Source of the DNA: Streptomyces geranii
Lineage (GTDB): Bacteria > Actinomycetota > Actinomycetes > Streptomycetales > Streptomycetaceae
Assembly (NCBI RefSeq): GCF_002954775.1
Contig: NZ_PJME01000007.1
Coordinates: 124,001-188,000, forward strand
DNA: 64,000 nucleotides
Direction: 5' to 3'
The first letter of the stretch is position 1. Each line of letters starts with the position of its first letter. Under the pieces are notes generated by a model, which did no database searches, had not been told where the DNA came from, and was given only the letters and a program-made list of their open reading frames with translations. The translations under genes and the position numbers were made by a program. Positions 1 through 64,000 of the stretch are shown in pieces.

Positions 1-3000
1 GCAACGACGTGCCCGGCGGCGTGCTGCGCTGCGTGCGGGGTGGATCGGGCCAGGCGACGCCCTCGAGATCCCACCCGGCGGCAGATGGTCCGAACGGCTC
101 CAGCAGAAACGTCCACAGCACCTCGGCCGGCGGCGCCGCGGGAGTGCACACGCTGCCCCAGCGGTCGGTGATCGTCGCGGTCAGCTTCTCCGTGTACTCG
201 ATCGCCTTCGTGGCCGGAGTCGCCTGCCAGGTCAGCAGGGCGAGCTGGGCCGCCGGGTTGGCCTTCGTCGACGGGTTGATCGTCCACCACACCACCGGTG
301 CCGCGCCGGTGCCCGAGCCTCCCGCGAGCACCGGCGAGTCGAGCTGGCCGTTGCCCTTCACCCGTTCGAGGCGGATGCCGGTGATCTCGTAGTGGTACCG
401 ATCGCCGGAGCGCTCGGCGAAGCCGTCGACACCCACGCCGGGTGCCGTCTCGAGCGGCGTGCCGAGCCCGCCCACCGTCACGTCGGCCGAGGCGACCGGT
501 GGCACGAGCATCGAGATCACCGGGATGGCGTCGATCGGCACCACCGGCATGTCGCCGTCGGCCGGCAGGCCACCGGTCTGCTCGGGCGCCTGGCCCAGGC
601 TGGTGTCGACGCCACGATCCACGGCCGAGCCCTGCGCCAGCGCGGGCGAGCGCGACTGTAACGAGACCTTCTCGACCAGCGGCGGGTACGGCGCGACCGG
701 GTCGGGGCTGCTGATGGTGATGTCGACGCATCCCGACACTGAGAAGAAGAAGAAAGTGACGTGACCGCAGGCCTGGCCGTGGACCGACACGTTCAGGTCG
801 TCGCCGGCATCGTTCTCGGCCACGATGACGGTGAGCGAGGCGTCGGCGCCGACGGACACGATCCACAGGCGCAGCTCGCCGGCGACGTAGATGTTGCCGG
901 CGATCGTGAACGGCTTGAAGCCGAGCTCGGCGTCCATCCCGCCGCCGACCTTGATGTAGAGGCCGGCGTCGACGTCGCCCCACGTGAACGATGCCGCGGC
1001 ACCGAACGCGATCGCGAATCCGGTGAGCGCCGGCAGCGTGGCGTGGCCGTTGTCGAACTGGTTGAGCCCGTCGCCGCGGAACATCAGGTAGCCCGTGCCC
1101 TTGACGATGCCGAGCACGTCGATCTCGACCGACGGGCCGCCGTAGTCCTTGCGGGCACCCAGGTAGATGTGCCAGTCCTGGGCGTCGGCGCCGAAGGGGA
1201 ACACCGCCTCGACCGGGATGACAATCTTGACGAGGCTCTGGACCTCCCACGTGACGAGGATCCCGATGAGGAAGTACTCCGGCGTGATCTCGATCACCGC
1301 GAGGATGCCCACCGTCATCCCCAGCTCGCCGACGCTGGGCGGCGGCGACACGATGCGGGCGTTCATCATGATCAGCACGCGCGGCCCGGGCAGCTCGAGC
1401 AGGAACGTGCCGTCCAGGTTGATCAGGTAGCCGCCCTCCATCGTGCCGATGAGGATCCCGACACCGAAGGCCCAGTGGTCGATCTTCGGCTTCCACAGGA
1501 TCAGGCCGGTACCAGGGCCGGATAGGTCAGGGCCCCGCAGCAGGTGGGGCTGGCCGCCGGCCGCCTTCAGCCAGGCCAGCGCCGGCACGCCGGTGTTGGC
1601 GCCGATCTCGGCGTTGCGCTCGTAGTGCATGCCGAAGATGCCGCGGAAGCCGAAGATGCCGAGGCCGGTGCTACCGAGCGGGATGCCGGCCGGGAGCACG
1701 ACGCTGAGCCCGACGTAGACGCCGGTCGTCTGACGGCCGGTCGCGGCTTCGGTGATCGTCGCCACCTCGACCGCGGCGCAGACGCGGACGCTCACCGGGC
1801 GGATGGTCAAGTCGAGCTGACCGCCGATGGTGCCGATCGTGTTGCTATCCGAGTCGACCTCGTTGCCGATGCGCATGTAGCCCGCGCCGGCGATCACGCC
1901 GGGGATGTCGATGCGGGCGGCGAGAGCGGTGAGCTCGGGCAGGCGCGTCGGGTCGTCGAGGTAGGCGCGCACGCTGGCCTGGTCGATGCAGACCACCCCG
2001 AGGTCGACGCCGAGGGCGATGTCGACCTCCAGCGTCATCGGGTTGGAGCGCGACATCCGAGCACCAAGGACACGCAGGATCTGGCCGAGGGGCTCGGCGA
2101 TGTGCAACCCACCGCCGCTGGCGACGTCGATTGTGTAGCCCCGCGTGGAGTCGAACACTGGCCGGAAGTCCCAGCGCGCGCCCGGGGTGCTGCCGTCGTC
2201 GTCGCCGTCGCGGTTGGTGAGGCTCAGCCCGATCGCCTTGTAGCGGATCTTCAGCGGCTGCTCGCGCTTGATCGTGACAAGGCCGAGGAGGTCGATCGAC
2301 CAGTCGATCTCGACGTCGGCGAGCACCGTGGCGGTGAAGCCGTCGCCGAGCTGGCTGTGCAGGTACTCGACGCCGAACAGGATCACGCGCTCGACCGCGA
2401 ACCACGGCAGGGCGGCCACGACACCGGGGACGACCAGGGCGGCCCCCGCCAAGGTAGCGTCGACCACACCCCCCTCGCGGCCCTCGGCGGCGTTGCGCAC
2501 GGCATCGACCGCAGGGACCTGGGCGAGCATCGGCCAGAAGCTGAGGTAGGAGCCGAGGAACGTGACACCGAGGTCCTTGGACGCCGGCATCGGGTCGACC
2601 TGCGGGATCCACCCGAAGTGCACGAGGCCGTCGGTGTCGGCGGGGTCGGCGCCGACCGTGAGCAGCGTCGTCCAGCGCCCGGTCGAGGGGTCGCTCTGGA
2701 CGAGCGCGCGCATCGCCATGATCCCATCGGCGGGGTTGCCCGGCCCGACCGGCGTGCCATGGTCGAGCGTCTTGCCGCGCGGCAGCTGCGTGCCCGCCGG
2801 GGCGTTGGCCATCTGCCCCTGCAGCTTCTCCTCGGTCATCGTGTTGATGTCGACTTCCAGGTCGAGCTGGAGGGCGATCAGCTGGCTGTCGACGACGCGC
2901 ACGGCGACCTTGGCCGATCGGAACCATCTCGGTGGCGGCGACACCTCGGGCACCGGCGGGTCCTTGGCCGGCGCCGGCGGCTTCGGCGTCTCCGCGGCAT

Positions 3001-5050
3001 CGCGGTGCACGGCCACGGTCCCGCTGCCGGCGGGCGTGTTCGGCGTGAACGAGACGGTCGCCCTCCAGTGCTGGCGGTCGTTCGGCGCCGCGTGCGACGT
3101 CCAGCCGACGGCTGTCGCCCACGCGTTCTGCTCAGCCGTCGTCGGCGCCTGGGGGTCCGCGACCGCCGGCTGGATCACGAAGTTGAAGTGCTTGGCCGAG
3201 AACCGGGCCGCGACCGACGTTTGCACCGCGATCGCCCGGCGCCATGCCAGGGACGTGTTGCGGCCCTTCTGCTTGAGGTCGCCCTCGAAGCTGGCATCGC
3301 CGACGATGGTGATCGTCGTGCCGACGGCGAGGTTCTGAAAGTGCTCGCCGTAGGCGGCGACGGGATCCTGGGCGCCCGGTGACCACGTGTGCGCCCCTCT
3401 GCTGACGGCCGGCTGGGTCGACATCGCTGCCGAACCATCCGCGCCCGAGCTGTTGAAGAAGAAGTAGTAGTCGAGCGAGGCGGGGCTCGGCAGGGCCGGC
3501 TTCGTCACGGAGAACAGGCGGTCCGTCCCGGCCGCGACCGAGCTGGTCAGCTCGGCGCCGGGACCCGCGTTGGTGATCGCCGGCAACGAGCCGCCGGCAG
3601 GCGCGCTCCACACCAGCGCCGGGTCCGGAGGCGAGCTGCGCAGCGTCACCTGCTCGCCGGGACCTTCGCTCAGCACGAAGGTGAACGGGCCCGTGGTCGC
3701 GGTGATCTTGGCACTCTTTGAGCCGCCGCCGGGTGTGCCGCCGCCGGGCACGCCCACCGTCACCTCGGGCGTCAACCGGGTGACGGCGATGTGCATTTCG
3801 ACCGGCTGCGCGGTGGGTGACCCGGACCGCACCTCGATGTCGATTGTGGAGGTCCCGTTGGTGCCGAGGTCGAGGTCGTACTGCACAGCGGTCGGCTGCA
3901 GCGTGCCGTTTATCGTCACCTTGCGGATGTAGGGCGCGCGGCCGCCGACGACGTCGACGATGAGTGTCGACTGCTGTGGCACGCGCGCTTCAGCCGCCAC
4001 CACCCCGGTGGCGGCGTCTTTGGCGCCGAGCGTGACGCCGAACGTCTTGTCCCCGGCCTGGAAGCGTGGGAGCAGCTTCAGGTCACTGCCGCCCTGCTGC
4101 ACAAGCGCGGCGTCGAAGTCGCCCCAGATGCCGGTGGTGCGACCGAGTCCGATCAGCAGCTCCTGCGCACCGCACTCGAAGGCCAGGTTGCGCAGCCCGT
4201 CCGGGGCGACGAACACCCGCACCTCGGGCAGGTACAGGCCGGTCCAGTCGTCACCCACCCCTGCTTTGTCGCGCAACGCCGGCGGAGTGAAGTCGCCGTC
4301 AAGATCGAGCGTGGCACTGCGGAACCCGATACCTACGGCGCGCGCGTCGGCGTCGCCGAGATACGCGTATGGCGGTTCCATCGAGATGAACTGCGACACC
4401 TCGACACTGCCCGGGTCGTCGAGACTCGACACGCCGGCGCCCACGAACGAAAGGACGAGCTGGGTGCCGGTGGCATTTCCGTGACTGAACCTGAAGCGCA
4501 TCCGGGGTAGGACGAGGGCGACGTCCGTCACCGAGCCATCGGGCATGAGAGTCCCGATCGGGCTCACCTTGGCGGGATGCAGGAAAGGCGGCCGAACCTT
4601 GGGGGCGTTGAGGATGAGATCGAAAACGAACCCGGTCGACGGGTAGTCGCTCGGCGTGACGACCGCCAGGTCGTCGAGCAGGGCAGAGGTGTCGGACGCG
4701 GCGGCATTGAGCCCCATCTGGGCCTCGGCGAGGATCTGCGACGCCTGACGCGGGACGAAGAGCTCGAAGTCGATCGTGGTGTCGCGAAGATCGAAGATCG
4801 GGTCACTGCGTGACGGGTCGTGTGGCGGGCTCGCCTCGTCGACACCACCTGCCACGAGCGTGCCGTTGCTCGGGAAGAAGTCGAGCGACCCGTTCACCTC
4901 GCAGTGGCCGCGGATCGCCACGCCGAAGTCGTCGATCGCAGACTCGAACTGCACAACCCTCAACACGCTCAGAGCGGCGTGAGTTGGACCGATGTTCTCC
5001 CCACGGAGGACATACGGCAGAACAAGATCGAGCAGGGCCAGATTGGCCAT
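1..5050 (-). CDS. Giant protein of unknown function, C-terminus cut by the window edge
   Basis: One minus-strand frame stays open from the left edge to 5050, at least 1,683 codons, with third positions almost entirely G/C; all other frames here look like shadows. The protein has an N-terminal part (about residues 1-430), a Gly/Pro linker near 435-447 (PGGGTPPGGGS), a second part to about 685, a proline-rich linker near 690-705, and a long C-terminal part of alternating hydrophobic, glycine-rich strands ending in motifs such as FFFFSVSGC near residue 1435. No signal peptide or catalytic motif is evident. The pattern reminds me of large beta-rich DUF6603-type proteins, but this is a loose impression. 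The ATG at 5050 has no good ribosome binding site. The same frame remains open and fairly coding-like up to the transposase stop at 5239, so the true start may lie upstream (a GTG near 5140 is possible) or may have been lost through the adjacent insertion remnant. Confidence 0.75.
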   Translation of the reverse strand, partial: MANLALLDLVLPYVLRGENIGPTHAALSVLRVVQFESAIDDFGVAIRGHCEVNGSLDFFPSNGTLVAGGVDEASPPHDPSRSDPIFDLRDTTIDFELFVPRQASQILAEAQMGLNAAASDTSALLDDLAVVTPSDYPSTGFVFDLILNAPKVRPPFLHPAKVSPIGTLMPDGSVTDVALVLPRMRFRFSHGNATGTQLVLSFVGAGVSSLDDPGSVEVSQFISMEPPYAYLGDADARAVGIGFRSATLDLDGDFTPPALRDKAGVGDDWTGLYLPEVRVFVAPDGLRNLAFECGAQELLIGLGRTTGIWGDFDAALVQQGGSDLKLLPRFQAGDKTFGVTLGAKDAATGVVAAEARVPQQSTLIVDVVGGRAPYIRKVTINGTLQPTAVQYDLDLGTNGTSTIDIEVRSGSPTAQPVEMHIAVTRLTPEVTVGVPGGGTPGGGSKSAKITATTGPFTFVLSEGPGEQVTLRSSPPDPALVWSAPAGGSLPAITNAGPGAELTSSVAAGTDRLFSVTKPALPSPASLDYYFFFNSSGADGSAAMSTQPAVSRGAHTWSPGAQDPVAAYGEHFQNLAVGTTITIVGDASFEGDLKQKGRNTSLAWRRAIAVQTSVAARFSAKHFNFVIQPAVADPQAPTTAEQNAWATAVGWTSHAAPNDRQHWRATVSFTPNTPAGSGTVAVHRDAAETPKPPAPAKDPPVPEVSPPPRWFRSAKVAVRVVDSQLIALQLDLEVDINTMTEEKLQGQMANAPAGTQLPRGKTLDHGTPVGPGNPADGIMAMRALVQSDPSTGRWTTLLTVGADPADTDGLVHFGWIPQVDPMPASKDLGVTFLGSYLSFWPMLAQVPAVDAVRNAAEGREGGVVDATLAGAALVVPGVVAALPWFAVERVILFGVEYLHSQLGDGFTATVLADVEIDWSIDLLGLVTIKREQPLKIRYKAIGLSLTNRDGDDDGSTPGARWDFRPVFDSTRGYTIDVASGGGLHIAEPLGQILRVLGARMSRSNPMTLEVDIALGVDLGVVCIDQASVRAYLDDPTRLPELTALAARIDIPGVIAGAGYMRIGNEVDSDSNTIGTIGGQLDLTIRPVSVRVCAAVEVATITEAATGRQTTGVYVGLSVVLPAGIPLGSTGLGIFGFRGIFGMHYERNAEIGANTGVPALAWLKAAGGQPHLLRGPDLSGPGTGLILWKPKIDHWAFGVGILIGTMEGGYLINLDGTFLLELPGPRVLIMMNARIVSPPPSVGELGMTVGILAVIEITPEYFLIGILVTWEVQSLVKIVIPVEAVFPFGADAQDWHIYLGARKDYGGPSVEIDVLGIVKGTGYLMFRGDGLNQFDNGHATLPALTGFAIAFGAAASFTWGDVDAGLYIKVGGGMDAELGFKPFTIAGNIYVAGELRLWIVSVGADASLTVIVAENDAGDDLNVSVHGQACGHVTFFFFSVSGCVDITISSPDPVAPYPPLVEKVSLQSRSPALAQGSAVDRGVDTSLGQAPEQTGGLPADGDMPVVPIDAIPVISMLVPPVASADVTVGGLGTPLETAPGVGVDGFAERSGDRYHYEITGIRLERVKGNGQLDSPVLAGGSGTGAAPVVWWTINPSTKANPAAQLALLTWQATPATKAIEYTEKLTATITDRWGSVCTPAAPPAEVLWTFLLEPFGPSAAGWDLEGVAWPDPPRTQRSTPPGTSL

Positions 5051-5236
5051 GGCGACACCGTAGTGTCGAAGACTGGCACTGGACAAGACCGAGTTCCCTG
5101 GTGTGGCATGCACGGATCGTTCGAGTTCTGCATGGATCACGATGGTGGAGCAACGGGGAATGCATTCGGCACGTAGGGCGGAAATCCAGTCGGAAGGCAG
5201 GGTTTCGGCGTAGTCGCTTGATGCCCGGGTTCGTGA

Positions 5237-5704
5237 TCATGTAAGGCCGAGGAGGGCGAGAGGGCGTTTCGGGTCGCGGGACTTGGCCCGGAGCGCGGCG
5301 GCGACGTTCTGGGTGCCGGTGAGGCGGAAGGCACCGATGGCGAGGTTGCGCCAGGTTGCCATGGTGCGGGGCGCGTTGCCGGTGCGAAGCTGCGAGGCAT
5401 CCTCGGCGAAGGTCGTGTCCCGCACGTGGGGCAGGGCCTCGATCTGCCAGTGTGAGCGGATCGTGTTCGCGAGTTGGGCGGGGGTGGCCTGCTCGGCGCT
5501 CAGGCTGGTGACCGCGTAGACGGTCTTGATGCGGACCTTGCCGTTCTTACGGTGTAGGCGGCGCCGCTTGAGCTGAACGGCCTGGCGGGCGCCGGGAAGA
5601 GCCGGACGAGCTGTTGGCGCGCGCCGGGCCATTCCAGCGTCTGATGCAGGAGTGACGCTCAGTAGAGAGCGCTTGCCAGGACGCCGGCTGAGGGAGTCAC
5701 GCAA
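5237..5704 (-). pseudogene. ISAs1-family transposase, C-terminal remnant
   Basis: The last roughly 110 residues match the C-terminal part of ISAs1-type DDE transposases: [16 protein letters not shown], then [20 protein letters not shown], then [20 protein letters not shown], ending in [12 protein letters not shown]. This is the region around the third catalytic acidic residue. Full-length members are about 350-400 aa. Here the first two thirds are missing, and the first 45 or so residues upstream of the match have no resemblance to the family. The gene lies immediately upstream of, and in the same frame as, the giant gene to its left. It is a decayed insertion sequence and cannot be active. 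No terminal inverted repeats were identified with confidence. Confidence 0.75.
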
Positions 5705-6039
5705 GTGTCGGCGACGGGTGATTCAGCCGCCGCCGACAGTACGCAGCCTTGACGGCGCTCGGAGTGAAGCTGCCTGCCAACGTGTGCTTCCGTGCGCCCT
5801 CCGCATGCGAGCCCCCGCGTCGGCGGCCTGGCGGGCGAGTCTCTCGGCTCCCGTCCCCGGCATTGAAGAAGATCGGTGTTACGGCCTTGAGGCAGAGGGA
5901 ACGTTTGCTGGCCATGGGGGGTGGCCAGAATTGCGCGCTACTGTTGCCGAGTCACCGTAGGGACGACCCCCTCCGCCAGACGGATCGGTTTCCACGTGCT
6001 GGAGCCACCGGCCTCACAACAGATTGTCGAGCATGCAGA
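5705..6039. other. Gene-poor stretch between IS remnant and caspase operon
   Basis: No convincing coding region is seen. An 8-bp inverted repeat (TGTCGGCG at 5706-5713 with CGCCGACA at 5731-5738) sits just upstream of the transposase remnant and may be a leftover of the element or a weak hairpin. The short open frames here have mixed codon use and no recognisable protein features. Confidence 0.4.
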
Positions 6040-7521
6040 CTATTCGTCTTGGAACAGCGGGATCTGACGCATGGCCAACACGGTGCCGTCGCGGCTGATC
6101 GAGACCACTCCGCCCCACTCGCGGTCCCAGAAGGTCCCGTGCCGTTTGCTCCTCCATGCATGTACGCGTTGCCGGTAGGCCGCGACGTCGGCGTGCCGCT
6201 TGGGTTTTTCCCTGGTGACGAGGGAATCGAGGATGTCGGCGGCGACGCCGGAGAATGCCTGTACTCGGTTGCCGTTGAGCCGAAAGACATGATCCGTGCC
6301 CTCGAACTTCTCGCCCAGCAGGGTATAGCCCAGGTCCTGGACGCTGCCGGAGGCGGCGTGGGCGAAGCCCTGGAAGAAGTCGCTGCCCTGGCGGGGGGTG
6401 AGGAGCGCGGCGGTGGATTCGCCGTCCCCGGCGAAGGCCGTCAGACCGGCGGCTCCGACGCGGGCCAGGACACGCTGGAACCACTCGTAGTCCTTGGGGT
6501 CTTTGGGGCCAACTTGGCATCCGGGCTCGGATGAGTCGGGGTCCTTGCCTTGTCCTGGTTTGAGGATGCCGATGTCCGGGTTCTTGCCGCTTAGGTCCAG
6601 GCCAATGTCAGCGGCGGGGGTGCCGTCGGGGATGTGCAGCCAGCCGCCGGGGCCGTCGGCATGCAGGACGTGGACAGTGAGCGGGTCGGTCAGGGCGATC
6701 TCCGTGCTGAACAGCAAGGCCGGGGTTTCGTTCCAGGCTCCGACGTGTACTCCGTCGGCGTGGACGGCTGCGGAGGCGAGCTGTTCGTAAGCCTTCTGCC
6801 GGTCGCTGTGGTTGCCTTTGCAGGCGATGGGGAAGACGCGCGAGGACTCGCCCGGCTTCCAGACCTCGGCGAAGAACTGCGGACGGTAGGGGTAGCCGAC
6901 GGTCTTTGTCTTGGCCTTATCGCGACTGGTCAGCGTCCAGCCGGCCCGTAGGGCGGTGTCGGCACGGACGAACGAGATGCTGTGGTCCGGATAGCGGCGG
7001 GTGAGGATCTGTTCGCTGACGGCCAGTGCGAATGCGTGTCCCAACTCCTCCGACTGCAGCGCCTTGTAGTACATGGCGATTCGCTTACCCTCGTCGGACA
7101 GGCCGAGCAGGTTGCCCTCCTGCGACAGGCCGAGCTGGGTCTCGGTATGGGCGCTGAGCGCCTGGCAGTACTTGAGACTGCCCCAGTGCTCGGCCAGCCC
7201 GCGCGAGGCACCGCGCTGGGACAGCGCCAACCCGCGGCCCAGGTGATGCAGGACGTCCCAGAACGTCAACGTCACGGACAAGCCGACCTCCGTGCCGGGG
7301 AGCGGACGCAGCCCTGGCTTGCGCCGCAGCGGCTCGTAGGTCTCACCCGTCTTGGTCTTGCCCTCCTCCTGCCGTTTCTCGAACGTCTCACGACGCTCCC
7401 GTTCCTTGTCGGCTGCAGCCTCGTCCACCTTGCCCACGAGCTCCCGCGTCGAGTGCACCGACACGGACACCTGCTGCCTGAGACTGTTCAGGACCTCTTC
7501 AGTCTTCGGAGTGCTTGCCAC
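6040..7521 (-). CDS. Uncharacterised third component of an EACC1-caspase-helicase operon
   Basis: A 493-aa soluble protein with no family that I recognise. The start is taken as GTG 7521 because GGGGAGG lies about 7 nt upstream; GTG 7536 is possible but has no site. Residues 10-55 are rich in charged residues and probably helical (KERERRETFEKRQEEGKTK). The middle contains FFAEVWKPGESSRVFPIACKGN, here split as FFAEVWKPGESS then RVFPIACKGN, whose E...x-C-K arrangement could be a degenerate PD-(D/E)xK nuclease core; this is only a guess. The C-terminal part ends with a Trp-rich stretch (KRHGTFWDREWGGVVS). It is the last gene of a minus-strand operon, 55 bp behind the caspase-helicase stop, so it probably acts with that protein as sensor, adaptor or effector. 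Confidence 0.85.
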   Translation of the reverse strand: MASTPKTEEVLNSLRQQVSVSVHSTRELVGKVDEAAADKERERRETFEKRQEEGKTKTGETYEPLRRKPGLRPLPGTEVGLSVTLTFWDVLHHLGRGLALSQRGASRGLAEHWGSLKYCQALSAHTETQLGLSQEGNLLGLSDEGKRIAMYYKALQSEELGHAFALAVSEQILTRRYPDHSISFVRADTALRAGWTLTSRDKAKTKTVGYPYRPQFFAEVWKPGESSRVFPIACKGNHSDRQKAYEQLASAAVHADGVHVGAWNETPALLFSTEIALTDPLTVHVLHADGPGGWLHIPDGTPAADIGLDLSGKNPDIGILKPGQGKDPDSSEPGCQVGPKDPKDYEWFQRVLARVGAAGLTAFAGDGESTAALLTPRQGSDFFQGFAHAASGSVQDLGYTLLGEKFEGTDHVFRLNGNRVQAFSGVAADILDSLVTREKPKRHADVAAYRQRVHAWRSKRHGTFWDREWGGVVSISRDGTVLAMRQIPLFQDE

Positions 7522-7576
7522 GACTGCCCTCCCCACCTCGGATGTCCCGGTCGACCACCGACGGCCGATCGGTCAC

Positions 7577-10500
7577 TCAGTCGAACAGCGGCGCCAGTGC
7601 GTTCGAGCCGGCGAGGATGCGCCAGGCGGGAATACGGACAACTCGCTCGACAGGGCCGGCTTTTGCACCGCGACCGCCAGAGGGCAACCCGACGAGCAGA
7701 CCGGCTCGTTCGTGTACCAGACGGAGGTGTCGTGCTGGGTCGCGGTCCGGCCCGGGGCCGGTGTCGACGACTACTGCGGTGTTGCCTTCGGACGCGGTGA
7801 ACAGCAGGTCGATCCGTTGTCCGCCGATCAGGGTGTCGCGTTCCAGCTCGACAACACCGCGTGCGGCGAGGAACTGCTGGACGGTGTCGGTGAGATCCCT
7901 GCGGCGACGGTCCTGCCGAAGGTGAGGCTCTGGTACGGGAGTTGGCTGCACCCCGGTGCGTTGTGTTTGGTCCCACAGGAGCGAGCGTGAGGACAGCAGA
8001 TGCGGGAGCCCTGTCTCCTGCTGCCAGTAGATGTGATTACCCACCGTGATCAACTGGGATTTGGCGCGGGTGATCGCGACGTTCCAAAGGTTGACCTGGC
8101 TCGACACCCAGTGGGCTGTTCGTGGCGGGGTGTTGGTGGTGGCCACCGGACTGAGGATCATCACATCGCGCTGACCGCCCTGGAAGGCGTGCACCGTTCC
8201 CACCCGTACCCGGTCGTTGCCGATCATGCTCTCCAGGGCGTCCTTCTGCGCACGGAACGGTGTCACCACGCCCACGGTCGCGCTCTCGGGCAGGCGGCGA
8301 AGCAGCGCCCGCACGATGTCGGCGACAGCGGCAGCCTCGGACGGGTTACGCCAGGACTTTCCTCTTGGGCCGCGTGCCGACTCGCCGGAGGGCACATTCG
8401 CCCAGGCCAGTACAGGGGCTACCTCCCCGGTGTCCATGAGATCGACCGCGGTTACCTGCCGGCGCACGTCGGTCATGATCTCCAGCGCGCCGGAGTAGCA
8501 GTGGCCGTTGACGATGTCTGCGATTTCCGGGTGGCAGCGGTAGTGCTCGTCGAGCAGCAGCGCGTCCTCGCCGTTCTGCGCGGCGGCGTGATAGGAGGAG
8601 TGGACGTGGTAGGCGAGTCGTCGGTCTTCCAGCCAGGCCGCACTCAGCCCCGCTTTGACGCGGGCCTGGCGTTCCTGTTCCGGGGAGATACCGGGGATGT
8701 GAGTCAGCTGCATCGGATCACCGATGATCAAGGCCCGGCGGGCGCGGAACAGCAGGGGCAGCACCGCGGCGATGGAGCACTGGCTGGCCTCGTCGATGAC
8801 GACCAGGTCGAAGAGCTTGGCGTCCGGCTTCAGCTGGCGCACCGCGTGCGTGGTGATCGCCCAGCCCTTCAGGTGACGCAGCAGGTTCAGCTGGCTTCGC
8901 TGGGTCCCCTTGCGCTGACGCAATGTCTGGAGGCGCTGGTCCAGCAGCGATCGGCCACGGCCGAGTGCCTCCGCTGAGATTGCCTTGCACAGTTCAGCGG
9001 ACAGTTCGGTCCGTGTGGTGGCGCAGGCTGTTCGAGCCTGGTGCACAGTCTGCTCGTCGTGGGCGAGTTGAGACGGCGTGAGTTCACGCACCTGGCGTTC
9101 CAAGTCGGTCACGTCCGCCAGGTCGTTGAGGAGGTCCGAGGCGACGGGCCGTTCCCCGGCCCATGCAGGCAGTTCCGGGACCGCCTCGGGGCCGACGGCT
9201 GCGATGAACGCCTTCATCGCACGCGTGCGCCGCCAGCGTCCCCACCAGCTTCTGGCCGTTGCCGCCCCGCGGGCCCGCGCTTCCCAGCGGGCAAGATCCG
9301 CAGGGCCGCCGGACTCCCAGAGTCGTGGCAGGAGCGCCACCGAAAGCCCGACCTTCTCGGCCGACTCCGCACGCTGCCCCAGCACCTGGGCCAGCTGCAC
9401 CTCACCCTCGACCTGCCGTCCGGCCTGGTTATACAGCACAGCCGTGCGCGAGCGGAGGTTGCGCAGCTCACCCGCCACGGTGGCGGAGCTACGGCCGGGC
9501 TGGGCAGGCGGATCCGACAGTAGCCGTTCCAGCTTCTCGGCTTCCTTGACCAGGGCGTCGACGTTGCCGGTACGCATCAGCAGACCAGGGGCGATCTCGT
9601 CGCACCGCTGGGCGACGACGTCCACTGCCTCGTTGTTGGTCGACGCCACCAGAACCGACTCGCCGGCCGCGACGCACGTGGCCACCACCGAGGTGACGAC
9701 CTCGCTCTTTCCCGTGCCGGGCGGGCCGGTGGCCACGGTCAGGGGCTGCGTCATCGCCGAGACGACTACCTGCTCCTGGCTCTCGTTGGACGGCCCGGCC
9801 GCCACCACGAGTACCGGATCGGTTCCTGGCGTGGGGGCGGCAGCGTTCAGCAGAGCATCCAGAGCCGTACCGGGGATCTCGTCCGTACGCGTGGAGATGG
9901 CCAGCAGGTTCTCCACGAGTCCGTCGGTGGCGAACCGTTCCACGCTCGACGGGGCCAAGATCACCGCGGCGTTGTGTGCTCCGGGGCGCAGGGCCTCGTT
10001 CACCGAGTCGGCACGCAGCGCAGAGGTGTCGAGCGGTTCGAGCTCGGGTAGTCCCAGCGCGCCGAGCAACTCCCGTACGGCTCTGATCATCTGGGCGTCG
10101 TTGCCGTGCTGCCACGTCGGCTGCCAGCGGGCGAGCAGCTGGGCGGCCTCGTCCTCGGAGAGAAGCTCGGTCACCACCTTGGTGTGCAGGGACGGCACCC
10201 CGCTGGGACGGAGTACGGCTCGCCCGCTCTCGTCCGGGGCCAGCTCCATCTGCTGAATGAGCAGCGGTGCGATGCCCACGTCCGTGCGCCGGCCGCCCCC
10301 GCCACGGGACGGGAGGGTGACGGCGGGATACCCGTACCAGTACTCGTGCTGATTGGCGGCCTGCCCTGATCCGGCCTTCCCCGCGCCGGTGCCTGATGCA
10401 TGCGCGCCGGGCAGCCCCTTGGGCGCCGGCAGCACCGAGCCCAGGCCCGACTGAATGGTCTCGGGCCCGTCATCCACGAGGAAGTACTGCGAGTTCCGCC

Positions 10501-11452
10501 CGCTCCGCCGGTCGGGCAGCATGCTCGCCGCGGCTTGAGCGCTCAGGCACTGCGCGTAGTAGCGCAGAAGCCGCTGCCAGTCGTTGGCGTTCTCGCTGTC
10601 AGCAGCGGCCCGCGCGCGAGCCTTCAGCAGAGCATCCGACGGCCCAGGCGGCTGATCGGGCATGGCGGGGAGGCTGACCGGGCGCGCCACGGACCGGGCG
10701 AAGTACAGGGTGTGGGTGGCGCGGATGGTGGACTTGGTGGGGCGCTGCTCCTGCGGTACCCCCTTGCGCACCATCTGCGTGGTCAGGTACTCGAAGAGGT
10801 CCTCCGGCGAGATCCACCCGCTGTCCTTGATCCGCCCGTTGCGCAACCCTTCGACGATTTCGCCGGTGAAGCGGGAGGTGCCGAGCGTCGATCCGTCGGG
10901 CGCCATGGCGGAGGCGGCCTGCAGCGCGTCCGAGGCGGTGATGAAGTAGACGCCGGTGGGACGCAGCAGCGTGCTGCGTTCAGCCTCGTCTGGTGGCGAA
11001 TCGTCTTTGCCCTTGGCGCGCCAGCCCTGGACGACCGAACCGCTGGCGCAGCAGTCGAGCAGCACGATCTTGGTCGCGGCGCGACAGGACTGCAGGGACC
11101 GTTCCAGGAACTCCGCGGACACCGCGGTGCGGGGAAGATCGGTCGGGTCGCTGTCGCGGGTGAGGAAGTACAGCTGGTTGTCTGCTTCGCAGAACTCCCC
11201 GTGCCCGCTGAAGTACAGCAGCGCGCTCTCGCTCTGCTGCCGCTCTTCGAGGAACGACTCGATGGCGTGCAGCATCTCGGCACGCGTCGGTTCAGGCACC
11301 ATCTTGCAGTCGTTGTACTGGCCGATCTCCGTGTTCTGCAGGACTGCCTGCATGTAGTGCAGATCGGCACGGACCGCCGGAAGGTCGTGGTAGTCGGCGT
11401 GGTCGTACGTGGAGACGCCGATCAGCAGGGCGTATCGGTCGTTGTTACGCAC
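7577..11452 (-). CDS. Caspase-like protease fused to SF1 helicase and C-terminal nuclease-like domain
   Basis: A 1,291-aa fusion. Residues 1-240 form a caspase-fold peptidase (C14-like): YALLIGVSTY at the start, catalytic His84 in YFSGHGE and the nucleophile Cys135 in LLDCCASG. After a variable linker comes a superfamily 1 DNA/RNA helicase of the Dna2/Upf1 type: Walker A TGPPGTGKSEVV near residue 575, Walker B VVIDEASQ near 882, motif V-like GTVHAFQGGQRDV and motif VI VAITRAKSQL near 1130. The last 100 residues (TDTVQQFLAARGVVELERDT, then RIDLLF) resemble a Vsr/DUF559-like nuclease fold, but the catalytic residues are not clear. The GTG start is 6 bp after the stop of the EACC1-like gene, so they form an operon. 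Predicted role: NTP-dependent sensing of foreign nucleic acid coupled to protease-triggered dormancy or cell death. Confidence 0.9.
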   Translation of the reverse strand: MRNNDRYALLIGVSTYDHADYHDLPAVRADLHYMQAVLQNTEIGQYNDCKMVPEPTRAEMLHAIESFLEERQQSESALLYFSGHGEFCEADNQLYFLTRDSDPTDLPRTAVSAEFLERSLQSCRAATKIVLLDCCASGSVVQGWRAKGKDDSPPDEAERSTLLRPTGVYFITASDALQAASAMAPDGSTLGTSRFTGEIVEGLRNGRIKDSGWISPEDLFEYLTTQMVRKGVPQEQRPTKSTIRATHTLYFARSVARPVSLPAMPDQPPGPSDALLKARARAAADSENANDWQRLLRYYAQCLSAQAAASMLPDRRSGRNSQYFLVDDGPETIQSGLGSVLPAPKGLPGAHASGTGAGKAGSGQAANQHEYWYGYPAVTLPSRGGGGRRTDVGIAPLLIQQMELAPDESGRAVLRPSGVPSLHTKVVTELLSEDEAAQLLARWQPTWQHGNDAQMIRAVRELLGALGLPELEPLDTSALRADSVNEALRPGAHNAAVILAPSSVERFATDGLVENLLAISTRTDEIPGTALDALLNAAAPTPGTDPVLVVAAGPSNESQEQVVVSAMTQPLTVATGPPGTGKSEVVTSVVATCVAAGESVLVASTNNEAVDVVAQRCDEIAPGLLMRTGNVDALVKEAEKLERLLSDPPAQPGRSSATVAGELRNLRSRTAVLYNQAGRQVEGEVQLAQVLGQRAESAEKVGLSVALLPRLWESGGPADLARWEARARGAATARSWWGRWRRTRAMKAFIAAVGPEAVPELPAWAGERPVASDLLNDLADVTDLERQVRELTPSQLAHDEQTVHQARTACATTRTELSAELCKAISAEALGRGRSLLDQRLQTLRQRKGTQRSQLNLLRHLKGWAITTHAVRQLKPDAKLFDLVVIDEASQCSIAAVLPLLFRARRALIIGDPMQLTHIPGISPEQERQARVKAGLSAAWLEDRRLAYHVHSSYHAAAQNGEDALLLDEHYRCHPEIADIVNGHCYSGALEIMTDVRRQVTAVDLMDTGEVAPVLAWANVPSGESARGPRGKSWRNPSEAAAVADIVRALLRRLPESATVGVVTPFRAQKDALESMIGNDRVRVGTVHAFQGGQRDVMILSPVATTNTPPRTAHWVSSQVNLWNVAITRAKSQLITVGNHIYWQQETGLPHLLSSRSLLWDQTQRTGVQPTPVPEPHLRQDRRRRDLTDTVQQFLAARGVVELERDTLIGGQRIDLLFTASEGNTAVVVDTGPGPDRDPARHLRLVHERAGLLVGLPSGGRGAKAGPVERVVRIPAWRILAGSNALAPLFD

Positions 11453-11458
11453 CGTCGG

Positions 11459-11887
11459 TCAGCCGGCCGTCGAGGTGTCGCCGAGGCCCTCGCCGTGGGA
11501 GGTGTCCCCGTTCGCGGGGAGGGAGTCGTCGGCCAGGAACTGTTCCAGGCGCTCGGCGTCCTCCCGGGCCTGCCGGCCGGTGATGCGCAGGGTGGCTCCG
11601 TCGGGGCGGGTCGCGACGATGGTGCGCTGAGGCACCTTGGCCAGCCATACCTGAACGCAGGCCGCCGCCAGCGATCCGGCACTCAGCACCAGACCCACGA
11701 CCCCCACGACGTCGCCGCCCTTGTCGGTGCTCACCGCGGGACCTGCCGAGGGCAAGCGCAACGAGGCCGTCGGGTCGGCCTCCGCCACCTGGGCCAGCAG
11801 TTCGCGGGCATCGCTGCGCGCCCTCAACGGATCGTCGTCGATCACAGAGATCAATAAGTGCGGTCGGCCTTTGCTGTCGTTGCTCAC
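11459..11887 (-). CDS. EACC1-like membrane component of a caspase conflict system
   Basis: A 142-aa protein starting at GTG 11887 behind a GGGGAC site. The N-terminus contains DDDPLRARSDARELLAQV, residues 58-82 form one transmembrane helix (VVGVVGLVLSAGSLAAACVQ), and the C-terminal half contains TIVATRPDGATLRITG. This layout of a small alpha/beta N-domain, one membrane helix and a short beta tail is that of effector-associated constant component 1 (EACC1). Computational work by the Aravind group described EACC1 beside caspase, trypsin and other effectors in actinobacteria. It heads the operon with the caspase-helicase and the 493-aa protein. It probably anchors or positions the effector at the membrane. 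Confidence 0.75.
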   Translation of the reverse strand: MSNDSKGRPHLLISVIDDDPLRARSDARELLAQVAEADPTASLRLPSAGPAVSTDKGGDVVGVVGLVLSAGSLAAACVQVWLAKVPQRTIVATRPDGATLRITGRQAREDAERLEQFLADDSLPANGDTSHGEGLGDTSTAG

Positions 11888-12202
11888 GCGTCCCCCTGCG
11901 CTGTCAGCTGTCGACTCAGGTGCTTGGGGAAGCTACCGGAGCAGCGGGACGAAGAAACGTGCACTTCCGGAATCTGCCGATAGTTGACGCGAAAGCTACT
12001 TCGCTCCCGCAGACGGCGTCAGCCGGTCGGAGGAGGCGGGGAGGCGAGTTTTTCCCGCCGTGCGGCCGGGTCGGACCGCTGGATCGCGCGTATGAGCCCG
12101 GCTACGGGCCGTCCGGGGGAGCCCCTTGGACGGCTCTTCGCTGTACTCACGTTGGGAAGCCGGCTACGACTCGTGTTCGCACGCGGGAGCCCGGGCGAGC
12201 CC
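11888..12202. other. Intergenic stretch upstream of EACC1 operon
   Basis: No gene is seen. It separates the operon start at 11887 from the integrase stop at 12203 and must contain the operon promoter; no clear -35/-10 pair or operator palindrome was recognised. I saw no tRNA fragment that could serve as an attachment site. Confidence 0.4.
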
Positions 12203-13471
12203 TCAAGCAGCCCAATCCGTGTTCTCGATGGCGGAGAACGCCGTACCGAACACCGTTACCGTGACCTCCTCGACGGCCAATGGCGGGTGGGCGTAGGTGT
12301 CCCAGGTCTCGGAGAACTCGGCATGCCGGGAGAGCGCCTGCACGGTCTTCGGATCGTGCTTGCCGGAGCCGCCGAGCGTGGTGGTGTAGAAGTGCTTGAG
12401 ATCATGGAAGCGAGTTCGTTCCGGAAGTCCGGCTAGTCTCACGGCCTTTCGCCATTTCTGACGGAAATCGCTGGGAAGGACGGGGTGGCCGGACCGGTTG
12501 GTGACGATCAGGTCCTCGCCCACCGGCTCCACGGAGTCGCGCTCCTGGCCGGCGCGTCCGGAGTGGGGCAACGCGGGCTCTGGCCCGGAGAAACGTCTCG
12601 TGTGCTGGGTCAGCCGCTCGATGAGGAAACGATCCACGGGCAAGGTGGCATAGCTGGCTTTGGTCTTCAGGCGTACGGCCTTGCCGCGCTGGCGCTGCTC
12701 GACGATGCGCAGCAGGCCGGCTTCCCAGACCACCAGCCCTCGTCTCATCCCGAGGGCTTCGCCCAGCCGCAGGCCGGCGCAGGCTCCGAGCCAGACCAGG
12801 ACCTCGTAGCGGGGCGCCACCTGCCGCATTGCCGCGGCGACTGCCGCGACGTGTGCAGGAGACAGGGCAACCTTGACGCGTGGCGGGACTTCCGGGAGTT
12901 CGATCCGCGCGACGATGTTGGACGGAAGCGAGACATCCTCGTCGGCCATGTAGTGCAGGAGAATGCGCCAGGTCTTGAAGATCTGGACGACCGTGGCGGG
13001 CGATTTGATGCCGGGCTTGTCGAGCAGATAGTCGACGAAGGTCATGGAGTCCCGGCGGCGCAGGGTGCTGGCCCGACGGTTTCCGACGAACGGCAGGACA
13101 TGATTGCGGAGATGTCCTTCGTAGGCGGCGGTGGTATTGGAATTCTTCTGCCGCCTGCGCCTCCTTTCAATCAACTGAGCCGCATAGTGCGCAACGCCTA
13201 GAAGGTCAGCGGGATTTGGTGACTTCTGGTTGTGGAGGTCTGCGAGTGCCGTGTCCAGGTGCTCGCGTGCTTCCTGCCAGGTGGCCAGGCAGGCTCTTCG
13301 TTCTCTTCCGTTGATGTCGGTGTAGCGCGCCTGCCATTGCCGGCCCCGGCCGTGATCCGCGGACGGATAGAGGGGGCGTTTCCTGGTGCCGCATCGGCAC
13401 GGCTCGTCGCCGCGTTCTGGTTTGGGATATCTCTTGTGCCAGCGATCGAACGGCTCGGTTGGCTTGCTCAA
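12203..13471 (-). CDS. Tyrosine recombinase (phage-type integrase)
   Basis: A 422-aa site-specific recombinase. An Arg/Lys-rich N-terminal arm-binding region carries a Cys pair (EPCRCG), and the middle part has a core-binding helical domain (residues about 95-190). The catalytic domain shows Arg I in AGLRLGEALG, the beta-hairpin Lys in LKTKASYATLPV, His356 in FHDLKHFY, His383 in SRHAEFS and the nucleophile Tyr393 in DTYAH. The second catalytic arginine, normally in HxxR, is lysine here (Lys359). Start is TTG 13471 with GGCGGAG about 5 nt upstream. It presumably moved this island or a former resident element. No att core was identified, and no excisionase is adjacent, although the XRE protein next door could influence it. 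Confidence 0.9.
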   Translation of the reverse strand: MSKPTEPFDRWHKRYPKPERGDEPCRCGTRKRPLYPSADHGRGRQWQARYTDINGRERRACLATWQEAREHLDTALADLHNQKSPNPADLLGVAHYAAQLIERRRRRQKNSNTTAAYEGHLRNHVLPFVGNRRASTLRRRDSMTFVDYLLDKPGIKSPATVVQIFKTWRILLHYMADEDVSLPSNIVARIELPEVPPRVKVALSPAHVAAVAAAMRQVAPRYEVLVWLGACAGLRLGEALGMRRGLVVWEAGLLRIVEQRQRGKAVRLKTKASYATLPVDRFLIERLTQHTRRFSGPEPALPHSGRAGQERDSVEPVGEDLIVTNRSGHPVLPSDFRQKWRKAVRLAGLPERTRFHDLKHFYTTTLGGSGKHDPKTVQALSRHAEFSETWDTYAHPPLAVEEVTVTVFGTAFSAIENTDWAA

Positions 13472-13725
13472 GTCTCCGCCCGTGGATCGGAACTGCTAGC
13501 TGCATCGTGTGCCAGTCGCCGAGCCCCCGTAAGGGTCTGCTGCCCCGGTTCGAGAGGATGCCGGAGGCTCATCTCGGTGACGGCTTCTGCGACGGATCGC
13601 ATCTCGTGTAACTGGTGTGAGTGGTGTCGGTCGGGGTGCGGCCAGAACGATGCTTTCCGCTACACCCAGTAGTTATGCACAGCTGTTCATGGTGCGCCCT
13701 GATGGTGTGACGGTCGAGTCACCGT

Positions 13726-13992
13726 GTGCCCAAAAGTCAATCGCTGCCGGATCCGCGACTTGTGTCCCTCGGAATGCAAATCCGGCGTCTCAGAGAAGAG
13801 CGCGGCTACAGCCTGGAGGAGCTCGCCGAACGCAGCGGATTGAGCTTTCGCGGACTGATTTACATCGAACACGGGCGGCGGAATCCAGGTGTGTTGACCA
13901 TCCTGAGCATCGCCTCCGGGCTGAACGTAGCGCCCGCCCGACTGTTCGAAGACGTCTCCCCGGCGACCGGTGAGGCGGAGACCCGGCGCTGA
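13726..13992 (+). CDS. XRE-family helix-turn-helix regulator
   Basis: An 88-aa protein from GTG 13726, with an internal ATG at 13774 as an alternative start. It is a single HTH_3 domain: QIRRLREERGYSLEELAERS, then SFRGLIYIEHGRRNPGVLT and LSIASGLNVAPARLF, matching Cro/C1-type repressors closely. There is no sensor domain. It lies divergent from the integrase and about 260 bp upstream of the ABC-3C genes on the same strand, so the likely job is to keep the conflict genes and possibly the integrase quiet. The family is certain; the targets are inferred from position. Confidence 0.85.
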   Translation: MPKSQSLPDPRLVSLGMQIRRLREERGYSLEELAERSGLSFRGLIYIEHGRRNPGVLTILSIASGLNVAPARLFEDVSPATGEAETRR

Positions 13993-14252
13993 ACGGCTCC
14001 TGCGCTGTGGAACCGTCCACGAGCGAGATGCGTTACCTGTAGCGGCGGAAGCAGGCCTCGCCCGGACACATGGAACGATGAGCGATCCATTGCCAGCAAC
14101 CAGGCAAAGGTGATAATCGGTAGGCGCTGTAACGACGCCAGGTATCGCTTGCCGTTCCGGACGGTCCGTCACCAAGTCCTTGGTCTGGGCTCGGGACTTG
14201 CTCGGACAGGGGGTTCGGCAAGGGCGCAGTACTCGATCAACTAGTGGGGAAC

Positions 14253-15485
14253 GTGGCACAAGCAGGATCGCATTCGGCGGCCGGCCAGATGATCGGGTAC
14301 CTCTATCAGTGCGAGTTGGCGCTGTTGGAATTGGCCGAACGCAGCTGGGACGACCCCGCGGCTGAAGTGCGCATGGAGGTGCTCGACGACATCGAGTTCC
14401 TCCACGGCAGCGGCACTCCCGCGGAGCTGTTGCAGTCCAAGCACCGTGGTGAGGCCGGCCAGCTCAGCGAAACGGGCAAGGACTTCTGGCGCTCGGTCGC
14501 CTCGTGGATCGACGCGCTGAACACCCTCGGCAATCCCGGAGCCGAGTCGATGCCGCTGCTGCGGCTGGTGACCACGCAGGTAGCCGCCGAGGGCACCTTC
14601 TACTGCCTGTTGCGCCGCGGAGACCAGCGGGACGTGCCAGCGGCGCTGGCCCGCATGGAAGAAGTGGCGGCCGCGGACGCTCCGAAGACCACGGCCGACG
14701 AACGCAAGATGTTCTTGGACCTGCCGCCCTCGCAGCGTTACCGGTTCGTAGACGCCCTCGTGATCAGTGACGGCTCCCCGGTGATGTCAGACCTCGACCC
14801 TAGTCTTGCCAAAGCGATGGGGATCCGGGCCAATCAGCACGACGCGGTCCTCGACCAGATCAAGGGGTGGTGGTATCGCGTGGCCGTACAGCTGTTGGAG
14901 CGCAAGGACCCTGCGCGGCGTCGGGCGTCGGTGTCGGCCCAGGAGCTGTTGTGCCGCCTCGACGAGGTGACCGACCAGTTCGCCGGGGAGAACCTGCCCA
15001 TCACCGAGGAACTGCGCCGGCTGACCACCGCGGAGATCGCCGCGTACAACGACGATCTGGTGGTCGCGCAGATGCGGTGGATCGGCCTCAAAGATCGCGG
15101 CATCGCCACCTACCTGCGCGACTACCACCACGCGCGGGCCCAGCGCTCCGAGTGGCTGCGCACCTTCAAGATCACCGAAGACGGGTTGGCGGACTACGAG
15201 CAACGGCTGTGGGACGAGTGGGACCACATCTTCGTCGACCTCACCGACGACCTTGATGACGACAGCGACGAGTCCGACAAGCACGCCGTCGGCAAGGACG
15301 TGCTGAGGAAGACGATGGACAAGGTGGCCGACGAGCCCGCGCGCCTGGGCAGCAACACCGTCGGCTGGGTGGGCCGAGGCACCATGCACAGCCTCGCCGA
15401 CCGCGCCGACTCGGACGAAGGCCCGGGCTGGCACCCCGACTTCTCATCCCTGTGCCAGAACCGCGTCAACGAGCAGGAGAACTGA
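14253..15485 (+). CDS. ABC-3C conflict system, effector-side component
   Basis: A protein of about 410 aa. GTG 14253 is chosen because GGGGA lies just upstream; GTG 14244 gives three more residues. It opens with AAGQMIGYLYQCELALLELA, followed by DDIEFLHGSG and ELLQSKHR. The N-terminal Gly-Tyr-x-Tyr-Gln motif plus ExLQxKHR pattern is typical of the N-terminal nuclease-like (Cap4/DUF4297-related) region of proteins encoded with three-component ABC systems. The rest is helical with an acidic Asp-rich stretch (DDLDDDSDESD). It is first of three tightly packed plus-strand genes, with the next start 3 nt after its stop. Predicted role: effector or substrate-binding partner of the ATPase at 16014. 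The exact sub-family is uncertain. Confidence 0.75.
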   Translation: MAQAGSHSAAGQMIGYLYQCELALLELAERSWDDPAAEVRMEVLDDIEFLHGSGTPAELLQSKHRGEAGQLSETGKDFWRSVASWIDALNTLGNPGAESMPLLRLVTTQVAAEGTFYCLLRRGDQRDVPAALARMEEVAAADAPKTTADERKMFLDLPPSQRYRFVDALVISDGSPVMSDLDPSLAKAMGIRANQHDAVLDQIKGWWYRVAVQLLERKDPARRRASVSAQELLCRLDEVTDQFAGENLPITEELRRLTTAEIAAYNDDLVVAQMRWIGLKDRGIATYLRDYHHARAQRSEWLRTFKITEDGLADYEQRLWDEWDHIFVDLTDDLDDDSDESDKHAVGKDVLRKTMDKVADEPARLGSNTVGWVGRGTMHSLADRADSDEGPGWHPDFSSLCQNRVNEQEN

Positions 15486-15487
15486 CC

Positions 15488-15970
15488 GTGGCTTCCACCA
15501 GGCGTCTCCCGGAGGCCGAAGCCCTGCTCAATCCCGCCTTCGGCGCCTATCTGCTGGCCTGCAGCATCAACGCGGCCACCAAGACCGCCGCCCGCAATCC
15601 GCTGCCGTGGACCAGTGCCTTCCTCGTCCTGCCGTTGGTCCTGCCCGCGGACACCCGCGCGGATCTGCCGGTCAAAGCCAGCCGCACCATGGCCGCCTGG
15701 CTGACCGAACACCCCCGCCACCAGGCCGCCTTCGCCGACCGAGCTGCCGCGCTGACCGACTACACCCGAGCCAGCCTACGCACCGGCATGCGCCACCGGG
15801 CCGTGGAGATAGCCGGTCAGGGCCTGCGCTGTCCCCGAGCCCCCCGCCCTGCCACCGCAGACCACGGCAGCGAAGTCGCCGACTGCGCGCGCCGCGCGGC
15901 CCTGGTCGGACGGTGGCTCGCGGCGACGGAGCCCGCGACCGCGTTCACCCTCCTCGGCGTCCGACCCTAA
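15488..15970 (+). CDS. ABC-3C system middle component
   Basis: A 160-aa protein. GTG 15488 is the natural start, 3 nt behind the preceding stop. The sequence EALLNPAFGAYLLACSINAA, then FLVLPLVLP, ending ...TAFTLLGVRP, is typical of the middle components (ABC-3C_MC) of three-component ABC systems: small helical proteins always found between the effector-side protein and the DUF3732 ATPase. It lacks a membrane segment despite hydrophobic patches. It probably bridges the ATPase and the upstream protein. Recognition rests on the gene order and the motif LNPAFxAxLL. Confidence 0.75.
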   Translation: MASTRRLPEAEALLNPAFGAYLLACSINAATKTAARNPLPWTSAFLVLPLVLPADTRADLPVKASRTMAAWLTEHPRHQAAFADRAAALTDYTRASLRTGMRHRAVEIAGQGLRCPRAPRPATADHGSEVADCARRAALVGRWLAATEPATAFTLLGVRP

Positions 15971-16013
15971 CGTTTCATTTCTCCTCGTCCCGCAAAGGAG
16001 CTACAGACCCGCC

Positions 16014-17969
16014 ATGCAGCTACTCGCCCTGGCCCTCTACCACCGAGACGGCAGGCCCGATCCCCGGGTCATCCGTTTCCACCCCGGGGCGCTGAACATC
16101 CTCACGGGCGAATCCGAGACCGGAAAGTCCGAAGTCCTCGACATCGTCGAGTACTGCCTGGGTCGCAAGAAGCCCAATTTCCCCGACGAGCCCATCGACC
16201 AGACCGTCGGCTGGTACGCCGTCCTGGTTACCTTCGGTACGACCCGGATGGTTCTCGCCCGGCCGCGTCCCGTCGGGGACTCCACCACCAAGGCGATGAT
16301 CCGTTTTGGGGACGAGAGCCTTGAGCTGCCCCGCGGCGATGAACTGCGGCCAGACGCCGATGTCACCGCGCTGCGCAGTCAGCTCAGCGCCCGTCTGGGT
16401 ATCGAGGACTTCCGTTTCCAGCCGCCCACGGGCGCGGCCCGCTACCCCTTCGACGTCTCCATCGCCCAGGCAGCTCTGCTGTGCTTCCAGAAGCAGAACG
16501 AGATCGCCAACCAGAGTGCCCTCTTCCATCGCCAGAGTGAGAACGGCATCGGTCAGGCAATCAAGGACACACTGCCGTACTTCCTGGGCGCCGCCGGCCC
16601 CGAACAGGCCCTGCGCCGCCACCAGCTCGGCGAGGCGCTGCGCGAACAGCGCGGCGCCCAACGCAAGTTCGACGATGCCCTCCGCCGCAGGGACGGTGTC
16701 GACGCCCGCCAGACAGCGCTGCTGCGCCTGGCGGAACGCGAAGGACTCCTCCAAGACCTCCCGCCGGCCCTGGCCCCGCAGCAGACCCGAGCACTGCTGG
16801 ACCGGGCCCTGACCGTCACACCCGTCACCGCCGGCGGAGCCACCGACCTGCAAGACCGACGCCAGGCACTCAACCAGGAGCGCCGGGAGCTACGCGAGCG
16901 CTGGCAGCAGCTCAACGATGCCTTGGCCATGGTCGACCGCTGGCACCAACAAGGCCACGCCTTCACCGGCGAACTCCACCTACAGCTCGACCGGCTCAAA
17001 ACCCTTGACCTGCTCGGCCCCGAAGACGAAGACCAGCACGCCGACGTCTGCCCTATGTGCGCCCGCCCGCTGGACGAGCCCGACCCATCCGCAGGGGACA
17101 TCACCGCCCTGACTCGGCATCTGGCCGACGAACTCACCCACGCCGAGACCCTGCAGCCCGTACGCGAAGAACACCGCCGCAGCCTGGAGAACGACCGCGA
17201 CGCTGTGGCCGAGCGCCTTCGCCTCAACGGCGCCCAACTGAAAGAACTCAACTCCAGCGACGAGCGGATGAGGAACCTCCAAGACCAGGAGGTGCGAGTC
17301 GCCTTCGTCCAGGGACGCATCGCGCAGGAACGCGCCGCCGCCAGCGACCTCACCGAAGACGACGTACGCCGACTCCGCAACGACCTCATGCTCGCCCAGG
17401 AACGTGTCGAGGCCCTGCAACAAATGGTCGACGAGGACGATGTCACCGCCGAGACGGAACGCCGGCTCACCGATGTCGCCGCACTCATGACGCCCTGGGC
17501 ACAGCGACTGAGCCTCGGACAAGCCGCAACAGCCGACGAGGTCCGCATCAGCCTCTCTCAGCTCAACGTCGTCGTTCGCCGCCCTGGGGGCCGGCTGCCC
17601 CTGACCCGCATCGGCAGCGCGAAGAACTGGATCGGCTACCACCTCGTCGCCCACCTGGCCCTGCACACATACTTCCTACGCGAGCGGAGGCCCGTGCCGC
17701 GTTTCCTGATGCTAGATCAGCCCACCCAGGCGTTCTTCCCCGAGAAGATCCGCGACGCCACCATCGTGGAAGACGCCGACTGGGCGGCCGTCACCAGCTA
17801 CTTCAAGCTGCTACATGACGTCGCTGAGGAAGCCGGCGGGGGCCTGCAGATCATCGTGTGCGACCACGCCAACCTGCCCGAGAAATGGTTCCAGGACGCC
17901 ATCGTCGAAAACTGGCGCCCCCAGGACGGCCAACGCAGGGCGCTTATTCCTGTCAACTGGCTTGAGTGA
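16014..17969 (+). CDS. DUF3732 SMC/Rad50-like ATPase of ABC-3C system
   Basis: A 651-aa ABC-type ATPase of the SMC/Rad50 class. Walker A is GESETGKSEV at residues 32-41, followed by DIVEYCLGRK. Long charged coiled-coil arms occupy roughly 210-340 and 370-500. Between them is a CxxC apex, CPMCARPL (Cys346, Cys349), like a Rad50 zinc hook. The C-terminal Walker B/D-loop is FLMLDQPTQAFFPEKI near 565, and a switch His is in IIVCDHANLPEKWF. ATG 16014 follows AAGGAG by 13 nt. It is 43 bp behind the middle component. The family is predicted to sense DNA or nucleoprotein states and license its partner; the zinc hook suggests DNA bridging or end recognition. Confidence 0.9.
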   Translation: MQLLALALYHRDGRPDPRVIRFHPGALNILTGESETGKSEVLDIVEYCLGRKKPNFPDEPIDQTVGWYAVLVTFGTTRMVLARPRPVGDSTTKAMIRFGDESLELPRGDELRPDADVTALRSQLSARLGIEDFRFQPPTGAARYPFDVSIAQAALLCFQKQNEIANQSALFHRQSENGIGQAIKDTLPYFLGAAGPEQALRRHQLGEALREQRGAQRKFDDALRRRDGVDARQTALLRLAEREGLLQDLPPALAPQQTRALLDRALTVTPVTAGGATDLQDRRQALNQERRELRERWQQLNDALAMVDRWHQQGHAFTGELHLQLDRLKTLDLLGPEDEDQHADVCPMCARPLDEPDPSAGDITALTRHLADELTHAETLQPVREEHRRSLENDRDAVAERLRLNGAQLKELNSSDERMRNLQDQEVRVAFVQGRIAQERAAASDLTEDDVRRLRNDLMLAQERVEALQQMVDEDDVTAETERRLTDVAALMTPWAQRLSLGQAATADEVRISLSQLNVVVRRPGGRLPLTRIGSAKNWIGYHLVAHLALHTYFLRERRPVPRFLMLDQPTQAFFPEKIRDATIVEDADWAAVTSYFKLLHDVAEEAGGGLQIIVCDHANLPEKWFQDAIVENWRPQDGQRRALIPVNWLE

Positions 17970-18203
17970 TCTTGCTGCTCATCGACCACCGACGGTTAGT
18001 GCCTGGTGTTGCTGAGGCACAAACCGACGGCTGGTCTGTCTCGCAGAGGGCACCAGGTTCGCGACGAGTTGCCGAAACCGTTGCGATCGCAGGGCATGCC
18101 GGAACGCACCTCAACTCGTGCCCAGGGTAAGGGGAGCGCGGACTTCCGTCGGACATGCCTCGCCCCGCGGCCGATGTCTGTGGGGGGTCCGCGGGGCGAG
18201 CGT

Positions 18204-18410
18204 ATGCACATCAAGCAACTGCTGGAACTACTCGGATTCCTCGCCCTGGTGCAGGGCGTCGCCGGCCTGGTGCACGAGTTCACCGACGTGCATTGGGGAC
18301 TCGTGCAGCGGATCGGCTTCCTCGACGGCTACGAGCTCTACGCGAGTGTCGCCCTGGTCGTTCTGGCGATCGCGCTGTTCGCCGCCGCGGAGAGCCGGAG
18401 GTCCGGCTGA
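18204..18410 (+). CDS. Small two-helix membrane protein (copy 1)
   Basis: A 68-aa protein from ATG 18204. It has two hydrophobic helices (LLGFLALVQGVAGLVHEF and YASVALVVLAIALFAAAE) separated by the polar turn HWGLVQRIGFLDG. The function is unknown. A clearly related 66-aa copy lies at 33454-33654 on the other strand, about 80 percent identical by eye. In both places the gene converges on a guanyl RNase gene with a strong hairpin between them. The conserved pairing suggests a stable neighbourhood rather than a proven functional link. Confidence 0.8.
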   Translation: MHIKQLLELLGFLALVQGVAGLVHEFTDVHWGLVQRIGFLDGYELYASVALVVLAIALFAAAESRRSG

Positions 18411-18431
18411 ACGCGGACCGGACCTCCGGCT
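18393..18431. terminator. Bidirectional terminator between convergent genes
   Basis: A perfect 14-bp inverted repeat (AGCCGGAGGTCCGG at 18393-18406 and its complement at 18418-18431, 11-nt loop). It overlaps the 3' end of the small membrane gene and faces the RNase gene, so it can serve both strands. No T-run follows, as is common in Streptomyces. Confidence 0.75.
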
Positions 18432-18478
18432 GGTCTCACCGTTCCTCGGTCCACTACGAGGGACCGCGCCGACCGGCT

Positions 18479-18868
18479 TCAGCAGCCGTAGTTGATCAGT
18501 TTGAAGGTCACGTAGTGGTCGGCCGTGTAGTAGTCCTCCTGGGTCTTCTTACCTGTGACGATGCGGCGCGCACCGCGGGTGGAGGAACCAGGGGTCTTGA
18601 CCGTGTACTCGTGATAGTAGCCAGAGGACTGGCTGGGCAGGACGCCTTCCCGGTTTTGGAAGACGCTGCCGTCCTGCGAGTACGGGTACGGACCGCCGGC
18701 CTCGATCAGCTCCAGCGTGTCGTACGCCTGGGAGGGCAGGGCGCCGTAGCAGATGCTGCCGACCGCGGCGGCTGCGGGGGAAGCCGTGGCGACGGTTCCG
18801 CCGACGAGGAGAGCGGACAGGACGGCGGCTGCGGCGCCGATGCGAGTGATTCGTGGGGGGAATCTCAT
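18479..18868 (-). CDS. Secreted guanyl-specific ribonuclease (RNase Sa type)
   Basis: A 129-aa precursor from ATG 18868 behind GAGGG. A Sec signal peptide covers about residues 1-35 (AAAAVLSALLVGGTVATASP, cleavage near PAAAA). The mature domain matches RNase Sa closely: ICYGALPSQAYDTLELI, YPYSQDGSVFQNREGVLPSQ, then the catalytic Glu in YYHEYTV, the phosphate-binding Arg in TRGARRIVTG and the catalytic His in DHYVTF, ending in the conserved Cys. It cleaves RNA 3' of guanosine outside the cell. No barstar-like inhibitor gene is adjacent. A broken second copy lies at 33192-33332. The gene may have arrived with the island. Confidence 0.92.
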   Translation of the reverse strand: MRFPPRITRIGAAAAVLSALLVGGTVATASPAAAAVGSICYGALPSQAYDTLELIEAGGPYPYSQDGSVFQNREGVLPSQSSGYYHEYTVKTPGSSTRGARRIVTGKKTQEDYYTADHYVTFKLINYGC

Positions 18869-18946
18869 GCCCTCATGATGACGCGCGTAGACAGTGGCAT
18901 GTCAATGACAACTCCGGAGATTTTCCCGTCAAGTCCGATGAGTTTT

Positions 18947-18971
18947 CGCGGAGTTAACTTGCGACTCCGCG
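18947..18971. promoter_or_regulatory. Inverted repeat in the RNase/Avs divergent intergenic region
   Basis: Perfect 8-bp arms CGCGGAGT (18947-18954) and ACTCCGCG (18964-18971) with a 9-nt spacer, about 80 bp upstream of the RNase start and 230 bp upstream of the Avs-like gene. It could be an operator or an mRNA hairpin; the spacing does not decide. The rest of 18869-19201 holds no gene. Confidence 0.4.
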
Positions 18972-19201
18972 TCACCATCTCAGCCCCACATGCTGGTGTG
19001 CCCCCTGGTGACTCGAGCCTGGAGCTGCTCGTTCTCCAGGCCAGCGACGGTGCAGACACCCCGGGGGCGGCGTGGGTTCGTTCAGCGGGTGCTGAGTGCT
19101 CTCGGGTGAGGCCTCGCTGATCTCGTGCGCGCTCGGCTGTGCGAAAGGGATGGTGCCCAGGCCATACTGAGAGCCTGTCGCAGTATGAGCAGGGAGTTCT
19201 G

Positions 19202-22200
19202 TTGCAGCCGAGCAGGGGTGAGGTAGCGGCCGTCGTGGGTTTCGGCGGCCAATACGGTCTGGCTGCTCGTGTGGTACTTGCCAAACTCCCGACGTTGGAG
19301 TGGATCCGGGTTGCGGATCCAGAAGCCGGCGTGGCTGATGATTTCCAGTTCAAGTCGGGGCCGCGACGCCACGCATTGCAGGTGAAGTGGTCGCAGCCTG
19401 CCGGGTCGTTCACATGGAGTGACCTGACGAGCGGAGAGGGCGAAAAGCCTGGTTTGCTGACACAGCTTGCGGCCGCATGGATGCGGTTGCGGACGTCCGC
19501 TCCGGAGCCTCTGTCCGTCCACCTGTGCACGAACAATCACGCGTCGAGCGCGCAAGCGAGGGGTGCGGGCCCCATTGCTCGCGCCAGGGCCACCGGCACT
19601 CGCAGTCTGGCCACATTTCTGGCGCGCTCTTTTGAGCCAGTACGGCTGGAGATCGCGCAAGGAACGGTGCGGTGGAGCGATCTGGCCGAGCTTCCGGAAG
19701 TTGTCGACTGGGCGCCGGTCTGGGAGGCGCTACGCACGCTCACGAAGCTGAGCGATGGCGATTTCGTAGCCTTCGTGGGTGACCTGGAACTGAGGTTCGG
19801 TCTCCTGCTCGGAGATCCTCTCCTCCGTCCTGATCACGAACCGACTGACGGTGAGGTTGCACACCTGGCGCACACTCTTCAGGAGATCGTGCGGGACCCG
19901 GCACAGCCCGTGGAGTTGAGTCGTGACCAGCTGATGGAGCGCCTGGGCTGGCAGGACCGGTTGCGGTTCCGCCATCCCCACCAGTTCCCGGTCCCGACGG
20001 TGTACACGACGAACGAGGTGGCCCGCCAGGCTCTGGAGGGCCGGCTGCAGCGTCTGTCGGGCGGATACCTGGCACTGGTCGGCCCAGCCGGCTCCGGCAA
20101 GTCAACACTGCTGGCCAGCCTGAAGATGCAAGGATATGTGGCGCGTTACTACGCCTTCGTGCCCGACGCACCCGACCCTCTCAGTAGCAGGGGAGAAGCC
20201 GATAGTTTCCTGCACGACGTCTCTCTCGCTCTGCAGGAAAGCGGTCTGTATCGACACGGAATCGGCAACGATCTGCGTACCCAGCGCTTCGTGCTGGGCG
20301 ACCAGCTCGATCAGGCGGGTCAACGATGGGCGACACGCGGCGAACGGACCATCATCGTCGTGGACGGCCTCGATCACATCCCGCGGGAGCAGAACCCGAC
20401 GCGTTCTCTGCTGGAAGAACTCCCCAACCCAGCGGCATTGCCCGATGGCGTCTTCATCATCCTCGGCACCCAGACCACAAGCATTCTCCCGCCGCCGGTG
20501 CAGGCTGCCTTGGAGGAAGAGGACCGCATCGCGATCCTGCCTCCGCTGTCCGCCGAGGAAATCGAGTACCTCACCAAGGCAGCTGGCCATGGAGACTGGT
20601 TGTATCCCGGTCAGATGACCAAGGTCGTCGACGCCAGTGAAGGGCACCCCCTCGCCCTCACCTACCTTTTGCAGGAACTCGGCGCGCTGGAAGCCGGCGA
20701 ACCCGACGAAGTAGCGCGACGTCAGCTGGCGGACAATCTGCTCGCTGACGCATCGCGCTACGGCGGCGATGTCGCCGCGCGATACCGCGGCTACTTCCAA
20801 GCCATGCGAGAAGACCGGCAAGTTCTCGACCTGCTGGGCATGGTCGCGCGCCTGCGCGTACCGGTGAACCTGCGCTGGCTATCGACCTGGGCCGACCAGC
20901 ATGCAATTTCCGCGTTCGCCGATCAAGCTGCAACGTTCTTCCACAAGGCCGGTGATGACTGGCGCTTCATCCACAACAGCTTCCGACGCTATCTCGCAGA
21001 CGCCACGGCTCACGTCGTCGGCATGGCTGAGGAGGAGCGTGAACGCGGGCTCCATATGCAACTTGCCGACGTGTGCGCGAACTCCGGGGCCGAGTGGAGC
21101 CTGTATCAAGACGAAGCAGTCGTACACCTTTTTCTTGGCGGTCAGCACGACCGCGTACTGGCTCTTGCCACGCCGCGAAGGCTGCGGCAGTCTCTGATCG
21201 ATCTGCGGCCCCTGGCCACGGTCCGAGATCACGCGCTGCTTGCGCTGCGCTCCGCTAACCTGCTGGACGATTCGCAGGCCTTTCTGCGCATGCTGGTGTT
21301 CCTCAGAGAACTTCGGCTGCGCGAGATGGTCCTGGAGAACGAGCCTCTTGCGGTCGCGGTACATGCCTTCGACTCACGGCTGGCTCTGGACCACATTGCC
21401 CGGGGCGGACGACTGCGGATCACGCGGAAGGCGGCTCTTGCCCATGCCGTGACCTTTGTCAACAGCGGCAACGTGGATGCGGTACAGAGAATCCTGGGTG
21501 CCTGCGGTGGCCTGGCCGGAATCGCCAGCGAAGAAGATCCGTCGCCGGACGCGGTTGCCGATTGGGCCGAAGTGACATGGAACCTCTCCGGTCTCGACGC
21601 GGTACTGGTCGAACTCGACCACCAACTTCCCCATCCTCCAGACGACGAGAATGAGTCGGCACTCAGCACCGAAGTACCAGAAGGGCCGGCAGATGACGAG
21701 GCAGCGAGGTCCTCGCGGCGAACGCTGCTCCGAGAGCAGCGGGACCGGCTGGAACGCGAGGCGAGCACGATCAGCTGTCGTAGCTTCGTTCATGCACGTT
21801 GCCTCGATCTCCTCATCGAGACCCGTGACGAGGCGGCCCTCGACGCCTTGACGGCCGTGATCGATGCCGAGGCCACGCCCAGTTGGCGCGCCCGAGCCCG
21901 CTACATGCGGGCCCAGGCCGCATCAGAAGACCGAGCGCGAACCGAGCTTCTGCGATGGGCGCGCGAAATCATCGCCATCAACGCGCAAGAAGGGGACGCG
22001 GACGAGGAGGACGATGAGGAGCTGCCGGCCAACGGCTCGGCCCCTGCTGTACACCTGAGCATCCGGATCGCCACCGCCGAACTGCTCGTCCAGAACGGCT
22101 TCAACAGCGCGCCCGAAATCGATGAACTCGTGCCCCCCGGCACCGCCGTTGCCTGGCCATCCACCGTATCCGGGCAAGAAGGCCTCGCCCCCTTCCGGAC

Positions 22201-25200
22201 GCTGATCGGGCTCAACAGACTCCGGCACGTCCATCCGGATCCGACACAGTCGGACCCCATGCCGACCTCAGACTGGACATCGCGGGAGGCCGGCAACGAG
22301 CGTTTCCGGCGAGCACTGCGCGTCCTGGCCCAGATGGAGGGACAGCGACTTGCTGCCTCCGCCGGTCTCGGAGACCCGCCCGATGTACCAGCACAGGCGG
22401 ATCCGATCATCCGCCTGCTCGAAGTACCATCCGAGGAAACCCGTGACTGGACAGGCTGGTACATCGTTCGCGACGCTGCTCTTGAGCTCTTCGGCAGGTT
22501 AGTTGACCTCGCGGCCAAACAGCACGGCAGCGCCGGACTGCAACGCCTGGTGTCGCGGTTTGACACAGCCTGGGCGAGCGAAGAACGGACCGTCTACTGG
22601 GCCCCCGAGCGCAAGCAGGCCGTCATCGAGGCTGCTCTCAAAACTCACTCCGACGCCCATTCATGGGCCGTGGACCAGCTTCAACGGCTCGATGCGGTGA
22701 TCAACGACTGGTCCTCCGAACCGCACGGCAGGGTGTCACTGCGGCTGGCGCAAGCGCGAGCCTGGGCGCTCGCTGGCGACGAGCAGGCAGCCCGGCAAGC
22801 GACTCGCTGCGCGGTAGACACGTCGCTCGGCATCGACGCGAGCGATCATGACCGGCAACTCGTGGAGTGGCTCGACTGGCTGGTCACCGCTGCAGATGAG
22901 GGAGACATGTCCCCTTCTCAGTTCACCACGACGGTCCTCACCTACGCTTCGCGTATCTCCGCCGCTGACGCAGGCCGTCATGCCTCAAGCGCCGCGGAAA
23001 AGGTCATCGCTTCGGCCTTTGCCCGTGATCCCTCTCTAGCCTGTGGCTTGGCTGAGTGGCTGTGCACAACGGGAGCGCTCAGCGAAACGGACGCTGTCCA
23101 GGCCGTGGTGCTGGCCGCTTGCCAGCACCCAGACATTTCTGTGGCGGACAGCACCGCTGTCGCGGTCCATCTGCTGTTCCCGATCACGCTCGAGCCGACT
23201 GAGGAAATCGCCAAAACCGTACTGGCCCGCAGGACGGAGAGCTTTGCCGCCGACGCTGTGACGGTGCTGGAGCGAGCCCAGCAACTCTGGACCGTCAGGG
23301 AATTGAACCGGGACGTCACCGAACAGACAATCCACGAAGAGGCCATCGAAGAGACGCCTACGGATATTCGAGATGCTCCACCGGGCATCCAGACCCTGGG
23401 CAGCCTGCTCACGGCACTTCGAACTGCGGCAACAGTTGCAGAACCTCCGCCGGAAGGCTGGGACCAGGCCGTCGAGCAGGCAACCGCCACCATCACCTCC
23501 ACGACTCCGGCCCAGGCCCGTGCTCTGCTGGAGCAAGCCGGGCGCTTGCGCCTCTCAGGATCAGCACTGGGCAGACTGGCAGCGCTGGCTGCACAATCCG
23601 GCGAACCCGTCAGGGCCGCGGCCGCCCTCAAGGACGCGCTCAGCCGTACCCCGGCCTATGGATGGATGCGCTACCACGACGGGGGAACCAGGCTGGCCAT
23701 CCTCCACGCCGCACTCCGCTTTCGGCACCCCACCCTCGTGCGACTCGCCCGACAAGACCTCGCCAACGCCTTCATCACCGGGTCGTTGTCCGCGCAGCTG
23801 TCGCCTGACGACATCCGAGAAATCACCCAACTGGTCACAGAACCAGGAACCGTCGCCCGAGCCTGGCCCGACATCGAGGCCTACCTCGATGAGGTAGCAC
23901 CCCCTGCCACCGAGAGCACGGACATCCCTGCACTTCCAGCAGCAGCGGTCCCGGCGGTGGAGGCGCTGGCACGATGGGTTGCGCTGTATCTCGGCCACCC
24001 CGTCCGCTCTCTCGACTTCGGCGCACGACGGGCACTTCAGTTGCTGAGCACCCGCCACCAGCCCGTGATCCAGACCCTTCTCGCCGACACCATCACACAA
24101 GGCGGATGGGCGTGCGAGGCCGCCCTGCTCACCCTGATCACCACACCCGAAGGCGAACGGGCAACCGATGTGTCCGCTGAACTCGTCGTCGCCCTGCAGG
24201 TCGCTGCGACCGAGACCGACGGCATCTCCCGAGACCTCGCTCGCCGTTTCGCCCGTCTGTACGATATTGAGCTGGAGAAGCCGCCGCGCCGAGCCCGCCC
24301 TGCCGCGTATGGCCTGACGCTTCCACCTCTTCCCGAACGCACGGTCCCGGAAGAGGACCGGCACGGGACCCCGCACCTGGATCCGCACAATCCGCGTCAC
24401 ATGCTCGGCCCGTTCGACGTTGCCCTTCAGATGCTCTCCGGCATCTCCGGGCTGGAGGCCTCGGCGGTACTCCACCGGGCCGCCTCGGTCGCCAGGTTCA
24501 ACACGGATCGCTGGACCGAGGGAGGACATCACGCTCACGCACAACGTCTCACCTCACGTCAGCAGCGCCACAGCTATCGCCCGTGGGCGTACATGGCCGG
24601 CCGCCGAGCCCTCGGCTCCGTACTAGGTGAGCTATTTGACGCATGCGCGCTGGGCGACCCGCCGTCACTTCCTGCCTACTACTTCGGTTTCGTAGACGAG
24701 CAAATCGTCACCGTTGAGCCGCAGCCGCTCCCAGCATGGTTGCCGCCGATCTGGAGACCAGAAGGAACTTCCTCCTACGACGTCGACAACTGGTGCGCCG
24801 AAGCAGGAACAGCCGTGGATGAGTACCTTCGTTCATACGCCGAGGCCAAACCCTACGTGCTGGCCGAACATGGAGAGTGGCGCAGCCTGGAATGGGGAAG
24901 ACCTGAAGAAGCACGCGGTGTCCACACAACTCACAGCGACGTGCTCAATGCAGCCTTTTACCTCCCCGAGCGCCGAGCCTGGGAACCCTTCCACGCCGAA
25001 TTCGACCGGTACCCGGCCAGTCGCAGCCTCGACTGGGCGGACAAGGAGTTGGTCGTCCACGGCTACGAAGACTGGACGGACGCTCGGCACAGAGAATGGC
25101 TCGCGCTCCATCCGGTCGTCGGCGCCGAACTTGGATGGCACCATGACCCACGCGAACTCTTCACTTGGAGGGGAGAGGACGGCCAGTGGCGCGCACGCAC

Positions 25201-25426
25201 GGTGCTGCTGGTCCGGGGACAGCTCAGCCACCAGCCACCACGGCACGTGACCTGCACCGAAGCATGGCAGGTTCAATTGAGTGAGACGGGTTACGCCGAA
25301 CTCAGCAGCGTATTTCCGGAATTGAAGCGAACCCTGACGGTGACTCGAACATTGCCTGCCAGCAGACGGAAGGGTCGCCCCGAAGAGACGAAGACAAGTC
25401 GCAAGCAACTGGCCACAGACGCCTGA
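19202..25426 (+). CDS. Avs-like STAND NTPase with N-terminal PD-(D/E)xK nuclease
   Basis: A giant protein of about 2,074 aa. Start TTG 19202 is preferred (GGGAG just upstream); GTG 19139 would add 21 residues. The N-terminus (GEVAAVVGFGGQYGLAARVV, then DDFQFKSG and HALQVKWSQ) has the Asp46...Gln60-x-Lys62 core of Cap4/DUF4297-type dsDNA nucleases. A P-loop NTPase follows: Walker A GPAGSGKST at about 294-302, Walker B TIIVVDGLDHI near 385, and a winged-helix/arm region including FIHNSFRRYLAD. The remaining roughly 1,400 residues are helical and repeat-like, with an unassigned C-terminal domain rich in Trp and Tyr. This nuclease-STAND-sensor layout is that of AVAST (Avs) anti-phage proteins, which bind phage proteins through the C-terminal repeats and then degrade DNA. 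It stands alone, as most Avs genes do. Confidence 0.85.
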   Translation: MQPSRGEVAAVVGFGGQYGLAARVVLAKLPTLEWIRVADPEAGVADDFQFKSGPRRHALQVKWSQPAGSFTWSDLTSGEGEKPGLLTQLAAAWMRLRTSAPEPLSVHLCTNNHASSAQARGAGPIARARATGTRSLATFLARSFEPVRLEIAQGTVRWSDLAELPEVVDWAPVWEALRTLTKLSDGDFVAFVGDLELRFGLLLGDPLLRPDHEPTDGEVAHLAHTLQEIVRDPAQPVELSRDQLMERLGWQDRLRFRHPHQFPVPTVYTTNEVARQALEGRLQRLSGGYLALVGPAGSGKSTLLASLKMQGYVARYYAFVPDAPDPLSSRGEADSFLHDVSLALQESGLYRHGIGNDLRTQRFVLGDQLDQAGQRWATRGERTIIVVDGLDHIPREQNPTRSLLEELPNPAALPDGVFIILGTQTTSILPPPVQAALEEEDRIAILPPLSAEEIEYLTKAAGHGDWLYPGQMTKVVDASEGHPLALTYLLQELGALEAGEPDEVARRQLADNLLADASRYGGDVAARYRGYFQAMREDRQVLDLLGMVARLRVPVNLRWLSTWADQHAISAFADQAATFFHKAGDDWRFIHNSFRRYLADATAHVVGMAEEERERGLHMQLADVCANSGAEWSLYQDEAVVHLFLGGQHDRVLALATPRRLRQSLIDLRPLATVRDHALLALRSANLLDDSQAFLRMLVFLRELRLREMVLENEPLAVAVHAFDSRLALDHIARGGRLRITRKAALAHAVTFVNSGNVDAVQRILGACGGLAGIASEEDPSPDAVADWAEVTWNLSGLDAVLVELDHQLPHPPDDENESALSTEVPEGPADDEAARSSRRTLLREQRDRLEREASTISCRSFVHARCLDLLIETRDEAALDALTAVIDAEATPSWRARARYMRAQAASEDRARTELLRWAREIIAINAQEGDADEEDDEELPANGSAPAVHLSIRIATAELLVQNGFNSAPEIDELVPPGTAVAWPSTVSGQEGLAPFRTLIGLNRLRHVHPDPTQSDPMPTSDWTSREAGNERFRRALRVLAQMEGQRLAASAGLGDPPDVPAQADPIIRLLEVPSEETRDWTGWYIVRDAALELFGRLVDLAAKQHGSAGLQRLVSRFDTAWASEERTVYWAPERKQAVIEAALKTHSDAHSWAVDQLQRLDAVINDWSSEPHGRVSLRLAQARAWALAGDEQAARQATRCAVDTSLGIDASDHDRQLVEWLDWLVTAADEGDMSPSQFTTTVLTYASRISAADAGRHASSAAEKVIASAFARDPSLACGLAEWLCTTGALSETDAVQAVVLAACQHPDISVADSTAVAVHLLFPITLEPTEEIAKTVLARRTESFAADAVTVLERAQQLWTVRELNRDVTEQTIHEEAIEETPTDIRDAPPGIQTLGSLLTALRTAATVAEPPPEGWDQAVEQATATITSTTPAQARALLEQAGRLRLSGSALGRLAALAAQSGEPVRAAAALKDALSRTPAYGWMRYHDGGTRLAILHAALRFRHPTLVRLARQDLANAFITGSLSAQLSPDDIREITQLVTEPGTVARAWPDIEAYLDEVAPPATESTDIPALPAAAVPAVEALARWVALYLGHPVRSLDFGARRALQLLSTRHQPVIQTLLADTITQGGWACEAALLTLITTPEGERATDVSAELVVALQVAATETDGISRDLARRFARLYDIELEKPPRRARPAAYGLTLPPLPERTVPEEDRHGTPHLDPHNPRHMLGPFDVALQMLSGISGLEASAVLHRAASVARFNTDRWTEGGHHAHAQRLTSRQQRHSYRPWAYMAGRRALGSVLGELFDACALGDPPSLPAYYFGFVDEQIVTVEPQPLPAWLPPIWRPEGTSSYDVDNWCAEAGTAVDEYLRSYAEAKPYVLAEHGEWRSLEWGRPEEARGVHTTHSDVLNAAFYLPERRAWEPFHAEFDRYPASRSLDWADKELVVHGYEDWTDARHREWLALHPVVGAELGWHHDPRELFTWRGEDGQWRARTVLLVRGQLSHQPPRHVTCTEAWQVQLSETGYAELSSVFPELKRTLTVTRTLPASRRKGRPEETKTSRKQLATDA

Positions 25427-25823
25427 CAAGCCGATTGGGCCAGGCCGCCATCCAGCGCTCTCAGGGAGTACCCCGATGCTGCTCTGCGGGGGTGGCAGCA
25501 TCGTGGGCATGTCGAGATCCTCTGTGACGGGGAACAACATGATCACGGCGACGGTGAGCACAATTGTGCCGCTGCCTGCCATGGCACCGCCATGCGCAAT
25601 GGATTGCCGGTTCATGGAGCAGCCGCAGAACGACGCCCCATGCAAAGCTGAACGCGGGCAGAAGGACACCGAGCGATAAGGCCAGAACTGCCAGGAGCAG
25701 CTCGCGTTCGGTGGCGAGGTCCGAGGCAGTTTGGCAGTGAGTGAGTGCAGTACGGCGGTGTTGATGCCTGGCCATGGCTATGGCGTTTGTCTGCCGCATT
25801 TCCGCGAGATGGGGGCCGATGAG
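25427..25823. other. Gap with a possible broken small membrane gene
   Basis: No firm gene is present. On the minus strand, ATG 25799 opens a 112-codon frame with one good hydrophobic segment (ELLLAVLALSLGVLLPAFSF). After about 60 codons it turns Arg/His-rich, while the next frame takes up a second hydrophobic segment (SGTIVLTVAVIMLFPVTE). This is what a small two-helix membrane protein with a frameshift would look like, but codon use is too mixed to be sure. Confidence 0.25.
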
Positions 25824-28316
25824 CTAGCGTTTCCGCTTCGGCTTGTTCTGCTTGAGCTTTGTATTGCTCGTCTTGCGGGGCGGTCGCATGGCGTTGGGAT
25901 GGATCGTTCGCTGCAGGTCCGAGGCTGGCCGCAACGACCTCATGGTTGCGGTCAGGGACGCGTCGAGCGGTCCGATGTGCCCGTCGTAGAAGACTTCGCG
26001 AAGATCGCCGGTCGATTCGTCGTACAAGAAGACGACGCCTCGCGGGAGATTGAGCTGGTGCTTCTTTACGCGTACGTAGTCCGTGACCCGCTGCTGGGCA
26101 GCGTCAGGGCTTTCGCCGGCAGGACGAGTGGCCCAGGCGAAGAGCCATCCTTCGGCTGGGTCGGCACTCGCCGTGATGGGGACGGTGATGCTGCGGCCTT
26201 GGCCGTTCGGCGATGGGTTGCTGACGAGCTCTGCGCCGTAGCGAGCGAACTTGTGCTGAACGGTATGGCTGCCGGACAGCAGTGTCGCCCCGATGCTCAG
26301 CCAGCCCGTGACGTTGCGCTTCTGTAGTTCATCGACGAGGGGCGCGGTTGGGGTCGCCGCCATGTGTGGTTTGAGGGCGGATGCAGGTCCGGAGCCCATC
26401 TCATGCTTCGTGTGGAACCACTGGTCAAGAGCATCGGTGCGGCTCGTCACGATTGTTGGCTGCTGCGAGCGGTAGCGGCGCAACTCGGCTGGCGACGGCG
26501 CGGGGATGAAGGGGAACGCGGTGCGCACCTGCGCCGGATCAGGCTCAACCCAAAGGCCGGCCTCGAAGAAGTGCAGGAACAGATCCAGTTCGTCCGGTGC
26601 GCTGAACATGAGGGTGACGTTCGGGTTGCGACGTCGGCGAAGGTAGAGCAGGAACTCGGCGGGGCGATCGACGAGTTCGGTGATCAGTTCAAGGTCGTGC
26701 AGTGACACAGTCCAGGGGATGTTGTCGGCGCTGAGCAAGTCGGCCCGCACCAGCTCTGCGGTGGCGGTGAGCACAGGCGAGATGTCATCGAGGCTGACTG
26801 CGATCGTGTGGATCTCGCGGATGTGACTGAGGTCTACCCACCCCTCCTCCTCGATGCGCAGGCCTCCGTCCTGCTCGATTCTGTCTCGGATCCGGCCCGC
26901 CTGCTCAGCAGCTTTCGTGACGATGCCGGTCAAGTCATTGCGGATCCGTGTCTTCTTGCCGCCGCGGGACAGTGCACTGAACGCGACGGCTTTGTCTTCG
27001 ACGACAATTGCGACGTCGTCGACAAGGACAAGATGGTCGCCCTCGACGCGCTTGGTGTACTTCGCCGGGTCAGCGTTGGCCGCCTCGGCGGCGTTCGCGG
27101 GCACGTAGTACTCGAACCCGTCCCGATAGTGGGCGCCGGGCAGCACCCGCCCCAGAGCGTCTCGGGTACGGGACTCGAGGAGGTCACCACGATGCTTCGC
27201 GTATTTGTTCCATGCCGTCGACGTCTTGAGATGCTCTTCCAGATTCTCCCGGACGGCGAACACGTGGAGCCCTGGGTGGGGCAGCATGACGCGTTCGTCG
27301 CTTCCGATGATGATCGGCCGGGTCCGCAATGGGTTCTGGCCGGCGGTGAACGCATCGACTGCCTCCGCAGGCGTTGTTCCCTTCAGATCCAGTCGGAACC
27401 GCTCGACGACCGCTTTGACCCTGTCCCGAGTGATGCCGGTATGTCTGACGACGTCTTCGACTGCGACCGTGGCCTCGTCGGCCTCAGGCTCGAACATCCT
27501 CATGAGGCTGGACCGTGCGAGGTCCATGACCCCTTCGTCGGCTCGCCCGGTCTCAGTGGACGCCATCGCTTCAGACACAGAGTCACGCATCGCGTCTATG
27601 CGATCGTTCAGGCCCACCATCTGGAGGTCATGGCACGCGTCGAGAACCGCTAGGGCGTCACACGCGTCGAAGCCGAGCTCGGCGACAAGGGCCGCCTGCA
27701 CCTCCGGGTCACCGTCCAAGAGCGCGCGGTTGGTCTCTTCGACCATCTCCGGGTAGGACGAGTTCCGCATCCATACCTCGCCCCCCTGGACGAGCAATGA
27801 CACCAGAGCGAGCTTGTCGGTCGCATCCGCAGCGGCGAAAGAGCGCAGCTGAGCCAAGTGGAGAAGCTTGGCGATCTCCTCCCGCGCCGTCGATACGAAG
27901 TGGCTCATCTCCTGCTCTGCGACCGGGGCCCGGGGGGAGGCTGTGACATCTGCCGCCTCTTGTGGAGGCACGAGAGCGGTCAACGCTAGTAGTTCGAGTG
28001 GCGCGGCACTGGATTCCGCGGTGACCGGCATCATTCCTGCGGGGACCAATGGCAAGAACGCCAGACGCGCCACCTCGATGAGCCGGATCGGGTCGAAGTG
28101 CCGAACCTTCGAAGCAAACTCGGCGACTGCTTCGTCGAATGCTTCACCGACAGCTACCGCAGGGTCGTCGCTCGCGTCGAACTTCCCCATGAGCGCCATC
28201 AGCGAGGCCCAGGAGTCAATGATCACCTTCGCGTGCGGGTCGAACACCGGTGACACCGCACCAGCGTGACGCTTCCGCTTCTTGCGTGCCTCATGACGCT
28301 TCGTTCGAGAACCCAC
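25824..28316 (-). CDS. Unknown protein with PD-(D/E)xK-like nuclease core
   Basis: An 830-aa protein from GTG 28316. The N-terminus and C-terminus are strongly basic (KRHEARKKRKRHAG and KLKQNKPKRKR). The N-terminal half is helical. Around residues 370-440 it reads GDLLESRTRDALGRVLPG, then FEYYVP, then EGDHLVLVDDVAIVVEDKAV. This Glu...Asp...Glu-x-Lys spacing fits a PD-(D/E)xK nuclease core. The C-terminal third contains YLRRRRNPNVTLMFSAPDEL and WLFAWATRP without a recognised fold. The name and target are unknown. It sits downstream of the partition genes on the same strand, 200 bp from the small RHH gene, and could be a plasmid-borne defence or maintenance nuclease. Confidence 0.8.
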   Translation of the reverse strand: MGSRTKRHEARKKRKRHAGAVSPVFDPHAKVIIDSWASLMALMGKFDASDDPAVAVGEAFDEAVAEFASKVRHFDPIRLIEVARLAFLPLVPAGMMPVTAESSAAPLELLALTALVPPQEAADVTASPRAPVAEQEMSHFVSTAREEIAKLLHLAQLRSFAAADATDKLALVSLLVQGGEVWMRNSSYPEMVEETNRALLDGDPEVQAALVAELGFDACDALAVLDACHDLQMVGLNDRIDAMRDSVSEAMASTETGRADEGVMDLARSSLMRMFEPEADEATVAVEDVVRHTGITRDRVKAVVERFRLDLKGTTPAEAVDAFTAGQNPLRTRPIIIGSDERVMLPHPGLHVFAVRENLEEHLKTSTAWNKYAKHRGDLLESRTRDALGRVLPGAHYRDGFEYYVPANAAEAANADPAKYTKRVEGDHLVLVDDVAIVVEDKAVAFSALSRGGKKTRIRNDLTGIVTKAAEQAGRIRDRIEQDGGLRIEEEGWVDLSHIREIHTIAVSLDDISPVLTATAELVRADLLSADNIPWTVSLHDLELITELVDRPAEFLLYLRRRRNPNVTLMFSAPDELDLFLHFFEAGLWVEPDPAQVRTAFPFIPAPSPAELRRYRSQQPTIVTSRTDALDQWFHTKHEMGSGPASALKPHMAATPTAPLVDELQKRNVTGWLSIGATLLSGSHTVQHKFARYGAELVSNPSPNGQGRSITVPITASADPAEGWLFAWATRPAGESPDAAQQRVTDYVRVKKHQLNLPRGVVFLYDESTGDLREVFYDGHIGPLDASLTATMRSLRPASDLQRTIHPNAMRPPRKTSNTKLKQNKPKRKR

Positions 28317-28522
28317 GATGCAACCTCACCACACATCGAGGATGACGGGCCAACCGTTTCTGACGCTGGTGGAAGGGCTCGTAGTCGCGGATGCTCGGAA
28401 ACGGAGTGACGAACAATCGCGGATCGTGCCTTGTCGTGCTCGCCGTCGATCCGCGACTTCTGGCCCCAAGCGGCGAGACACCGGGGCGAAACCCAATTGA
28501 CCAGCTGGGCGGGGAGGGCTGC

Positions 28523-28834
28523 TCATGGAGCCTGCGGCTTGAGCGGGGTGAGGTCGGGTGGGTAGCCCTTGGCGCGGAGCCAGATGTCGAGTGCGGTGGC
28601 GACGATGTCGCCGTGGGGTGTGCCGTGATCGGCGTTGTAGCGGCGGATGCGTCGTTGGAGCTGGAGGACGTCCGGCACCGCGTAGTTGAGCTGTCCGCGA
28701 TTGATGTGGCGGTTGGCGATGACCGCAAGGGTGTCGGGATGTGGGGTGAGGGGATCGGCGGCGGGTTGGGACTGGGCTTCGAGCGCGTCGGCCATGTCAC
28801 GAAGCCGTCGGGCATGGTGGGAGAGGTCGGGCAC
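28523..28834 (-). CDS. Small paralogue of ParB-like DNA-binding domain
   Basis: A 103-aa protein from GTG 28834 with GGAGGAG about 7 nt upstream. The C-terminal 60 residues (NRHINRGQLNYAVPDVLQLQ, RRIRRYNADHGTP, HGDIVATALDIWLRAKGYPP) align with the C-terminus of the ParB-like protein just upstream (RIITRESLDSSIPAELRLKR, GDIVSVALDEWLTARGF). The pattern is that of a ribbon-helix-helix-like dimeric DNA-binding domain. It is likely a second centromere-binding protein or a regulator of the par operon. The relationship is seen directly; the function is inferred. Confidence 0.7.
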   Translation of the reverse strand: MPDLSHHARRLRDMADALEAQSQPAADPLTPHPDTLAVIANRHINRGQLNYAVPDVLQLQRRIRRYNADHGTPHGDIVATALDIWLRAKGYPPDLTPLKPQAP

Positions 28835-28961
28835 TCAGGCTCCTCCAGCCGGTTTGACTAGGCGGCTAGTTAGTCGCCTATTGGGCTATTGAAATAGTCG
28901 GCGGAAGGGGCGGCCGAGTAACTCAGCCAGCTGGCGGCCGCCCCTTGCGCACTGTGGCGTG

Positions 28962-29825
28962 TCAGAAGCCGCGGGCGGTGAGCCACTCGTCCAGCGCGAC
29001 CGAGACGATGTCACCGATGGGCAGGTGATCGAGTTCGTTGTCCAGCGCGAAGCGCTTGAGCCGCCTCTTCAGCCTCAACTCCGCGGGGATCGACGAGTCG
29101 AGACTCTCGCGCGTGATGATGCGCTGGTTGAGTACGACGGCTGTCTCGGGGATGTCCTTGGGCCGGCCGGGTCCCTGAGCCCACGGGGTTCCCTCGCTGG
29201 GTGCCGCCTCCGATCGCGTGTTCTGCTCCTGGTGAGACCCCGGAACATCGCTCCTCGCCGGGAAAGCCATACCGCCCGGGACCGGAGAAACGGCTGGCCG
29301 GACGGCAACCTCGGCGGTCGGGGACACCCGAGCGGTCGTAGAGGTGGCCTGGGGCAGACCCACCTGCGGAACCTGCTCGATCGGTTGCGTGGACTGAACT
29401 ATAGGTATCGCGGGCTCGGCATCGGGAGCCACGAACTGCTCCTGGGACTGGGATGAATTCCCAGAGGGAACCGGCTGCCCCACGGCATCTACTGCGGCCA
29501 GCTGGACGGCCGGATCCTGGACAGGGCCACTCGCTGCGACGTCGACGGCCGGCGGCACGTGGGGTGGTGGGCCCTCCGAGAGCGTCCCGCTTGGGTCGTC
29601 CTGCTCCGCAGTCTCCACGGGGGCAGTGGAAGCGCGCTGGGCTTCGGACTTGTCGGCGGCGAGGCGGCCTTCGCCCAGGGCTGCGGTCTGTTCGGCGGCG
29701 AATTGCTCAGGTGTGAGCTCGGCGGCCGGCGGAGGGGGCGGTGGGGTGGTCTTCTTGGCCCCGCCCAGGGCACGCCCGCCCGCGCGGCGAGCCGGCGGCT
29801 TCAGCCGCTCGTTCTTCTCGCTCAT
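28962..29825 (-). CDS. ParB-like centromere-binding partition protein
   Basis: A 287-aa protein from ATG 29825. Residues 1-35 are basic and proline-rich, the middle 180 residues are low-complexity (Pro, Ala, Glu, Gln), and the last 55 residues form a folded RHH-like DNA-binding domain ending in VALDEWLTARGF. There is no classical ParB HTH. The start codon overlaps the ParA stop by 4 nt (ATGA), so the two are translationally coupled, as in type Ib partition loci where ParA is followed by a small RHH protein. It probably binds a nearby centromere and stimulates ParA. Confidence 0.75.
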   Translation of the reverse strand: MSEKNERLKPPARRAGGRALGGAKKTTPPPPPPAAELTPEQFAAEQTAALGEGRLAADKSEAQRASTAPVETAEQDDPSGTLSEGPPPHVPPAVDVAASGPVQDPAVQLAAVDAVGQPVPSGNSSQSQEQFVAPDAEPAIPIVQSTQPIEQVPQVGLPQATSTTARVSPTAEVAVRPAVSPVPGGMAFPARSDVPGSHQEQNTRSEAAPSEGTPWAQGPGRPKDIPETAVVLNQRIITRESLDSSIPAELRLKRRLKRFALDNELDHLPIGDIVSVALDEWLTARGF

Positions 29826-30538
29826 GCCTGGGTCAGCTCCTTCATCAGGTTGGCGTACTCGCTCAGTTCGGTGGGGATCTCGCCGAAGGCCTCCATGTAG
29901 TGGACCCAGGAGTGGATGGTGGTGTCGGCGAGCGGGAACGCCTCGTCGCGGTCCGGGCCGATGCCCTCGCCCTCGGCGGGGGCGAGGAGCTGGTCCTTCG
30001 CGCGACCGGGCAGGCTGGTGCGGTCGTCGGCCTTGACCATGACGACGTGGGCGGTGACGCCGTGTTCGTTGCGGGCGGCGGCGCGCTCGGCCTCGTCGAA
30101 GGTGGCCACGAGCTTGCGGCGCTCGATCTTGGTGGGGGCGACCGGTACGAGCAGCAGGTTTGCCTCGGTGACAGCCTCGTGGAAGATGCGGGCGCTGCCG
30201 CCGCCGGCGTCGACCACGATCGCGCCGAACTCGGCGCGCTTGGCCCGGATGTACTCGGCGATGTCGTCGAACGGGTACCGCTCGACAATCAGGTTCTCGG
30301 GCATCTCGAAGCCGGCGGCCTGGGCGACCTTGAACCAGTCGTAGGCGGACTGGCTGGTGGCGTCCGCGTCCAGCAGCAGGGTGGGCAGGTTGAGGACGAC
30401 GGCGTAGTAGAGGGCGATGAACCAGGCGGAGGTGGTCTTGCCGGTGCCGCCCTTGAGCATGCCGACCACGATGACGAAGGCGTCCCAGGCGCTGGCCGCA
30501 GCAGCGGCCAGGGTCTTGGTACGGGTGTTCTCACTCAC
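29822..30538 (-). CDS. parA: ParA-family partition ATPase
   Basis: A 238-aa Walker-type ATPase from GTG 30538. The deviant Walker A MLKGGTGKTTSAWF has the signature lysine, then LPTLLLDADATSQSAYDW and AIVVDAGGGSARIFHEAV (Walker B region), followed by LLVPVAPTKIERRKLVATFD. No N-terminal HTH is present, as in short (type Ib) ParA proteins. It is coupled to the ParB-like gene. Such pairs keep low-copy plasmids or integrative elements in the cell line, which is a strong sign that this part of the window was, or is, a plasmid. Confidence 0.9.
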   Translation of the reverse strand: MSENTRTKTLAAAAASAWDAFVIVVGMLKGGTGKTTSAWFIALYYAVVLNLPTLLLDADATSQSAYDWFKVAQAAGFEMPENLIVERYPFDDIAEYIRAKRAEFGAIVVDAGGGSARIFHEAVTEANLLLVPVAPTKIERRKLVATFDEAERAAARNEHGVTAHVVMVKADDRTSLPGRAKDQLLAPAEGEGIGPDRDEAFPLADTTIHSWVHYMEAFGEIPTELSEYANLMKELTQA

Positions 30539-30715
30539 GTGTGCTTGATCTCCTGAATCGGGAAAGGTGCGTTGGCTTACGGGCGTCGAAGGCCGCCGCC
30601 CGGTGTCGGTTGTCTGCCAGCGATGGAGGGGCCCGTGCTGCAGTGCCGTGTTCGGGTTTACGCACCGTCAGCCGCTTGATCTGCCGGGCCCGGCCGAGGA
30701 CGCCTGCCGGGGCTC

Positions 30716-31300
30716 TCATGACCGCTTCCGCGGGGTGCGAGCGGGGCCGTGATTGTGCTTGGGCCGCATCCGGGTGCCCGCTTGGTGCAGAAGCCGGTAG
30801 ACGGTGCCGACGGAGTAACTGCACTCCTCGGCCAGGTCCGGCACGGTGGCGCCGGCCTCGTACCGCGCGCGGAGGGAGAGCGCGAGCTTGTTTCGCCGTG
30901 CGGCGTTGGCTGCGGAGCGGATGTGGAGTGTCTGCTGGGTGGTGCGGGGCGTGCCCCCGGCCTCGATCAGCAGCCGCCGGGCGGCACGTCGCGTCACGGA
31001 CCCTGCCACGGCCAACTCCGCGAGCGTGGCGCCCTGTTGCTCGTAGAGGCGGCGCAGACGAGCCGCGAGATTGCGGCGGGCTTGCCCGTCGCGCATTCTG
31101 CGCGTCTGCCACGAGGTGCGCATCACGGTGTCGGCCTCGCGCAGACGGTTGAGAACCGTGCCGTACGACAGGCCGCTCGCGGCGACGAGTTCGGTGACCG
31201 TGGTGCCTGACTCGTACTGCTCACGCAGGCCTTGAGGGGTGACCGATGTGCTCTCGGCATCGGCAGGTGGAGGTTGTGGGTTCACGCGGCGGAGTTCCAT
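30716..31300 (-). CDS. Triple helix-turn-helix protein
   Basis: A 194-aa basic protein from ATG 31300 made of three related HTH units of about 55 residues: QYESGTTVTELVAASGLSYG, then YEQQGATLAELAVAGSVTR, then YEAGATVPDLAEECSYSVGT. Each is followed by a recognition-helix-like stretch with Arg-Leu and an (A)G-T-x-R end. The tail is Arg/Lys-rich. Its start overlaps the end of the Rep-like gene by 19 nt, so the two are co-transcribed. It probably binds repeated DNA sites, for example in the origin region, or controls copy number. The repeats are seen directly; the role is inferred. Confidence 0.75.
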   Translation of the reverse strand: MELRRVNPQPPPADAESTSVTPQGLREQYESGTTVTELVAASGLSYGTVLNRLREADTVMRTSWQTRRMRDGQARRNLAARLRRLYEQQGATLAELAVAGSVTRRAARRLLIEAGGTPRTTQQTLHIRSAANAARRNKLALSLRARYEAGATVPDLAEECSYSVGTVYRLLHQAGTRMRPKHNHGPARTPRKRS

Positions 31301-32820
31301 TCCCTGAGGGCTTCGGCGTGGGCAGCGGCCAGCTCGTCGTAACTGCGCTGGTCGGCAGGGGTGATGAGGATCAGTCGCCCGTCAGTAGCCAGACGCCAGT
31401 CGGCGGCGGGCCGACCGGTGACCGGGTCGAGGACGCTCCCGCCCGGGGTCTCCCACACGGACGGGACCTCATCGGGTCGCGGTGCCGGGACCAGGACCTG
31501 GCGCCCGTCGCGGACAATCACCGTGGCTTTGCTGCGATGTTCCGCGCGCCGGTCCAGCACCTCCCGGTACGTCGCCCGCTCGACCGCGTGCAGAGCCCTG
31601 CGCCGGGCCGCAACGCCCGCCGTGCCGTAGCACTGGGCGATGCCGTCCCAGCCCAGTGCCGGCCGTGTGCCCGGTGCCGTGGCGGCATCCAGAGGACTGT
31701 CGCCGAAGCCCTCCACAGCGCGGGGAGCGAGGGCCCAGGTCTCACCGTGGCGCCGCACGAGACCGTGGTCGGCCAGACGCCGCAAGGTCCGGTAGGCAGT
31801 GGCCCGGGATACGGAGGCGGTACCGACAAGATCGCTGACCGTCTGAGCGGGCCGGACGTGCAGCGCCCCGATGATCATGAGGGCGGAGCTGCCGAGGCCG
31901 CGGTGGGCGAAGGCGTCGTGGCCCATCAGGCGGGCGATGACGGTGGAGTCGATGTCGGCCGTCGTGGCCGTCTCAGGGGTGGTCCACTCCTCAAGTGCCA
32001 GGTCGGGGGGGTACTGAGTGGTCCAGAAACGAGACAGCGAATCGCAGCCACGACGGCTCCCGGTGCTGCCGTGGTCGAGGTACCAGGTGGAGCCCTCCCG
32101 GCCGTGACCGGCCCGCAGCCGACGCAGCCAGCCCCCAGGCTTGAGGACGGTCTCGTAGACCACGCGCAGCGTCGTCCGCGAGATCCCTGCTTCCTCCGCG
32201 GTCTGCCGCTCGCTGGCGTGGTGCAGCGGGCCACCGGCGGTCTCGGCGAAGTTCAGATGGGCCCGCAGCACCCGTAGCGCGGTCCGTCCCCGCTCGCCGC
32301 GCCAGGGCGTGGTCTCGATGCGGTCCCGCAGTGCGGCGAGAACCTCGTAGGCGTGGTGACGTGAGTCCAGCACTCGGGTTCCGGCGACCACGGCTGTCGC
32401 GCTGGCCCACACCCGGCGGATGTAGTCCAGGGCGCGTGCCTGCCCTGAGCGCAGGGCGATGTGCCGGGCGTGCCGGCCACCCTCGTGGTCGGGGTGCAGC
32501 AGCAGCTGGGTCAGCTCGTCGATGGTGCCGCCGGCGCGAGCGACGTGGCAGGCGATGGCCGCTGTGACGCGGTGTCCGTGCTCGGCCGCGCCCTTCCGAT
32601 CCTGGCGTACGGCCACGGTGCGGCCGTCGGAGCCGAGTCTGCTGTAACTGCCTGTCGCGTACCGGCCGGTGAGATCCCCGAGCAGGACCAGTTCGGCCGC
32701 AGCCAGACGAAGGTGGTGAAGGCCCAGTCGGCCGAACGAGTGAGGGATCTGCCGCTGTGGTTCTGCCTGATGACTGTGGTGTGCCACGGTGAGGTCGTCT
32801 CGCAAGGACAAGGGCGCCAC
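31282..32820 (-). CDS. Putative plasmid replication/regulatory protein with winged helices
   Basis: A 512-aa protein from GTG 32820, with several internal starts possible. The N-terminal part (LTGRYATGSYSRLGSDGRTV) is unassigned. Around residue 210 an HTH reads ASERQTAEEAGISRTTLRVV. Near 305-365 there is a good MarR/GntR-like winged helix (MIIGALHVRPAQTVSDLVG, VSRATAYRTLRRLADHGLV). The C-terminus has PSVWETPGGSVLDPVTG and no known catalytic motif. Its place at the head of a rep-HTH-parA-parB order, with short repeats and a hairpin directly upstream, suggests a replication initiator or its regulator. The family was not recognised. Confidence 0.6.
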   Translation of the reverse strand: MAPLSLRDDLTVAHHSHQAEPQRQIPHSFGRLGLHHLRLAAAELVLLGDLTGRYATGSYSRLGSDGRTVAVRQDRKGAAEHGHRVTAAIACHVARAGGTIDELTQLLLHPDHEGGRHARHIALRSGQARALDYIRRVWASATAVVAGTRVLDSRHHAYEVLAALRDRIETTPWRGERGRTALRVLRAHLNFAETAGGPLHHASERQTAEEAGISRTTLRVVYETVLKPGGWLRRLRAGHGREGSTWYLDHGSTGSRRGCDSLSRFWTTQYPPDLALEEWTTPETATTADIDSTVIARLMGHDAFAHRGLGSSALMIIGALHVRPAQTVSDLVGTASVSRATAYRTLRRLADHGLVRRHGETWALAPRAVEGFGDSPLDAATAPGTRPALGWDGIAQCYGTAGVAARRRALHAVERATYREVLDRRAEHRSKATVIVRDGRQVLVPAPRPDEVPSVWETPGGSVLDPVTGRPAADWRLATDGRLILITPADQRSYDELAAAHAEALREWNSAA

Positions 32821-32877
32821 CCAGGCCCGCTAAAACCACGGGTGGTACCCGGAACCGACCTCCGATCGGTGCCAGCG

Positions 32878-32907
32878 ATGCCTCCAGGATTGCCGTCCTG
32901 GAGGCAT
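32878..32907. promoter_or_regulatory. Perfect hairpin upstream of Rep-like gene
   Basis: Arms ATGCCTCCAGGA (32878-32889) and TCCTGGAGGCAT (32896-32907) are perfectly complementary, with a 6-nt loop. It lies 58 bp upstream of the GTG at 32820. A partial echo (ATGCCTGG ... GGAGGCAG) follows at about 32911-32937. It could be an operator, an antisense-RNA hairpin or part of the replication origin. Confidence 0.6.
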
Positions 32908-33035
32908 TCGTATGCCTGGCCCCGCTCTGGAGGCAGGCGTCCCCATCGCAACTCGACCAGGGCTAGATCGGCGAAGCAGCGAGGTCGCCGCTCCTGATCA
33001 ACGCCAGTCAACTCGGGTCCCTCAGCGGCAAGTTG

Positions 33036-33127
33036 CAGAGGGATCGCCTCTGACTGCCTCTGAGCGACCCAGGTCGAACCGGGGTCGAATCAGAGCGTTT
33101 CCTCTGACTGCCTCCGATCGCCTCTGC
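33036..33127. repeat. Iteron-like short repeats, candidate plasmid origin
   Basis: The 14-mer CCTCTGACTGCCTC occurs at 33047-33060 and 33101-33114. GATCGCCTCTG also occurs twice (about 33042 and 33116). Inverted pairs CAGAGG/CCTCTG (33036-33041/33047-33052) and TCAGAG/CTCTGA (33090-33095/33102-33107) are interleaved. The whole stretch between 32840 and 33191 has no gene. Clustered short repeats upstream of a Rep-like gene are what an iteron origin or a par centromere looks like, but the number of repeats is small. Confidence 0.45.
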
Positions 33128-33191
33128 AACCCGTCCTAGCAGGTCACAGCCGCTTCGGCCTCCATAAGTCCAGGTCAGAGGGGTGCGGTCG

Positions 33192-33332
33192 GATTACCAC
33201 GAGTACACGGTCAAGACCCCCGGTTCCTCGACGCGCGGTGCCCGTCGCATCGTCACCGGTGAGGAGTACCAGGAGGACTACTACACGTCCGACCACTACG
33301 CGACGTTCGACCTGATCGACTACGGCTGCTGA
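33192..33332 (+). pseudogene. 3' fragment of a second guanyl RNase gene, marks island boundary
   Basis: Only the last 45 codons of an RNase Sa-type gene remain: DYHEYTVKTPGSSTRGARRI through SDHYATFDLIDYGC and a TGA at 33330-33332. The match to the intact gene at 18479-18868 begins abruptly near 33194. Upstream in frame there is non-homologous sequence and a stop at 33165. The signal peptide and the first half of the mature enzyme are gone, so the fragment is dead. The nucleotide match to the other copy is around 84 percent by eye, too low for a recent duplication. The break is best read as the junction where the accessory segment entered or recombined. Confidence 0.9.
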
Positions 33333-33397
33333 CACCGCCGCCGACACCTTCGCGCGCGCCACTCCCGGCGCCGCGTCCGAGTGAACAGCGCGACCCG

Positions 33398-33469
33398 CCG
33401 GAAGTCCGGGTCCCGGCCGAACCCCACGTCGGCCCGACCGGACCCCACTTCGGTCACCCGGACTTCCGG
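33398..33469. terminator. Long-loop inverted repeat between RNase fragment and membrane gene
   Basis: Arms CCGGAAGTCCGGGT (33398-33411) and ACCCGGACTTCCGG (33456-33469) pair perfectly over 14 bp around a 44-nt loop. The right arm covers the 3' end of the small membrane gene. It occupies the same place as the terminator at 18393-18431, with a different sequence but the same layout. Confidence 0.65.
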
Positions 33470-33654
33470 CTCTCCGCGGCGGCGAACAGCGCGAACGACA
33501 GTACGAGCAGTGCCGCGCTCGCGTAGATCTCGTGGCCGTCGAGGAAGCCGAGCCGCTGTACGAGGCCCCAGTGCAGGTCGGTGAACTCGTGCAGCAGGCC
33601 CGCGACGCCCTGCACCAGGGCGATGAAACCGATGATCTCCAGCAACTGCTTCAT
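33454..33654 (-). CDS. Small two-helix membrane protein (copy 2)
   Basis: A 66-aa protein from ATG 33654 behind GAGG. It has two hydrophobic helices (IIGFIALVQGVAGLLHEF and YASAALLVLSFALFAAAE) around HWGLVQRLGFLDG. It is the homologue of the gene at 18204-18410, differing mostly by conservative changes (Ile/Leu/Val swaps, Arg/Lys near the end). It converges on the RNase fragment exactly as its homologue converges on the intact RNase. It is probably the native chromosomal copy, since everything to the right looks like ordinary chromosome. The function is unknown. Confidence 0.8.
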   Translation of the reverse strand: MKQLLEIIGFIALVQGVAGLLHEFTDLHWGLVQRLGFLDGHEIYASAALLVLSFALFAAAESRKSG

Positions 33655-33832
33655 GCCAGGATCCTCGCCCCGCGGACCCCCCACTTCCATCGGCCGCGGG
33701 GCGAGGCCCGTCCCTCCGAAGTCTCCGGTCACCGCCCGCCCCGGCGACGAAAGTCTGCGACCGCGCGACTTTGGTCGACGATCACGACTCGGCGGGGGTG
33801 GCCCGGGCCGGGAGTGCGTAGATTTGTCGACT

Positions 33833-35149
33833 GTGAGTGGTGACAGGCCGACATCCGTTCCCGAGGCCCCGGCGGCGTTCCCGGGGCGGCGATGGCTCTT
33901 CCCGTCGGCCGTGCTCGACGAACTCGACCCCGCCCCCGGTTCCGCCGCCCGTCCCGGCTCCGCCCGCGCGCGGGACGGTCGTTTCGGGCGGTTCCGCGCG
34001 TCCGTGCGGCCCCGGCGCACCGCACGCGACTGGGTCGTCGACTTCACCTGCTTCCTGCTGGCCGTCCTCATCGGCGTACTGGGCGCGGACGCCCTGGCCG
34101 GCGACCCGAACACCCCGCACGCCCTCGCCGTCGTCGACCAGTGGGTCGGCGCCCTCGCCTGCGCCGCCGTCTGGCTGCGGCGACGCTGGCCGCTCGGCCT
34201 CGCCGTCGCGATGCTCGCGGTCAGCCTGGTGTCGAGCACCGCGGGCGGCGCGGGCCTGGTCGCCCTCTTCTCCCTCGCCGTGCACCGGCCCTTCCGCTAC
34301 GTCGGCCTGGTCGCCGCAGCCTCCGTCGCCGTGGTCCCGTTCTTCTACTGGGTGCGCCCCGACCCCGACCTGCCCTACGTCGTCTCGGTGATCCTCAGCG
34401 TCCTGCTGACCGCGACCGCCGTGGGCTGGGGCATGTTCGTACGGTCCAAGCGGCAGCTCATGCTGAGCCTGCGGGACCGGCTGCGGCGGGCCGAGACGGA
34501 GGCGGCGCTGCGGGCCGAGCAGGCACAGCGGCTGGCCCGTGAGGCCATCGCGCGCGAGATGCACGACGTACTCGCCCATCGGCTCACCCTGCTGAGCGTC
34601 CACGCGGGCGCCCTGGAGTTCCGGCCCGACGCGCCCCACGAGGAGGTCGCGCGGGCCGCCGGGGTCATCCGGGAGAGCGCCCACGAGGCACTCCAGGACC
34701 TGCGCGAGATCATCGGCGTCCTGCGCGCGGGCGACGCGGAGGAGGCGGGGCGCCCGCAGCCGACGCTGGCCGCGCTCGACACCCTGGTGACCGAATCCCG
34801 CGAGGCCGGCATGAAGATCGTGCTGGACAGCCGTGTGACGGCCCCGGCGGCCGTCCCCGCCTCCATCGGCCGCACCGCCTACCGGATCGTCCAGGAGGCC
34901 CTCACGAACGCCCGCAAGCACGCCCCGGGCGCCGAGGTCACGGTGTCCCTCGCGGGCGCCCCGGGCGACGGCCTGACCGTCTCCGTACGCAATCCGGCGC
35001 CCCCGGGGGAGGTCCCGCACGTCCCCGGCTCCGGCCAGGGCCTCATCGGCCTGACCGAGCGCGCGACGCTGGCGGGCGGCCGGCTGCGGCACGGCGCGGC
35101 GGCGGACGGGGGCTTCGCCGTACAGGCTCTGCTGCCGTGGGCCGCCTGA
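33833..35149 (+). CDS. Sensor histidine kinase (HisKA_3, NarL/DesK type)
   Basis: A 438-aa membrane kinase. GTG 33833 is chosen because the protein upstream of it is an antisense echo of the small membrane gene. After a cytosolic N-terminus of about 65 residues come four to five transmembrane helices (for example FTCFLLAVLIGVLGADALAG and VSVILSVLLTATAVGWGMFV). The phosphoacceptor is His244 in EMHDVLAHRLTLLS, and the HATPase domain has RTAYRIVQEALTNARKHAPG and GSGQGLIGLTERA. It lacks a periplasmic sensor loop of any size, so it probably senses the membrane or an internal signal. The likely partner regulator is at 36394, on the same strand but separated by a reverse-strand gene. Confidence 0.9.
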   Translation: MSGDRPTSVPEAPAAFPGRRWLFPSAVLDELDPAPGSAARPGSARARDGRFGRFRASVRPRRTARDWVVDFTCFLLAVLIGVLGADALAGDPNTPHALAVVDQWVGALACAAVWLRRRWPLGLAVAMLAVSLVSSTAGGAGLVALFSLAVHRPFRYVGLVAAASVAVVPFFYWVRPDPDLPYVVSVILSVLLTATAVGWGMFVRSKRQLMLSLRDRLRRAETEAALRAEQAQRLAREAIAREMHDVLAHRLTLLSVHAGALEFRPDAPHEEVARAAGVIRESAHEALQDLREIIGVLRAGDAEEAGRPQPTLAALDTLVTESREAGMKIVLDSRVTAPAAVPASIGRTAYRIVQEALTNARKHAPGAEVTVSLAGAPGDGLTVSVRNPAPPGEVPHVPGSGQGLIGLTERATLAGGRLRHGAAADGGFAVQALLPWAA

Positions 35150-35150
35150 C

Positions 35151-35242
35151 GCGCGCCTTCTTTAAAGAAGACGCGCGCCCTTCCTTACTGAATGCGCGCG
35201 GCCTTCGTTCGGGAGAAACACGCGGCCTTCGTTCGGGAGAAA
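35151..35242. repeat. Terminator-like palindrome and 21-bp tandem repeat
   Basis: Just after the kinase stop, CTTCTTTAAAGAAG (35157-35170) is a perfect palindrome, extended by GCGCG/CGCGC arms to 35151-35176 with a single mismatch. It then reads through to two copies of a 21-bp unit (35198-35218 and 35222-35242, beginning GCGGCCTTCGTTCGG and ending GAGAAA), 24 bp apart. The palindrome can end transcription from both flanking convergent genes; the repeat looks like a local duplication. Confidence 0.6.
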
Positions 35243-35262
35243 TCGGGAGAAAGGGGCCGCGT

Positions 35263-36297
35263 TCAGCCGCGCAGCGTCCGCGGTACCACCCGCCGTCCCG
35301 CCTCCCCATAAACCCAGGGCGAGGTCTCCTCGATGTACTCGCTCGGGAAGCCCGGCCGGAAGCCGGTCGTCTCGTCCAGTTTGACCACCAGCGACTCCGG
35401 GAGCGTCAGTTCGGCCGCGCCGAGGTTGTCCATGAGCTGCTCCACCCGGCGCGCGCCCAGGATCGGGTGCACGGCGGGGGAGTGCGCCATGGTCCACGCG
35501 ATGGCCACCTGCGCCGGGGACGCGCCGAGTTCGTCCGCGACCGACTGCACGGCCCGCGCGACCGTGTGCTCGCGCTCGCCGATCGTGTCCGCGGACAGCC
35601 GGGCCGACTCGTCGGGAGCGAGGCCACGCGCGCGTGTGTACTTGCCGGACAGAATGCCGTTGTGCAGCGGACTCCAGGCCGCCACCGACATCCCGAACGC
35701 CTCGGCCATCGGCAGCAGTTCGCGCTCGATGTCCCGGTTCAGCAGGCTGTACGGCACCTGCAGCGCCGCGAACTGCGACCAACCCCGCCACTCCGCCAGG
35801 GTGTTGGCCCGGGACACCACCCACGCGGGCGCGTCCGAGATGCCGACGTACAGCACCTTCCCGGCGCGCACGGCGTCGTCGAGGGCGCGCATGGTCTCCT
35901 CGACGGGCGTGGCGCGGTCCCAGATGTGCACCCAGTAGATGTCGACGTAGTCGGTGCCGAGCCGGCGCAGGCTCGTCTCCAGGGACAGGGTGAGGTTCTT
36001 GCGGTGGTTGCCCGCGGCGTTGGGGTCGGAGCCGTCGCGCGAGATCGTGTACTTCGTGGACAGCACGAGCCGGTCGCGCCGTCTGCCCAGGAGTTCCCCC
36101 AGGATCGTCTCGCTCGCACCACCGCGGTAGTTGATCGCGGTGTCGACGACATTGCCGCCCGCGGCCTCGTACGCGTCGAGGATGCGCGCGCACTCCTCCT
36201 TGGGCGCCCCCACCCCGCCCTGCTCGCCGAAGGTCATGGCGCCCAGGAACAGCTCGGAGACGCGCAGGCCGGTCCGGCCCAGCAGTCGGTAACGCAC
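35263..36297 (-). CDS. Aldo/keto reductase
   Basis: A 344-aa NADPH-dependent oxidoreductase of the AKR fold, type close to the voltage-gated potassium channel beta/YghZ-like group. GTG 36297 follows GAGGGG by 6 nt; an upstream extension is unlikely. Motifs: FGEQGGVGAPKEECARIL, catalytic Asp and Tyr in NVVDTAINYRGGASETILGE (Asp...Tyr), Lys in LVLSTKYTIS and the His in YVDIYWVHIWD, plus the cofactor-binding HPILGARRVEQLMDNLGA. The substrate is unknown. It sits on the opposite strand between the sensor kinase and the response regulator, convergent with the kinase and divergent from the regulator. Confidence 0.92.
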   Translation of the reverse strand: MRYRLLGRTGLRVSELFLGAMTFGEQGGVGAPKEECARILDAYEAAGGNVVDTAINYRGGASETILGELLGRRRDRLVLSTKYTISRDGSDPNAAGNHRKNLTLSLETSLRRLGTDYVDIYWVHIWDRATPVEETMRALDDAVRAGKVLYVGISDAPAWVVSRANTLAEWRGWSQFAALQVPYSLLNRDIERELLPMAEAFGMSVAAWSPLHNGILSGKYTRARGLAPDESARLSADTIGEREHTVARAVQSVADELGASPAQVAIAWTMAHSPAVHPILGARRVEQLMDNLGAAELTLPESLVVKLDETTGFRPGFPSEYIEETSPWVYGEAGRRVVPRTLRG

Positions 36298-36393
36298 GAA
36301 GTACCCCTCACTCCACGGGTGTTCAGGTCGGCAATGTAGCCGCGCTCCGCCCGTGTCCGTCCCGGCGCCGCACAACCGTGATTACGTAGGACC

Positions 36394-37074
36394 ATGACCG
36401 TGATCAGACTGCTCCTCGTCGACGACGATCCCCTGGTACGGGCGGGCCTGTCCTTCATGATGGGCGGTGCCGACGACATCGAGATCGTCGGCGAGGCGGC
36501 CGACGGCAGCGAGGTCGAGGCGCTCGTCGGCCGTACCGGGCCCGATGTCGTGCTCATGGACATCCGGATGCCGACGATGGACGGCCTCGCCGCCACCGAA
36601 CGCCTCCGCGCCCTCAAGGACGCCCCGCAGGTCGTGGTCCTCACCACCTTCCACGCCGACGACCAGGTACTGCGCGCCCTGCGCGCGGGCGCCGCCGGTT
36701 TCGTCCTCAAGGACACCCCGCCCGCTGAGATCCTGGCGGCGGTACGCCGTGTCGCGGCCGGCGAGCCCGCCCTGTCGCCCGCGGTGACCCGCCAGTTGAT
36801 GGCCCATGCGGCGGGCGGCACGGCCGACACCCGGCGGGCGGGCGCCCGGGAGCGGATCGGCGCACTCAACGACCGGGAACGCGAGGTCGCCGTCTCCGTC
36901 GGCCAGGGCCACTCGAACGCCGAGACCGCCGCCGCCCTGTTCATGAGCGTCGCCACCGTGAAGACCCACGTCTCCCGCATCCTCGCCAAACTCGACCTCA
37001 ACAACCGAGTGCAGATCGCCCTGTTGGCGTACGACGCCGGACTCCTGGAAGAGAACGGGCAGGACGGGCACTAG
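36394..37074 (+). CDS. NarL/FixJ-family response regulator
   Basis: A 226-aa regulator from ATG 36394 with TAGGA upstream. The receiver domain has the acidic pair in LLLVDDDP, phospho-acceptor Asp56 in VVLMDIRMPTMDG, Thr in VVLTTFHADD and Lys106 in FVLKDTPP. The C-terminal LuxR-type HTH spans about 155-215 (LNDREREVAVSVGQGHSN, SVATVKTHVSRILAKLDL). It matches the partner type of a HisKA_3 kinase, and such a kinase lies at 33833 with the aldo/keto reductase in between. Target genes may include the divergent reductase or the P450 91 bp downstream; this is inference. Confidence 0.95.
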   Translation: MTVIRLLLVDDDPLVRAGLSFMMGGADDIEIVGEAADGSEVEALVGRTGPDVVLMDIRMPTMDGLAATERLRALKDAPQVVVLTTFHADDQVLRALRAGAAGFVLKDTPPAEILAAVRRVAAGEPALSPAVTRQLMAHAAGGTADTRRAGARERIGALNDREREVAVSVGQGHSNAETAAALFMSVATVKTHVSRILAKLDLNNRVQIALLAYDAGLLEENGQDGH

Positions 37075-37165
37075 CCGGCCGGCTCGCGCGTTCTGATGGC
37101 AACGGGGAGGGCCGGGGCCCGGGAGCGCGGACCGGTCTGTGAGGGCGGCTGTCGGGGGGATCGTC

Positions 37166-38356
37166 GTGGGGGAAGCGGAAGTACTCGATCTGGGGGAGTT
37201 CGGCGACGGGTTCAGGACGGACCCGCATCCGGTGTACGCACGCCTGCGCGCCCGGGGCCCCGTGCACCGCGTCCGGCTGCCGGGCCGGGACGCGAACCAT
37301 GTGACCTGGCTCGTCGTCGGCCACGAGGAGGCGCGGGCGGCACTCGCCGACCCCCGGCTCGCCAAGGACCCGACCAGGATCGGGATGCGGTTCATGGCCG
37401 AGGAGCTGATCGGCAAGTACCTCCTCGCCACCGACCCGCCCCAGCACACCCGGCTGCGCGCCCTGGTCACCCGCGCCTTCACCGCACGCCGCGTGGAGAC
37501 GCTGCGACCGCGTATCCAGGAGATCACCGACGAACTCCTCGACGCGATGATCCCGGACGGCCGGGCCGACCTGGTGGAGTCGTTCGCGTACCCGCTGCCC
37601 CTCACGGTGATCTGCGAACTGCTGGGCGTCCCCGAGATCGACCGTACGGCTTTCCGGAAGCTGTCCTCGGAAGCGGTCGCGCCCACGAGCGCGGAGAGCG
37701 GTTACGAGGCGTTCGCGCGGCTCGCCGAGTACCTCACCGAACTGATCGAGGACAAGAGGTGCGCAGGCCCGAGCGGCGACCTGCTCAGCGACCTGATCCG
37801 GACCACCGCCGAGGACGGCGACCGACTGTCCCCCGACGAACTGCGCGGCATGGCGTTCGTCCTGCTGATCGCGGGCCACGAGACGACCGTCAACCTCATC
37901 ACCAGCGGCGTCCACGCCCTGCTCACCCACCCCGCCCAACTGGCCGAACTGCGCGCCGACATGACCCTCCTGGACGGCGCGGTGGAGGAGATGCTGCGCT
38001 ACGAGGGGCCGGTGGAGAACGCGACGTTCCGTTTCGCCGCCGAGCCCCTGGAGATAGGCGGCACGGTGGTGGGGAAGGGCGAGCCGGTGATGATCGGCCT
38101 GACGGCGGCCGACCGCGACGGAACCCGATACCCGTCCCCCGACCGCTTCGACATCCACCGCGACACCCGTGGCCACCTGGCCTTCGGCCACGGCCTCCAC
38201 TACTGCCTGGGCGCCCCCTTGGCCCGCCTGGAAGCACGCACGGCGATACGCACCCTGCTGCACCGGGCCCCGGCTCTGACCCTGGCGGGCCCGCCGGGCG
38301 ACTGGCTTCCGGGGATGTTGATGCGGGGGGTGCGGAGCTTGCCGGTGCGTTGGTAG
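37166..38356 (+). CDS. Cytochrome P450
   Basis: A 396-aa soluble bacterial P450 (CYP107/105-like). Start GTG 37166 is preferred because a GGGGGA site lies upstream; GTG 37139 would add nine residues. Motifs: the I-helix oxygen-binding LLIAGHETT (about 233-241), the K-helix ExxR in VEEMLRYEGPVENATFR, and the heme-binding loop FGHGLHYCLGAPLARLE with Cys347. It needs a ferredoxin partner, and none is encoded next to it. It is not within an obvious biosynthetic cluster. The substrate is unknown. It follows the response regulator on the same strand. Confidence 0.95.
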   Translation: MGEAEVLDLGEFGDGFRTDPHPVYARLRARGPVHRVRLPGRDANHVTWLVVGHEEARAALADPRLAKDPTRIGMRFMAEELIGKYLLATDPPQHTRLRALVTRAFTARRVETLRPRIQEITDELLDAMIPDGRADLVESFAYPLPLTVICELLGVPEIDRTAFRKLSSEAVAPTSAESGYEAFARLAEYLTELIEDKRCAGPSGDLLSDLIRTTAEDGDRLSPDELRGMAFVLLIAGHETTVNLITSGVHALLTHPAQLAELRADMTLLDGAVEEMLRYEGPVENATFRFAAEPLEIGGTVVGKGEPVMIGLTAADRDGTRYPSPDRFDIHRDTRGHLAFGHGLHYCLGAPLARLEARTAIRTLLHRAPALTLAGPPGDWLPGMLMRGVRSLPVRW

Positions 38357-38399
38357 GGGGGGTTGGGCGCGGGTGCGGGTATTTGGCGGGTTCGGTGCG

Positions 38400-39230
38400 C
38401 GCGGGGAGCGGTGTGGTCCGGTCGGGGAGGTGGCTCTCCGGTGCGGTGGTGCGCTGACAGCCGTCCGATCTGGGCGCACCGGCGCCCGGCCGATCTGGTC
38501 GTGCGGCAACCGTCCGGTTCGGTGGCGCCGGCGACCGGCCGTGCCAGTGTGCCGATAGGCCCCGCGGTCTGGTTCGGTCGTGCCGGCAACCATTCGTACG
38601 GGTGCGCGATAGCTGTCCGGTCCGGTCGAGTGAGCAACGGTCCCTGCCGCTACGCCGACTGGCCACCCCGTCCGATCGTGTCAGCGGCCCTCAGCTCCGG
38701 CGGTTCGGCAACTGCGCATCGCGGTGCGCCGCGACGGCAGCCGTCCGCTCCGCTGCCCTGGCGTCAGCAGCAGTCACGTCGCCCGCTGCGGTGCGCCGGT
38801 GAGCGCCCGCTCCCGTGCCGCCGACAAGGGTCCGCTCCAGTGCCGGCACCAACCCTCAGCTCCGCTGGGGCGGCAACCGCGCATCGCCGTGCGGCGCGAC
38901 GGCGACTGTCTGTTCCGGTCTGCCGACGGCTACCCGCTCCCTGCCGTCAGCGCTCGCCTCACCCGGCGCGGTGTGCCGATGAGCGTCCGCTCCCATGGCC
39001 ACTGGCCCCGACAACCGCCTGCTCCTGCGGCACAGGCAACCGCCCGCTCCGGCGCCCCGCCAGCCCTCCAGCCCCGTAGCACTGTCAACCGCCCGCTCCG
39101 GTGCGCCGACAATCGTCCGCCCCATGGCACAAGCAACCGCTTGCTCCAGCTCGGCCACAACCGCCCCCGCCCCGTAGCGCCAGCAATCGCCCCCCGACGA
39201 GGCAGTAACCGACTCTCTCCCCCCCCGTGG
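38400..39230. repeat. Degenerate minisatellite-like tract without genes
   Basis: About 0.9 kb between the P450 and the Gfo/Idh/MocA gene built from many diverged copies of a roughly 30-60 nt unit. Recognisable cores are GTGCGCCG(A/G)CAA, CCG(T/C)CCG(C)TCC and GCAACCGCCCGCTCC, for example near 38800, 38990, 39030 and 39100. Open frames run through it on both strands, but their products are repetitive Arg/Pro/Ser/Ala/Cys mixtures with no gene-like codon bias. It looks like expanded or decayed non-coding DNA. Confidence 0.55.
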
Positions 39231-39320
39231 CGCCAGCCCCTCCCATCCACATCCACGCCGGAAACCCTCACCCGGCCCGAGGGAGTCACAGCCGCCCTCC
39301 CCCGAATCACACCCCCACCC

Positions 39321-40334
39321 TCAGTCCCACCCTCCCGGAATCTCCGCGAGGTGCACCGGTCTGCGGTCCCGGCGGGACAGTTCGCAGGCCTCGGCGACGC
39401 GGAGGGCCTGGAGGGCCTCGCGGCCGTCGCAGGGGTTGGCGCGCTCGCCTCGGACCACCTCCACGAACGCCGACAGCTCGGCCTCGTAGGCGGGGCCGAA
39501 GCGCTCCAGGAAGCCGGTCCAGGGCTTGCTCGCGGCCGGTGGTCCGGCCGGTTCCGTTGACGCGATCGGCGTGCGGTCGTCCAGGCCCACGCCGACCTGG
39601 TCCAGTTCGCCCGCCAGCTCCATGCGGACGTCGTACCCCGCGCCGTTCATCCGGGTCGCCGTCGCCGTGGCGAGCGTGCCGTCGTCCAGGGTGAGTACCG
39701 CCGCGGCCGTGCCGATGTCGCCCGCGTCGCGGAACATCGACGGTCCGGCGTCCGAGCCGGTCGCGTACACCTCGACGATCTCGTGGCCCGTCACCCAGCG
39801 CAGGATGTCGAAGTCGTGGATCAGGGTGTCCCGGTACAGCCCGCCGGACAGCGGCAGGTACTCCGGCGGGGGCGGGGTCTGGTCGGACGTCATCATGCGG
39901 ACGGTGTGCAGGCGGCCGAGCTTCCCGGAGCGCACCGCGTCCCGGGCGCCCGTGTAGCCGACGTCGAAGCGGCGCTGGAAGCCCATCTGAAGGATCGTTC
40001 CCGCCGCTTCCACCTCGGCGATGGCGGCCAAGGTCGCAGGCAGATCGAGCGCTATGGGCTTCTCGCAGAACACCGGGAGACCCGATCGTGCTGCCCGACC
40101 GATCAGTTCGGCGTGGGCCGAGGTCGCCGCCGTGATCACCACCGCGTCCACGCCCCAGGTGAAGATCTCGTCGACACCCGGTGCGGCCGTCGCTCCTAAG
40201 CGGTGTGCCAGATCCTGTGCCCGCCCGCTGTCCGCGTCCGTGACGATGAGTGAGCCCCCTACCTCGCGGTGGCGGCTGAGGGTGTTCGCGTGGAATGTAC
40301 CGATGCGGCCCGTCCCGATGACTCCGATGCGCAT
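39321..40334 (-). CDS. Gfo/Idh/MocA-family NAD(P)-dependent sugar/inositol dehydrogenase
   Basis: A 337-aa oxidoreductase from ATG 40334. The N-terminal Rossmann fold shows RIGVIGTGRIGTFHANTLS, then FCEKPIALD with the conserved catalytic-region Lys, and LIHDFDILRWVTG with the Asp/His pair typical of inositol 2-dehydrogenase-like members. The C-terminal alpha/beta domain ends in VHLAEIPGGWD. It probably oxidises myo-inositol or a related sugar or polyol. It is divergent from the GntR regulator, with a short palindrome between them, so it is probably repressed by that regulator. Confidence 0.9.
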   Translation of the reverse strand: MRIGVIGTGRIGTFHANTLSRHREVGGSLIVTDADSGRAQDLAHRLGATAAPGVDEIFTWGVDAVVITAATSAHAELIGRAARSGLPVFCEKPIALDLPATLAAIAEVEAAGTILQMGFQRRFDVGYTGARDAVRSGKLGRLHTVRMMTSDQTPPPPEYLPLSGGLYRDTLIHDFDILRWVTGHEIVEVYATGSDAGPSMFRDAGDIGTAAAVLTLDDGTLATATATRMNGAGYDVRMELAGELDQVGVGLDDRTPIASTEPAGPPAASKPWTGFLERFGPAYEAELSAFVEVVRGERANPCDGREALQALRVAEACELSRRDRRPVHLAEIPGGWD

Positions 40335-40377
40335 GAGAACCAAACTGGGGTCCGACCAGGCACGCTGTCAATGCGTA

Positions 40378-40387
40378 TGTCCGGACA
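40378..40387. promoter_or_regulatory. Candidate GntR operator
   Basis: TGTCCGGACA is a perfect 10-bp palindrome in the 103-bp divergent intergenic region between the dehydrogenase (40334) and the GntR regulator (40438). Its position and symmetry fit an auto-regulatory site controlling both genes. Confidence 0.5.
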
Positions 40388-40437
40388 ATCGAACTACACA
40401 ACTTCCCGTCAACAATCCCCGCAGCTACGCTCGGCCC

Positions 40438-41202
40438 GTGCCGAAACCAGATGTGGACCCGACAGTGCCGCTGGAACTCAGCGTGGACCGGAGCAGCCCG
40501 GTACCCCTCTACTTCCAGCTGTCCCAGCAGCTCGAAGCCGCGATCGAGCACGGAGCGCTCACCCCCGGCAGCCTGCTGGGCAACGAGATAGAGCTGGCCG
40601 GACGGCTCGGCCTGTCCCGCCCCACGGTGCGCCAGGCCATCCAGTCCCTCGTGGACAAAGGCCTGCTCGTACGCCGCCGGGGCGTCGGTACGCAGGTCGT
40701 GCACAGCCAGGTCAAGCGCCCGCTGGAACTGAGCAGCCTGTACGACGACCTGGAGGCGGCGGGCCAGCGCCCCGCGACCAAGGTCATCGTCAACACGGTC
40801 GTACAGGCCTCCGCGGAGGTCGCCGCCGCCCTCAACGTGGCCGAGGACAGCGACGTACACCGCGTGGAACGGCTCCGGCTGTCCCACGGCGAGCCGATGG
40901 CGTACCTCTGCAACTACCTCCCGCCCGGCCTGTTCGAACTGAACACCGACCAGTTGGAGGCCACCGGTCTCTACCGTCTGATGCGCGCCGCCGGAATCAC
41001 CCTCCACAGCGCCCGCCAGTCGATCGGCGCGCGAGGCGCCACCGCGGAGGAGGCCGAACGCCTCACCGAACGCGAGGGCGCCCCCCTCCTCACCATGCAG
41101 CGCACCACCTTCGACGACACGGGCAGAGCGGTCGAGTTCGGCACCCACACCTACCGCCCCACCCGCTATTCGTTCGAGTTCCAGCTACTGGTACGCCCCT
41201 AG
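40438..41202 (+). CDS. GntR-family regulator, HutC subfamily (UTRA domain)
   Basis: A 254-aa regulator from GTG 40438. The N-terminal winged HTH covers PVPLYFQLSQQLEAAIEHG, LGNEIELAGRLGLSRPTVRQ and AIQSLVDKGLLVRRRGVGTQ. The C-terminal UTRA ligand domain has VHRVERLRLSHGEPMAYLCN, then LYRLMRAAGITLHSARQSIG and ends RPTRYSFEFQLLVRP, the last part being typical of HutC-type regulators. It is divergent from the Gfo/Idh/MocA gene, which is its likely target, with the inducer probably a sugar or inositol derivative. Confidence 0.92.
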   Translation: MPKPDVDPTVPLELSVDRSSPVPLYFQLSQQLEAAIEHGALTPGSLLGNEIELAGRLGLSRPTVRQAIQSLVDKGLLVRRRGVGTQVVHSQVKRPLELSSLYDDLEAAGQRPATKVIVNTVVQASAEVAAALNVAEDSDVHRVERLRLSHGEPMAYLCNYLPPGLFELNTDQLEATGLYRLMRAAGITLHSARQSIGARGATAEEAERLTEREGAPLLTMQRTTFDDTGRAVEFGTHTYRPTRYSFEFQLLVRP

Positions 41203-41235
41203 GGGGAAGGGGCGCAGCCCCCTTCCCCCTAGGGG
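41196..41235. terminator. Very strong hairpin and Streptomyces-type intergenic repeat
   Basis: A perfect 17-bp stem (41196-41212 with 41219-41235, beginning CCCCTAGGGGGAAGG, 6-nt loop). The left arm includes the gntR stop codon TAG at 41200-41202. The following bases (GCGCGGGGAACTGCGCGA) are a motif that I know from many Streptomyces intergenic regions. Confidence 0.8.
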
Positions 41236-41349
41236 CGCGGGGAACTGCGCGAGCAACCACGACGAAACCCGCACCCGGCAAAACACCCGCACCGCTCCAT
41301 TGCTCCCCGCGAGGGCACCCACCTTGCCGGTGAGGCAGAATCACTCCCG

Positions 41350-42537
41350 ATGAGCAGCTACCGCGACCTCGCACTCCCCAGGGCACTGGCCGGCTCCGCC
41401 CGAGAAGGCAGCGCCCCCATCGGCTCCCGCCGGGCCCCGGCCCTGCGTACCGTCGGCACGCGTGAGCGCCGTTCGCACCTCACGGCCCCCCGCGTGCCCA
41501 CCGTGGGCATCGACATCGGCGGCACGAAGGTGATGGCGGGAGTCGTCGACGCCGACGGCAACATCCTGGAGAAGCTCCGCACCGAGACGCCGGACAAGTC
41601 CAAGAGCCCCAAGGTCGTCGAGGACACCATCACCGAGCTGGTCCTCGACCTCTCCGACCGGCACGACGTGCACGCCGTCGGCATCGGCGCGGCCGGCTGG
41701 GTCGACGCCGACCGCAACCGCGTCCTGTTCGCCCCCCACCTGTCCTGGCGCAACGAGCCCCTGCGCGACCGCCTCGCCGGCCGCCTCGCGGTCCCCGTAC
41801 TGGTCGACAACGACGCCAACGCCGCCGCCTGGGCCGAGTGGCGCTTCGGCGCGGGGCGCGGCGAGGACCACCTCGTCATGATCACGCTCGGCACCGGCAT
41901 CGGCGGCGCGATCCTGGAGGACGGGCAGGTCAAGCGCGGCAAGTTCGGCGTCGCGGGCGAGTTCGGCCATATGCAGGTCGTGCCCGGCGGCCACCGCTGC
42001 CCGTGCGGCAACCGCGGCTGCTGGGAGCAGTACAGCTCGGGGAACGCGCTGGTCAGAGAGGCCCGCGAACTCGCGGCGGCCGACTCCCCGGTGGCGTACG
42101 GGATCATCGAGCACGTCAAGGGCAACATCGCCGAGATCACCGGTCCGATGATCACCGAGCTGGCCCGCGAGGGCGACGCGATGTGCATCGAGCTGCTCCA
42201 GGACATCGGCCAGTGGCTCGGCGTCGGCATCGCCAACCTCGCCGCCGCCCTGGACCCCTCCTGCTTCGTCATCGGCGGCGGTGTCTCCGCGGCCGACGAC
42301 CTGCTGATCGGCCCCGCGCGGGACGCCTTCCGCCGCCAGCTGACCGGCCGCGGCTACCGCCCCGAGGCCCGCATCGCCCGCGCCCAGCTCGGCCCCGAGG
42401 CCGGTATGGTGGGCGCCGCCGACCTCGCCCGCCTCGTCGCCCGCCGCTTCCGGCGCGCGAACCGGCGGCGCGTCGAGCGGTACGAGCGCTACGAGAAGTT
42501 CGTCGAGACCCGCCGCACCTCCCAGGGGCCGCTGTGA
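41350..42537 (+). CDS. ROK-family sugar kinase (glucokinase-like)
   Basis: A 395-aa protein from ATG 41350. After an unusual N-terminal extension of about 48 residues it shows the ROK fold: phosphate motif VGIDIGGTKVMAGV, the catalytic Asp in VLVDNDANAAAWAEW, MITLGTGIGGAILEDG, and the zinc-binding signature GHRCPCGNRGCWEQYSSG, then FVIGGGVSAA. There is no HTH, so it is a kinase rather than a ROK repressor. It probably phosphorylates glucose or a related hexose with ATP. The downstream membrane protein overlaps its stop by 4 nt. It resembles the second ROK glucokinase known from Streptomyces chromosomes. Confidence 0.9.
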   Translation: MSSYRDLALPRALAGSAREGSAPIGSRRAPALRTVGTRERRSHLTAPRVPTVGIDIGGTKVMAGVVDADGNILEKLRTETPDKSKSPKVVEDTITELVLDLSDRHDVHAVGIGAAGWVDADRNRVLFAPHLSWRNEPLRDRLAGRLAVPVLVDNDANAAAWAEWRFGAGRGEDHLVMITLGTGIGGAILEDGQVKRGKFGVAGEFGHMQVVPGGHRCPCGNRGCWEQYSSGNALVREARELAAADSPVAYGIIEHVKGNIAEITGPMITELAREGDAMCIELLQDIGQWLGVGIANLAAALDPSCFVIGGGVSAADDLLIGPARDAFRRQLTGRGYRPEARIARAQLGPEAGMVGAADLARLVARRFRRANRRRVERYERYEKFVETRRTSQGPL

Positions 42538-43136
42538 CCGCCTCCCTGCCCCGCCAGGCCATGGCCCCGGACGAGCCGCCCGGGCCGCCCGAGGACCGCG
42601 GGCACATGATCCGCCGCCGCGCCCTGACGCTGCTGATCATCGTGCTGCTCATCGGCGTCCCGGCCGGCTATCTGGTGATCTCCGCCAACCAGAGCCGCGA
42701 CAGCGGCAAGGACAAGGAACGCAAGTGGGCGGCGCGCGGCCTCACCGAGGCCTGGCCCTCGAAGGTCCAGCGCCACATCTACGAGGTCCCCGTCCCGCGC
42801 CAGGCCGACGGCAAGGGGATCCTGTCGACGAAGGTCGCGTACTACGAGACGAACAACTGGCGCACCAGCCGTCTGTACGTCCAGTTCATGACCACGAACG
42901 CGGGCCTGGACTACTTCTTCAAGGCCATGGGCGTACCCCGCTCCGACCTGAAGAAGGACAAGTTCACCATCAGCGCCCGCGACCAGAAGATCGTCGGCTG
43001 GGAGTTCAAGGAACCGGGCGCCTGGTGGGGAATCGCCCACCAGCAGAAGAACCCGGCGCCCACCCAGCACATCGTCGTGAAGTGGTCGCATCCCAACCAC
43101 TACATGGTCTACGTCGTCTCGCGCACGACCCCCTGA
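42534..43136 (+). CDS. Single-pass membrane protein of unknown function
   Basis: A 200-aa protein starting at GTG 42534, overlapping the ROK kinase stop (GTGA), so it is translationally coupled. A cytosolic N-terminus of about 25 residues precedes one transmembrane helix (RRALTLLIIVLLIGVPAGYL). The exported part has VYYETNNW-type sequence (KVAYYETNNWRTSRLYVQFM) and ends with QHIVVKWSHPNHYMVYVVSR. There is no lipobox. The family is conserved in Streptomyces as far as I can tell, but has no known role. Its link with the kinase is positional only. Confidence 0.8.
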   Translation: MTASLPRQAMAPDEPPGPPEDRGHMIRRRALTLLIIVLLIGVPAGYLVISANQSRDSGKDKERKWAARGLTEAWPSKVQRHIYEVPVPRQADGKGILSTKVAYYETNNWRTSRLYVQFMTTNAGLDYFFKAMGVPRSDLKKDKFTISARDQKIVGWEFKEPGAWWGIAHQQKNPAPTQHIVVKWSHPNHYMVYVVSRTTP

Positions 43137-43229
43137 GCCCGTCGCCGGACTCGATTGTCAGACCCCGCCCGTAGAGTCGAAGACGTCCGATCCGACGGAC
43201 ACGACACGAGGGCGGGAGGTGACGTACAC

Positions 43230-46064
43230 ATGAGCGACGAGGCGTCGACGACAGCGGTGGCGGACGTGTCCGTGCGCCTCGCGGCCGTCTTCCTCCCCGC
43301 CCCGCTCCCGCGCGAGGGCCGCATCGCCTTCTGGGACCCGCAGGGGGACGTCACCCTGCCTGAGCACCAGCTCACGGAACTGACGGACCTGACGGTCGTA
43401 CGACGGCACGGCGCCGGAGTCCGCCGCCGCACCACCCCGGCGCTGACGCTGCCCGTGGAGGCGGCCCTGCCGCTGCTCGTGCGGGCCCGCCGCGACCCCG
43501 CCGCCCATCCCGCCACGGCCTGCTGGGGCGCCGCCGCGCTGTACGCCCTGCGGCTCACCGCCCGGGGCCGCCTGCTGCCCGGCCTCACCCCCGCGGGCCA
43601 CGACGCCTGGCGCGCGGGCCCGCTGGAGCCCGCCGACATCGCCCACCTCAGGGCCATCGCCGCCGCCCTGCCGTACGAGGGCCACGCGGTGCCCCTCCCC
43701 GGCTCCGGCCCCCTCCTGCTGCCCGAGCCGGAAGCCTTGGTACGCGCCTTCCTGGACGCCGTCGCGGACACCCTCCCGCGCACCCCGGCGGCCCCTTACG
43801 CGGCTGGGCTGCCCTTCGCCGCACGCGCGGCCCAGCGCCTCCCTGACGCCCACGACTGGGCGGCGGAGGTCGCCGCAGGGATGGACGCGGGCGTACGGAT
43901 CTCGCTCCGCCTCGACCTGTCGGCGTACGAGCTGTTCGACGACCCCGACCGGGTTCGCAGCGCGGGCGCGGCGATCGTCCAGGTGCACAGCCTCGCCGAC
44001 CCCACCCTCGTCACCGACGCGGCGACCCTGTGGGCGGGTGCCGCGGACGCGGCCTTCGGGACACGCGCACGCGTGGACGCCGCCCTCGCGGTGCGCCGCG
44101 CGGCCCGCGTCTGGCCCCCGCTCGACCGCCTGACCGAGCAGGACACACCGGACGTACTGGCACTCTCCGAGGAGGAGTTGTACGACCTGCTGGGCATGGC
44201 CGCGACCAGGCTCGGCGCCGCCGGAGTCGCCGTCCACTGGCCCCGGGACCTCGCCCAGGACCTCACCGTCCAGGCGGTCGTACGCCCGGCGCCCGGCTCG
44301 GCGAAGGACGGCACCGGGTTCTTCGAGAGCGAGAAACTCCTTCAGTTCCGCTGGCAGTTGGCGCTCGGCGGAGACCCGCTCACCGAGGCCGAGATGGACC
44401 TCCTGGCCGAGGCCCACCGCCCCGTCGTACGCCTCAAGGACCAGTGGGTGCTCGTCGACCCGGCCCTCGTCCGCAAGGCACGCAAGCGCGAACTGGGCCT
44501 GCTCGACCCGGTGGACGCGCTCTCCGCCGCGCTCACCGGCGAGGTGGAGGTCGACGGCGAGACGGTCGAGGCCGTCCCGGTCGGCGCATTGGCGGCCCTT
44601 CGCGACCGCCTCACGGCGGGCATCACGCCCGTGGAGCCGCCCCCGGGCCTCCAGGCACAGCTCCGCGACTACCAACTCCGGGGACTGGCCTGGCTGGACC
44701 TCATGACCTCCCTCGGCCTCGGCGGCTGCCTCGCCGACGACATGGGACTCGGCAAGACGATCACCCTCATCGCCCTCCACCTCCGCCGGGCCCGCAGCGA
44801 GCCGACGCTCGTGGTCTGCCCGGCCTCCCTGCTGGGCAACTGGCAGCGCGAGATCACCAAGTTCGCGCCCGGCGTCCCCGTCCGCCGCTACCACGGCCCC
44901 GACCGCACCCTGGAGGACATGACGGGCGGCTTCGTCCTCACGACGTACGGCACCATGCGGTCGACGGCGCCCCGGCTCGCCGAGCAGCCCTGGGGCATGG
45001 TCGTCGCCGACGAGGCACAGCACGTCAAGAACCCCTACTCGGCGACCGCGAAGGCACTGCGCACGATCCCGGCCCCCGCGCGCGTGGCGCTCACCGGCAC
45101 CCCCGTGGAGAACAACCTCTCCGAACTCTGGGCCCTCCTCGACTGGACCACCCCCGGTCTCCTGGGCCCCCTGAAGTCCTTCCGTGCCCGGCACGCGCGC
45201 GCGGTGGAGACCGGCGAGGACGAGGAGGCGGTCGCCAGGCTCGCCCGCCTGGTCCGCCCGTTCCTGCTGCGCCGCAAGAAGTCCGACCCGGGCATCGTCC
45301 CGGAACTGCCCCCGAAGACGGAGACCGACCACCCGGTCCCGCTGACCCGCGAACAGGCCGCGCTGTACGAGGCGGTGGTGCGCGAGTCGATGCTCGTCAT
45401 CGAGACGACGGACGGCATCGCGCGCCGGGGCCTGGTGCTGAAGCTGCTGACCTCCCTCAAACAGATCTGCGACCACCCCGCGCTGTATCTGAAGGAGGAC
45501 GCGCCGCCACCCGCCGCGAGCGACCGGATGGCGGCCCGCTCCGGCAAACTCGCCCTGCTGGACGAGCTGCTGGACACCCTGCTGGCCGAGGACGGCTCGG
45601 CCCTGGTCTTCACGCAGTACGTGGGAATGGCCCGGCTGATCGCCTCCCACCTCGCGGCCCGCGCGGTCCCGGCGGAACTGCTCCACGGCGGCACCCCGGT
45701 CCCGGAACGGGAACGGATGGTGGACCGCTTCCAGGCCGGTACGACCCCGATCCTGATCCTCTCCCTGAAGGCGGCGGGCACGGGCCTGAACCTCACCCGC
45801 GCGGGCCATGTCATCCACTTCGACCGCTGGTGGAACCCGGCGGTCGAGGAACAGGCCACGGACCGCGCGTACCGCATCGGCCAGACCCAGCCGGTCCAGG
45901 TGCACCGCCTGATCACGGAGGGCACGGTCGAGGACCGCATCGCGGAGATGCTGGAGGCCAAGCGGGCCCTGGCGGACGCGATCCTCAGCTCCGGCGAAGC
46001 GTCACTGACGGAACTGACGGACCGGGCCCTGTCCGACCTGGTCTCGCTGCGGAGGGCGGTGTGA
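43230..46064 (+). CDS. SNF2-family DEAD/DEAH helicase
   Basis: A 944-aa Swi2/Snf2-type ATPase. ATG 43230 follows GGGAGGTGA by 6 nt. A bacterial SNF2 N-terminal domain occupies the first 480 residues. The motor then shows LRDYQLRGLAWLDLM, motif I DDMGLGKTITLIALHLRRA (about 503-510 for the core), motif II VVADEAQHVKNP near 592, VALTGTPVENNLSELW, and the C-terminal lobe with LILSLKAAGTGLNLTRAGHV and DRAYRIGQTQPVQVHRL. It likely moves or remodels DNA-bound proteins. The next gene overlaps its stop (TGATG) and encodes a SWIM zinc-finger protein, its usual partner. Confidence 0.95.
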   Translation: MSDEASTTAVADVSVRLAAVFLPAPLPREGRIAFWDPQGDVTLPEHQLTELTDLTVVRRHGAGVRRRTTPALTLPVEAALPLLVRARRDPAAHPATACWGAAALYALRLTARGRLLPGLTPAGHDAWRAGPLEPADIAHLRAIAAALPYEGHAVPLPGSGPLLLPEPEALVRAFLDAVADTLPRTPAAPYAAGLPFAARAAQRLPDAHDWAAEVAAGMDAGVRISLRLDLSAYELFDDPDRVRSAGAAIVQVHSLADPTLVTDAATLWAGAADAAFGTRARVDAALAVRRAARVWPPLDRLTEQDTPDVLALSEEELYDLLGMAATRLGAAGVAVHWPRDLAQDLTVQAVVRPAPGSAKDGTGFFESEKLLQFRWQLALGGDPLTEAEMDLLAEAHRPVVRLKDQWVLVDPALVRKARKRELGLLDPVDALSAALTGEVEVDGETVEAVPVGALAALRDRLTAGITPVEPPPGLQAQLRDYQLRGLAWLDLMTSLGLGGCLADDMGLGKTITLIALHLRRARSEPTLVVCPASLLGNWQREITKFAPGVPVRRYHGPDRTLEDMTGGFVLTTYGTMRSTAPRLAEQPWGMVVADEAQHVKNPYSATAKALRTIPAPARVALTGTPVENNLSELWALLDWTTPGLLGPLKSFRARHARAVETGEDEEAVARLARLVRPFLLRRKKSDPGIVPELPPKTETDHPVPLTREQAALYEAVVRESMLVIETTDGIARRGLVLKLLTSLKQICDHPALYLKEDAPPPAASDRMAARSGKLALLDELLDTLLAEDGSALVFTQYVGMARLIASHLAARAVPAELLHGGTPVPERERMVDRFQAGTTPILILSLKAAGTGLNLTRAGHVIHFDRWWNPAVEEQATDRAYRIGQTQPVQVHRLITEGTVEDRIAEMLEAKRALADAILSSGEASLTELTDRALSDLVSLRRAV

Positions 46065-48682
46065 TGGCGACGGAGGAGGAGCGGGAGGAAGAGCGGGCCC
46101 CGGTGGGGGAGGAGCCGGTGCTGGGCGGGCGTCCCGTGCCGGACGAGCCCGGGCGCTCGCTGCCCGAGGGGTCCGCGCAGCAGTCTCCCCTCGACGAGCC
46201 CGGCCGGGAGCGGCCGGCCGACGCGGCCCGAAGGGCCCTGCGGGCAGCTCGGGAGCGGGCCGGTCAGGGGCCGGGGCCCGCTGCGGCGCAGGGTACGACG
46301 CCGGGAGCGGGGTCCCTGCGGGGCGTGGGACGCGTAGCAGTTGGGCAGCTCGGGGGGTTCGAGAAGCCTGGCGGACGCGGGAGGAGCGAAGGGCCTGAAG
46401 GGGCCGGGCAGTTCGGGGCGCTTGGGCAGCAGGGCGCGTCTGCGGAGGCTGGGGAGTCCCAGGGGCTCGGGTGGCGTGAGACGGGTGCGCAGCGTACGGA
46501 GGCCTGGGAGGTAGGGGAGTTCGGACAGCGCGGGAGGTCCGAGGAGTCTGCGGAGGTTGGAGAACCCGGCAGCCTCGGGCAGCGCGGAACGGACGCGAAG
46601 TGTGAAGAGGCCGGGGAAGCCCGGGAGTTCGGGAGGCAGGCGAAGCCTGCGGAGGCTGCGAAGCCTGCGGTGACCGAGGCGCCGGTGACGCGGCCGGGGG
46701 ACGCGGCGCGTGCGGCGCTGCGGGGCGCGAAGGCGTCGGCCAGGGGTGAGCACCAGGCAAGTGCCTCGCCACCGACAGGCGTCCCGCCCATGCCGGGCCC
46801 CGAGACCCCGGACGTGCCCGACATCGCCCTGGACGTTCCCGACGCCCCACAGGACCGTACCGAGGCGTGGGCGGGCCGGGACCGTACCGACGGGGGAGCC
46901 CGCCGGGACCGTACCGGTACCGACGCGGGAGTCCGTCCGGGCGCGCGGCCCGGGGACGTCGCTCGTGAGGCCTTGCGTGCCGCGCGCGGGGAGGCGTTGC
47001 GGGCCCGTCTCGACGCGGAGGCGTCGGCGGCCGAGGCCGCGCGGCGTTCGGTCCGACCCGCACGCGGGTGGGACCCGCGTGACCGGAACCCGGGGGAGCG
47101 GACCCGCGACGTACGGGAACTGCTCGCCGCCACCTTCGAGTCGCCCTCGGACGAGCCGCCGGTGGCGGTGCCGGGGAGGGACCCCAGGGCTTCCGACGGC
47201 GATCCCTATGCGGACCCTTCGCCGCCGGTGACCGTGGGGGATGTGCTGCGAGCCGTTGCCGCGCCGACCGCACGGCACGAGACCTCGTACGACAACGTGC
47301 ACGACACAACGACCACCGAGGCCCCCCAAGCCTCCCCGGCCCCCCGCCGCACCACCGATTCCCGGCAGGCATCGCCGCCCCTCGACGCTCCACGCAACGC
47401 CACCGCGTCCCCCTCCCTGCCCGCAGCCTCCTCTATGGCGGCCCCCGGCCGTGACGGCGAGCTGCGCCGCACCTTCCCCGCCCTGCGGGCTTCGGGGAAC
47501 CCCGAGAGCTGGTGGGGGAACGCCTGGGTGACCGCCCTGGAAGAGGGCGCGCTGGACGCGGCCCGGCTGGTGCGGGGGCGCGGGTACGCGGAGAAGGGGC
47601 ATGTCGACGCCATCACCGTGACACCGGGGCTCGTGCTCGCCTACGTACAGGGCTCCCGCCCCCGGCCGTACCGCGTGCAGGTCCGGCTGCGGACGTTCGG
47701 CGAGCAGGAGTGGGAGCGGTTCCTGGAAGCCGCCGTCGAACGACCGGGGCACATCGCCGCGCTGCTCGACAAGGAGTTGCCGCAGTCCCTCGCCGACTGC
47801 GGGGCGCCGTTGCTGCCCGCCCCCGGCGACCTCGAACCCCACTGCAGCTGCCCCGACTCCGGGCACCCCTGCAAGCACGCCGCCGCCCTCTGCTACCAGA
47901 CCGCCCGCCTCCTCGACGCCGACCCCTTCGTCCTGCTCCTCCTGCGCGGCCGGGGCGAACGGGACGTGCTCGACGAGCTGTCCCGGCGCAACGCGGCCCG
48001 GGCCGCCCGGGCGGCCCAGGAGCAGCAGACGGCGACGTTCCCCGGGGTCCGGGCCTCCGAGGCGCTCGCCCCGCGCACCCTCCCGCCGCTCCCGGCCCCG
48101 CTGCCGCCCCGCCCGCACCCCGAGCCGCCTCCGGCCTACCCGGCGGCTCCGGGCGGCCCGGACCCCTTCGCGCTGGACCAGCTGGCGACGGACGCCGCCG
48201 CCCGCGCCCACACCCTGCTCACCGCCGGCCACGACCCGGTCGGCGAGCTGACGCTGTGGCAGGACGCCGTACGGCTGGCCGCCGCCCGCCCAGGCTCGGG
48301 CCTCACCGCGGGCACCCGGGCCCTCTACGCCTCGCTCGCCAGAGCCGCCGGCCGCACCCCCGGCGACCTGGCACGCGCGGTGGCCGCCTGGCGGCAGGGC
48401 GGGCCGGACGGACTGGAGGTCCTCGAAGAGGCCTGGGACCCCCCGGCGGGCCGCTTCGACCGCGCCCGCCCCCTCCTCCTGGCCGCCGACTTCCCCGCCT
48501 TCAGACCCAGGCGCAATCACTTGACCCACCCACACGGCCACAGACAACTCCGCCTGGGCCGGGACGGCCTCTGGTACGCCTACGAGTCCGAACCGGGCCA
48601 CGAGGACTGGTGGCCCCGAGGCACCCCCGACCTGGACCCGGTGGGCGCCCTCACCGGCCTCGGCAACCTCACGGACCCCTGA
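46064..48682 (+). CDS. SWIM zinc-finger protein, partner of SNF2 helicase
   Basis: An 872-aa protein whose ATG (46064) overlaps the helicase stop. Residues about 1-450 are low-complexity: repeated Gly/Glu/Arg/Gln stretches (EFGQRGRSEESAEVGEPGS) and Pro/Ala linkers, with three short repeats of the type DAARRALRAAR. The folded part begins near 480 (WWGNAWVTALEEGALDAARL) and contains the SWIM finger HCSCPDSGHPCKHAAALCYQ with Cys594, Cys596, Cys603 and His605. The C-terminal part is helical with ELTLWQDAVRLAAARP. SWIM proteins paired with SNF2 enzymes are thought to bind DNA or RNA. The length and repeats of the disordered half are unusual. Confidence 0.9.
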   Translation: MATEEEREEERAPVGEEPVLGGRPVPDEPGRSLPEGSAQQSPLDEPGRERPADAARRALRAARERAGQGPGPAAAQGTTPGAGSLRGVGRVAVGQLGGFEKPGGRGRSEGPEGAGQFGALGQQGASAEAGESQGLGWRETGAQRTEAWEVGEFGQRGRSEESAEVGEPGSLGQRGTDAKCEEAGEAREFGRQAKPAEAAKPAVTEAPVTRPGDAARAALRGAKASARGEHQASASPPTGVPPMPGPETPDVPDIALDVPDAPQDRTEAWAGRDRTDGGARRDRTGTDAGVRPGARPGDVAREALRAARGEALRARLDAEASAAEAARRSVRPARGWDPRDRNPGERTRDVRELLAATFESPSDEPPVAVPGRDPRASDGDPYADPSPPVTVGDVLRAVAAPTARHETSYDNVHDTTTTEAPQASPAPRRTTDSRQASPPLDAPRNATASPSLPAASSMAAPGRDGELRRTFPALRASGNPESWWGNAWVTALEEGALDAARLVRGRGYAEKGHVDAITVTPGLVLAYVQGSRPRPYRVQVRLRTFGEQEWERFLEAAVERPGHIAALLDKELPQSLADCGAPLLPAPGDLEPHCSCPDSGHPCKHAAALCYQTARLLDADPFVLLLLRGRGERDVLDELSRRNAARAARAAQEQQTATFPGVRASEALAPRTLPPLPAPLPPRPHPEPPPAYPAAPGGPDPFALDQLATDAAARAHTLLTAGHDPVGELTLWQDAVRLAAARPGSGLTAGTRALYASLARAAGRTPGDLARAVAAWRQGGPDGLEVLEEAWDPPAGRFDRARPLLLAADFPAFRPRRNHLTHPHGHRQLRLGRDGLWYAYESEPGHEDWWPRGTPDLDPVGALTGLGNLTDP

Positions 48683-48785
48683 CCGGACGACGGCGACCAC
48701 AGGTCGGCGACGGCACCCCGCCCCGGCGGGAGACCACGAGCAGTGCGGGTGCCCCGCGGCGACCGCACCGGCGTACGAGGGACGC

Positions 48786-51008
48786 TCAGACCCACCCCGC
48801 CACCCCAACAGCGACCAGCACCGCCGACCCCTCCACCGGCAGCCCCACCCCGAGCACCCGGCCACCCCCGTCCCACTCCACCCTCGTACGAGCCCCCGCC
48901 TCGAACAGCACCCTCGTCCGGGCGTTCGCGTCGGCCCCCGGCAGTGGCACCGTCACGCTCTCGGGCGCTCCGGCGCGGCGCCACAGCGCCAGCAGTGTCG
49001 TGCCGTCGGCCGTGGTCAGGGCCAGGGCGAGGATGCCGTCGCGCCAGGCGGGCAGGCCCAGCGGCCAGTGAGGGAGGGCGTCGGGCAGGAGGTGGCGGTA
49101 GGTCTTGTATGCGGCCAGGGCGTCGCGGACCAGTGCCGTTCCTTCGGGGTTCAGCAGGTCGGGCCGACCGCTGAGGTGGACCCGGCCGAGCATGGCCGAC
49201 ACCAGCACCGTGCTCAGGTCGGCCGGGGTGTGTTCGGGCTGCGGGTAGGCCCAGATCGCGGCCTGCTCGGGGGTGACCGCGGTCGGTGACGCGGCGGCGA
49301 CGGCGGGAAGCAGGCGGAAGTCCTGCTGGTCGGTGACCGAGTGGATGGGCAGGCGGGAGAGGGTCGCGTGGTCCGTACGGCTGCCGCCGGCCGCGCAGCT
49401 CTCCAGGACCAGGTCGGCATGGCGGTCCAGGACGCCGTCGAGCCAGTCGAGGTAGGCCCGGTTGTGGCCCAGCAGGCCGTCGCCGGGGCTGTCCGTACCG
49501 TCCGGGCCGTCGGTGCCCGCGCCGATGTCGATGTTGTAGTCGAGCTTGAGATAGCCGACGCCGTAGTCGCGCACCAGCCGGTCCACGACCCCGTCGAGAT
49601 GCGCGCGGGCCGCCGGGTGGCGCAGGTCGAGCTGGTACCGGCCCCACTCCACCACCCGGACCCCGTCCCGCCGGAAGAACGCCTCCTCCGGCAGCGCGGC
49701 GGCGACCGCGCCCCGCACCCCCACCACCTCGGGCTCCAGCCACAGCCCGGGCACCATCCCCGCCCCGCGGATCCGGTCGATCACCTCGCCGAGCCCACCG
49801 GGGAACCGCCGCCGCGACTCCTCCCAGTCCCCGACCGCGTCCCACCACCCCGGCACCCCGCCCGGACCGACCGTGCCCGGCGGTTCGTCGTCGAACCAGC
49901 CCGCGTCGACGCAGAACACCTCGGCCCCCACGGCCGCCGCCGCGTCCACCAGGGGCAGCAGGGCCTTCGTACTGGGCTCGCCCATCAGGCTGTTCATGAA
50001 GTCGTTGAAGACGACGGGGAGACGCTCGTGGTCGGAGTGGGCGCGGCGGGTGGCCCGCCGATGGGCCGTCAGCGCGCCTACCGCCGCCTCCAGACCGCCC
50101 TCCGGTACGACGGCCAGCGCGGCCGGGACGGTCCGGAAGGCGTCGCCGGGTGCGAGGCGGCGGCGCCACTGGTGCTCGCGGTCGGTGGGGCCCGAGAGGG
50201 CGAGATACACGTCGTCGAAGCGGTCGCCGACCTCGGCGTGCCAGGAGCCGTTGTGCTCGATCTGCCAGAGGAGGGCACGGCCGGTCGCCGTCGCCTCCAA
50301 GCAGCCCATCGGCAGGTACTCGGACGACGACCAGGAACCGGTGCTGGTCACGGCGACGCGGTTCTTCGACCCGGTCTGGCCGTACGCCACCATGCCCACG
50401 TCGTACAGGCCCCGCTCGGCAAGAGTCGCCCGGGACCAACGGAACTCCCCGCTCCAGGGGTTGGCGGCCAGCCAGAGCGACAGCCCGTCCTCCCAGCGGG
50501 CGCCGGCCGGGAGGCGCCGGGCCAGGTTGGCGAGGGTGAGCGAGGAGACGTACTCCAGGGTCACCGGGGCATCGCCCCCGTTCTCGACGTACGCCTCGGC
50601 GTGCAGTACCGGCACCGCGCCGTGCAGCCGGTACAGGGCGGTGACCCGCACCCCCGTCGCGTCGTCGGCCATCCGGACCTTCAACGTCCGTACGACACCC
50701 CCGCCCCCGCCTTCATCTCGGTCACCCCCGTCGTCGGCCTCCTCGTACCCGGTGCAGCGCAGCCCCCGGGACAGCGCCCCGTCCACATGCCGCTTGCCCG
50801 ACGTGCCCAGCCGTCCGCCACCCGCCGTCTGGACCTCCACCAGCGGCAGCGCCCGCGACGCGAGCCGCGCGCACAGCTCCGGCTCCCGCTCGGGATCGGG
50901 CAGCCCGGCCGCCTCGCCCACGGCGAGCAGCCGCGCCGGACCGGCCGGATCGAGGGAGACGAGGAGTGACAACTCGTCGCTTCCCCAACGCAGATGAGTG
51001 AGGGACAT
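48786..51008 (-). CDS. Alpha-galactosidase, glycoside hydrolase family 36
   Basis: A 740-aa retaining glycosidase from ATG 51008. The beta-sandwich N-domain contains WSSSEYLPMGCLEA and ALLWQIEHNGSWHAE. The TIM barrel shows VFNDFMNSLMGEPS, EVFCVDAGWFDDEPPG, the nucleophile Asp490 in GYLKLDYNIDIG and the acid/base Asp560 in HSVTDQQDFRLLP, with LESCAAGGSRTDHATLSRL between. There is no signal peptide, so it acts inside the cell on imported raffinose- or melibiose-type sugars. It is divergent from a LacI repressor with an operator palindrome between. Confidence 0.93.
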   Translation of the reverse strand: MSLTHLRWGSDELSLLVSLDPAGPARLLAVGEAAGLPDPEREPELCARLASRALPLVEVQTAGGGRLGTSGKRHVDGALSRGLRCTGYEEADDGGDRDEGGGGGVVRTLKVRMADDATGVRVTALYRLHGAVPVLHAEAYVENGGDAPVTLEYVSSLTLANLARRLPAGARWEDGLSLWLAANPWSGEFRWSRATLAERGLYDVGMVAYGQTGSKNRVAVTSTGSWSSSEYLPMGCLEATATGRALLWQIEHNGSWHAEVGDRFDDVYLALSGPTDREHQWRRRLAPGDAFRTVPAALAVVPEGGLEAAVGALTAHRRATRRAHSDHERLPVVFNDFMNSLMGEPSTKALLPLVDAAAAVGAEVFCVDAGWFDDEPPGTVGPGGVPGWWDAVGDWEESRRRFPGGLGEVIDRIRGAGMVPGLWLEPEVVGVRGAVAAALPEEAFFRRDGVRVVEWGRYQLDLRHPAARAHLDGVVDRLVRDYGVGYLKLDYNIDIGAGTDGPDGTDSPGDGLLGHNRAYLDWLDGVLDRHADLVLESCAAGGSRTDHATLSRLPIHSVTDQQDFRLLPAVAAASPTAVTPEQAAIWAYPQPEHTPADLSTVLVSAMLGRVHLSGRPDLLNPEGTALVRDALAAYKTYRHLLPDALPHWPLGLPAWRDGILALALTTADGTTLLALWRRAGAPESVTVPLPGADANARTRVLFEAGARTRVEWDGGGRVLGVGLPVEGSAVLVAVGVAGWV

Positions 51009-51053
51009 GGAGCGGCTCCGCCCGTAACGAGAGACGACGACAATGACTGTGAA

Positions 51054-51069
51054 CAGAAAACGTTTACTG
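51054..51069. promoter_or_regulatory. LacI-type operator
   Basis: CAGAAAACGTTTACTG, a near-perfect palindrome centred on AAACGTTT, lies 46 bp upstream of the alpha-galactosidase start and 70 bp upstream of the lacI-type gene. Central CG with flanking A/T is the usual LacI/GalR operator form, so it likely controls both divergent genes. Confidence 0.7.
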
Positions 51070-51138
51070 CATCCATCGCCAAGCTGTCCACTCCCCGGCA
51101 CCCGCCGCGAGGCACCCCGCATGCAGTAACGTCGAGCC

Positions 51139-52269
51139 GTGACGGAGAACAACGGGAACAGCGAACGGCCCACCGCCCGCGCGGGCCGCCCCGGACAGCG
51201 GAAGCGGGCCGACGCGCAGCACGGCGCCAAGGAGCGGCCCAGCACGATCCGTGACGTGGCGCGGAAGGCCGGCGTCTCCGTAGCAACCGTTTCCCGCACC
51301 CTCGCCGGGAACTACCCCGTCTCCGACGAGGCCCGGGCCCGGGTCATGGCCGCCGTCGCGTCCCTGCACTACGTCGTCAACGTGCACGCCAAGGCGCTCT
51401 CCGGGCAGGTCGCGGGCCCGGTCGCCCTGGTCATCAAGGACATCACCGGCCCCTCCCTCGCCCATGTCGCCGCCGGGGTCGAGCAGGAGGCCGCCGACCG
51501 GGGCAGGCTGAGCCTGGTGTGCGCCACGCACGACGACGCGACCCGGGAGGACGCCCTGGTCCAGCTCATGCGGGAGCAGCACGCGGCGGCCGTCCTCCTC
51601 GTGGGCGGCGTCGTCCCGGACGCGGCGTACGAGCGCCGGACGATCGGCTATGCGAAGGCGCTGGACGCCGCCGGGTCACGGCTCGTGCTGGTCGGCCGCC
51701 CGGCCCCGGCGCCGGACCTGCCGGTGACGGTCGTCGACTACGACAATCGGGGCGGCGCCTTCCAGGCCACCTCGCACCTGCTCGCCTCCGGGCACCGCCG
51801 GGTGCTGTTCCTCGGCGGGGAGACCGGGCTGAGCAGCGGGGACGAGCGCCGGGCCGGTTACCGGGACGCGCTGCGCGCCCACGGCGCCGGGCAGGCCGAG
51901 GAACTCGACACCGAGGGGACGTACACGCGTGCCTCGGGCTATGCCCGCACCCGGGACGCGGTGCGCGCCGGGCTGGACTTCACCGCCGTGTTCGCCGCCT
52001 CCGACATGGTCGCGCTGGGCGCGCTCGCCGCACTGCGCGAGGCCGGGCTGGACGTGCCGGGCGACGTGTCCGTCGTGGGCTTCGACGACGTCCCCTTCGC
52101 GACCGACCTGACCCCGTCCCTCACCACGGTCCGGGTGCCGTACGAGGAACTCGGCCGTACCGCCGTACGCCTGGCCCTGGAGCGTGAGCGGTCGCTCGGC
52201 GGCGAGGAGCACGTGGTGCTCGGCACCCAGCTGGTCATCCGGCAGTCGGTGCGCAGGGTGGACTGGTAG
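51139..52269 (+). CDS. LacI-family transcriptional repressor
   Basis: A 376-aa repressor from GTG 51139. After a basic N-terminus of about 33 residues comes the LacI HTH (TIRDVARKAGVSVATVSRTL) and hinge (YVVNVHAKALSGQ). The periplasmic-binding-like core follows: VALVIKDITGPSLAHVAAGV, then AAVLLVGGVV, FAASDMVALGALAALREAGL and DVSVVGFDDVPFATDLTPSL. It is expected to bind the AAACGTTT palindrome at 51054 and to release it when a galactoside or similar sugar binds. It converges on the SMI1/KNR4 gene, with only 35 bp between the stops. Confidence 0.93.
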   Translation: MTENNGNSERPTARAGRPGQRKRADAQHGAKERPSTIRDVARKAGVSVATVSRTLAGNYPVSDEARARVMAAVASLHYVVNVHAKALSGQVAGPVALVIKDITGPSLAHVAAGVEQEAADRGRLSLVCATHDDATREDALVQLMREQHAAAVLLVGGVVPDAAYERRTIGYAKALDAAGSRLVLVGRPAPAPDLPVTVVDYDNRGGAFQATSHLLASGHRRVLFLGGETGLSSGDERRAGYRDALRAHGAGQAEELDTEGTYTRASGYARTRDAVRAGLDFTAVFAASDMVALGALAALREAGLDVPGDVSVVGFDDVPFATDLTPSLTTVRVPYEELGRTAVRLALERERSLGGEEHVVLGTQLVIRQSVRRVDW

Positions 52270-52304
52270 GAGCCTGCCGTTGGTAACCGTTTGCTCTACG
52301 CCTC

Positions 52305-54287
52305 CTAGTCCGTTCCCAGGTGCACGCGGAGCACCGTGTACGTCTCGCCGTCCCGCGGCGGCCGGGTCCAGGAGCCGGTCGTGAAGGTGTGCAGCCGACC
52401 CTTCTCGACGGCCTGACGCGGCAGGGACGCCCCGAACTCCCCGGCCAGCGCGTCGAGCAGCGACCGTTCGGCCTCGGCTTCGGCCTCGGCCTCGTCTGGG
52501 TCCTGGTCCTCCGGGGTGCCGAAGAACAGGCTCGGATCCAGTGCGGGCGGTATGTCCCCGCTCTGCTCGATCTCCCCGTCGACGTAGGTGAAGGCGTACT
52601 CCTCGACACCGTCCCGGGCTACCGAGAGGTGGAAGAACGGCTGCCCGTGCCAGGTCCGCAGGCCGCTCCACACCACCACCGCGCGGGTGCCGGTGCTCGC
52701 GGCGGCGGCCGGGGAGACGAAGCGCCGCCGGTCGAACGGGGACGGATCGCCGTCGAAGGCGAAGCTCCAGCCGGCGCCGGCCCGGCCCACCGCCATCAGG
52801 GGCCTGTCCTCGTAGGACGAGAACTCCGTCCGGCCGCGATGCGCTGCGCTGTGCGCCTCCCAGGACGTCATGGGTTCGTTGAGCGCGGTGTCGCCCCCCT
52901 TCTCGTCGCCATTGCCGTCCCCATCGCCGTTCTCGCTGCTGCCCGAGAGCCGTCCGGGCAGCTCCTCCGGCCGCGCGCCTTCCACCAGGACGAACCGGTA
53001 GGACGTGCGGTTGTTGCCCGGGTCCGGTTCCGCGAGCCACCCCAGACCGCCCGGGTCGAGCCCGGCCGTCGGCCTCGGTGCCTCGCCGGTCTGGCCGCCC
53101 CTCGGGGTGGACAGCAGCTCGCGGCCCCGCTCCGGGGTCAGCAGCGGCCCGAGCAGGGGGTCGGCCACCCAGCCCAGCGGCGCCAGGAGGTCCGGTCCCA
53201 GGGGCTCCCACAGGGGCAGGGCGTCCGTCAGCGTCCGCCAGGCCGTCTCGGTGTCTCCCCACCGCGCCAGTTCCCGCGCCCGCTCGACCGCCTCCCCGAA
53301 CGGCCCGGCCGCCGTGTACCGGTACGTGCCCTTCCGCACCCGGTCCAGGGTCGCGTACGCCAGTGACACCAGGTCCTCGTCGGCGCCGCCCAGATGGAAC
53401 TTCAGCGTGGCGTCGTCCCGGTACGAGTGCGCCGCGTGCTCGGCGACCAGCGACGGCAGGAACTCGGGCGCGTATCGAGGGTCCGTCGCCAGCCCCGGGA
53501 AGTCCACGGAGGCGTCCCCGAGCAGACGGCGTATCTGGTCGCCCAGTCCGGCGGCGCGCGGTCGGCCGTATCCCTTGGCCTCGTCCAGCGTCCTGGCCGC
53601 CTGCTCCCAGCCGCCGCGCAGCGCCTCCAGCCGGGCCTCCTCCAGCCGGGCGTCCAGCGTGCGCGTGGTCTCGTTGGCGAACTCCCGTCCCCCGAGGGGC
53701 CGGTGCGCCCGCAGGCTGTGGAACTCGCGGTGCATGTCCCGCATGAACTCCACGAAGTTCGCGTGCCGTTCGGGCGGCGCGGCCCGCCAGCCCGCCCAGG
53801 TGTACACGGCCCACTCGCCGCCCGCGTCCACGTCCTCGGGGTCGAAGAGGACGTACATGGCGTCGGACTCGACGTCGAGTTGCAGTCCGCCCCGCCAGAG
53901 GTCCGCCTCCTGCCACTCCCCGGGCTCGGCGTCCTCGACCGCGTACTCCTCGGCCATGTCACCGAGCCCCGACTCGTCGTTGTGCCAGCGAGCCTGCCCG
54001 GTCCCCGCCAGCAGCCACACGAACCCGCCCGCGTGCCGCCATCCGTCGCTGACCTTCAGGAACTCCCGGTACGACGGCGGCATTCGCCGGCCGAGGCGCT
54101 CCTCCATGGCGACGATCCGCTCCTCGGACGCGGGCGGGAACCCCAGCCAGCCCGCCTGCCGCGCGGCCTCGTCGTCCGCGTCGCGCGTCTCGCCCTCCGC
54201 CAGGGAACCGGCCCATTCCCCGCTCCAGTCGCGCAGGAAGGACCGCCAGTCGAATGCCGTGATGTCCGTCGCCGTGGTGTCCGTCAT
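52305..54287 (-). CDS. SMI1/KNR4-family protein
   Basis: A 660-aa soluble protein from ATG 54287. The N-terminal 230 residues carry an SMI1/KNR4 (SUKH) domain: GWLGFPPASEERIVAMEERL, MPPSYREFLKVSDGWRHAGG, VWLLAGTG, and VLFDPEDVD...GEWAVYTWAG. The middle part is helical. An acidic Asn/Gly/Asp run (SSENGDGDGNGDEKGGD) precedes a C-terminal domain with YAFTYVDGEIEQSG and an Ala/Glu repeat (DEAEAEAEAE). SUKH proteins are often immunity proteins against polymorphic toxins, but no toxin gene is adjacent, so that role is not supported here. Confidence 0.85.
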   Translation of the reverse strand: MTDTTATDITAFDWRSFLRDWSGEWAGSLAEGETRDADDEAARQAGWLGFPPASEERIVAMEERLGRRMPPSYREFLKVSDGWRHAGGFVWLLAGTGQARWHNDESGLGDMAEEYAVEDAEPGEWQEADLWRGGLQLDVESDAMYVLFDPEDVDAGGEWAVYTWAGWRAAPPERHANFVEFMRDMHREFHSLRAHRPLGGREFANETTRTLDARLEEARLEALRGGWEQAARTLDEAKGYGRPRAAGLGDQIRRLLGDASVDFPGLATDPRYAPEFLPSLVAEHAAHSYRDDATLKFHLGGADEDLVSLAYATLDRVRKGTYRYTAAGPFGEAVERARELARWGDTETAWRTLTDALPLWEPLGPDLLAPLGWVADPLLGPLLTPERGRELLSTPRGGQTGEAPRPTAGLDPGGLGWLAEPDPGNNRTSYRFVLVEGARPEELPGRLSGSSENGDGDGNGDEKGGDTALNEPMTSWEAHSAAHRGRTEFSSYEDRPLMAVGRAGAGWSFAFDGDPSPFDRRRFVSPAAAASTGTRAVVVWSGLRTWHGQPFFHLSVARDGVEEYAFTYVDGEIEQSGDIPPALDPSLFFGTPEDQDPDEAEAEAEAERSLLDALAGEFGASLPRQAVEKGRLHTFTTGSWTRPPRDGETYTVLRVHLGTD

Positions 54288-54398
54288 ACGCCCGATGCTG
54301 CCACCCACCACTGACAACGCCCCGTGGCACCCGGCGGCGGCCGGGCCGTCGCGGGCAACCCATGGCGCCGGCCACCCTCCGCGCCGGAGAATGCGCTG

Positions 54399-55505
54399 AT
54401 GACCCCGACGAGTACCGCCCCGCCCGACCCGGCGCACCGCATACCGATGCGCGCGAGCGCGGTGATGAGTTCCCTGTGCGTACTGGTGGCCGCGTTGCTG
54501 CTGCTGGTGGGGATGCGCGGCGCGCTCGACGAGGAACGCGCCTTCCGGGACGCGGTCGCCTGCGCCTCGGACGGCAAGGGCGCCGTCGGCCGCGAGAGCG
54601 ACTGCCTGTGGACCCTCGGGGCCCGGATCGACCGCACCGAGGCCGAGAGGCGGCGGAAGACGTCCTCGTACTGGATGTATCTCACCGAGGCGGACGGGAG
54701 TTCCAGCCGCACCCGGCTGCCGGGCAGCGCGAGCGAGCGACCGGACACGCGCGCGGGGGACCGTGTCGAGGTCACCTACTGGCGGGGGCAGATCCGGTAC
54801 GTCGACTTCGGATCCGCGCGCGGGTACACCACCGCGGACCCGCGCGGCGACTACCGGGTCTTCCTCACCTGGGGCTTCGTCGCGGGCTTCCAGGGACTGA
54901 CCTACCTGTGGTGCTGGTACTGGTACGCCGCCCGGCTCTTCCGTGTCTCCGTGAGGGCGTACCCGTGGCAGTTCGGTGTCCCGCTGATCGGCGGGTTCGG
55001 CCTCACCGCGGTCGGGGCGGCGGCGCCCTGGCCGACCGACAGCCCATGGGCGGCGCTCGGCCTCGTCGGACTCTGCACCCCCGCGGTGCTGGCCGTCTGC
55101 GGGGTGATCGCCCTGTTCCTGTGGCGGCGCCAGCGCGGCGACGACACCGTCACGGTGACGCCGTCCGTGCCCACGACGGAACGGCGCTTCCCCGGAGCGG
55201 TCCTGGGCGAGAGGTCGTACGCGACCGGCCAGGGACAACTGATCGCGACCCCTGGACACTTGGCGACGACGACCGGCCCCCTTGCCGCCCTCCGCCGGGA
55301 GATGCCGCGCGGTCTGACCCCCGTCCGGGTCCGCCCGCCCTACCGGACGGACCCCGCCGGCCGCCCCGACCACGGCGGCCGGGCCCTGGTCCTCGAATGC
55401 GAGGACGACGGCGTACCGGTGCTGATCGTCACCCACCGGAAGCACATGCCGTTGGTCCTCGGCGCCCTCCGGCCGACGCCCGCCACCGAACCGGCCCGGC
55501 AGTAG
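54399..55505 (+). CDS. Membrane protein of unknown function
   Basis: A 368-aa protein from ATG 54399 with GGAGA upstream. Four hydrophobic helices are seen: VMSSLCVLVAALLLLVGMRG, then around residue 155 (FLTWGFVAGFQGLTYLWCWY), FGVPLIGGFGLTAVGAAAPW and LVGLCTPAVLAVCGVIALFL. Between helix 1 and 2 lies an exported domain with a Cys pair (AVACASDG and ESDCLW) and RVEVTYWRGQIRYVDFG, reminiscent of DUF3592-type proteins. The C-terminal 110 residues are cytosolic. It is 37 bp upstream of a second membrane protein gene and likely co-transcribed with it. Confidence 0.8.
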   Translation: MTPTSTAPPDPAHRIPMRASAVMSSLCVLVAALLLLVGMRGALDEERAFRDAVACASDGKGAVGRESDCLWTLGARIDRTEAERRRKTSSYWMYLTEADGSSSRTRLPGSASERPDTRAGDRVEVTYWRGQIRYVDFGSARGYTTADPRGDYRVFLTWGFVAGFQGLTYLWCWYWYAARLFRVSVRAYPWQFGVPLIGGFGLTAVGAAAPWPTDSPWAALGLVGLCTPAVLAVCGVIALFLWRRQRGDDTVTVTPSVPTTERRFPGAVLGERSYATGQGQLIATPGHLATTTGPLAALRREMPRGLTPVRVRPPYRTDPAGRPDHGGRALVLECEDDGVPVLIVTHRKHMPLVLGALRPTPATEPARQ

Positions 55506-55542
55506 CCACCGAAACCACCCGACCCCGAAAGGAAGCGCAGGC

Positions 55543-55980
55543 ATGATCGAGTGGGTGTCCCTCGGCACCGGAGCCCGGCCCGTCCCCAGGCCGGTCGCCA
55601 CTCCGCTGGTGTGGGCCGCGGCCTCGGGCGGTGCCCTGGTGCTCGTCGCGCTGCTCAACACCCTGACGGGCACCGACCGCCCAGGACTCGCCCTGACGGC
55701 ACTGTCCGTACTGGCGGCCCTCCTGGGCCTGTGCGCCCGCTTCACCGCGGCCCCCGGTACGGCACTGCTGTGCTGGCTCTTCCTCAACGGCTTCGCCATC
55801 CCGCCCGCGGGCACCCTCACCTGGGCCGGACACCGCGACACCTTCTGGCTCGCCTGCCTGCTCACGGCGGCCCTCGTCGGCACGACCCTGGCCCGCCTGT
55901 TCCACGCCCGCGCCGCCTACCGCCGTATCGACGGGGCGGCCGTGACGAGAGAGCCGTACGACGGGCCGTACGACTTCTGA
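55543..55980 (+). CDS. Small four-helix membrane protein
   Basis: A 145-aa protein from ATG 55543 with GAAAGGAAG upstream. Four hydrophobic helices: LVWAAASGGALVLVALLNTL, LALTALSVLAALLGLCARFT, ALLCWLFLNGFAIP and FWLACLLTAALVGTTLARLF. The C-terminal tail is charged (REPYDGPYDF). It resembles the four-helix DUF4118-like sensor modules of KdpD kinases but without the kinase part; the resemblance is weak. It follows the larger membrane protein, probably in one operon. Confidence 0.75.
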   Translation: MIEWVSLGTGARPVPRPVATPLVWAAASGGALVLVALLNTLTGTDRPGLALTALSVLAALLGLCARFTAAPGTALLCWLFLNGFAIPPAGTLTWAGHRDTFWLACLLTAALVGTTLARLFHARAAYRRIDGAAVTREPYDGPYDF

Positions 55981-56098
55981 CCGGCGTGCGGGTCATCCGT
56001 CGGACGTTATGTCCCCCGAAAGGTCTTTCACCTGATCCGGGCCACATCCTCACAACCCCTGTCATAGGGGCAGGGTGAGATGTGGGAGCGTAAGCCGG

Positions 56099-57394
56099 GT
56101 GAGTGACGCACCGATCAACACCCTTCAGTACCGCTTCGACGGACCGGACGACGCGCCTGTCCTGATCCTGGGTCCCTCACTGGGCACGACCTGGCACATG
56201 TGGGACCGTCAGATCCCCGAACTGGTGAAGCAGTGGCGGGTCTTCCGTTTCGATCTGCCCGGGCACGGCGGTGCCCCCGCGCACCCCTCCGGGTCGGTGG
56301 GCGATCTGGCCGCGCGGCTGCTCGCCACTCTCGACGCGGTCGGTGTGCAGCGCTTCGGGTACGCGGGCTGTGCGCTCGGCGGGGCGATCGGTGCCGAGCT
56401 GGCGCTGCGGCACCCGGAGCGGCTCGCCTCGCTCGCGCTGATCGCCGCCTCGCCCCGGTTCGGGACGGCCGACGAGTTCCGGCAGCGCGGGGTGATCGTG
56501 CGGACGAACGGGCTCGACCCCATCGCCCGCACCTCCCCCGAACGCTGGTTCACCGGCGGGTTCGCCGCCGCGCAGCCCGCGATCACCGAGTGGGCCGTCC
56601 AGATGGTCCGCACCACCGACCCCGGGTGCTACATCGCGGCCTGCGAGTCGCTCGCCTCCTTCGACGTACGGGGTGAACTGGCCCGCGTCGGCGTGCCGAC
56701 CCTCGTCCTCGTCGGGTCCGACGACCAGGTCACCGGGCCCGCCGAGGCCCGCACCCTGGTCGCGGGCATACCGGACGCCCGGCTCGCGGTGGTGCCCGGC
56801 GCCTCGCACCTGGTCCCCGTCGAGCAGCCCGCGGCCGTCACAGACCTCCTCGTCCGCCACTTCTCGACGGCCTGGCAGCCCGCGTACGACACCGGCACCG
56901 GCGTGATGGCCATTCCGGCGGTGCCGGTCAAGCCGGTGTTGACCGCAGCCCCGCAGCTCACCCCCATCGCGGAGATCGCGCCGCCCGTCCCGCAGCCCGA
57001 CGCGCAGGGCCGTCCGGATCTGTACGACGCCGGGATGAAGGTCCGGCGCGAGGTGCTCGGGGACGCGCACGTCGACCGGGCGCTGACGCAGGCGGACGAG
57101 TTCTCCGGGGACTTCCAGGAGTTCATCACCAGGTACGCCTGGGGCGAGATCTGGAACCGGCCCGGCCTCGACCGGCGCTCCCGCAGCTGCGTCACCCTCA
57201 CCGCCCTGGTCGCGGGCGGCCACCTCGACGAACTCGCCTTCCACACGCGCGCGGCCCTGCGCAACGGCCTCACCCCGGTCGAGATCAAGGAAGTCCTCCT
57301 CCAGGCCGCCGTCTACTGCGGGGTACCGGCCGCGAACAGCGCGTTCAAGGTGGCCCAGCAGGTCATCCGCGAGGAGACGACGCCCGAGGAGTGA
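56099..57394 (+). CDS. pcaDC: PcaD-PcaC fusion: 3-oxoadipate enol-lactonase / carboxymuconolactone decarboxylase
   Basis: A 431-aa two-domain protein from GTG 56099. Residues 1-260 are an alpha/beta-hydrolase of the PcaD type (ILGPSLGTTWHMWDRQIPEL, FDLPGHGGAP, LVGSDDQVTGPAEA, catalytic His in PGASHLVPVEQP). Residues 300-431 are a carboxymuconolactone decarboxylase domain (DLYDAGMKVRREVLGDAHVD, EIWNRPGLDRRSRSCVTLTA, ELAFHTRAALRNGLTPVEIK). Together they would catalyse two steps of the protocatechuate branch of the beta-ketoadipate pathway. Oddly, the nucleophile elbow reads GYAGCALGGAIG, with Ala where PcaD has Ser, so the lactonase half may be inactive or altered. No other pca genes are nearby. 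Confidence 0.85.
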   Translation: MSDAPINTLQYRFDGPDDAPVLILGPSLGTTWHMWDRQIPELVKQWRVFRFDLPGHGGAPAHPSGSVGDLAARLLATLDAVGVQRFGYAGCALGGAIGAELALRHPERLASLALIAASPRFGTADEFRQRGVIVRTNGLDPIARTSPERWFTGGFAAAQPAITEWAVQMVRTTDPGCYIAACESLASFDVRGELARVGVPTLVLVGSDDQVTGPAEARTLVAGIPDARLAVVPGASHLVPVEQPAAVTDLLVRHFSTAWQPAYDTGTGVMAIPAVPVKPVLTAAPQLTPIAEIAPPVPQPDAQGRPDLYDAGMKVRREVLGDAHVDRALTQADEFSGDFQEFITRYAWGEIWNRPGLDRRSRSCVTLTALVAGGHLDELAFHTRAALRNGLTPVEIKEVLLQAAVYCGVPAANSAFKVAQQVIREETTPEE

Positions 57395-57467
57395 CCGGGA
57401 AAGGCTGGTGGTGAAACCACCAGCCTCGGCGGCCCGCCGGCCCTGCCGACGCGGCAGGATGGGACGT

Positions 57468-58100
57468 ATGAAGCTCACGAAGAAGTCGCACGCCTGTGTC
57501 CGTCTGGAGAAGGACGGGCGGACGCTCGTCCTGGACCCCGGGGCGTTCAGCGAGGAGGACGCGGCGGCCGGTGCCGACGCGATTCTGGTCACCCACGAGC
57601 ACGCCGACCACTTCGACGAGGGACGCCTGCGCGCCGCCCTGGACGCCAACCCCGCCGCCGGCCTCTGGACCCTCGCCTCGGTCGCCGAGAAGCTCGCCGC
57701 GGCCTTCCCGGGCCGCGTCCACACCGTCGGCCACGGCGACACGTTCACCGCCGCGGGCTTCGACGTCCAGGTCCACGGCGAACTGCACGCCGTGATCCAC
57801 CCGGACATCCCGCGCATCACGAACGTCGGCTACCTCGTCGACGGCGCCGTCTTCCACCCCGGCGACGCCCTCACCGTCCCCGACCACCCGGTCGACACCC
57901 TGCTGCTGCCGGTCATGGCCCCCTGGAGCAAGCTCTCCGAGGTCGTCGACTACGTCCGCGAGATCAAGCCGCAGCGCGCGTACGACATCCACGACGCCCT
58001 CCTCACGGACCTCGCCCGCCCGATCTACGACGGCCTGGTCGGCGGCCTCGGCGGCGCCGACCACCAGCGCCTCGCGCCGGGGGCGTCGGCGGAGGTCTGA
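57468..58100 (+). CDS. MBL-fold metal-dependent hydrolase
   Basis: A 210-aa protein from ATG 57468. It has the UlaG-like/L-ascorbate-6-P lactonase-related short MBL fold: MKLTKKSHACVRLEKDGRTL, the metal motif ILVTHEHADHFDEGRL (HxHxDH), LHAVIHPDIP, GYLVDGAVFHPGDAL with the Asp ligand, and VDTLLLPVMAPWSKL. The substrate is unknown. It lies 73 bp downstream of pcaDC on the same strand and 36 bp upstream of xthA, so it could be part of the same transcript as xthA. Confidence 0.9.
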   Translation: MKLTKKSHACVRLEKDGRTLVLDPGAFSEEDAAAGADAILVTHEHADHFDEGRLRAALDANPAAGLWTLASVAEKLAAAFPGRVHTVGHGDTFTAAGFDVQVHGELHAVIHPDIPRITNVGYLVDGAVFHPGDALTVPDHPVDTLLLPVMAPWSKLSEVVDYVREIKPQRAYDIHDALLTDLARPIYDGLVGGLGGADHQRLAPGASAEV

Positions 58101-58136
58101 GCCGCGTTGTCAGACCCGGCGGGTAGGTTGTGGGGC

Positions 58137-58916
58137 ATGCGCATCGCGACCTGGAACGTGAACTCGATCACCGCCCGCCTGCCGAGGCTGCTGGCCTGGC
58201 TGGAGAGCACCGGCACCGATGTGCTGTGCCTCCAGGAGGCCAAGGTCGCCGCCGAGCAGTTCCCCGCCGACCAGCTGCGCGAGCTGGGCTACGAGGCGGC
58301 GGTCAACGCGACCGGGAGGTGGAACGGCGTCGCGGTGATCTCCCGCGTGGGCCTGGAGGACGTGGTGACGGGCCTGCCCGGCGACCCCGGCTACGAGGGC
58401 GTCGAGGAACCCCGCGCCGTCTCCGCGACCTGCGGCCCGGTCCGCGTCTGGTCGGTGTACGTGCCGAACGGCCGCGAGGTGGACCACCCGCACTACGCGT
58501 ACAAGCTCCAGTGGTTCGAGGCCCTGAAGGCGGCGGTCGCCGGGGACGCGGCGGGCAGCCGCCCCTTCGCGGTCCTGGGCGACTACAACGTCGCCCCGAC
58601 GGACGACGACGTCTACGACCTGGCCGCCTTCGAGGGCCTCACCCACATCACCCCGGCCGAGCGCGCCGCCCTGACGTCCCTGCGCGAGACGGGCCTGACG
58701 GACGTGATCCCCCGCCCCCTGAAGTACGACCACCCGTACACGTACTGGGACTACCGCCAGCTCTGCTTCCCCAAGAACCGGGGCATGCGCATCGACCTGG
58801 TGTACGGCAACGAGGCGTTCGCCGGGGCCGTGAAGGACGCGTACGTCGACCGCGAGGAGCGCAAGGGCAAGGGCGCGTCCGATCACGCTCCCGTGGTGGT
58901 CGACCTGGAGGTGTAG
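58137..58916 (+). CDS. xthA: Exodeoxyribonuclease III / AP endonuclease
   Basis: A 259-aa enzyme from ATG 58137 of the Exo III/AP endonuclease family: MRIATWNVNSITARLPRLLA with the Asn metal ligand, VLCLQEAKV with the Glu ligand, VYVPNGREVDHPHYAYKLQW (Tyr and Asn), VLGDYNVAPTDDDVYD (catalytic Asp and Asn), RIDLVYGNEAFAG and the final GASDHAPVVVDLEV with catalytic Asp-His. It repairs abasic sites and 3' blocks in DNA. Length is typical. It converges on the SGNH hydrolase gene. Confidence 0.97.
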   Translation: MRIATWNVNSITARLPRLLAWLESTGTDVLCLQEAKVAAEQFPADQLRELGYEAAVNATGRWNGVAVISRVGLEDVVTGLPGDPGYEGVEEPRAVSATCGPVRVWSVYVPNGREVDHPHYAYKLQWFEALKAAVAGDAAGSRPFAVLGDYNVAPTDDDVYDLAAFEGLTHITPAERAALTSLRETGLTDVIPRPLKYDHPYTYWDYRQLCFPKNRGMRIDLVYGNEAFAGAVKDAYVDREERKGKGASDHAPVVVDLEV

Positions 58917-58959
58917 AGCCGGGCGGCCCGCTCTCGTGGGCGGTGGGGGCCTCTTGAGC

Positions 58960-59050
58960 GCCGGGCGCGCATCTCCAGCCTGTCCGGCGATTGAGGACGA
59001 GCGCGTTCAGCGCGATACGGGGGTCTGGGGGCGGAGCCCCCAGGGACGGC
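58960..59050. repeat. Streptomyces-type intergenic hairpin repeat
   Basis: The sequence CCTGTCCGGCGATTGAGGAC, followed by a GCGCG...CGCGC pair and the stem CTGGGGGC/GCCCCCAG (59025-59032/59036-59043, 3-nt loop), is a dispersed intergenic element that I know from many Streptomyces genomes. It lies between the convergent xthA and SGNH hydrolase genes and probably acts as a terminator for both. Confidence 0.7.
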
Positions 59051-59068
59051 CACCGGACCCACGGTGCC

Positions 59069-60868
59069 CTACGGAACCAGCGTCTCCAACGGCACCGCCC
59101 CCGCCAGCGCCGCCAACCCCGCGTCGCCGGGATGCAGATGGTCCCCGCTGTCGTACGCGGGCAGCAGTCGCGTCGGCTGTGCCGGGTCCCGTAGCGCCGC
59201 GTCGAAGTCCAGGACGCCCTCGAAACCGCCGTCGGACACCGCCTCCTCGCGGATCCACGTGTTGACGGCGGCCCGCTGGCCGTCGACCACCGAGGTGCAC
59301 CGTGCCTCACCCCCGCACGGCCCGATCGTCGCGACCAGCACCCGCAGCCCCCGCTCCCGCACCCGCGCCGCGAGTTGCTGCAGCCCGGCGACGACCTCGC
59401 CCGCCGACGCGCCCGTGCGCAGGTCGTTCACGCCCTGGAAGACGATCGCCGTCCGGGCCGACGTCTGGGCCAGCACGTCCCGGTCCAGGCGGTGCAGGGC
59501 GCTCACCCCGCCCGAGTCGGTGGAGACGCCGTCGCCCGGGTAGCGGTCGGTGAGGACACGGTTCGCGGCGATGCCCTGGTTGAGGACGCCGTAGCGGGGG
59601 ACCGCGCTCTGCGCCCGCAGCCGGTCGGAGAGGACGTCCGGCCAGCGCCGGTTGGCGTCCAGGGTCGAGCGCTCGCCGTCGGTGATCGAGTCGCCGAGCA
59701 CCACCACCGACCCGGGACCGTCACCCACGTCGACCCCCGTCAGCAGCGGCCAGGTCGTCAGCGTCGAGGTGTACGCCACCGCCGAGCCGTCCGCCGTGTG
59801 GTCGCCCGGCGTACTGACGTACGAGCGCTGCTGGGTGAGCCGGTGCAGCGAGGCCGCCGTCACCGTGTCCGGGAGATGGAAGCTCACCAGCAGGTTGGTG
59901 TCCGGGGGCACCGTGAAGTCCAGCGGATCGCTGAACGCCTGTGCCCCGGCCGGGAGTTCGGCGCCCGCCGCGCCCCCGAAGGTCAGCGGCACCGGCGTAC
60001 CGCTCGCCGTCGCACCCGCCGACTGCACCGCCACCGTCGCACCGCCGATCCGTACCGGCGCCGACGCGAAGGTGTTGTCGAAGCGGACCCGCACCCGCGG
60101 CCCGCCGGCCGAGGTGTGCACCACCAGCCGCAGCGTGCGGTCCGTCCAGGGGCCGACGGCCGCGTACGTCGCGGTCGGCGCCGCCCAACTGCCCGTCCAG
60201 CCGGCCGAGTCGGGCCGTACGGACAGGGCGAACACATGCAGGTCGGCCGCGTACGGCAGCCGCACGGAGTCGACCTCGTGGCCGCGCGCGATCGGCACGG
60301 TGACGACGTACAGCCGTGCCTTCTTGGCGAGTTGACCCGTGGGCGTGTTCACATGCGGCAGCGCGACCGCCTTCGAGCCGAGGGGACCGGTGCGCCAGTC
60401 GGGGGCCGTCAGCAGATACGAGGACTGCGTGCCGTCCGTGTACGAGACCGTGCCCGCGCCGCTCACGTCGGCGCCGCCGGTGCCGGCGACCAGGAACGCG
60501 AGGGCGTCGCCCTGCCCGTGCACCCGTACCGGCTGGCCGGCGGCGCGGACGTTGTCCGGCTCGCCCGGTTCCCGGCAGGGCCAGTTCAGCGCGGCGCCCT
60601 GGACGGCGAGGGGGCGGCCCCTGGTCCAGCCGGCGGCCGTCAGGTCCTGGGCGGACACGGAGGCGCCCGAGCCGTCGAAGTCGGCAGTGCCCGGCTCGGC
60701 GTCGTCGCTGACCGCCGTGTTGTCGAAGTACTGGGCGAGGGGCAGGGGTTCGGTGGCCAGGGCGGTGGACGACAGGGGCGTCAGCGTCGCGCACAGGGCG
60801 AGGATGAGGCCCGGCCCCCAGAGTCCTCGGAGCCCCGATCCCCGTCCGGCTCGGCCACCTCGGCGCAT
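59069..60868 (-). CDS. Secreted SGNH/GDSL hydrolase
   Basis: A 599-aa protein from ATG 60868, preceded by GGGGGACGG. A Sec or twin-Arg-like signal covers about residues 1-35 (RRGGRAGRGSGLRGLWGPGL then ILALCATLTPLSSTALA). A beta-rich N-terminal region of about 350 residues follows, then the SGNH domain: block I VVVLGDSITDGERS (nucleophile Ser), Gly block NQGIAANRVLTDRYPGDG, block III VFQGVNDLRTGAS (Asn), and block V DSGDHLHPGDAGLAALAG (Asp...His). It is likely an extracellular esterase or deacetylase acting on polysaccharide. Substrate unknown. Confidence 0.92.
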   Translation of the reverse strand: MRRGGRAGRGSGLRGLWGPGLILALCATLTPLSSTALATEPLPLAQYFDNTAVSDDAEPGTADFDGSGASVSAQDLTAAGWTRGRPLAVQGAALNWPCREPGEPDNVRAAGQPVRVHGQGDALAFLVAGTGGADVSGAGTVSYTDGTQSSYLLTAPDWRTGPLGSKAVALPHVNTPTGQLAKKARLYVVTVPIARGHEVDSVRLPYAADLHVFALSVRPDSAGWTGSWAAPTATYAAVGPWTDRTLRLVVHTSAGGPRVRVRFDNTFASAPVRIGGATVAVQSAGATASGTPVPLTFGGAAGAELPAGAQAFSDPLDFTVPPDTNLLVSFHLPDTVTAASLHRLTQQRSYVSTPGDHTADGSAVAYTSTLTTWPLLTGVDVGDGPGSVVVLGDSITDGERSTLDANRRWPDVLSDRLRAQSAVPRYGVLNQGIAANRVLTDRYPGDGVSTDSGGVSALHRLDRDVLAQTSARTAIVFQGVNDLRTGASAGEVVAGLQQLAARVRERGLRVLVATIGPCGGEARCTSVVDGQRAAVNTWIREEAVSDGGFEGVLDFDAALRDPAQPTRLLPAYDSGDHLHPGDAGLAALAGAVPLETLVP

Positions 60869-61041
60869 GATCCGTCCCCCGTCCGCATGCCCGCCGCTCA
60901 ACGCAGTGTGAAGCTAAAGAGGTAGCAGGTGTCCGTCAATGCGGTGGAGGCGCAGGGCCCGGCGCACGGGGAAGTTGGCCGGAACCGGCGGCCCCGCGCG
61001 CCCAGTGGTGCGGTCGGCGGTGTGAATGACAGGCTGGACGT

Positions 61042-61482
61042 ATGAACATCCCTTTCCTGGGCAACTGGCGCAAGAAGCATGGACCCGCCCGCGGGGTGGC
61101 GGTGTTCTCCGAGGGCGGGCACGACCCCGAGGCGGTCGCCGGGCTGCTCTCCGAGTGCGAGCTGCTGCGCTCCCAGGCCGGCCGGGAGGGCGTCGAACTC
61201 GACGACTCCGCCGCCTCGTTGGAGGCGCTGGACCAGCTGCTGCCGGGCTGGCGGGACGACGAGGAGTCGCTGTCCTGGCTCGGCAACGACGCGGGCCTCT
61301 ACCTCGGCACGGTCATCGTGCGGACCGTGCCCGGCGCCAACTGGGACTTCTGGCCGAACGGCCAGCCCGTCGTACGGCTGTCGTCGGGCCGGGAGTTCGA
61401 CGTCGTGGCCTCCGGTCACGAGTGGGCGGCCAGCGGGGCGCCCGAGCTTTCGCAGCTGTACGCGGAGGTCTCGGAGACATAG
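61042..61482 (+). CDS. Conserved small protein, probably DUF6278 family
   Basis: A 146-aa soluble protein from ATG 61042. It starts MNIPFLGNWRKKHGPARGVA and contains AGLLSECELLRSQAG, LGNDAGLYLGTVIVRTVPGA and ends ELSQLYAEVSET. I recall this as a small conserved Streptomyces family (DUF6278) without known function; the family name is from memory and should be treated as likely, not proven. It is flanked by the divergent SGNH hydrolase and the ABC ATPase 115 bp downstream. Confidence 0.8.
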   Translation: MNIPFLGNWRKKHGPARGVAVFSEGGHDPEAVAGLLSECELLRSQAGREGVELDDSAASLEALDQLLPGWRDDEESLSWLGNDAGLYLGTVIVRTVPGANWDFWPNGQPVVRLSSGREFDVVASGHEWAASGAPELSQLYAEVSET

Positions 61483-61596
61483 GCCGAAGGCGTAAATACG
61501 GCTAATGCCCGAAAAGTGCGTGTCGTGTACTGACTCCGTCTTTATCTGGATAGTTTGCGGCAACCACGACACAGCTGAGAGTGAGTAGGGCTGGGC

Positions 61597-62340
61597 ATGG
61601 CCGTCGATCCGTTGATCGAGCTGCACGACGTCAACAAACACTTCGGTGAACTGCATGTTCTCCAGGACATCAACCTCACTGTCGGCAGGGGAGAGGTGGT
61701 CGTGGTCATCGGCCCGTCGGGGTCGGGCAAGTCCACTCTGTGCAGGGCGATCAACCGGCTGGAGCCGATCGAGTCCGGGACCATCAGGCTCGACGGTCAG
61801 CTGCTGCCCGACGAGGGCAAGTCGCTCGCGCGGCTGCGCGCCGAAGTCGGCATGGTCTTCCAGTCGTTCAACCTCTTCGCCCACAAGACCGTCCTGCAGA
61901 ACGTCTCGCTGGGACAGATCAAGGTGCGGGGGCGCAAGAGGGAGGAGGCCGACAGACGGTCCCGTGAACTCCTCGACCGGGTGGGCCTGGCCGAGCAGGC
62001 GCCGAAGTACCCGGCCCAGCTCTCCGGCGGCCAGCAGCAGCGGGTCGCCATCGCCCGCGCGCTCGCCATGGACCCCAAGGCGATGCTCTTCGACGAGCCC
62101 ACGTCGGCGCTCGACCCGGAGATGATCAACGAGGTCCTGGAGGTCATGCGGCAACTCGCCCGCGAGGGAATGACGATGGTCGTCGTCACCCATGAGATGG
62201 GCTTCGCCCGCTCGGCCGCCAACCGGGTCGTGTTCATGGCCGACGGCCGGATCGTCGAGGACCGCAGCCCCGACGAGTTCTTCACGGACCCGCGCAGCGA
62301 CCGCGCCAAGGACTTCCTCTCCAAGATCCTCAAGCACTGA
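61597..62340 (+). CDS. Polar amino acid ABC transporter ATP-binding protein (GluA/GlnQ type)
   Basis: A 247-aa ABC ATPase from ATG 61597. Walker A is VIGPSGSGKSTLCRAINRLE, the Q-loop MVFQSFNLFAHKTVLQNVSL, the signature QLSGGQQQRVAIARALAMDP, Walker B AMLFDEPTSALDPEMI and the switch His in VVVTHEMGFARS. All motifs are intact and the sequence is very close to glutamate/glutamine-type ATPases. The usual solute-binding protein and two permeases do not follow: the next 480 bp hold only fragments and then an opposing gene. It must either serve permeases encoded elsewhere or be left over from a damaged operon. Confidence 0.95.
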   Translation: MAVDPLIELHDVNKHFGELHVLQDINLTVGRGEVVVVIGPSGSGKSTLCRAINRLEPIESGTIRLDGQLLPDEGKSLARLRAEVGMVFQSFNLFAHKTVLQNVSLGQIKVRGRKREEADRRSRELLDRVGLAEQAPKYPAQLSGGQQQRVAIARALAMDPKAMLFDEPTSALDPEMINEVLEVMRQLAREGMTMVVVTHEMGFARSAANRVVFMADGRIVEDRSPDEFFTDPRSDRAKDFLSKILKH

Positions 62341-62387
62341 GGAACGGTGAGGGTCCGGGCCGGGAGGCCGGCCGAGGTGAACCTCGA

Positions 62388-62740
62388 CTACGATTTGCTG
62401 TTCATCCCCGTGGTGACGGCGGTTGAGCCCATCCGCAAGGGGATGGGAACAGAGGCCGAGGACGCCGAGGACGTTGCACCGGCCGAATCAGGGACGCTGC
62501 TGCCAGGCGGGCAGTAGTAGGAGGGCATACGTCCGTCCGGCGGCAGCCGGAGATCACTGCTCGCGCAGGGGTACCGACCCGTTCGACGGTCGTGCTCCGG
62601 CGAGGAGGAGGTCAGCTGCGCGCCGGTCGGGATGTGCTCGACGCAGAGCGGGTCGACCGGGCTGACCGGCTTGCCGAGGCCGAGCGGGCCCACGTCGCGG
62701 AAGTACGCGACGGGGGTGCCGCTCTCCTTGGTTTCGGGGC
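62388..62740 (-). pseudogene. Coding-like remnant of unknown gene
   Basis: Between the ABC ATPase and the next gene (62341-62819) no complete gene is obvious. On the minus strand a frame from about 62740 has third positions that are all G/C for some 45 codons (ESGTPVAYFRDVGPLGLGKP, VSPVDPLCVEHIPTGAQLTS), then loses this bias below about 62560 although it stays open to 62388. GTG 62693 could start a 101-aa product, but it has no ribosome binding site. The best reading is a fragment of a gene. On the plus strand a 46-codon frame from GTG 62376 (VNLDYDLLFIPVV) is an alternative of low merit. Confidence 0.3.
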
Positions 62741-62819
62741 CTTTTCGTCTGCGGGGGACCTCAGCACCTCCGTACCTCCGACTTCCTCTGCGGGTCCTCC
62801 GCCTGCCCTCTGCTCTGCG

Positions 62820-63575
62820 CTAGGACGCGCGGTGGGTGCTGCGCGGAGCGACGGCGGGCAGCGGGGTCTGGGCGGCCCGGGTGATGTCCGTGACGACCTC
62901 GACGACATCGGGGCCGTACGCCTGGGAGTTGACGACCTTCAGGAGCAGGGCGAAGGAGTTGTTCCCGTGCTTGCGGGACAGGCGCTCGTGGTTGCGGGCG
63001 AGATAGCGGGTCGCCGCCTGGTTGGTGATCGCGCGCTGGCCGCAGAAGAGGAACACCGGCCGGGCCTCACGGCTCTGCCCCGCGGTGAGCCGCGCCAGGA
63101 TCACGTACTCGCCCTTGCCCGACTCCAGGCGGTAGCGCTCGGTGCCGATCTGGAACGCGCCCCGGTCCGGGCCGGGTTCGGCGTCGACGTTGACGCGGAC
63201 GCCGGGCAGCAGGGAGTGCAGATGCGCCGCCATACGGCGGTTGGAGGCCGGGCCGCCCACGCAGAACTCGGTGCGCTCGCCGAAGCCCTGTTGCGCCGCG
63301 TCGTGTGCGACGACCTGGGCGTGGGCGTTGCAGTCCTTGATGAGGGCGGAGAGTTCGAGCAGCGCGAACACGTCGTGGCGCATCACCGTCAACTCGGGGC
63401 CACCGGCCTCGCGGTTCACGACGAGCAGCGACTCGGAGTTGTCGGGCAGCCCGAAGAAGGCCTGCTTGCGGCGGAGTTTGCGCTTCCACAGATAGGTACG
63501 GGCCAGCCAGCCGAGGGCTGCGCTGATACCGGCCGCGACCACACCGAGGACGATATTGCGCACATCGTCAGTCAT
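62820..63575 (-). CDS. Conserved membrane-anchored protein of unknown function
   Basis: A 251-aa protein from ATG 63575. One N-terminal transmembrane segment (IVLGVVAAGISAALGWLART) is followed by a basic stretch (KRKLRRKQ) and a cytosolic domain with ESLLVVNREAGGPELTVMRH, FALLELSALIKDCNAHAQVV, FLFCGQRAITNQAATRYLAR and FALLLKVVNSQAYGPDVVEV. It looks like a conserved actinobacterial protein; no catalytic motif is recognised. It is divergent from the gamma-glutamyltransferase gene, with 103 bp between. Confidence 0.85.
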   Translation of the reverse strand: MTDDVRNIVLGVVAAGISAALGWLARTYLWKRKLRRKQAFFGLPDNSESLLVVNREAGGPELTVMRHDVFALLELSALIKDCNAHAQVVAHDAAQQGFGERTEFCVGGPASNRRMAAHLHSLLPGVRVNVDAEPGPDRGAFQIGTERYRLESGKGEYVILARLTAGQSREARPVFLFCGQRAITNQAATRYLARNHERLSRKHGNNSFALLLKVVNSQAYGPDVVEVVTDITRAAQTPLPAVAPRSTHRAS

Positions 63576-63678
63576 GGGCGCGCATGGTAGCGGTCGAGCG
63601 GAACAGTGTTCGAGGGGCCCTTACGGGACCACGGGGATGAAGTTACGCTGCGCGGACGGTCGTTGACTGGAGGTATTG

Positions 63679-64000
63679 ATGCGTCGCCCTGTCGCGCGAA
63701 AGCTGGCGGTCCTGGCGGTTTCGGCCACGGTGGTGTCGGTGGGGGCGGCTGCGCCACCCTCCGGCGCCACGTCCGCAGGCCCGGCCGTCGAGAAGGTACC
63801 GGTCGCCGTCGGGTACGGCGGGGCGGTGGCGAGCGTGGACGCGGACGCCTCGGCCGTCGGGATCGAGATCCTGCGCAAGGGCGGCAACGCGGTGGACGCC
63901 GCCGTCGCCACGGCCGCCGCGCTCGGGGTCACGGAGCCGTACTCCAACGGCATCGGCGGAGGCGGCTACTTCGTCTACTACGACGCCAAGTCCCGTACGG
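63679..64000 (+). CDS. ggt: Gamma-glutamyltransferase, N-terminal part (runs off the window)
   Basis: The first 107 codons are present, from ATG 63679 behind GGAGG. A Sec signal peptide covers about residues 1-30 ([20 protein letters not shown], cleavage after a GAAAP- or SGATSA-type site). The mature start [40 protein letters not shown] and [20 protein letters not shown] are highly characteristic of gamma-glutamyltransferase (glutathione hydrolase). The enzyme splits gamma-glutamyl bonds outside the cell; the self-cleavage Thr lies beyond the window. Confidence 0.93.

What the first reader, a model, noticed from the sequence alone, without database searches (positions are those of the whole stretch)
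18204..33654. Inverted, diverged RNase/membrane-protein pairs bracket about 14 kb of the island
At 18.2-18.9 kb a small membrane gene converges on an intact guanyl RNase. At 33.2-33.65 kb the same pair occurs inverted, with the RNase cut to 45 codons. Divergence (about 80 percent protein, about 84 percent DNA by eye) is like that between orthologues of different species. A plausible story is that a plasmid carrying a foreign copy of this locus recombined with, or inserted into, the resident RNase gene and supplied an intact enzyme.
Basis: partly seen in the sequence, partly recalled or inferred. Interest (0 to 1): 0.65.

Follow-up and report, generated by a model that had tools for sequence, protein, structure and literature searches.

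The report
Mobile element carrying its target's spare
A 49 kb mobile DNA element has landed in the middle of a bacterial ribonuclease gene and carries a complete, slightly different copy of that same gene, whose landing site reads differently without changing the protein, so it looks like an element that brings a spare for the gene it breaks.

Summary
The missing front half of the truncated right-hand RNase lies 49 kb to its left, outside the window. An integrative element has split the resident gene at codons 85-88, around the catalytic glutamate. Both junctions share the 10-bp core TACCACGAGT. The intact RNase/membrane pair at 18.2-18.9 kb is internal cargo: complete, inverted, diverged.

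This recurs. The junction occurs in 3 of 392 genomes of the genus; all three have a split resident RNase and an intact one, internal and inverted in two, beside the left junction in the third. A sibling element with the same right end splits citrate synthase and carries a complete inverted copy (1 of 2 such insertions). In G000, G073 and the citrate synthase case the spare differs from the landing core only synonymously (TATCACGAGT; TCGCCAATA for CCGCCAGTA). The TAT form occurs in 9 of 392 genomes, all in inverted or element-borne copies; all 19 ordinary copies read have TAC.

I read it as a site-specific element that breaks a gene and brings a spare. That the recoding protects the spare is untested: a founder effect is possible, 9 inverted copies keep TAC, and one citrate synthase insertion has no spare. 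The plasmid/homologous recombination story is not supported.

The parts
18479..18868 (-). intact carried guanyl RNase (129 aa, RNase Sa family), the spare copy
   Evidence: best solved relatives RNase Sa3 1mgr and RNase Sa
18607..18616 (-). recoded core in the spare: TATCACGAGT (codon 85 TAT instead of TAC, synonymous)
18204..18410 (+). small membrane protein gene travelling with the spare, 3' end facing the RNase (membrane nature read from the sequence)
   Evidence: no Pfam family
18869..19075 (-). upstream region of the spare; among the loci compared, the part beyond about 130 bp matches only G073 cargo, the inner G087 fragment, G022 and G252
33195..33332 (+). 3' fragment of the resident RNase gene (codons 85-129); the 5' fragment lies outside the window at G000:C6:107942-108214
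33195..33204 (+). attR core TACCACGAGT, identical to the core at the left junction (L002:1759-1768)
33454..33654 (-). resident membrane protein gene
32821..33194 (+). conserved right arm of the element family (380-bp query matched in 34 of 295 genomes)
31282..32820 (-). 512-aa winged-helix protein conserved with the right arm; replication-protein-like by context only (inferred)
30716..31300 (-). 194-aa helix-turn-helix protein (HTH_58)
29822..30538 (-). ParA-like partition ATPase
28523..29825 (-). two small conserved genes of the right-end module (103 and 287 aa)
   Evidence: module 28.5-33.2 kb shared with sibling elements
12203..13471 (-). tyrosine recombinase (422 aa), the likely integrase
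   Evidence: a homologue (57% identical over 416 aa) ends 230 bp from the left junction of a sibling insertion in G119, and a C-terminal fragment sits next to the left junction in G087
14244..17969 (+). cargo: Lamassu-type / ABC-three-component defence genes (LmuA, middle component MC3, LmuB)
19139..25426 (+). cargo: 2095-aa NACHT/AAA protein, Avs1b-like
7577..11452 (-). cargo: 1291-aa caspase-helicase protein, Mokosh-like helicase part

Best explanation
Shown: a 49 kb element sits inside the resident RNase Sa-type gene at codons 85-88, with the same 10-bp core at both junctions, and carries a complete, diverged, inverted copy of that gene and its neighbour. The same site is occupied in two other genomes, both with an intact RNase as well (inside and inverted in G073; beside the left junction in G087). 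Inferred: a tyrosine recombinase of the type at window 12203-13471 joins the element's att site to TACCACGAGT in the RNase gene. This kills the resident gene, and the carried copy, with its own conserved upstream region, takes over. Inferred with less confidence: the synonymous TAC-to-TAT change in the core of the carried copy hinders the integrase from attacking the spare. Over time the resident halves and the element decay and the inverted spare is left as the gene at the locus.
For: Split gene and shared core. Exact junction in 3 of 392 genomes, all with a split resident and an intact copy. No genome appears twice among the close matches listed (the listing was cut). Conserved right end next to different targets in 20 loci compared: 3 RNase, 2 citrate synthase, 5 Rieske-type oxygenase, 7 rnpB-like (recalled name), 3 others (Pfam supports the citrate synthase and Rieske names on one gene each). 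Integrase: a homologue of the window's recombinase ends 230 bp from the left junction in G119, and a fragment lies beside it in G087. Decay series: G022 has a resident front half without its start codon, cut near codon 62 and fused to the left arm, with an intact spare; G236 has a right-arm remnant fused to resident downstream DNA; G252 has element-type DNA between its inverted RNase and the right flank. Replacement: inverted G244 and ordinary G357 are sisters on the right-flank tree (100/99) but not on the RNase tree. Second target: the G316 element splits citrate synthase (5' part 654633-654743, 3' part 769838-770881) and holds a complete inverted copy at 673664-674824. Recoding.
Against: In G087 the intact copy now lies outside the stretch between the two resident fragments, and it is inside only if a later inversion is assumed; its core reads TAC. 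The window's integrase is 28 kb from the left junction, and no Pfam integrase match lies in the G073 element. G119 has the same citrate synthase break and no complete spare of that type, and its 3' part is not restored at the border. The two G119 junctions differ by one base within the shared stretch (TACCGTCAGTA and TACCGCCAGTA), so the core need not match perfectly, or has mutated since; this weakens the protection step. 9 of 15 inverted loci carry TAC, and some are of the same lineage as their ordinary sister (G207/G092, G086/G286), so inversion also arises without a recoded copy. The TAT copies may share one founder. The carried citrate synthase is rich in A/T-ending codons throughout (71 of 388). 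RNase is not essential: 71 of 392 genomes gave no match at E 1e-8.
Confidence: 0.65

Rival explanations
1. Passive hitchhiking: the element picked up an RNase locus from an earlier host (which had an inverted, TAT-type gene) and the copy has no selected role for the element.
For: The carried copy comes with its membrane gene and upstream DNA, and inverted loci are common (15 of the 38 full copies compared). TAT may be one founder haplotype (TCT GGC TAC TAT in 7 of the 8 TAT copies printed). One of two citrate synthase insertions has no spare.
Against: All three genomes with this junction have an intact copy in or beside the element, the sibling stretches read at other targets have no RNase (only G316 was read whole), and a sibling at another gene carries that other gene instead.
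Confidence: 0.24
2. Repair after the fact: the element split the gene first and an intact RNase was acquired later because cells with it were fitter.
For: G000 and G073 cargo fall in different parts of the RNase tree, are not among each other's eight nearest in the C part, and G073 cargo lacks an intact membrane gene. In G087 the intact copy is beside the left junction.
Against: G000 cargo, G073 cargo and the inner G087 fragment share an upstream extension not matched in the ordinary loci compared, and G000 and G073 cargo are 93% identical in the N part.
Confidence: 0.16
3. One reading: a plasmid with a foreign RNase locus recombined homologously with the resident gene.
For: ParA and a large DNA-binding protein look plasmid-like, and distant relatives of the 512-aa protein lie on 18 plasmids.
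Against: Both junctions at the same codon with element DNA, the intact copy internal and inverted, same junction in three genomes.
Confidence: 0.04
4. TAT is a host resistance allele: hosts with a silent change at the landing site escape insertion, and such alleles later enter elements or spread by recombination.
For: The change lies inside the core and is synonymous; other Tyr codons in the same genes are 359 TAC to 3 TAT.
Against: None of the 19 ordinary, uninterrupted genes read has TAT; all 9 TAT copies are inverted or element-borne.
Confidence: 0.12

Closest known systems
Genomic islands and ICEs that restore their target gene (tRNA/tmRNA islands)
   Same: Site-specific insertion that splits a gene, with element DNA making good the loss (Islander, PMC4383910; start of the abstract in a search listing, and two passages).
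   Different: There the att site itself carries the missing end, so the gene is rebuilt at the border. Here the border copy stays broken and a complete separate copy lies about 14 kb inside, inverted.
The element's own sibling in a Rieske-type oxygenase gene (G064; also host contig C12)
   Same: Same right arm and module.
   Different: Inserted near codon 13; in G064 a full gene lies in the same orientation further left, as in border restoration; its left junction was not checked.
Engineered home-and-rescue / cleave-and-rescue gene drives (recalled, not read)
   Same: An element that breaks a gene and carries a recoded copy of it that resists the same attack.
   Different: Natural, bacterial, based on integrase attachment rather than nuclease cutting; no drive is claimed. 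One search for such wording in bacteria gave nothing relevant among the 10 papers listed.
Guanyl-specific RNase Sa / Sa3 (Streptomyces)
   Same: Carried and resident enzymes belong here.
   Different: No difference of note; the novelty is in the element, not the enzyme.

Membership tests
Site-specific integrative element with a tyrosine recombinase | target split with a shared core at both ends | tested here: met
   TACCACGAGT at both junctions in G000; the same in G073 and G087
Site-specific integrative element with a tyrosine recombinase | integrase gene inside, near one att site | tested here: inconclusive
   inside but 28 kb from attL in G000; fragment next to attL in G087; no Pfam match in the G073 element; 230 bp from the left junction in the citrate synthase sibling of G119
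Site-specific integrative element with a tyrosine recombinase | excision and circular form | not testable with these tools
   needs DNA from the strain
Actinobacterial ICE (pSAM2/SLP1 type) | FtsK-like transfer protein and replication initiator of known type (recalled features) | not tested
   only selected ORFs were scanned; the only transfer-type matches were weak VirC1 hits of the ParA protein
Target restoration by att fusion | target gene complete across one junction | tested here: not met
   both junction fragments are truncated; the intact copy is internal
RNase Sa family (PF00545) | family profile and catalytic glutamate | tested here: met
   Pfam E 1.1e-25; Glu87 corresponds to position 54 of RNase Sa by the offset of the match 37-129 to 4-96 (role of Glu54 recalled)
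Break-and-rescue element (proposed kind) | complete carried copy of the split target | tested here: met
   RNase: internal in 2 of 3 insertions, beside the junction in the third; citrate synthase: 1 of 2
Break-and-rescue element (proposed kind) | carried copy cannot be used as target | not testable with these tools
   sequence differs in the core in G000, G073 and G316, activity unknown

The most novel reading that the evidence does not exclude
A family of bacterial integrative elements has independently evolved, for at least two target genes, a recoded spare: a complete inverted copy of the gene it splits, with synonymous changes in the integrase core, which rescues the host, protects itself from the integrase and finally replaces the resident gene. 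It would be a natural counterpart of home-and-rescue designs.
Probability: 0.36. Interest if true: 0.86.

Novelty: new variant of a known kind. Interest (0 to 1): 0.72.

Why it matters
Elements that land in protein genes usually choose a gene end, restore it at the border, or accept the damage (recalled). An element that carries a full, silently altered copy would explain how mid-gene sites at a catalytic codon can be tolerated, how genes are swapped between species at a fixed locus, and why this RNase is inverted in many species.

Tried and rejected
Homologous recombination (Campbell) model: rejected on the junctions. Chance similarity of the pair: rejected by length and identity. Single old inversion of the RNase in one clade: rejected, the orientation label needs about 10 changes on the right-flank tree. 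All inverted loci as decayed insertions: not shown; the 9 that keep TAC gave no arm or module match in the search. Serine integrase: suspected early from the short core; PF07508 was planned and not searched. Rfam search for the rnpB-like 29-mer in 16 loci gave nothing at gathering threshold, so the rnpB label is recalled. Spare copies for the targets in G011, G299 and host contig C12: none found by blastn in the stretches fetched, which may not span those elements; tblastx gave only low-identity matches in the part of the output shown, which was cut. RNase on plasmids: 16 records, none covering 80% of the query. Relatives of the 512-aa protein in phages: none. The listings of seven literature searches (three of them empty) show no title or abstract start describing an element that carries an intact recoded copy of its split target; only two passages of one paper were opened, and the library lacks most subscription journals.

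Full report
THE OBSERVATION. The window is G000:C6:124001-188000. The two pairs are the longest inverted repeats of the 14-38 kb region: 283 nt at 83% and 143 nt at 87%. The left RNase is intact, the right one starts at codon 85. The left one belongs to the RNase Sa family, and the right one aligns with it.

THE REAL UNIT. A search of the host genome gives three RNase pieces on one contig: the intact left copy, the 3' fragment at window 33.2 kb, and a 5' fragment (codons 1-89) at C6:107942-108214, plus strand, 49 kb to the left of the 3' fragment. The 5' fragment ends GGCTACTACCACGAGT and then runs into unrelated DNA; the 3' fragment begins TACCACGAGTACACGG. The shared core is TACCACGAGT, which codes Tyr-His-Glu plus one base. 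Glu87 corresponds to Glu54 of RNase Sa by the alignment offset; that Glu54 is the catalytic base is recalled. So an element of about 49 kb split the resident gene in the middle of its active-site codons, and the pair at 18.2-18.9 kb is cargo inside it. In ordinary related loci the gene is whole, followed by the membrane gene and the same right flank.

THE ELEMENT FAMILY. The right 4.7 kb (28.5-33.2 kb: two small genes, ParA, an HTH protein, a 512-aa winged-helix protein and a 380-bp arm) is shared with elements elsewhere; G073 shares only about the last 2.5 kb and G087 the last 1.9 kb. The 380-bp end matches in 34 of 295 genomes of the genus. In the 20 loci compared, the DNA after the end falls into classes: RNase gene 3, citrate synthase 2, Rieske-type oxygenase 5, an rnpB-3'-like sequence 7, others 3. 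The citrate synthase and Rieske names rest on translated flanks and on Pfam for one full gene each; the rnpB label is recalled. A tyrosine recombinase is inside the host's element, 28 kb from the left junction. A homologue, 57% identical over 416 aa, ends 230 bp from the left junction of the citrate synthase insertion in G119; a C-terminal fragment lies beside the left junction in G087, and another full homologue lies in the G316 element. No Pfam integrase match lies in the G073 element. The cargo includes Lamassu-type, Avs1b-like and Mokosh-like defence genes.

RECURRENCE. The exact right junction occurs in 3 of 392 genomes: G000, G073 and G087. All three have a split resident gene and an intact RNase. 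In G073 the order is as in G000, with the cargo inverted about 12 kb from the right junction. In G087 the intact copy is in forward orientation beside the left flank, and the 5' fragment is inverted 1.5 kb away, so as it stands the intact copy lies outside the stretch between the two fragments. Over the 258 nt they share the two are identical, and the inverted fragment has the upstream extension of cargo copies. This is what recombination between inverted copies would leave, with the gene restored at its own place; that is inferred, and without it G087 shows only that an intact copy is next to the element.

DECAY AND REPLACEMENT. G022 keeps a resident front half without its start codon, cut near codon 62 and fused to left-arm sequence, and an intact cargo-type copy next to right-flank DNA. 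G236 keeps a right-arm remnant fused to resident downstream DNA. In G252 DNA that in the host's element lies beyond the cargo's upstream side separates the inverted RNase from the right flank. Among the loci compared, 15 RNases are inverted relative to the right flank (my tally). Distances between the left flank and the RNase, read off, are larger in inverted loci (13 used) than in ordinary ones (28 used), one-sided p = 0.0004 (an earlier run with 12 and 24 gave 0.0006). Loci with the two on different contigs (G022, G086, G266, G276, G032) and G000, G073, G087, G133, G149 and G267 are not in it. On the tree of the right flank the orientation needs 10 changes (13 inverted and 19 ordinary rows). 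G073 cargo groups with inverted G022 (99/94) and with G244 and G252 (95/89), while its resident half lies elsewhere. Inverted G244 is sister to ordinary G357 by flank (100/99) but not by RNase. Other inverted loci do not fit replacement: G207 and G086 group with their ordinary sisters G092 and G286 in both trees. Support in the RNase tree is limited (17 of 38 inner branches open, bootstrap not settled).

RECODING. In 38 full copies read at the core, all 19 ordinary ones read TAC TAC CAC GAG TAC. The G000 and G073 cargo and 6 of 15 inverted copies read TAC TAT CAC GAG TAC; the other 9 inverted copies, G149 and the intact G087 copy read TAC at that codon. A pattern search finds the TAT form in 9 of 392 genomes; the ninth, G267, has its RNase 5' end facing reversed right-flank genes, so I count it as inverted. 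Other Tyr codons in the 55 of 57 distinct copies that have the motif are 359 TAC to 3 TAT. TAT in 9 of 18 inverted or cargo copies against 0 of 21 forward copies gives Fisher p = 0.0002; without G267, which was found by its TAT, 8 of 17 against 0 of 21 gives p = 0.0005. The copies are related, so this is no test of independent events, and one founder could explain the pattern.

A SECOND TARGET. In G316 the same right end splits a citrate synthase gene: codons 7-43 at C53:654633-654743, codons 38-385 at 769838-770881, both plus strand. A complete copy lies inside, inverted, at 673664-674824, 0.8 kb from the integrase homologue. It is 79% identical in DNA to the resident 3' part. The junction core is CCGCCAGTA; the carried copy reads TCGCCAATA, two synonymous changes. 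This gene is rich in A/T-ending codons overall (71 of 388), and the core region is one of several clusters (7 of 12 codons, p = 0.002 for a window chosen after the fact), so recoding is suggestive here, not proven. In G119 the same gene is split by a sibling about 163 kb long; no complete copy of this type was found in the genome, the 3' part is not rebuilt at the border, and the two junctions differ by one base in the shared stretch, which speaks against a strict need for identity or reflects later change. The five sibling stretches searched for RNase gave none (G064, G291, G316, G119, G022 C147; the rest of the G316 element also none); apart from G316 they may not span the whole elements.

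VERDICT. Site-specific insertion is close to certain. That the intact copy is a functional spare carried by the element is likely (inside the element in 2 of 3 RNase insertions and beside it in the third, plus an unrelated gene in 1 of 2). That the silent core change protects it is a good but untested idea. Nothing like it turned up in the search listings seen, but that library is partial.

Noticed in passing
G000:C12:157469-159358 (L089, L170): The host has a second element of the same family, inserted at the Rieske-type oxygenase site.
   Followed up: partly
window 7577-25426: A cluster of defence genes: Mokosh-like caspase-helicase, Lamassu-type three-gene system, Avs1b-like 2095-aa protein, with the spare RNase pair between the last two.
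   Followed up: partly
G000:C6:108408-108436, G073:C1:8338347, G316:C53:676987: A 29-nt sequence resembling the 3' end of rnpB (recalled) lies about 200 bp inside the left junction in G000 and G073 and just after the integrase in G316; similar sequence follows the right end in 7 of the 20 loci.
   Followed up: partly
L117-L129 (G165, G121, G343, G341, G207, G244, G220, G020, G177, G016, G236, G086): The RNase is inverted relative to the right flank in many species, often with a hairpin-like and degenerate membrane-gene remnant downstream; nine of the 15 inverted loci keep the TAC core and their origin is unclear.
   Followed up: partly
G133:C1:2421000-2425500 (L134): The RNase is gone from the locus while the membrane gene and both flanks remain; a copy lies elsewhere at 944198.
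   Followed up: no
L033:2749-17947: Very long ORFs in the left part of the island, one with glycosyl hydrolase family 1 and a weak GDSL-lipase match.
   Followed up: no
window 5237-5704: A transposase fragment (DDE_Tnp_1, E 1.2e-05), hinting that the left part of the island is composite.
   Followed up: partly
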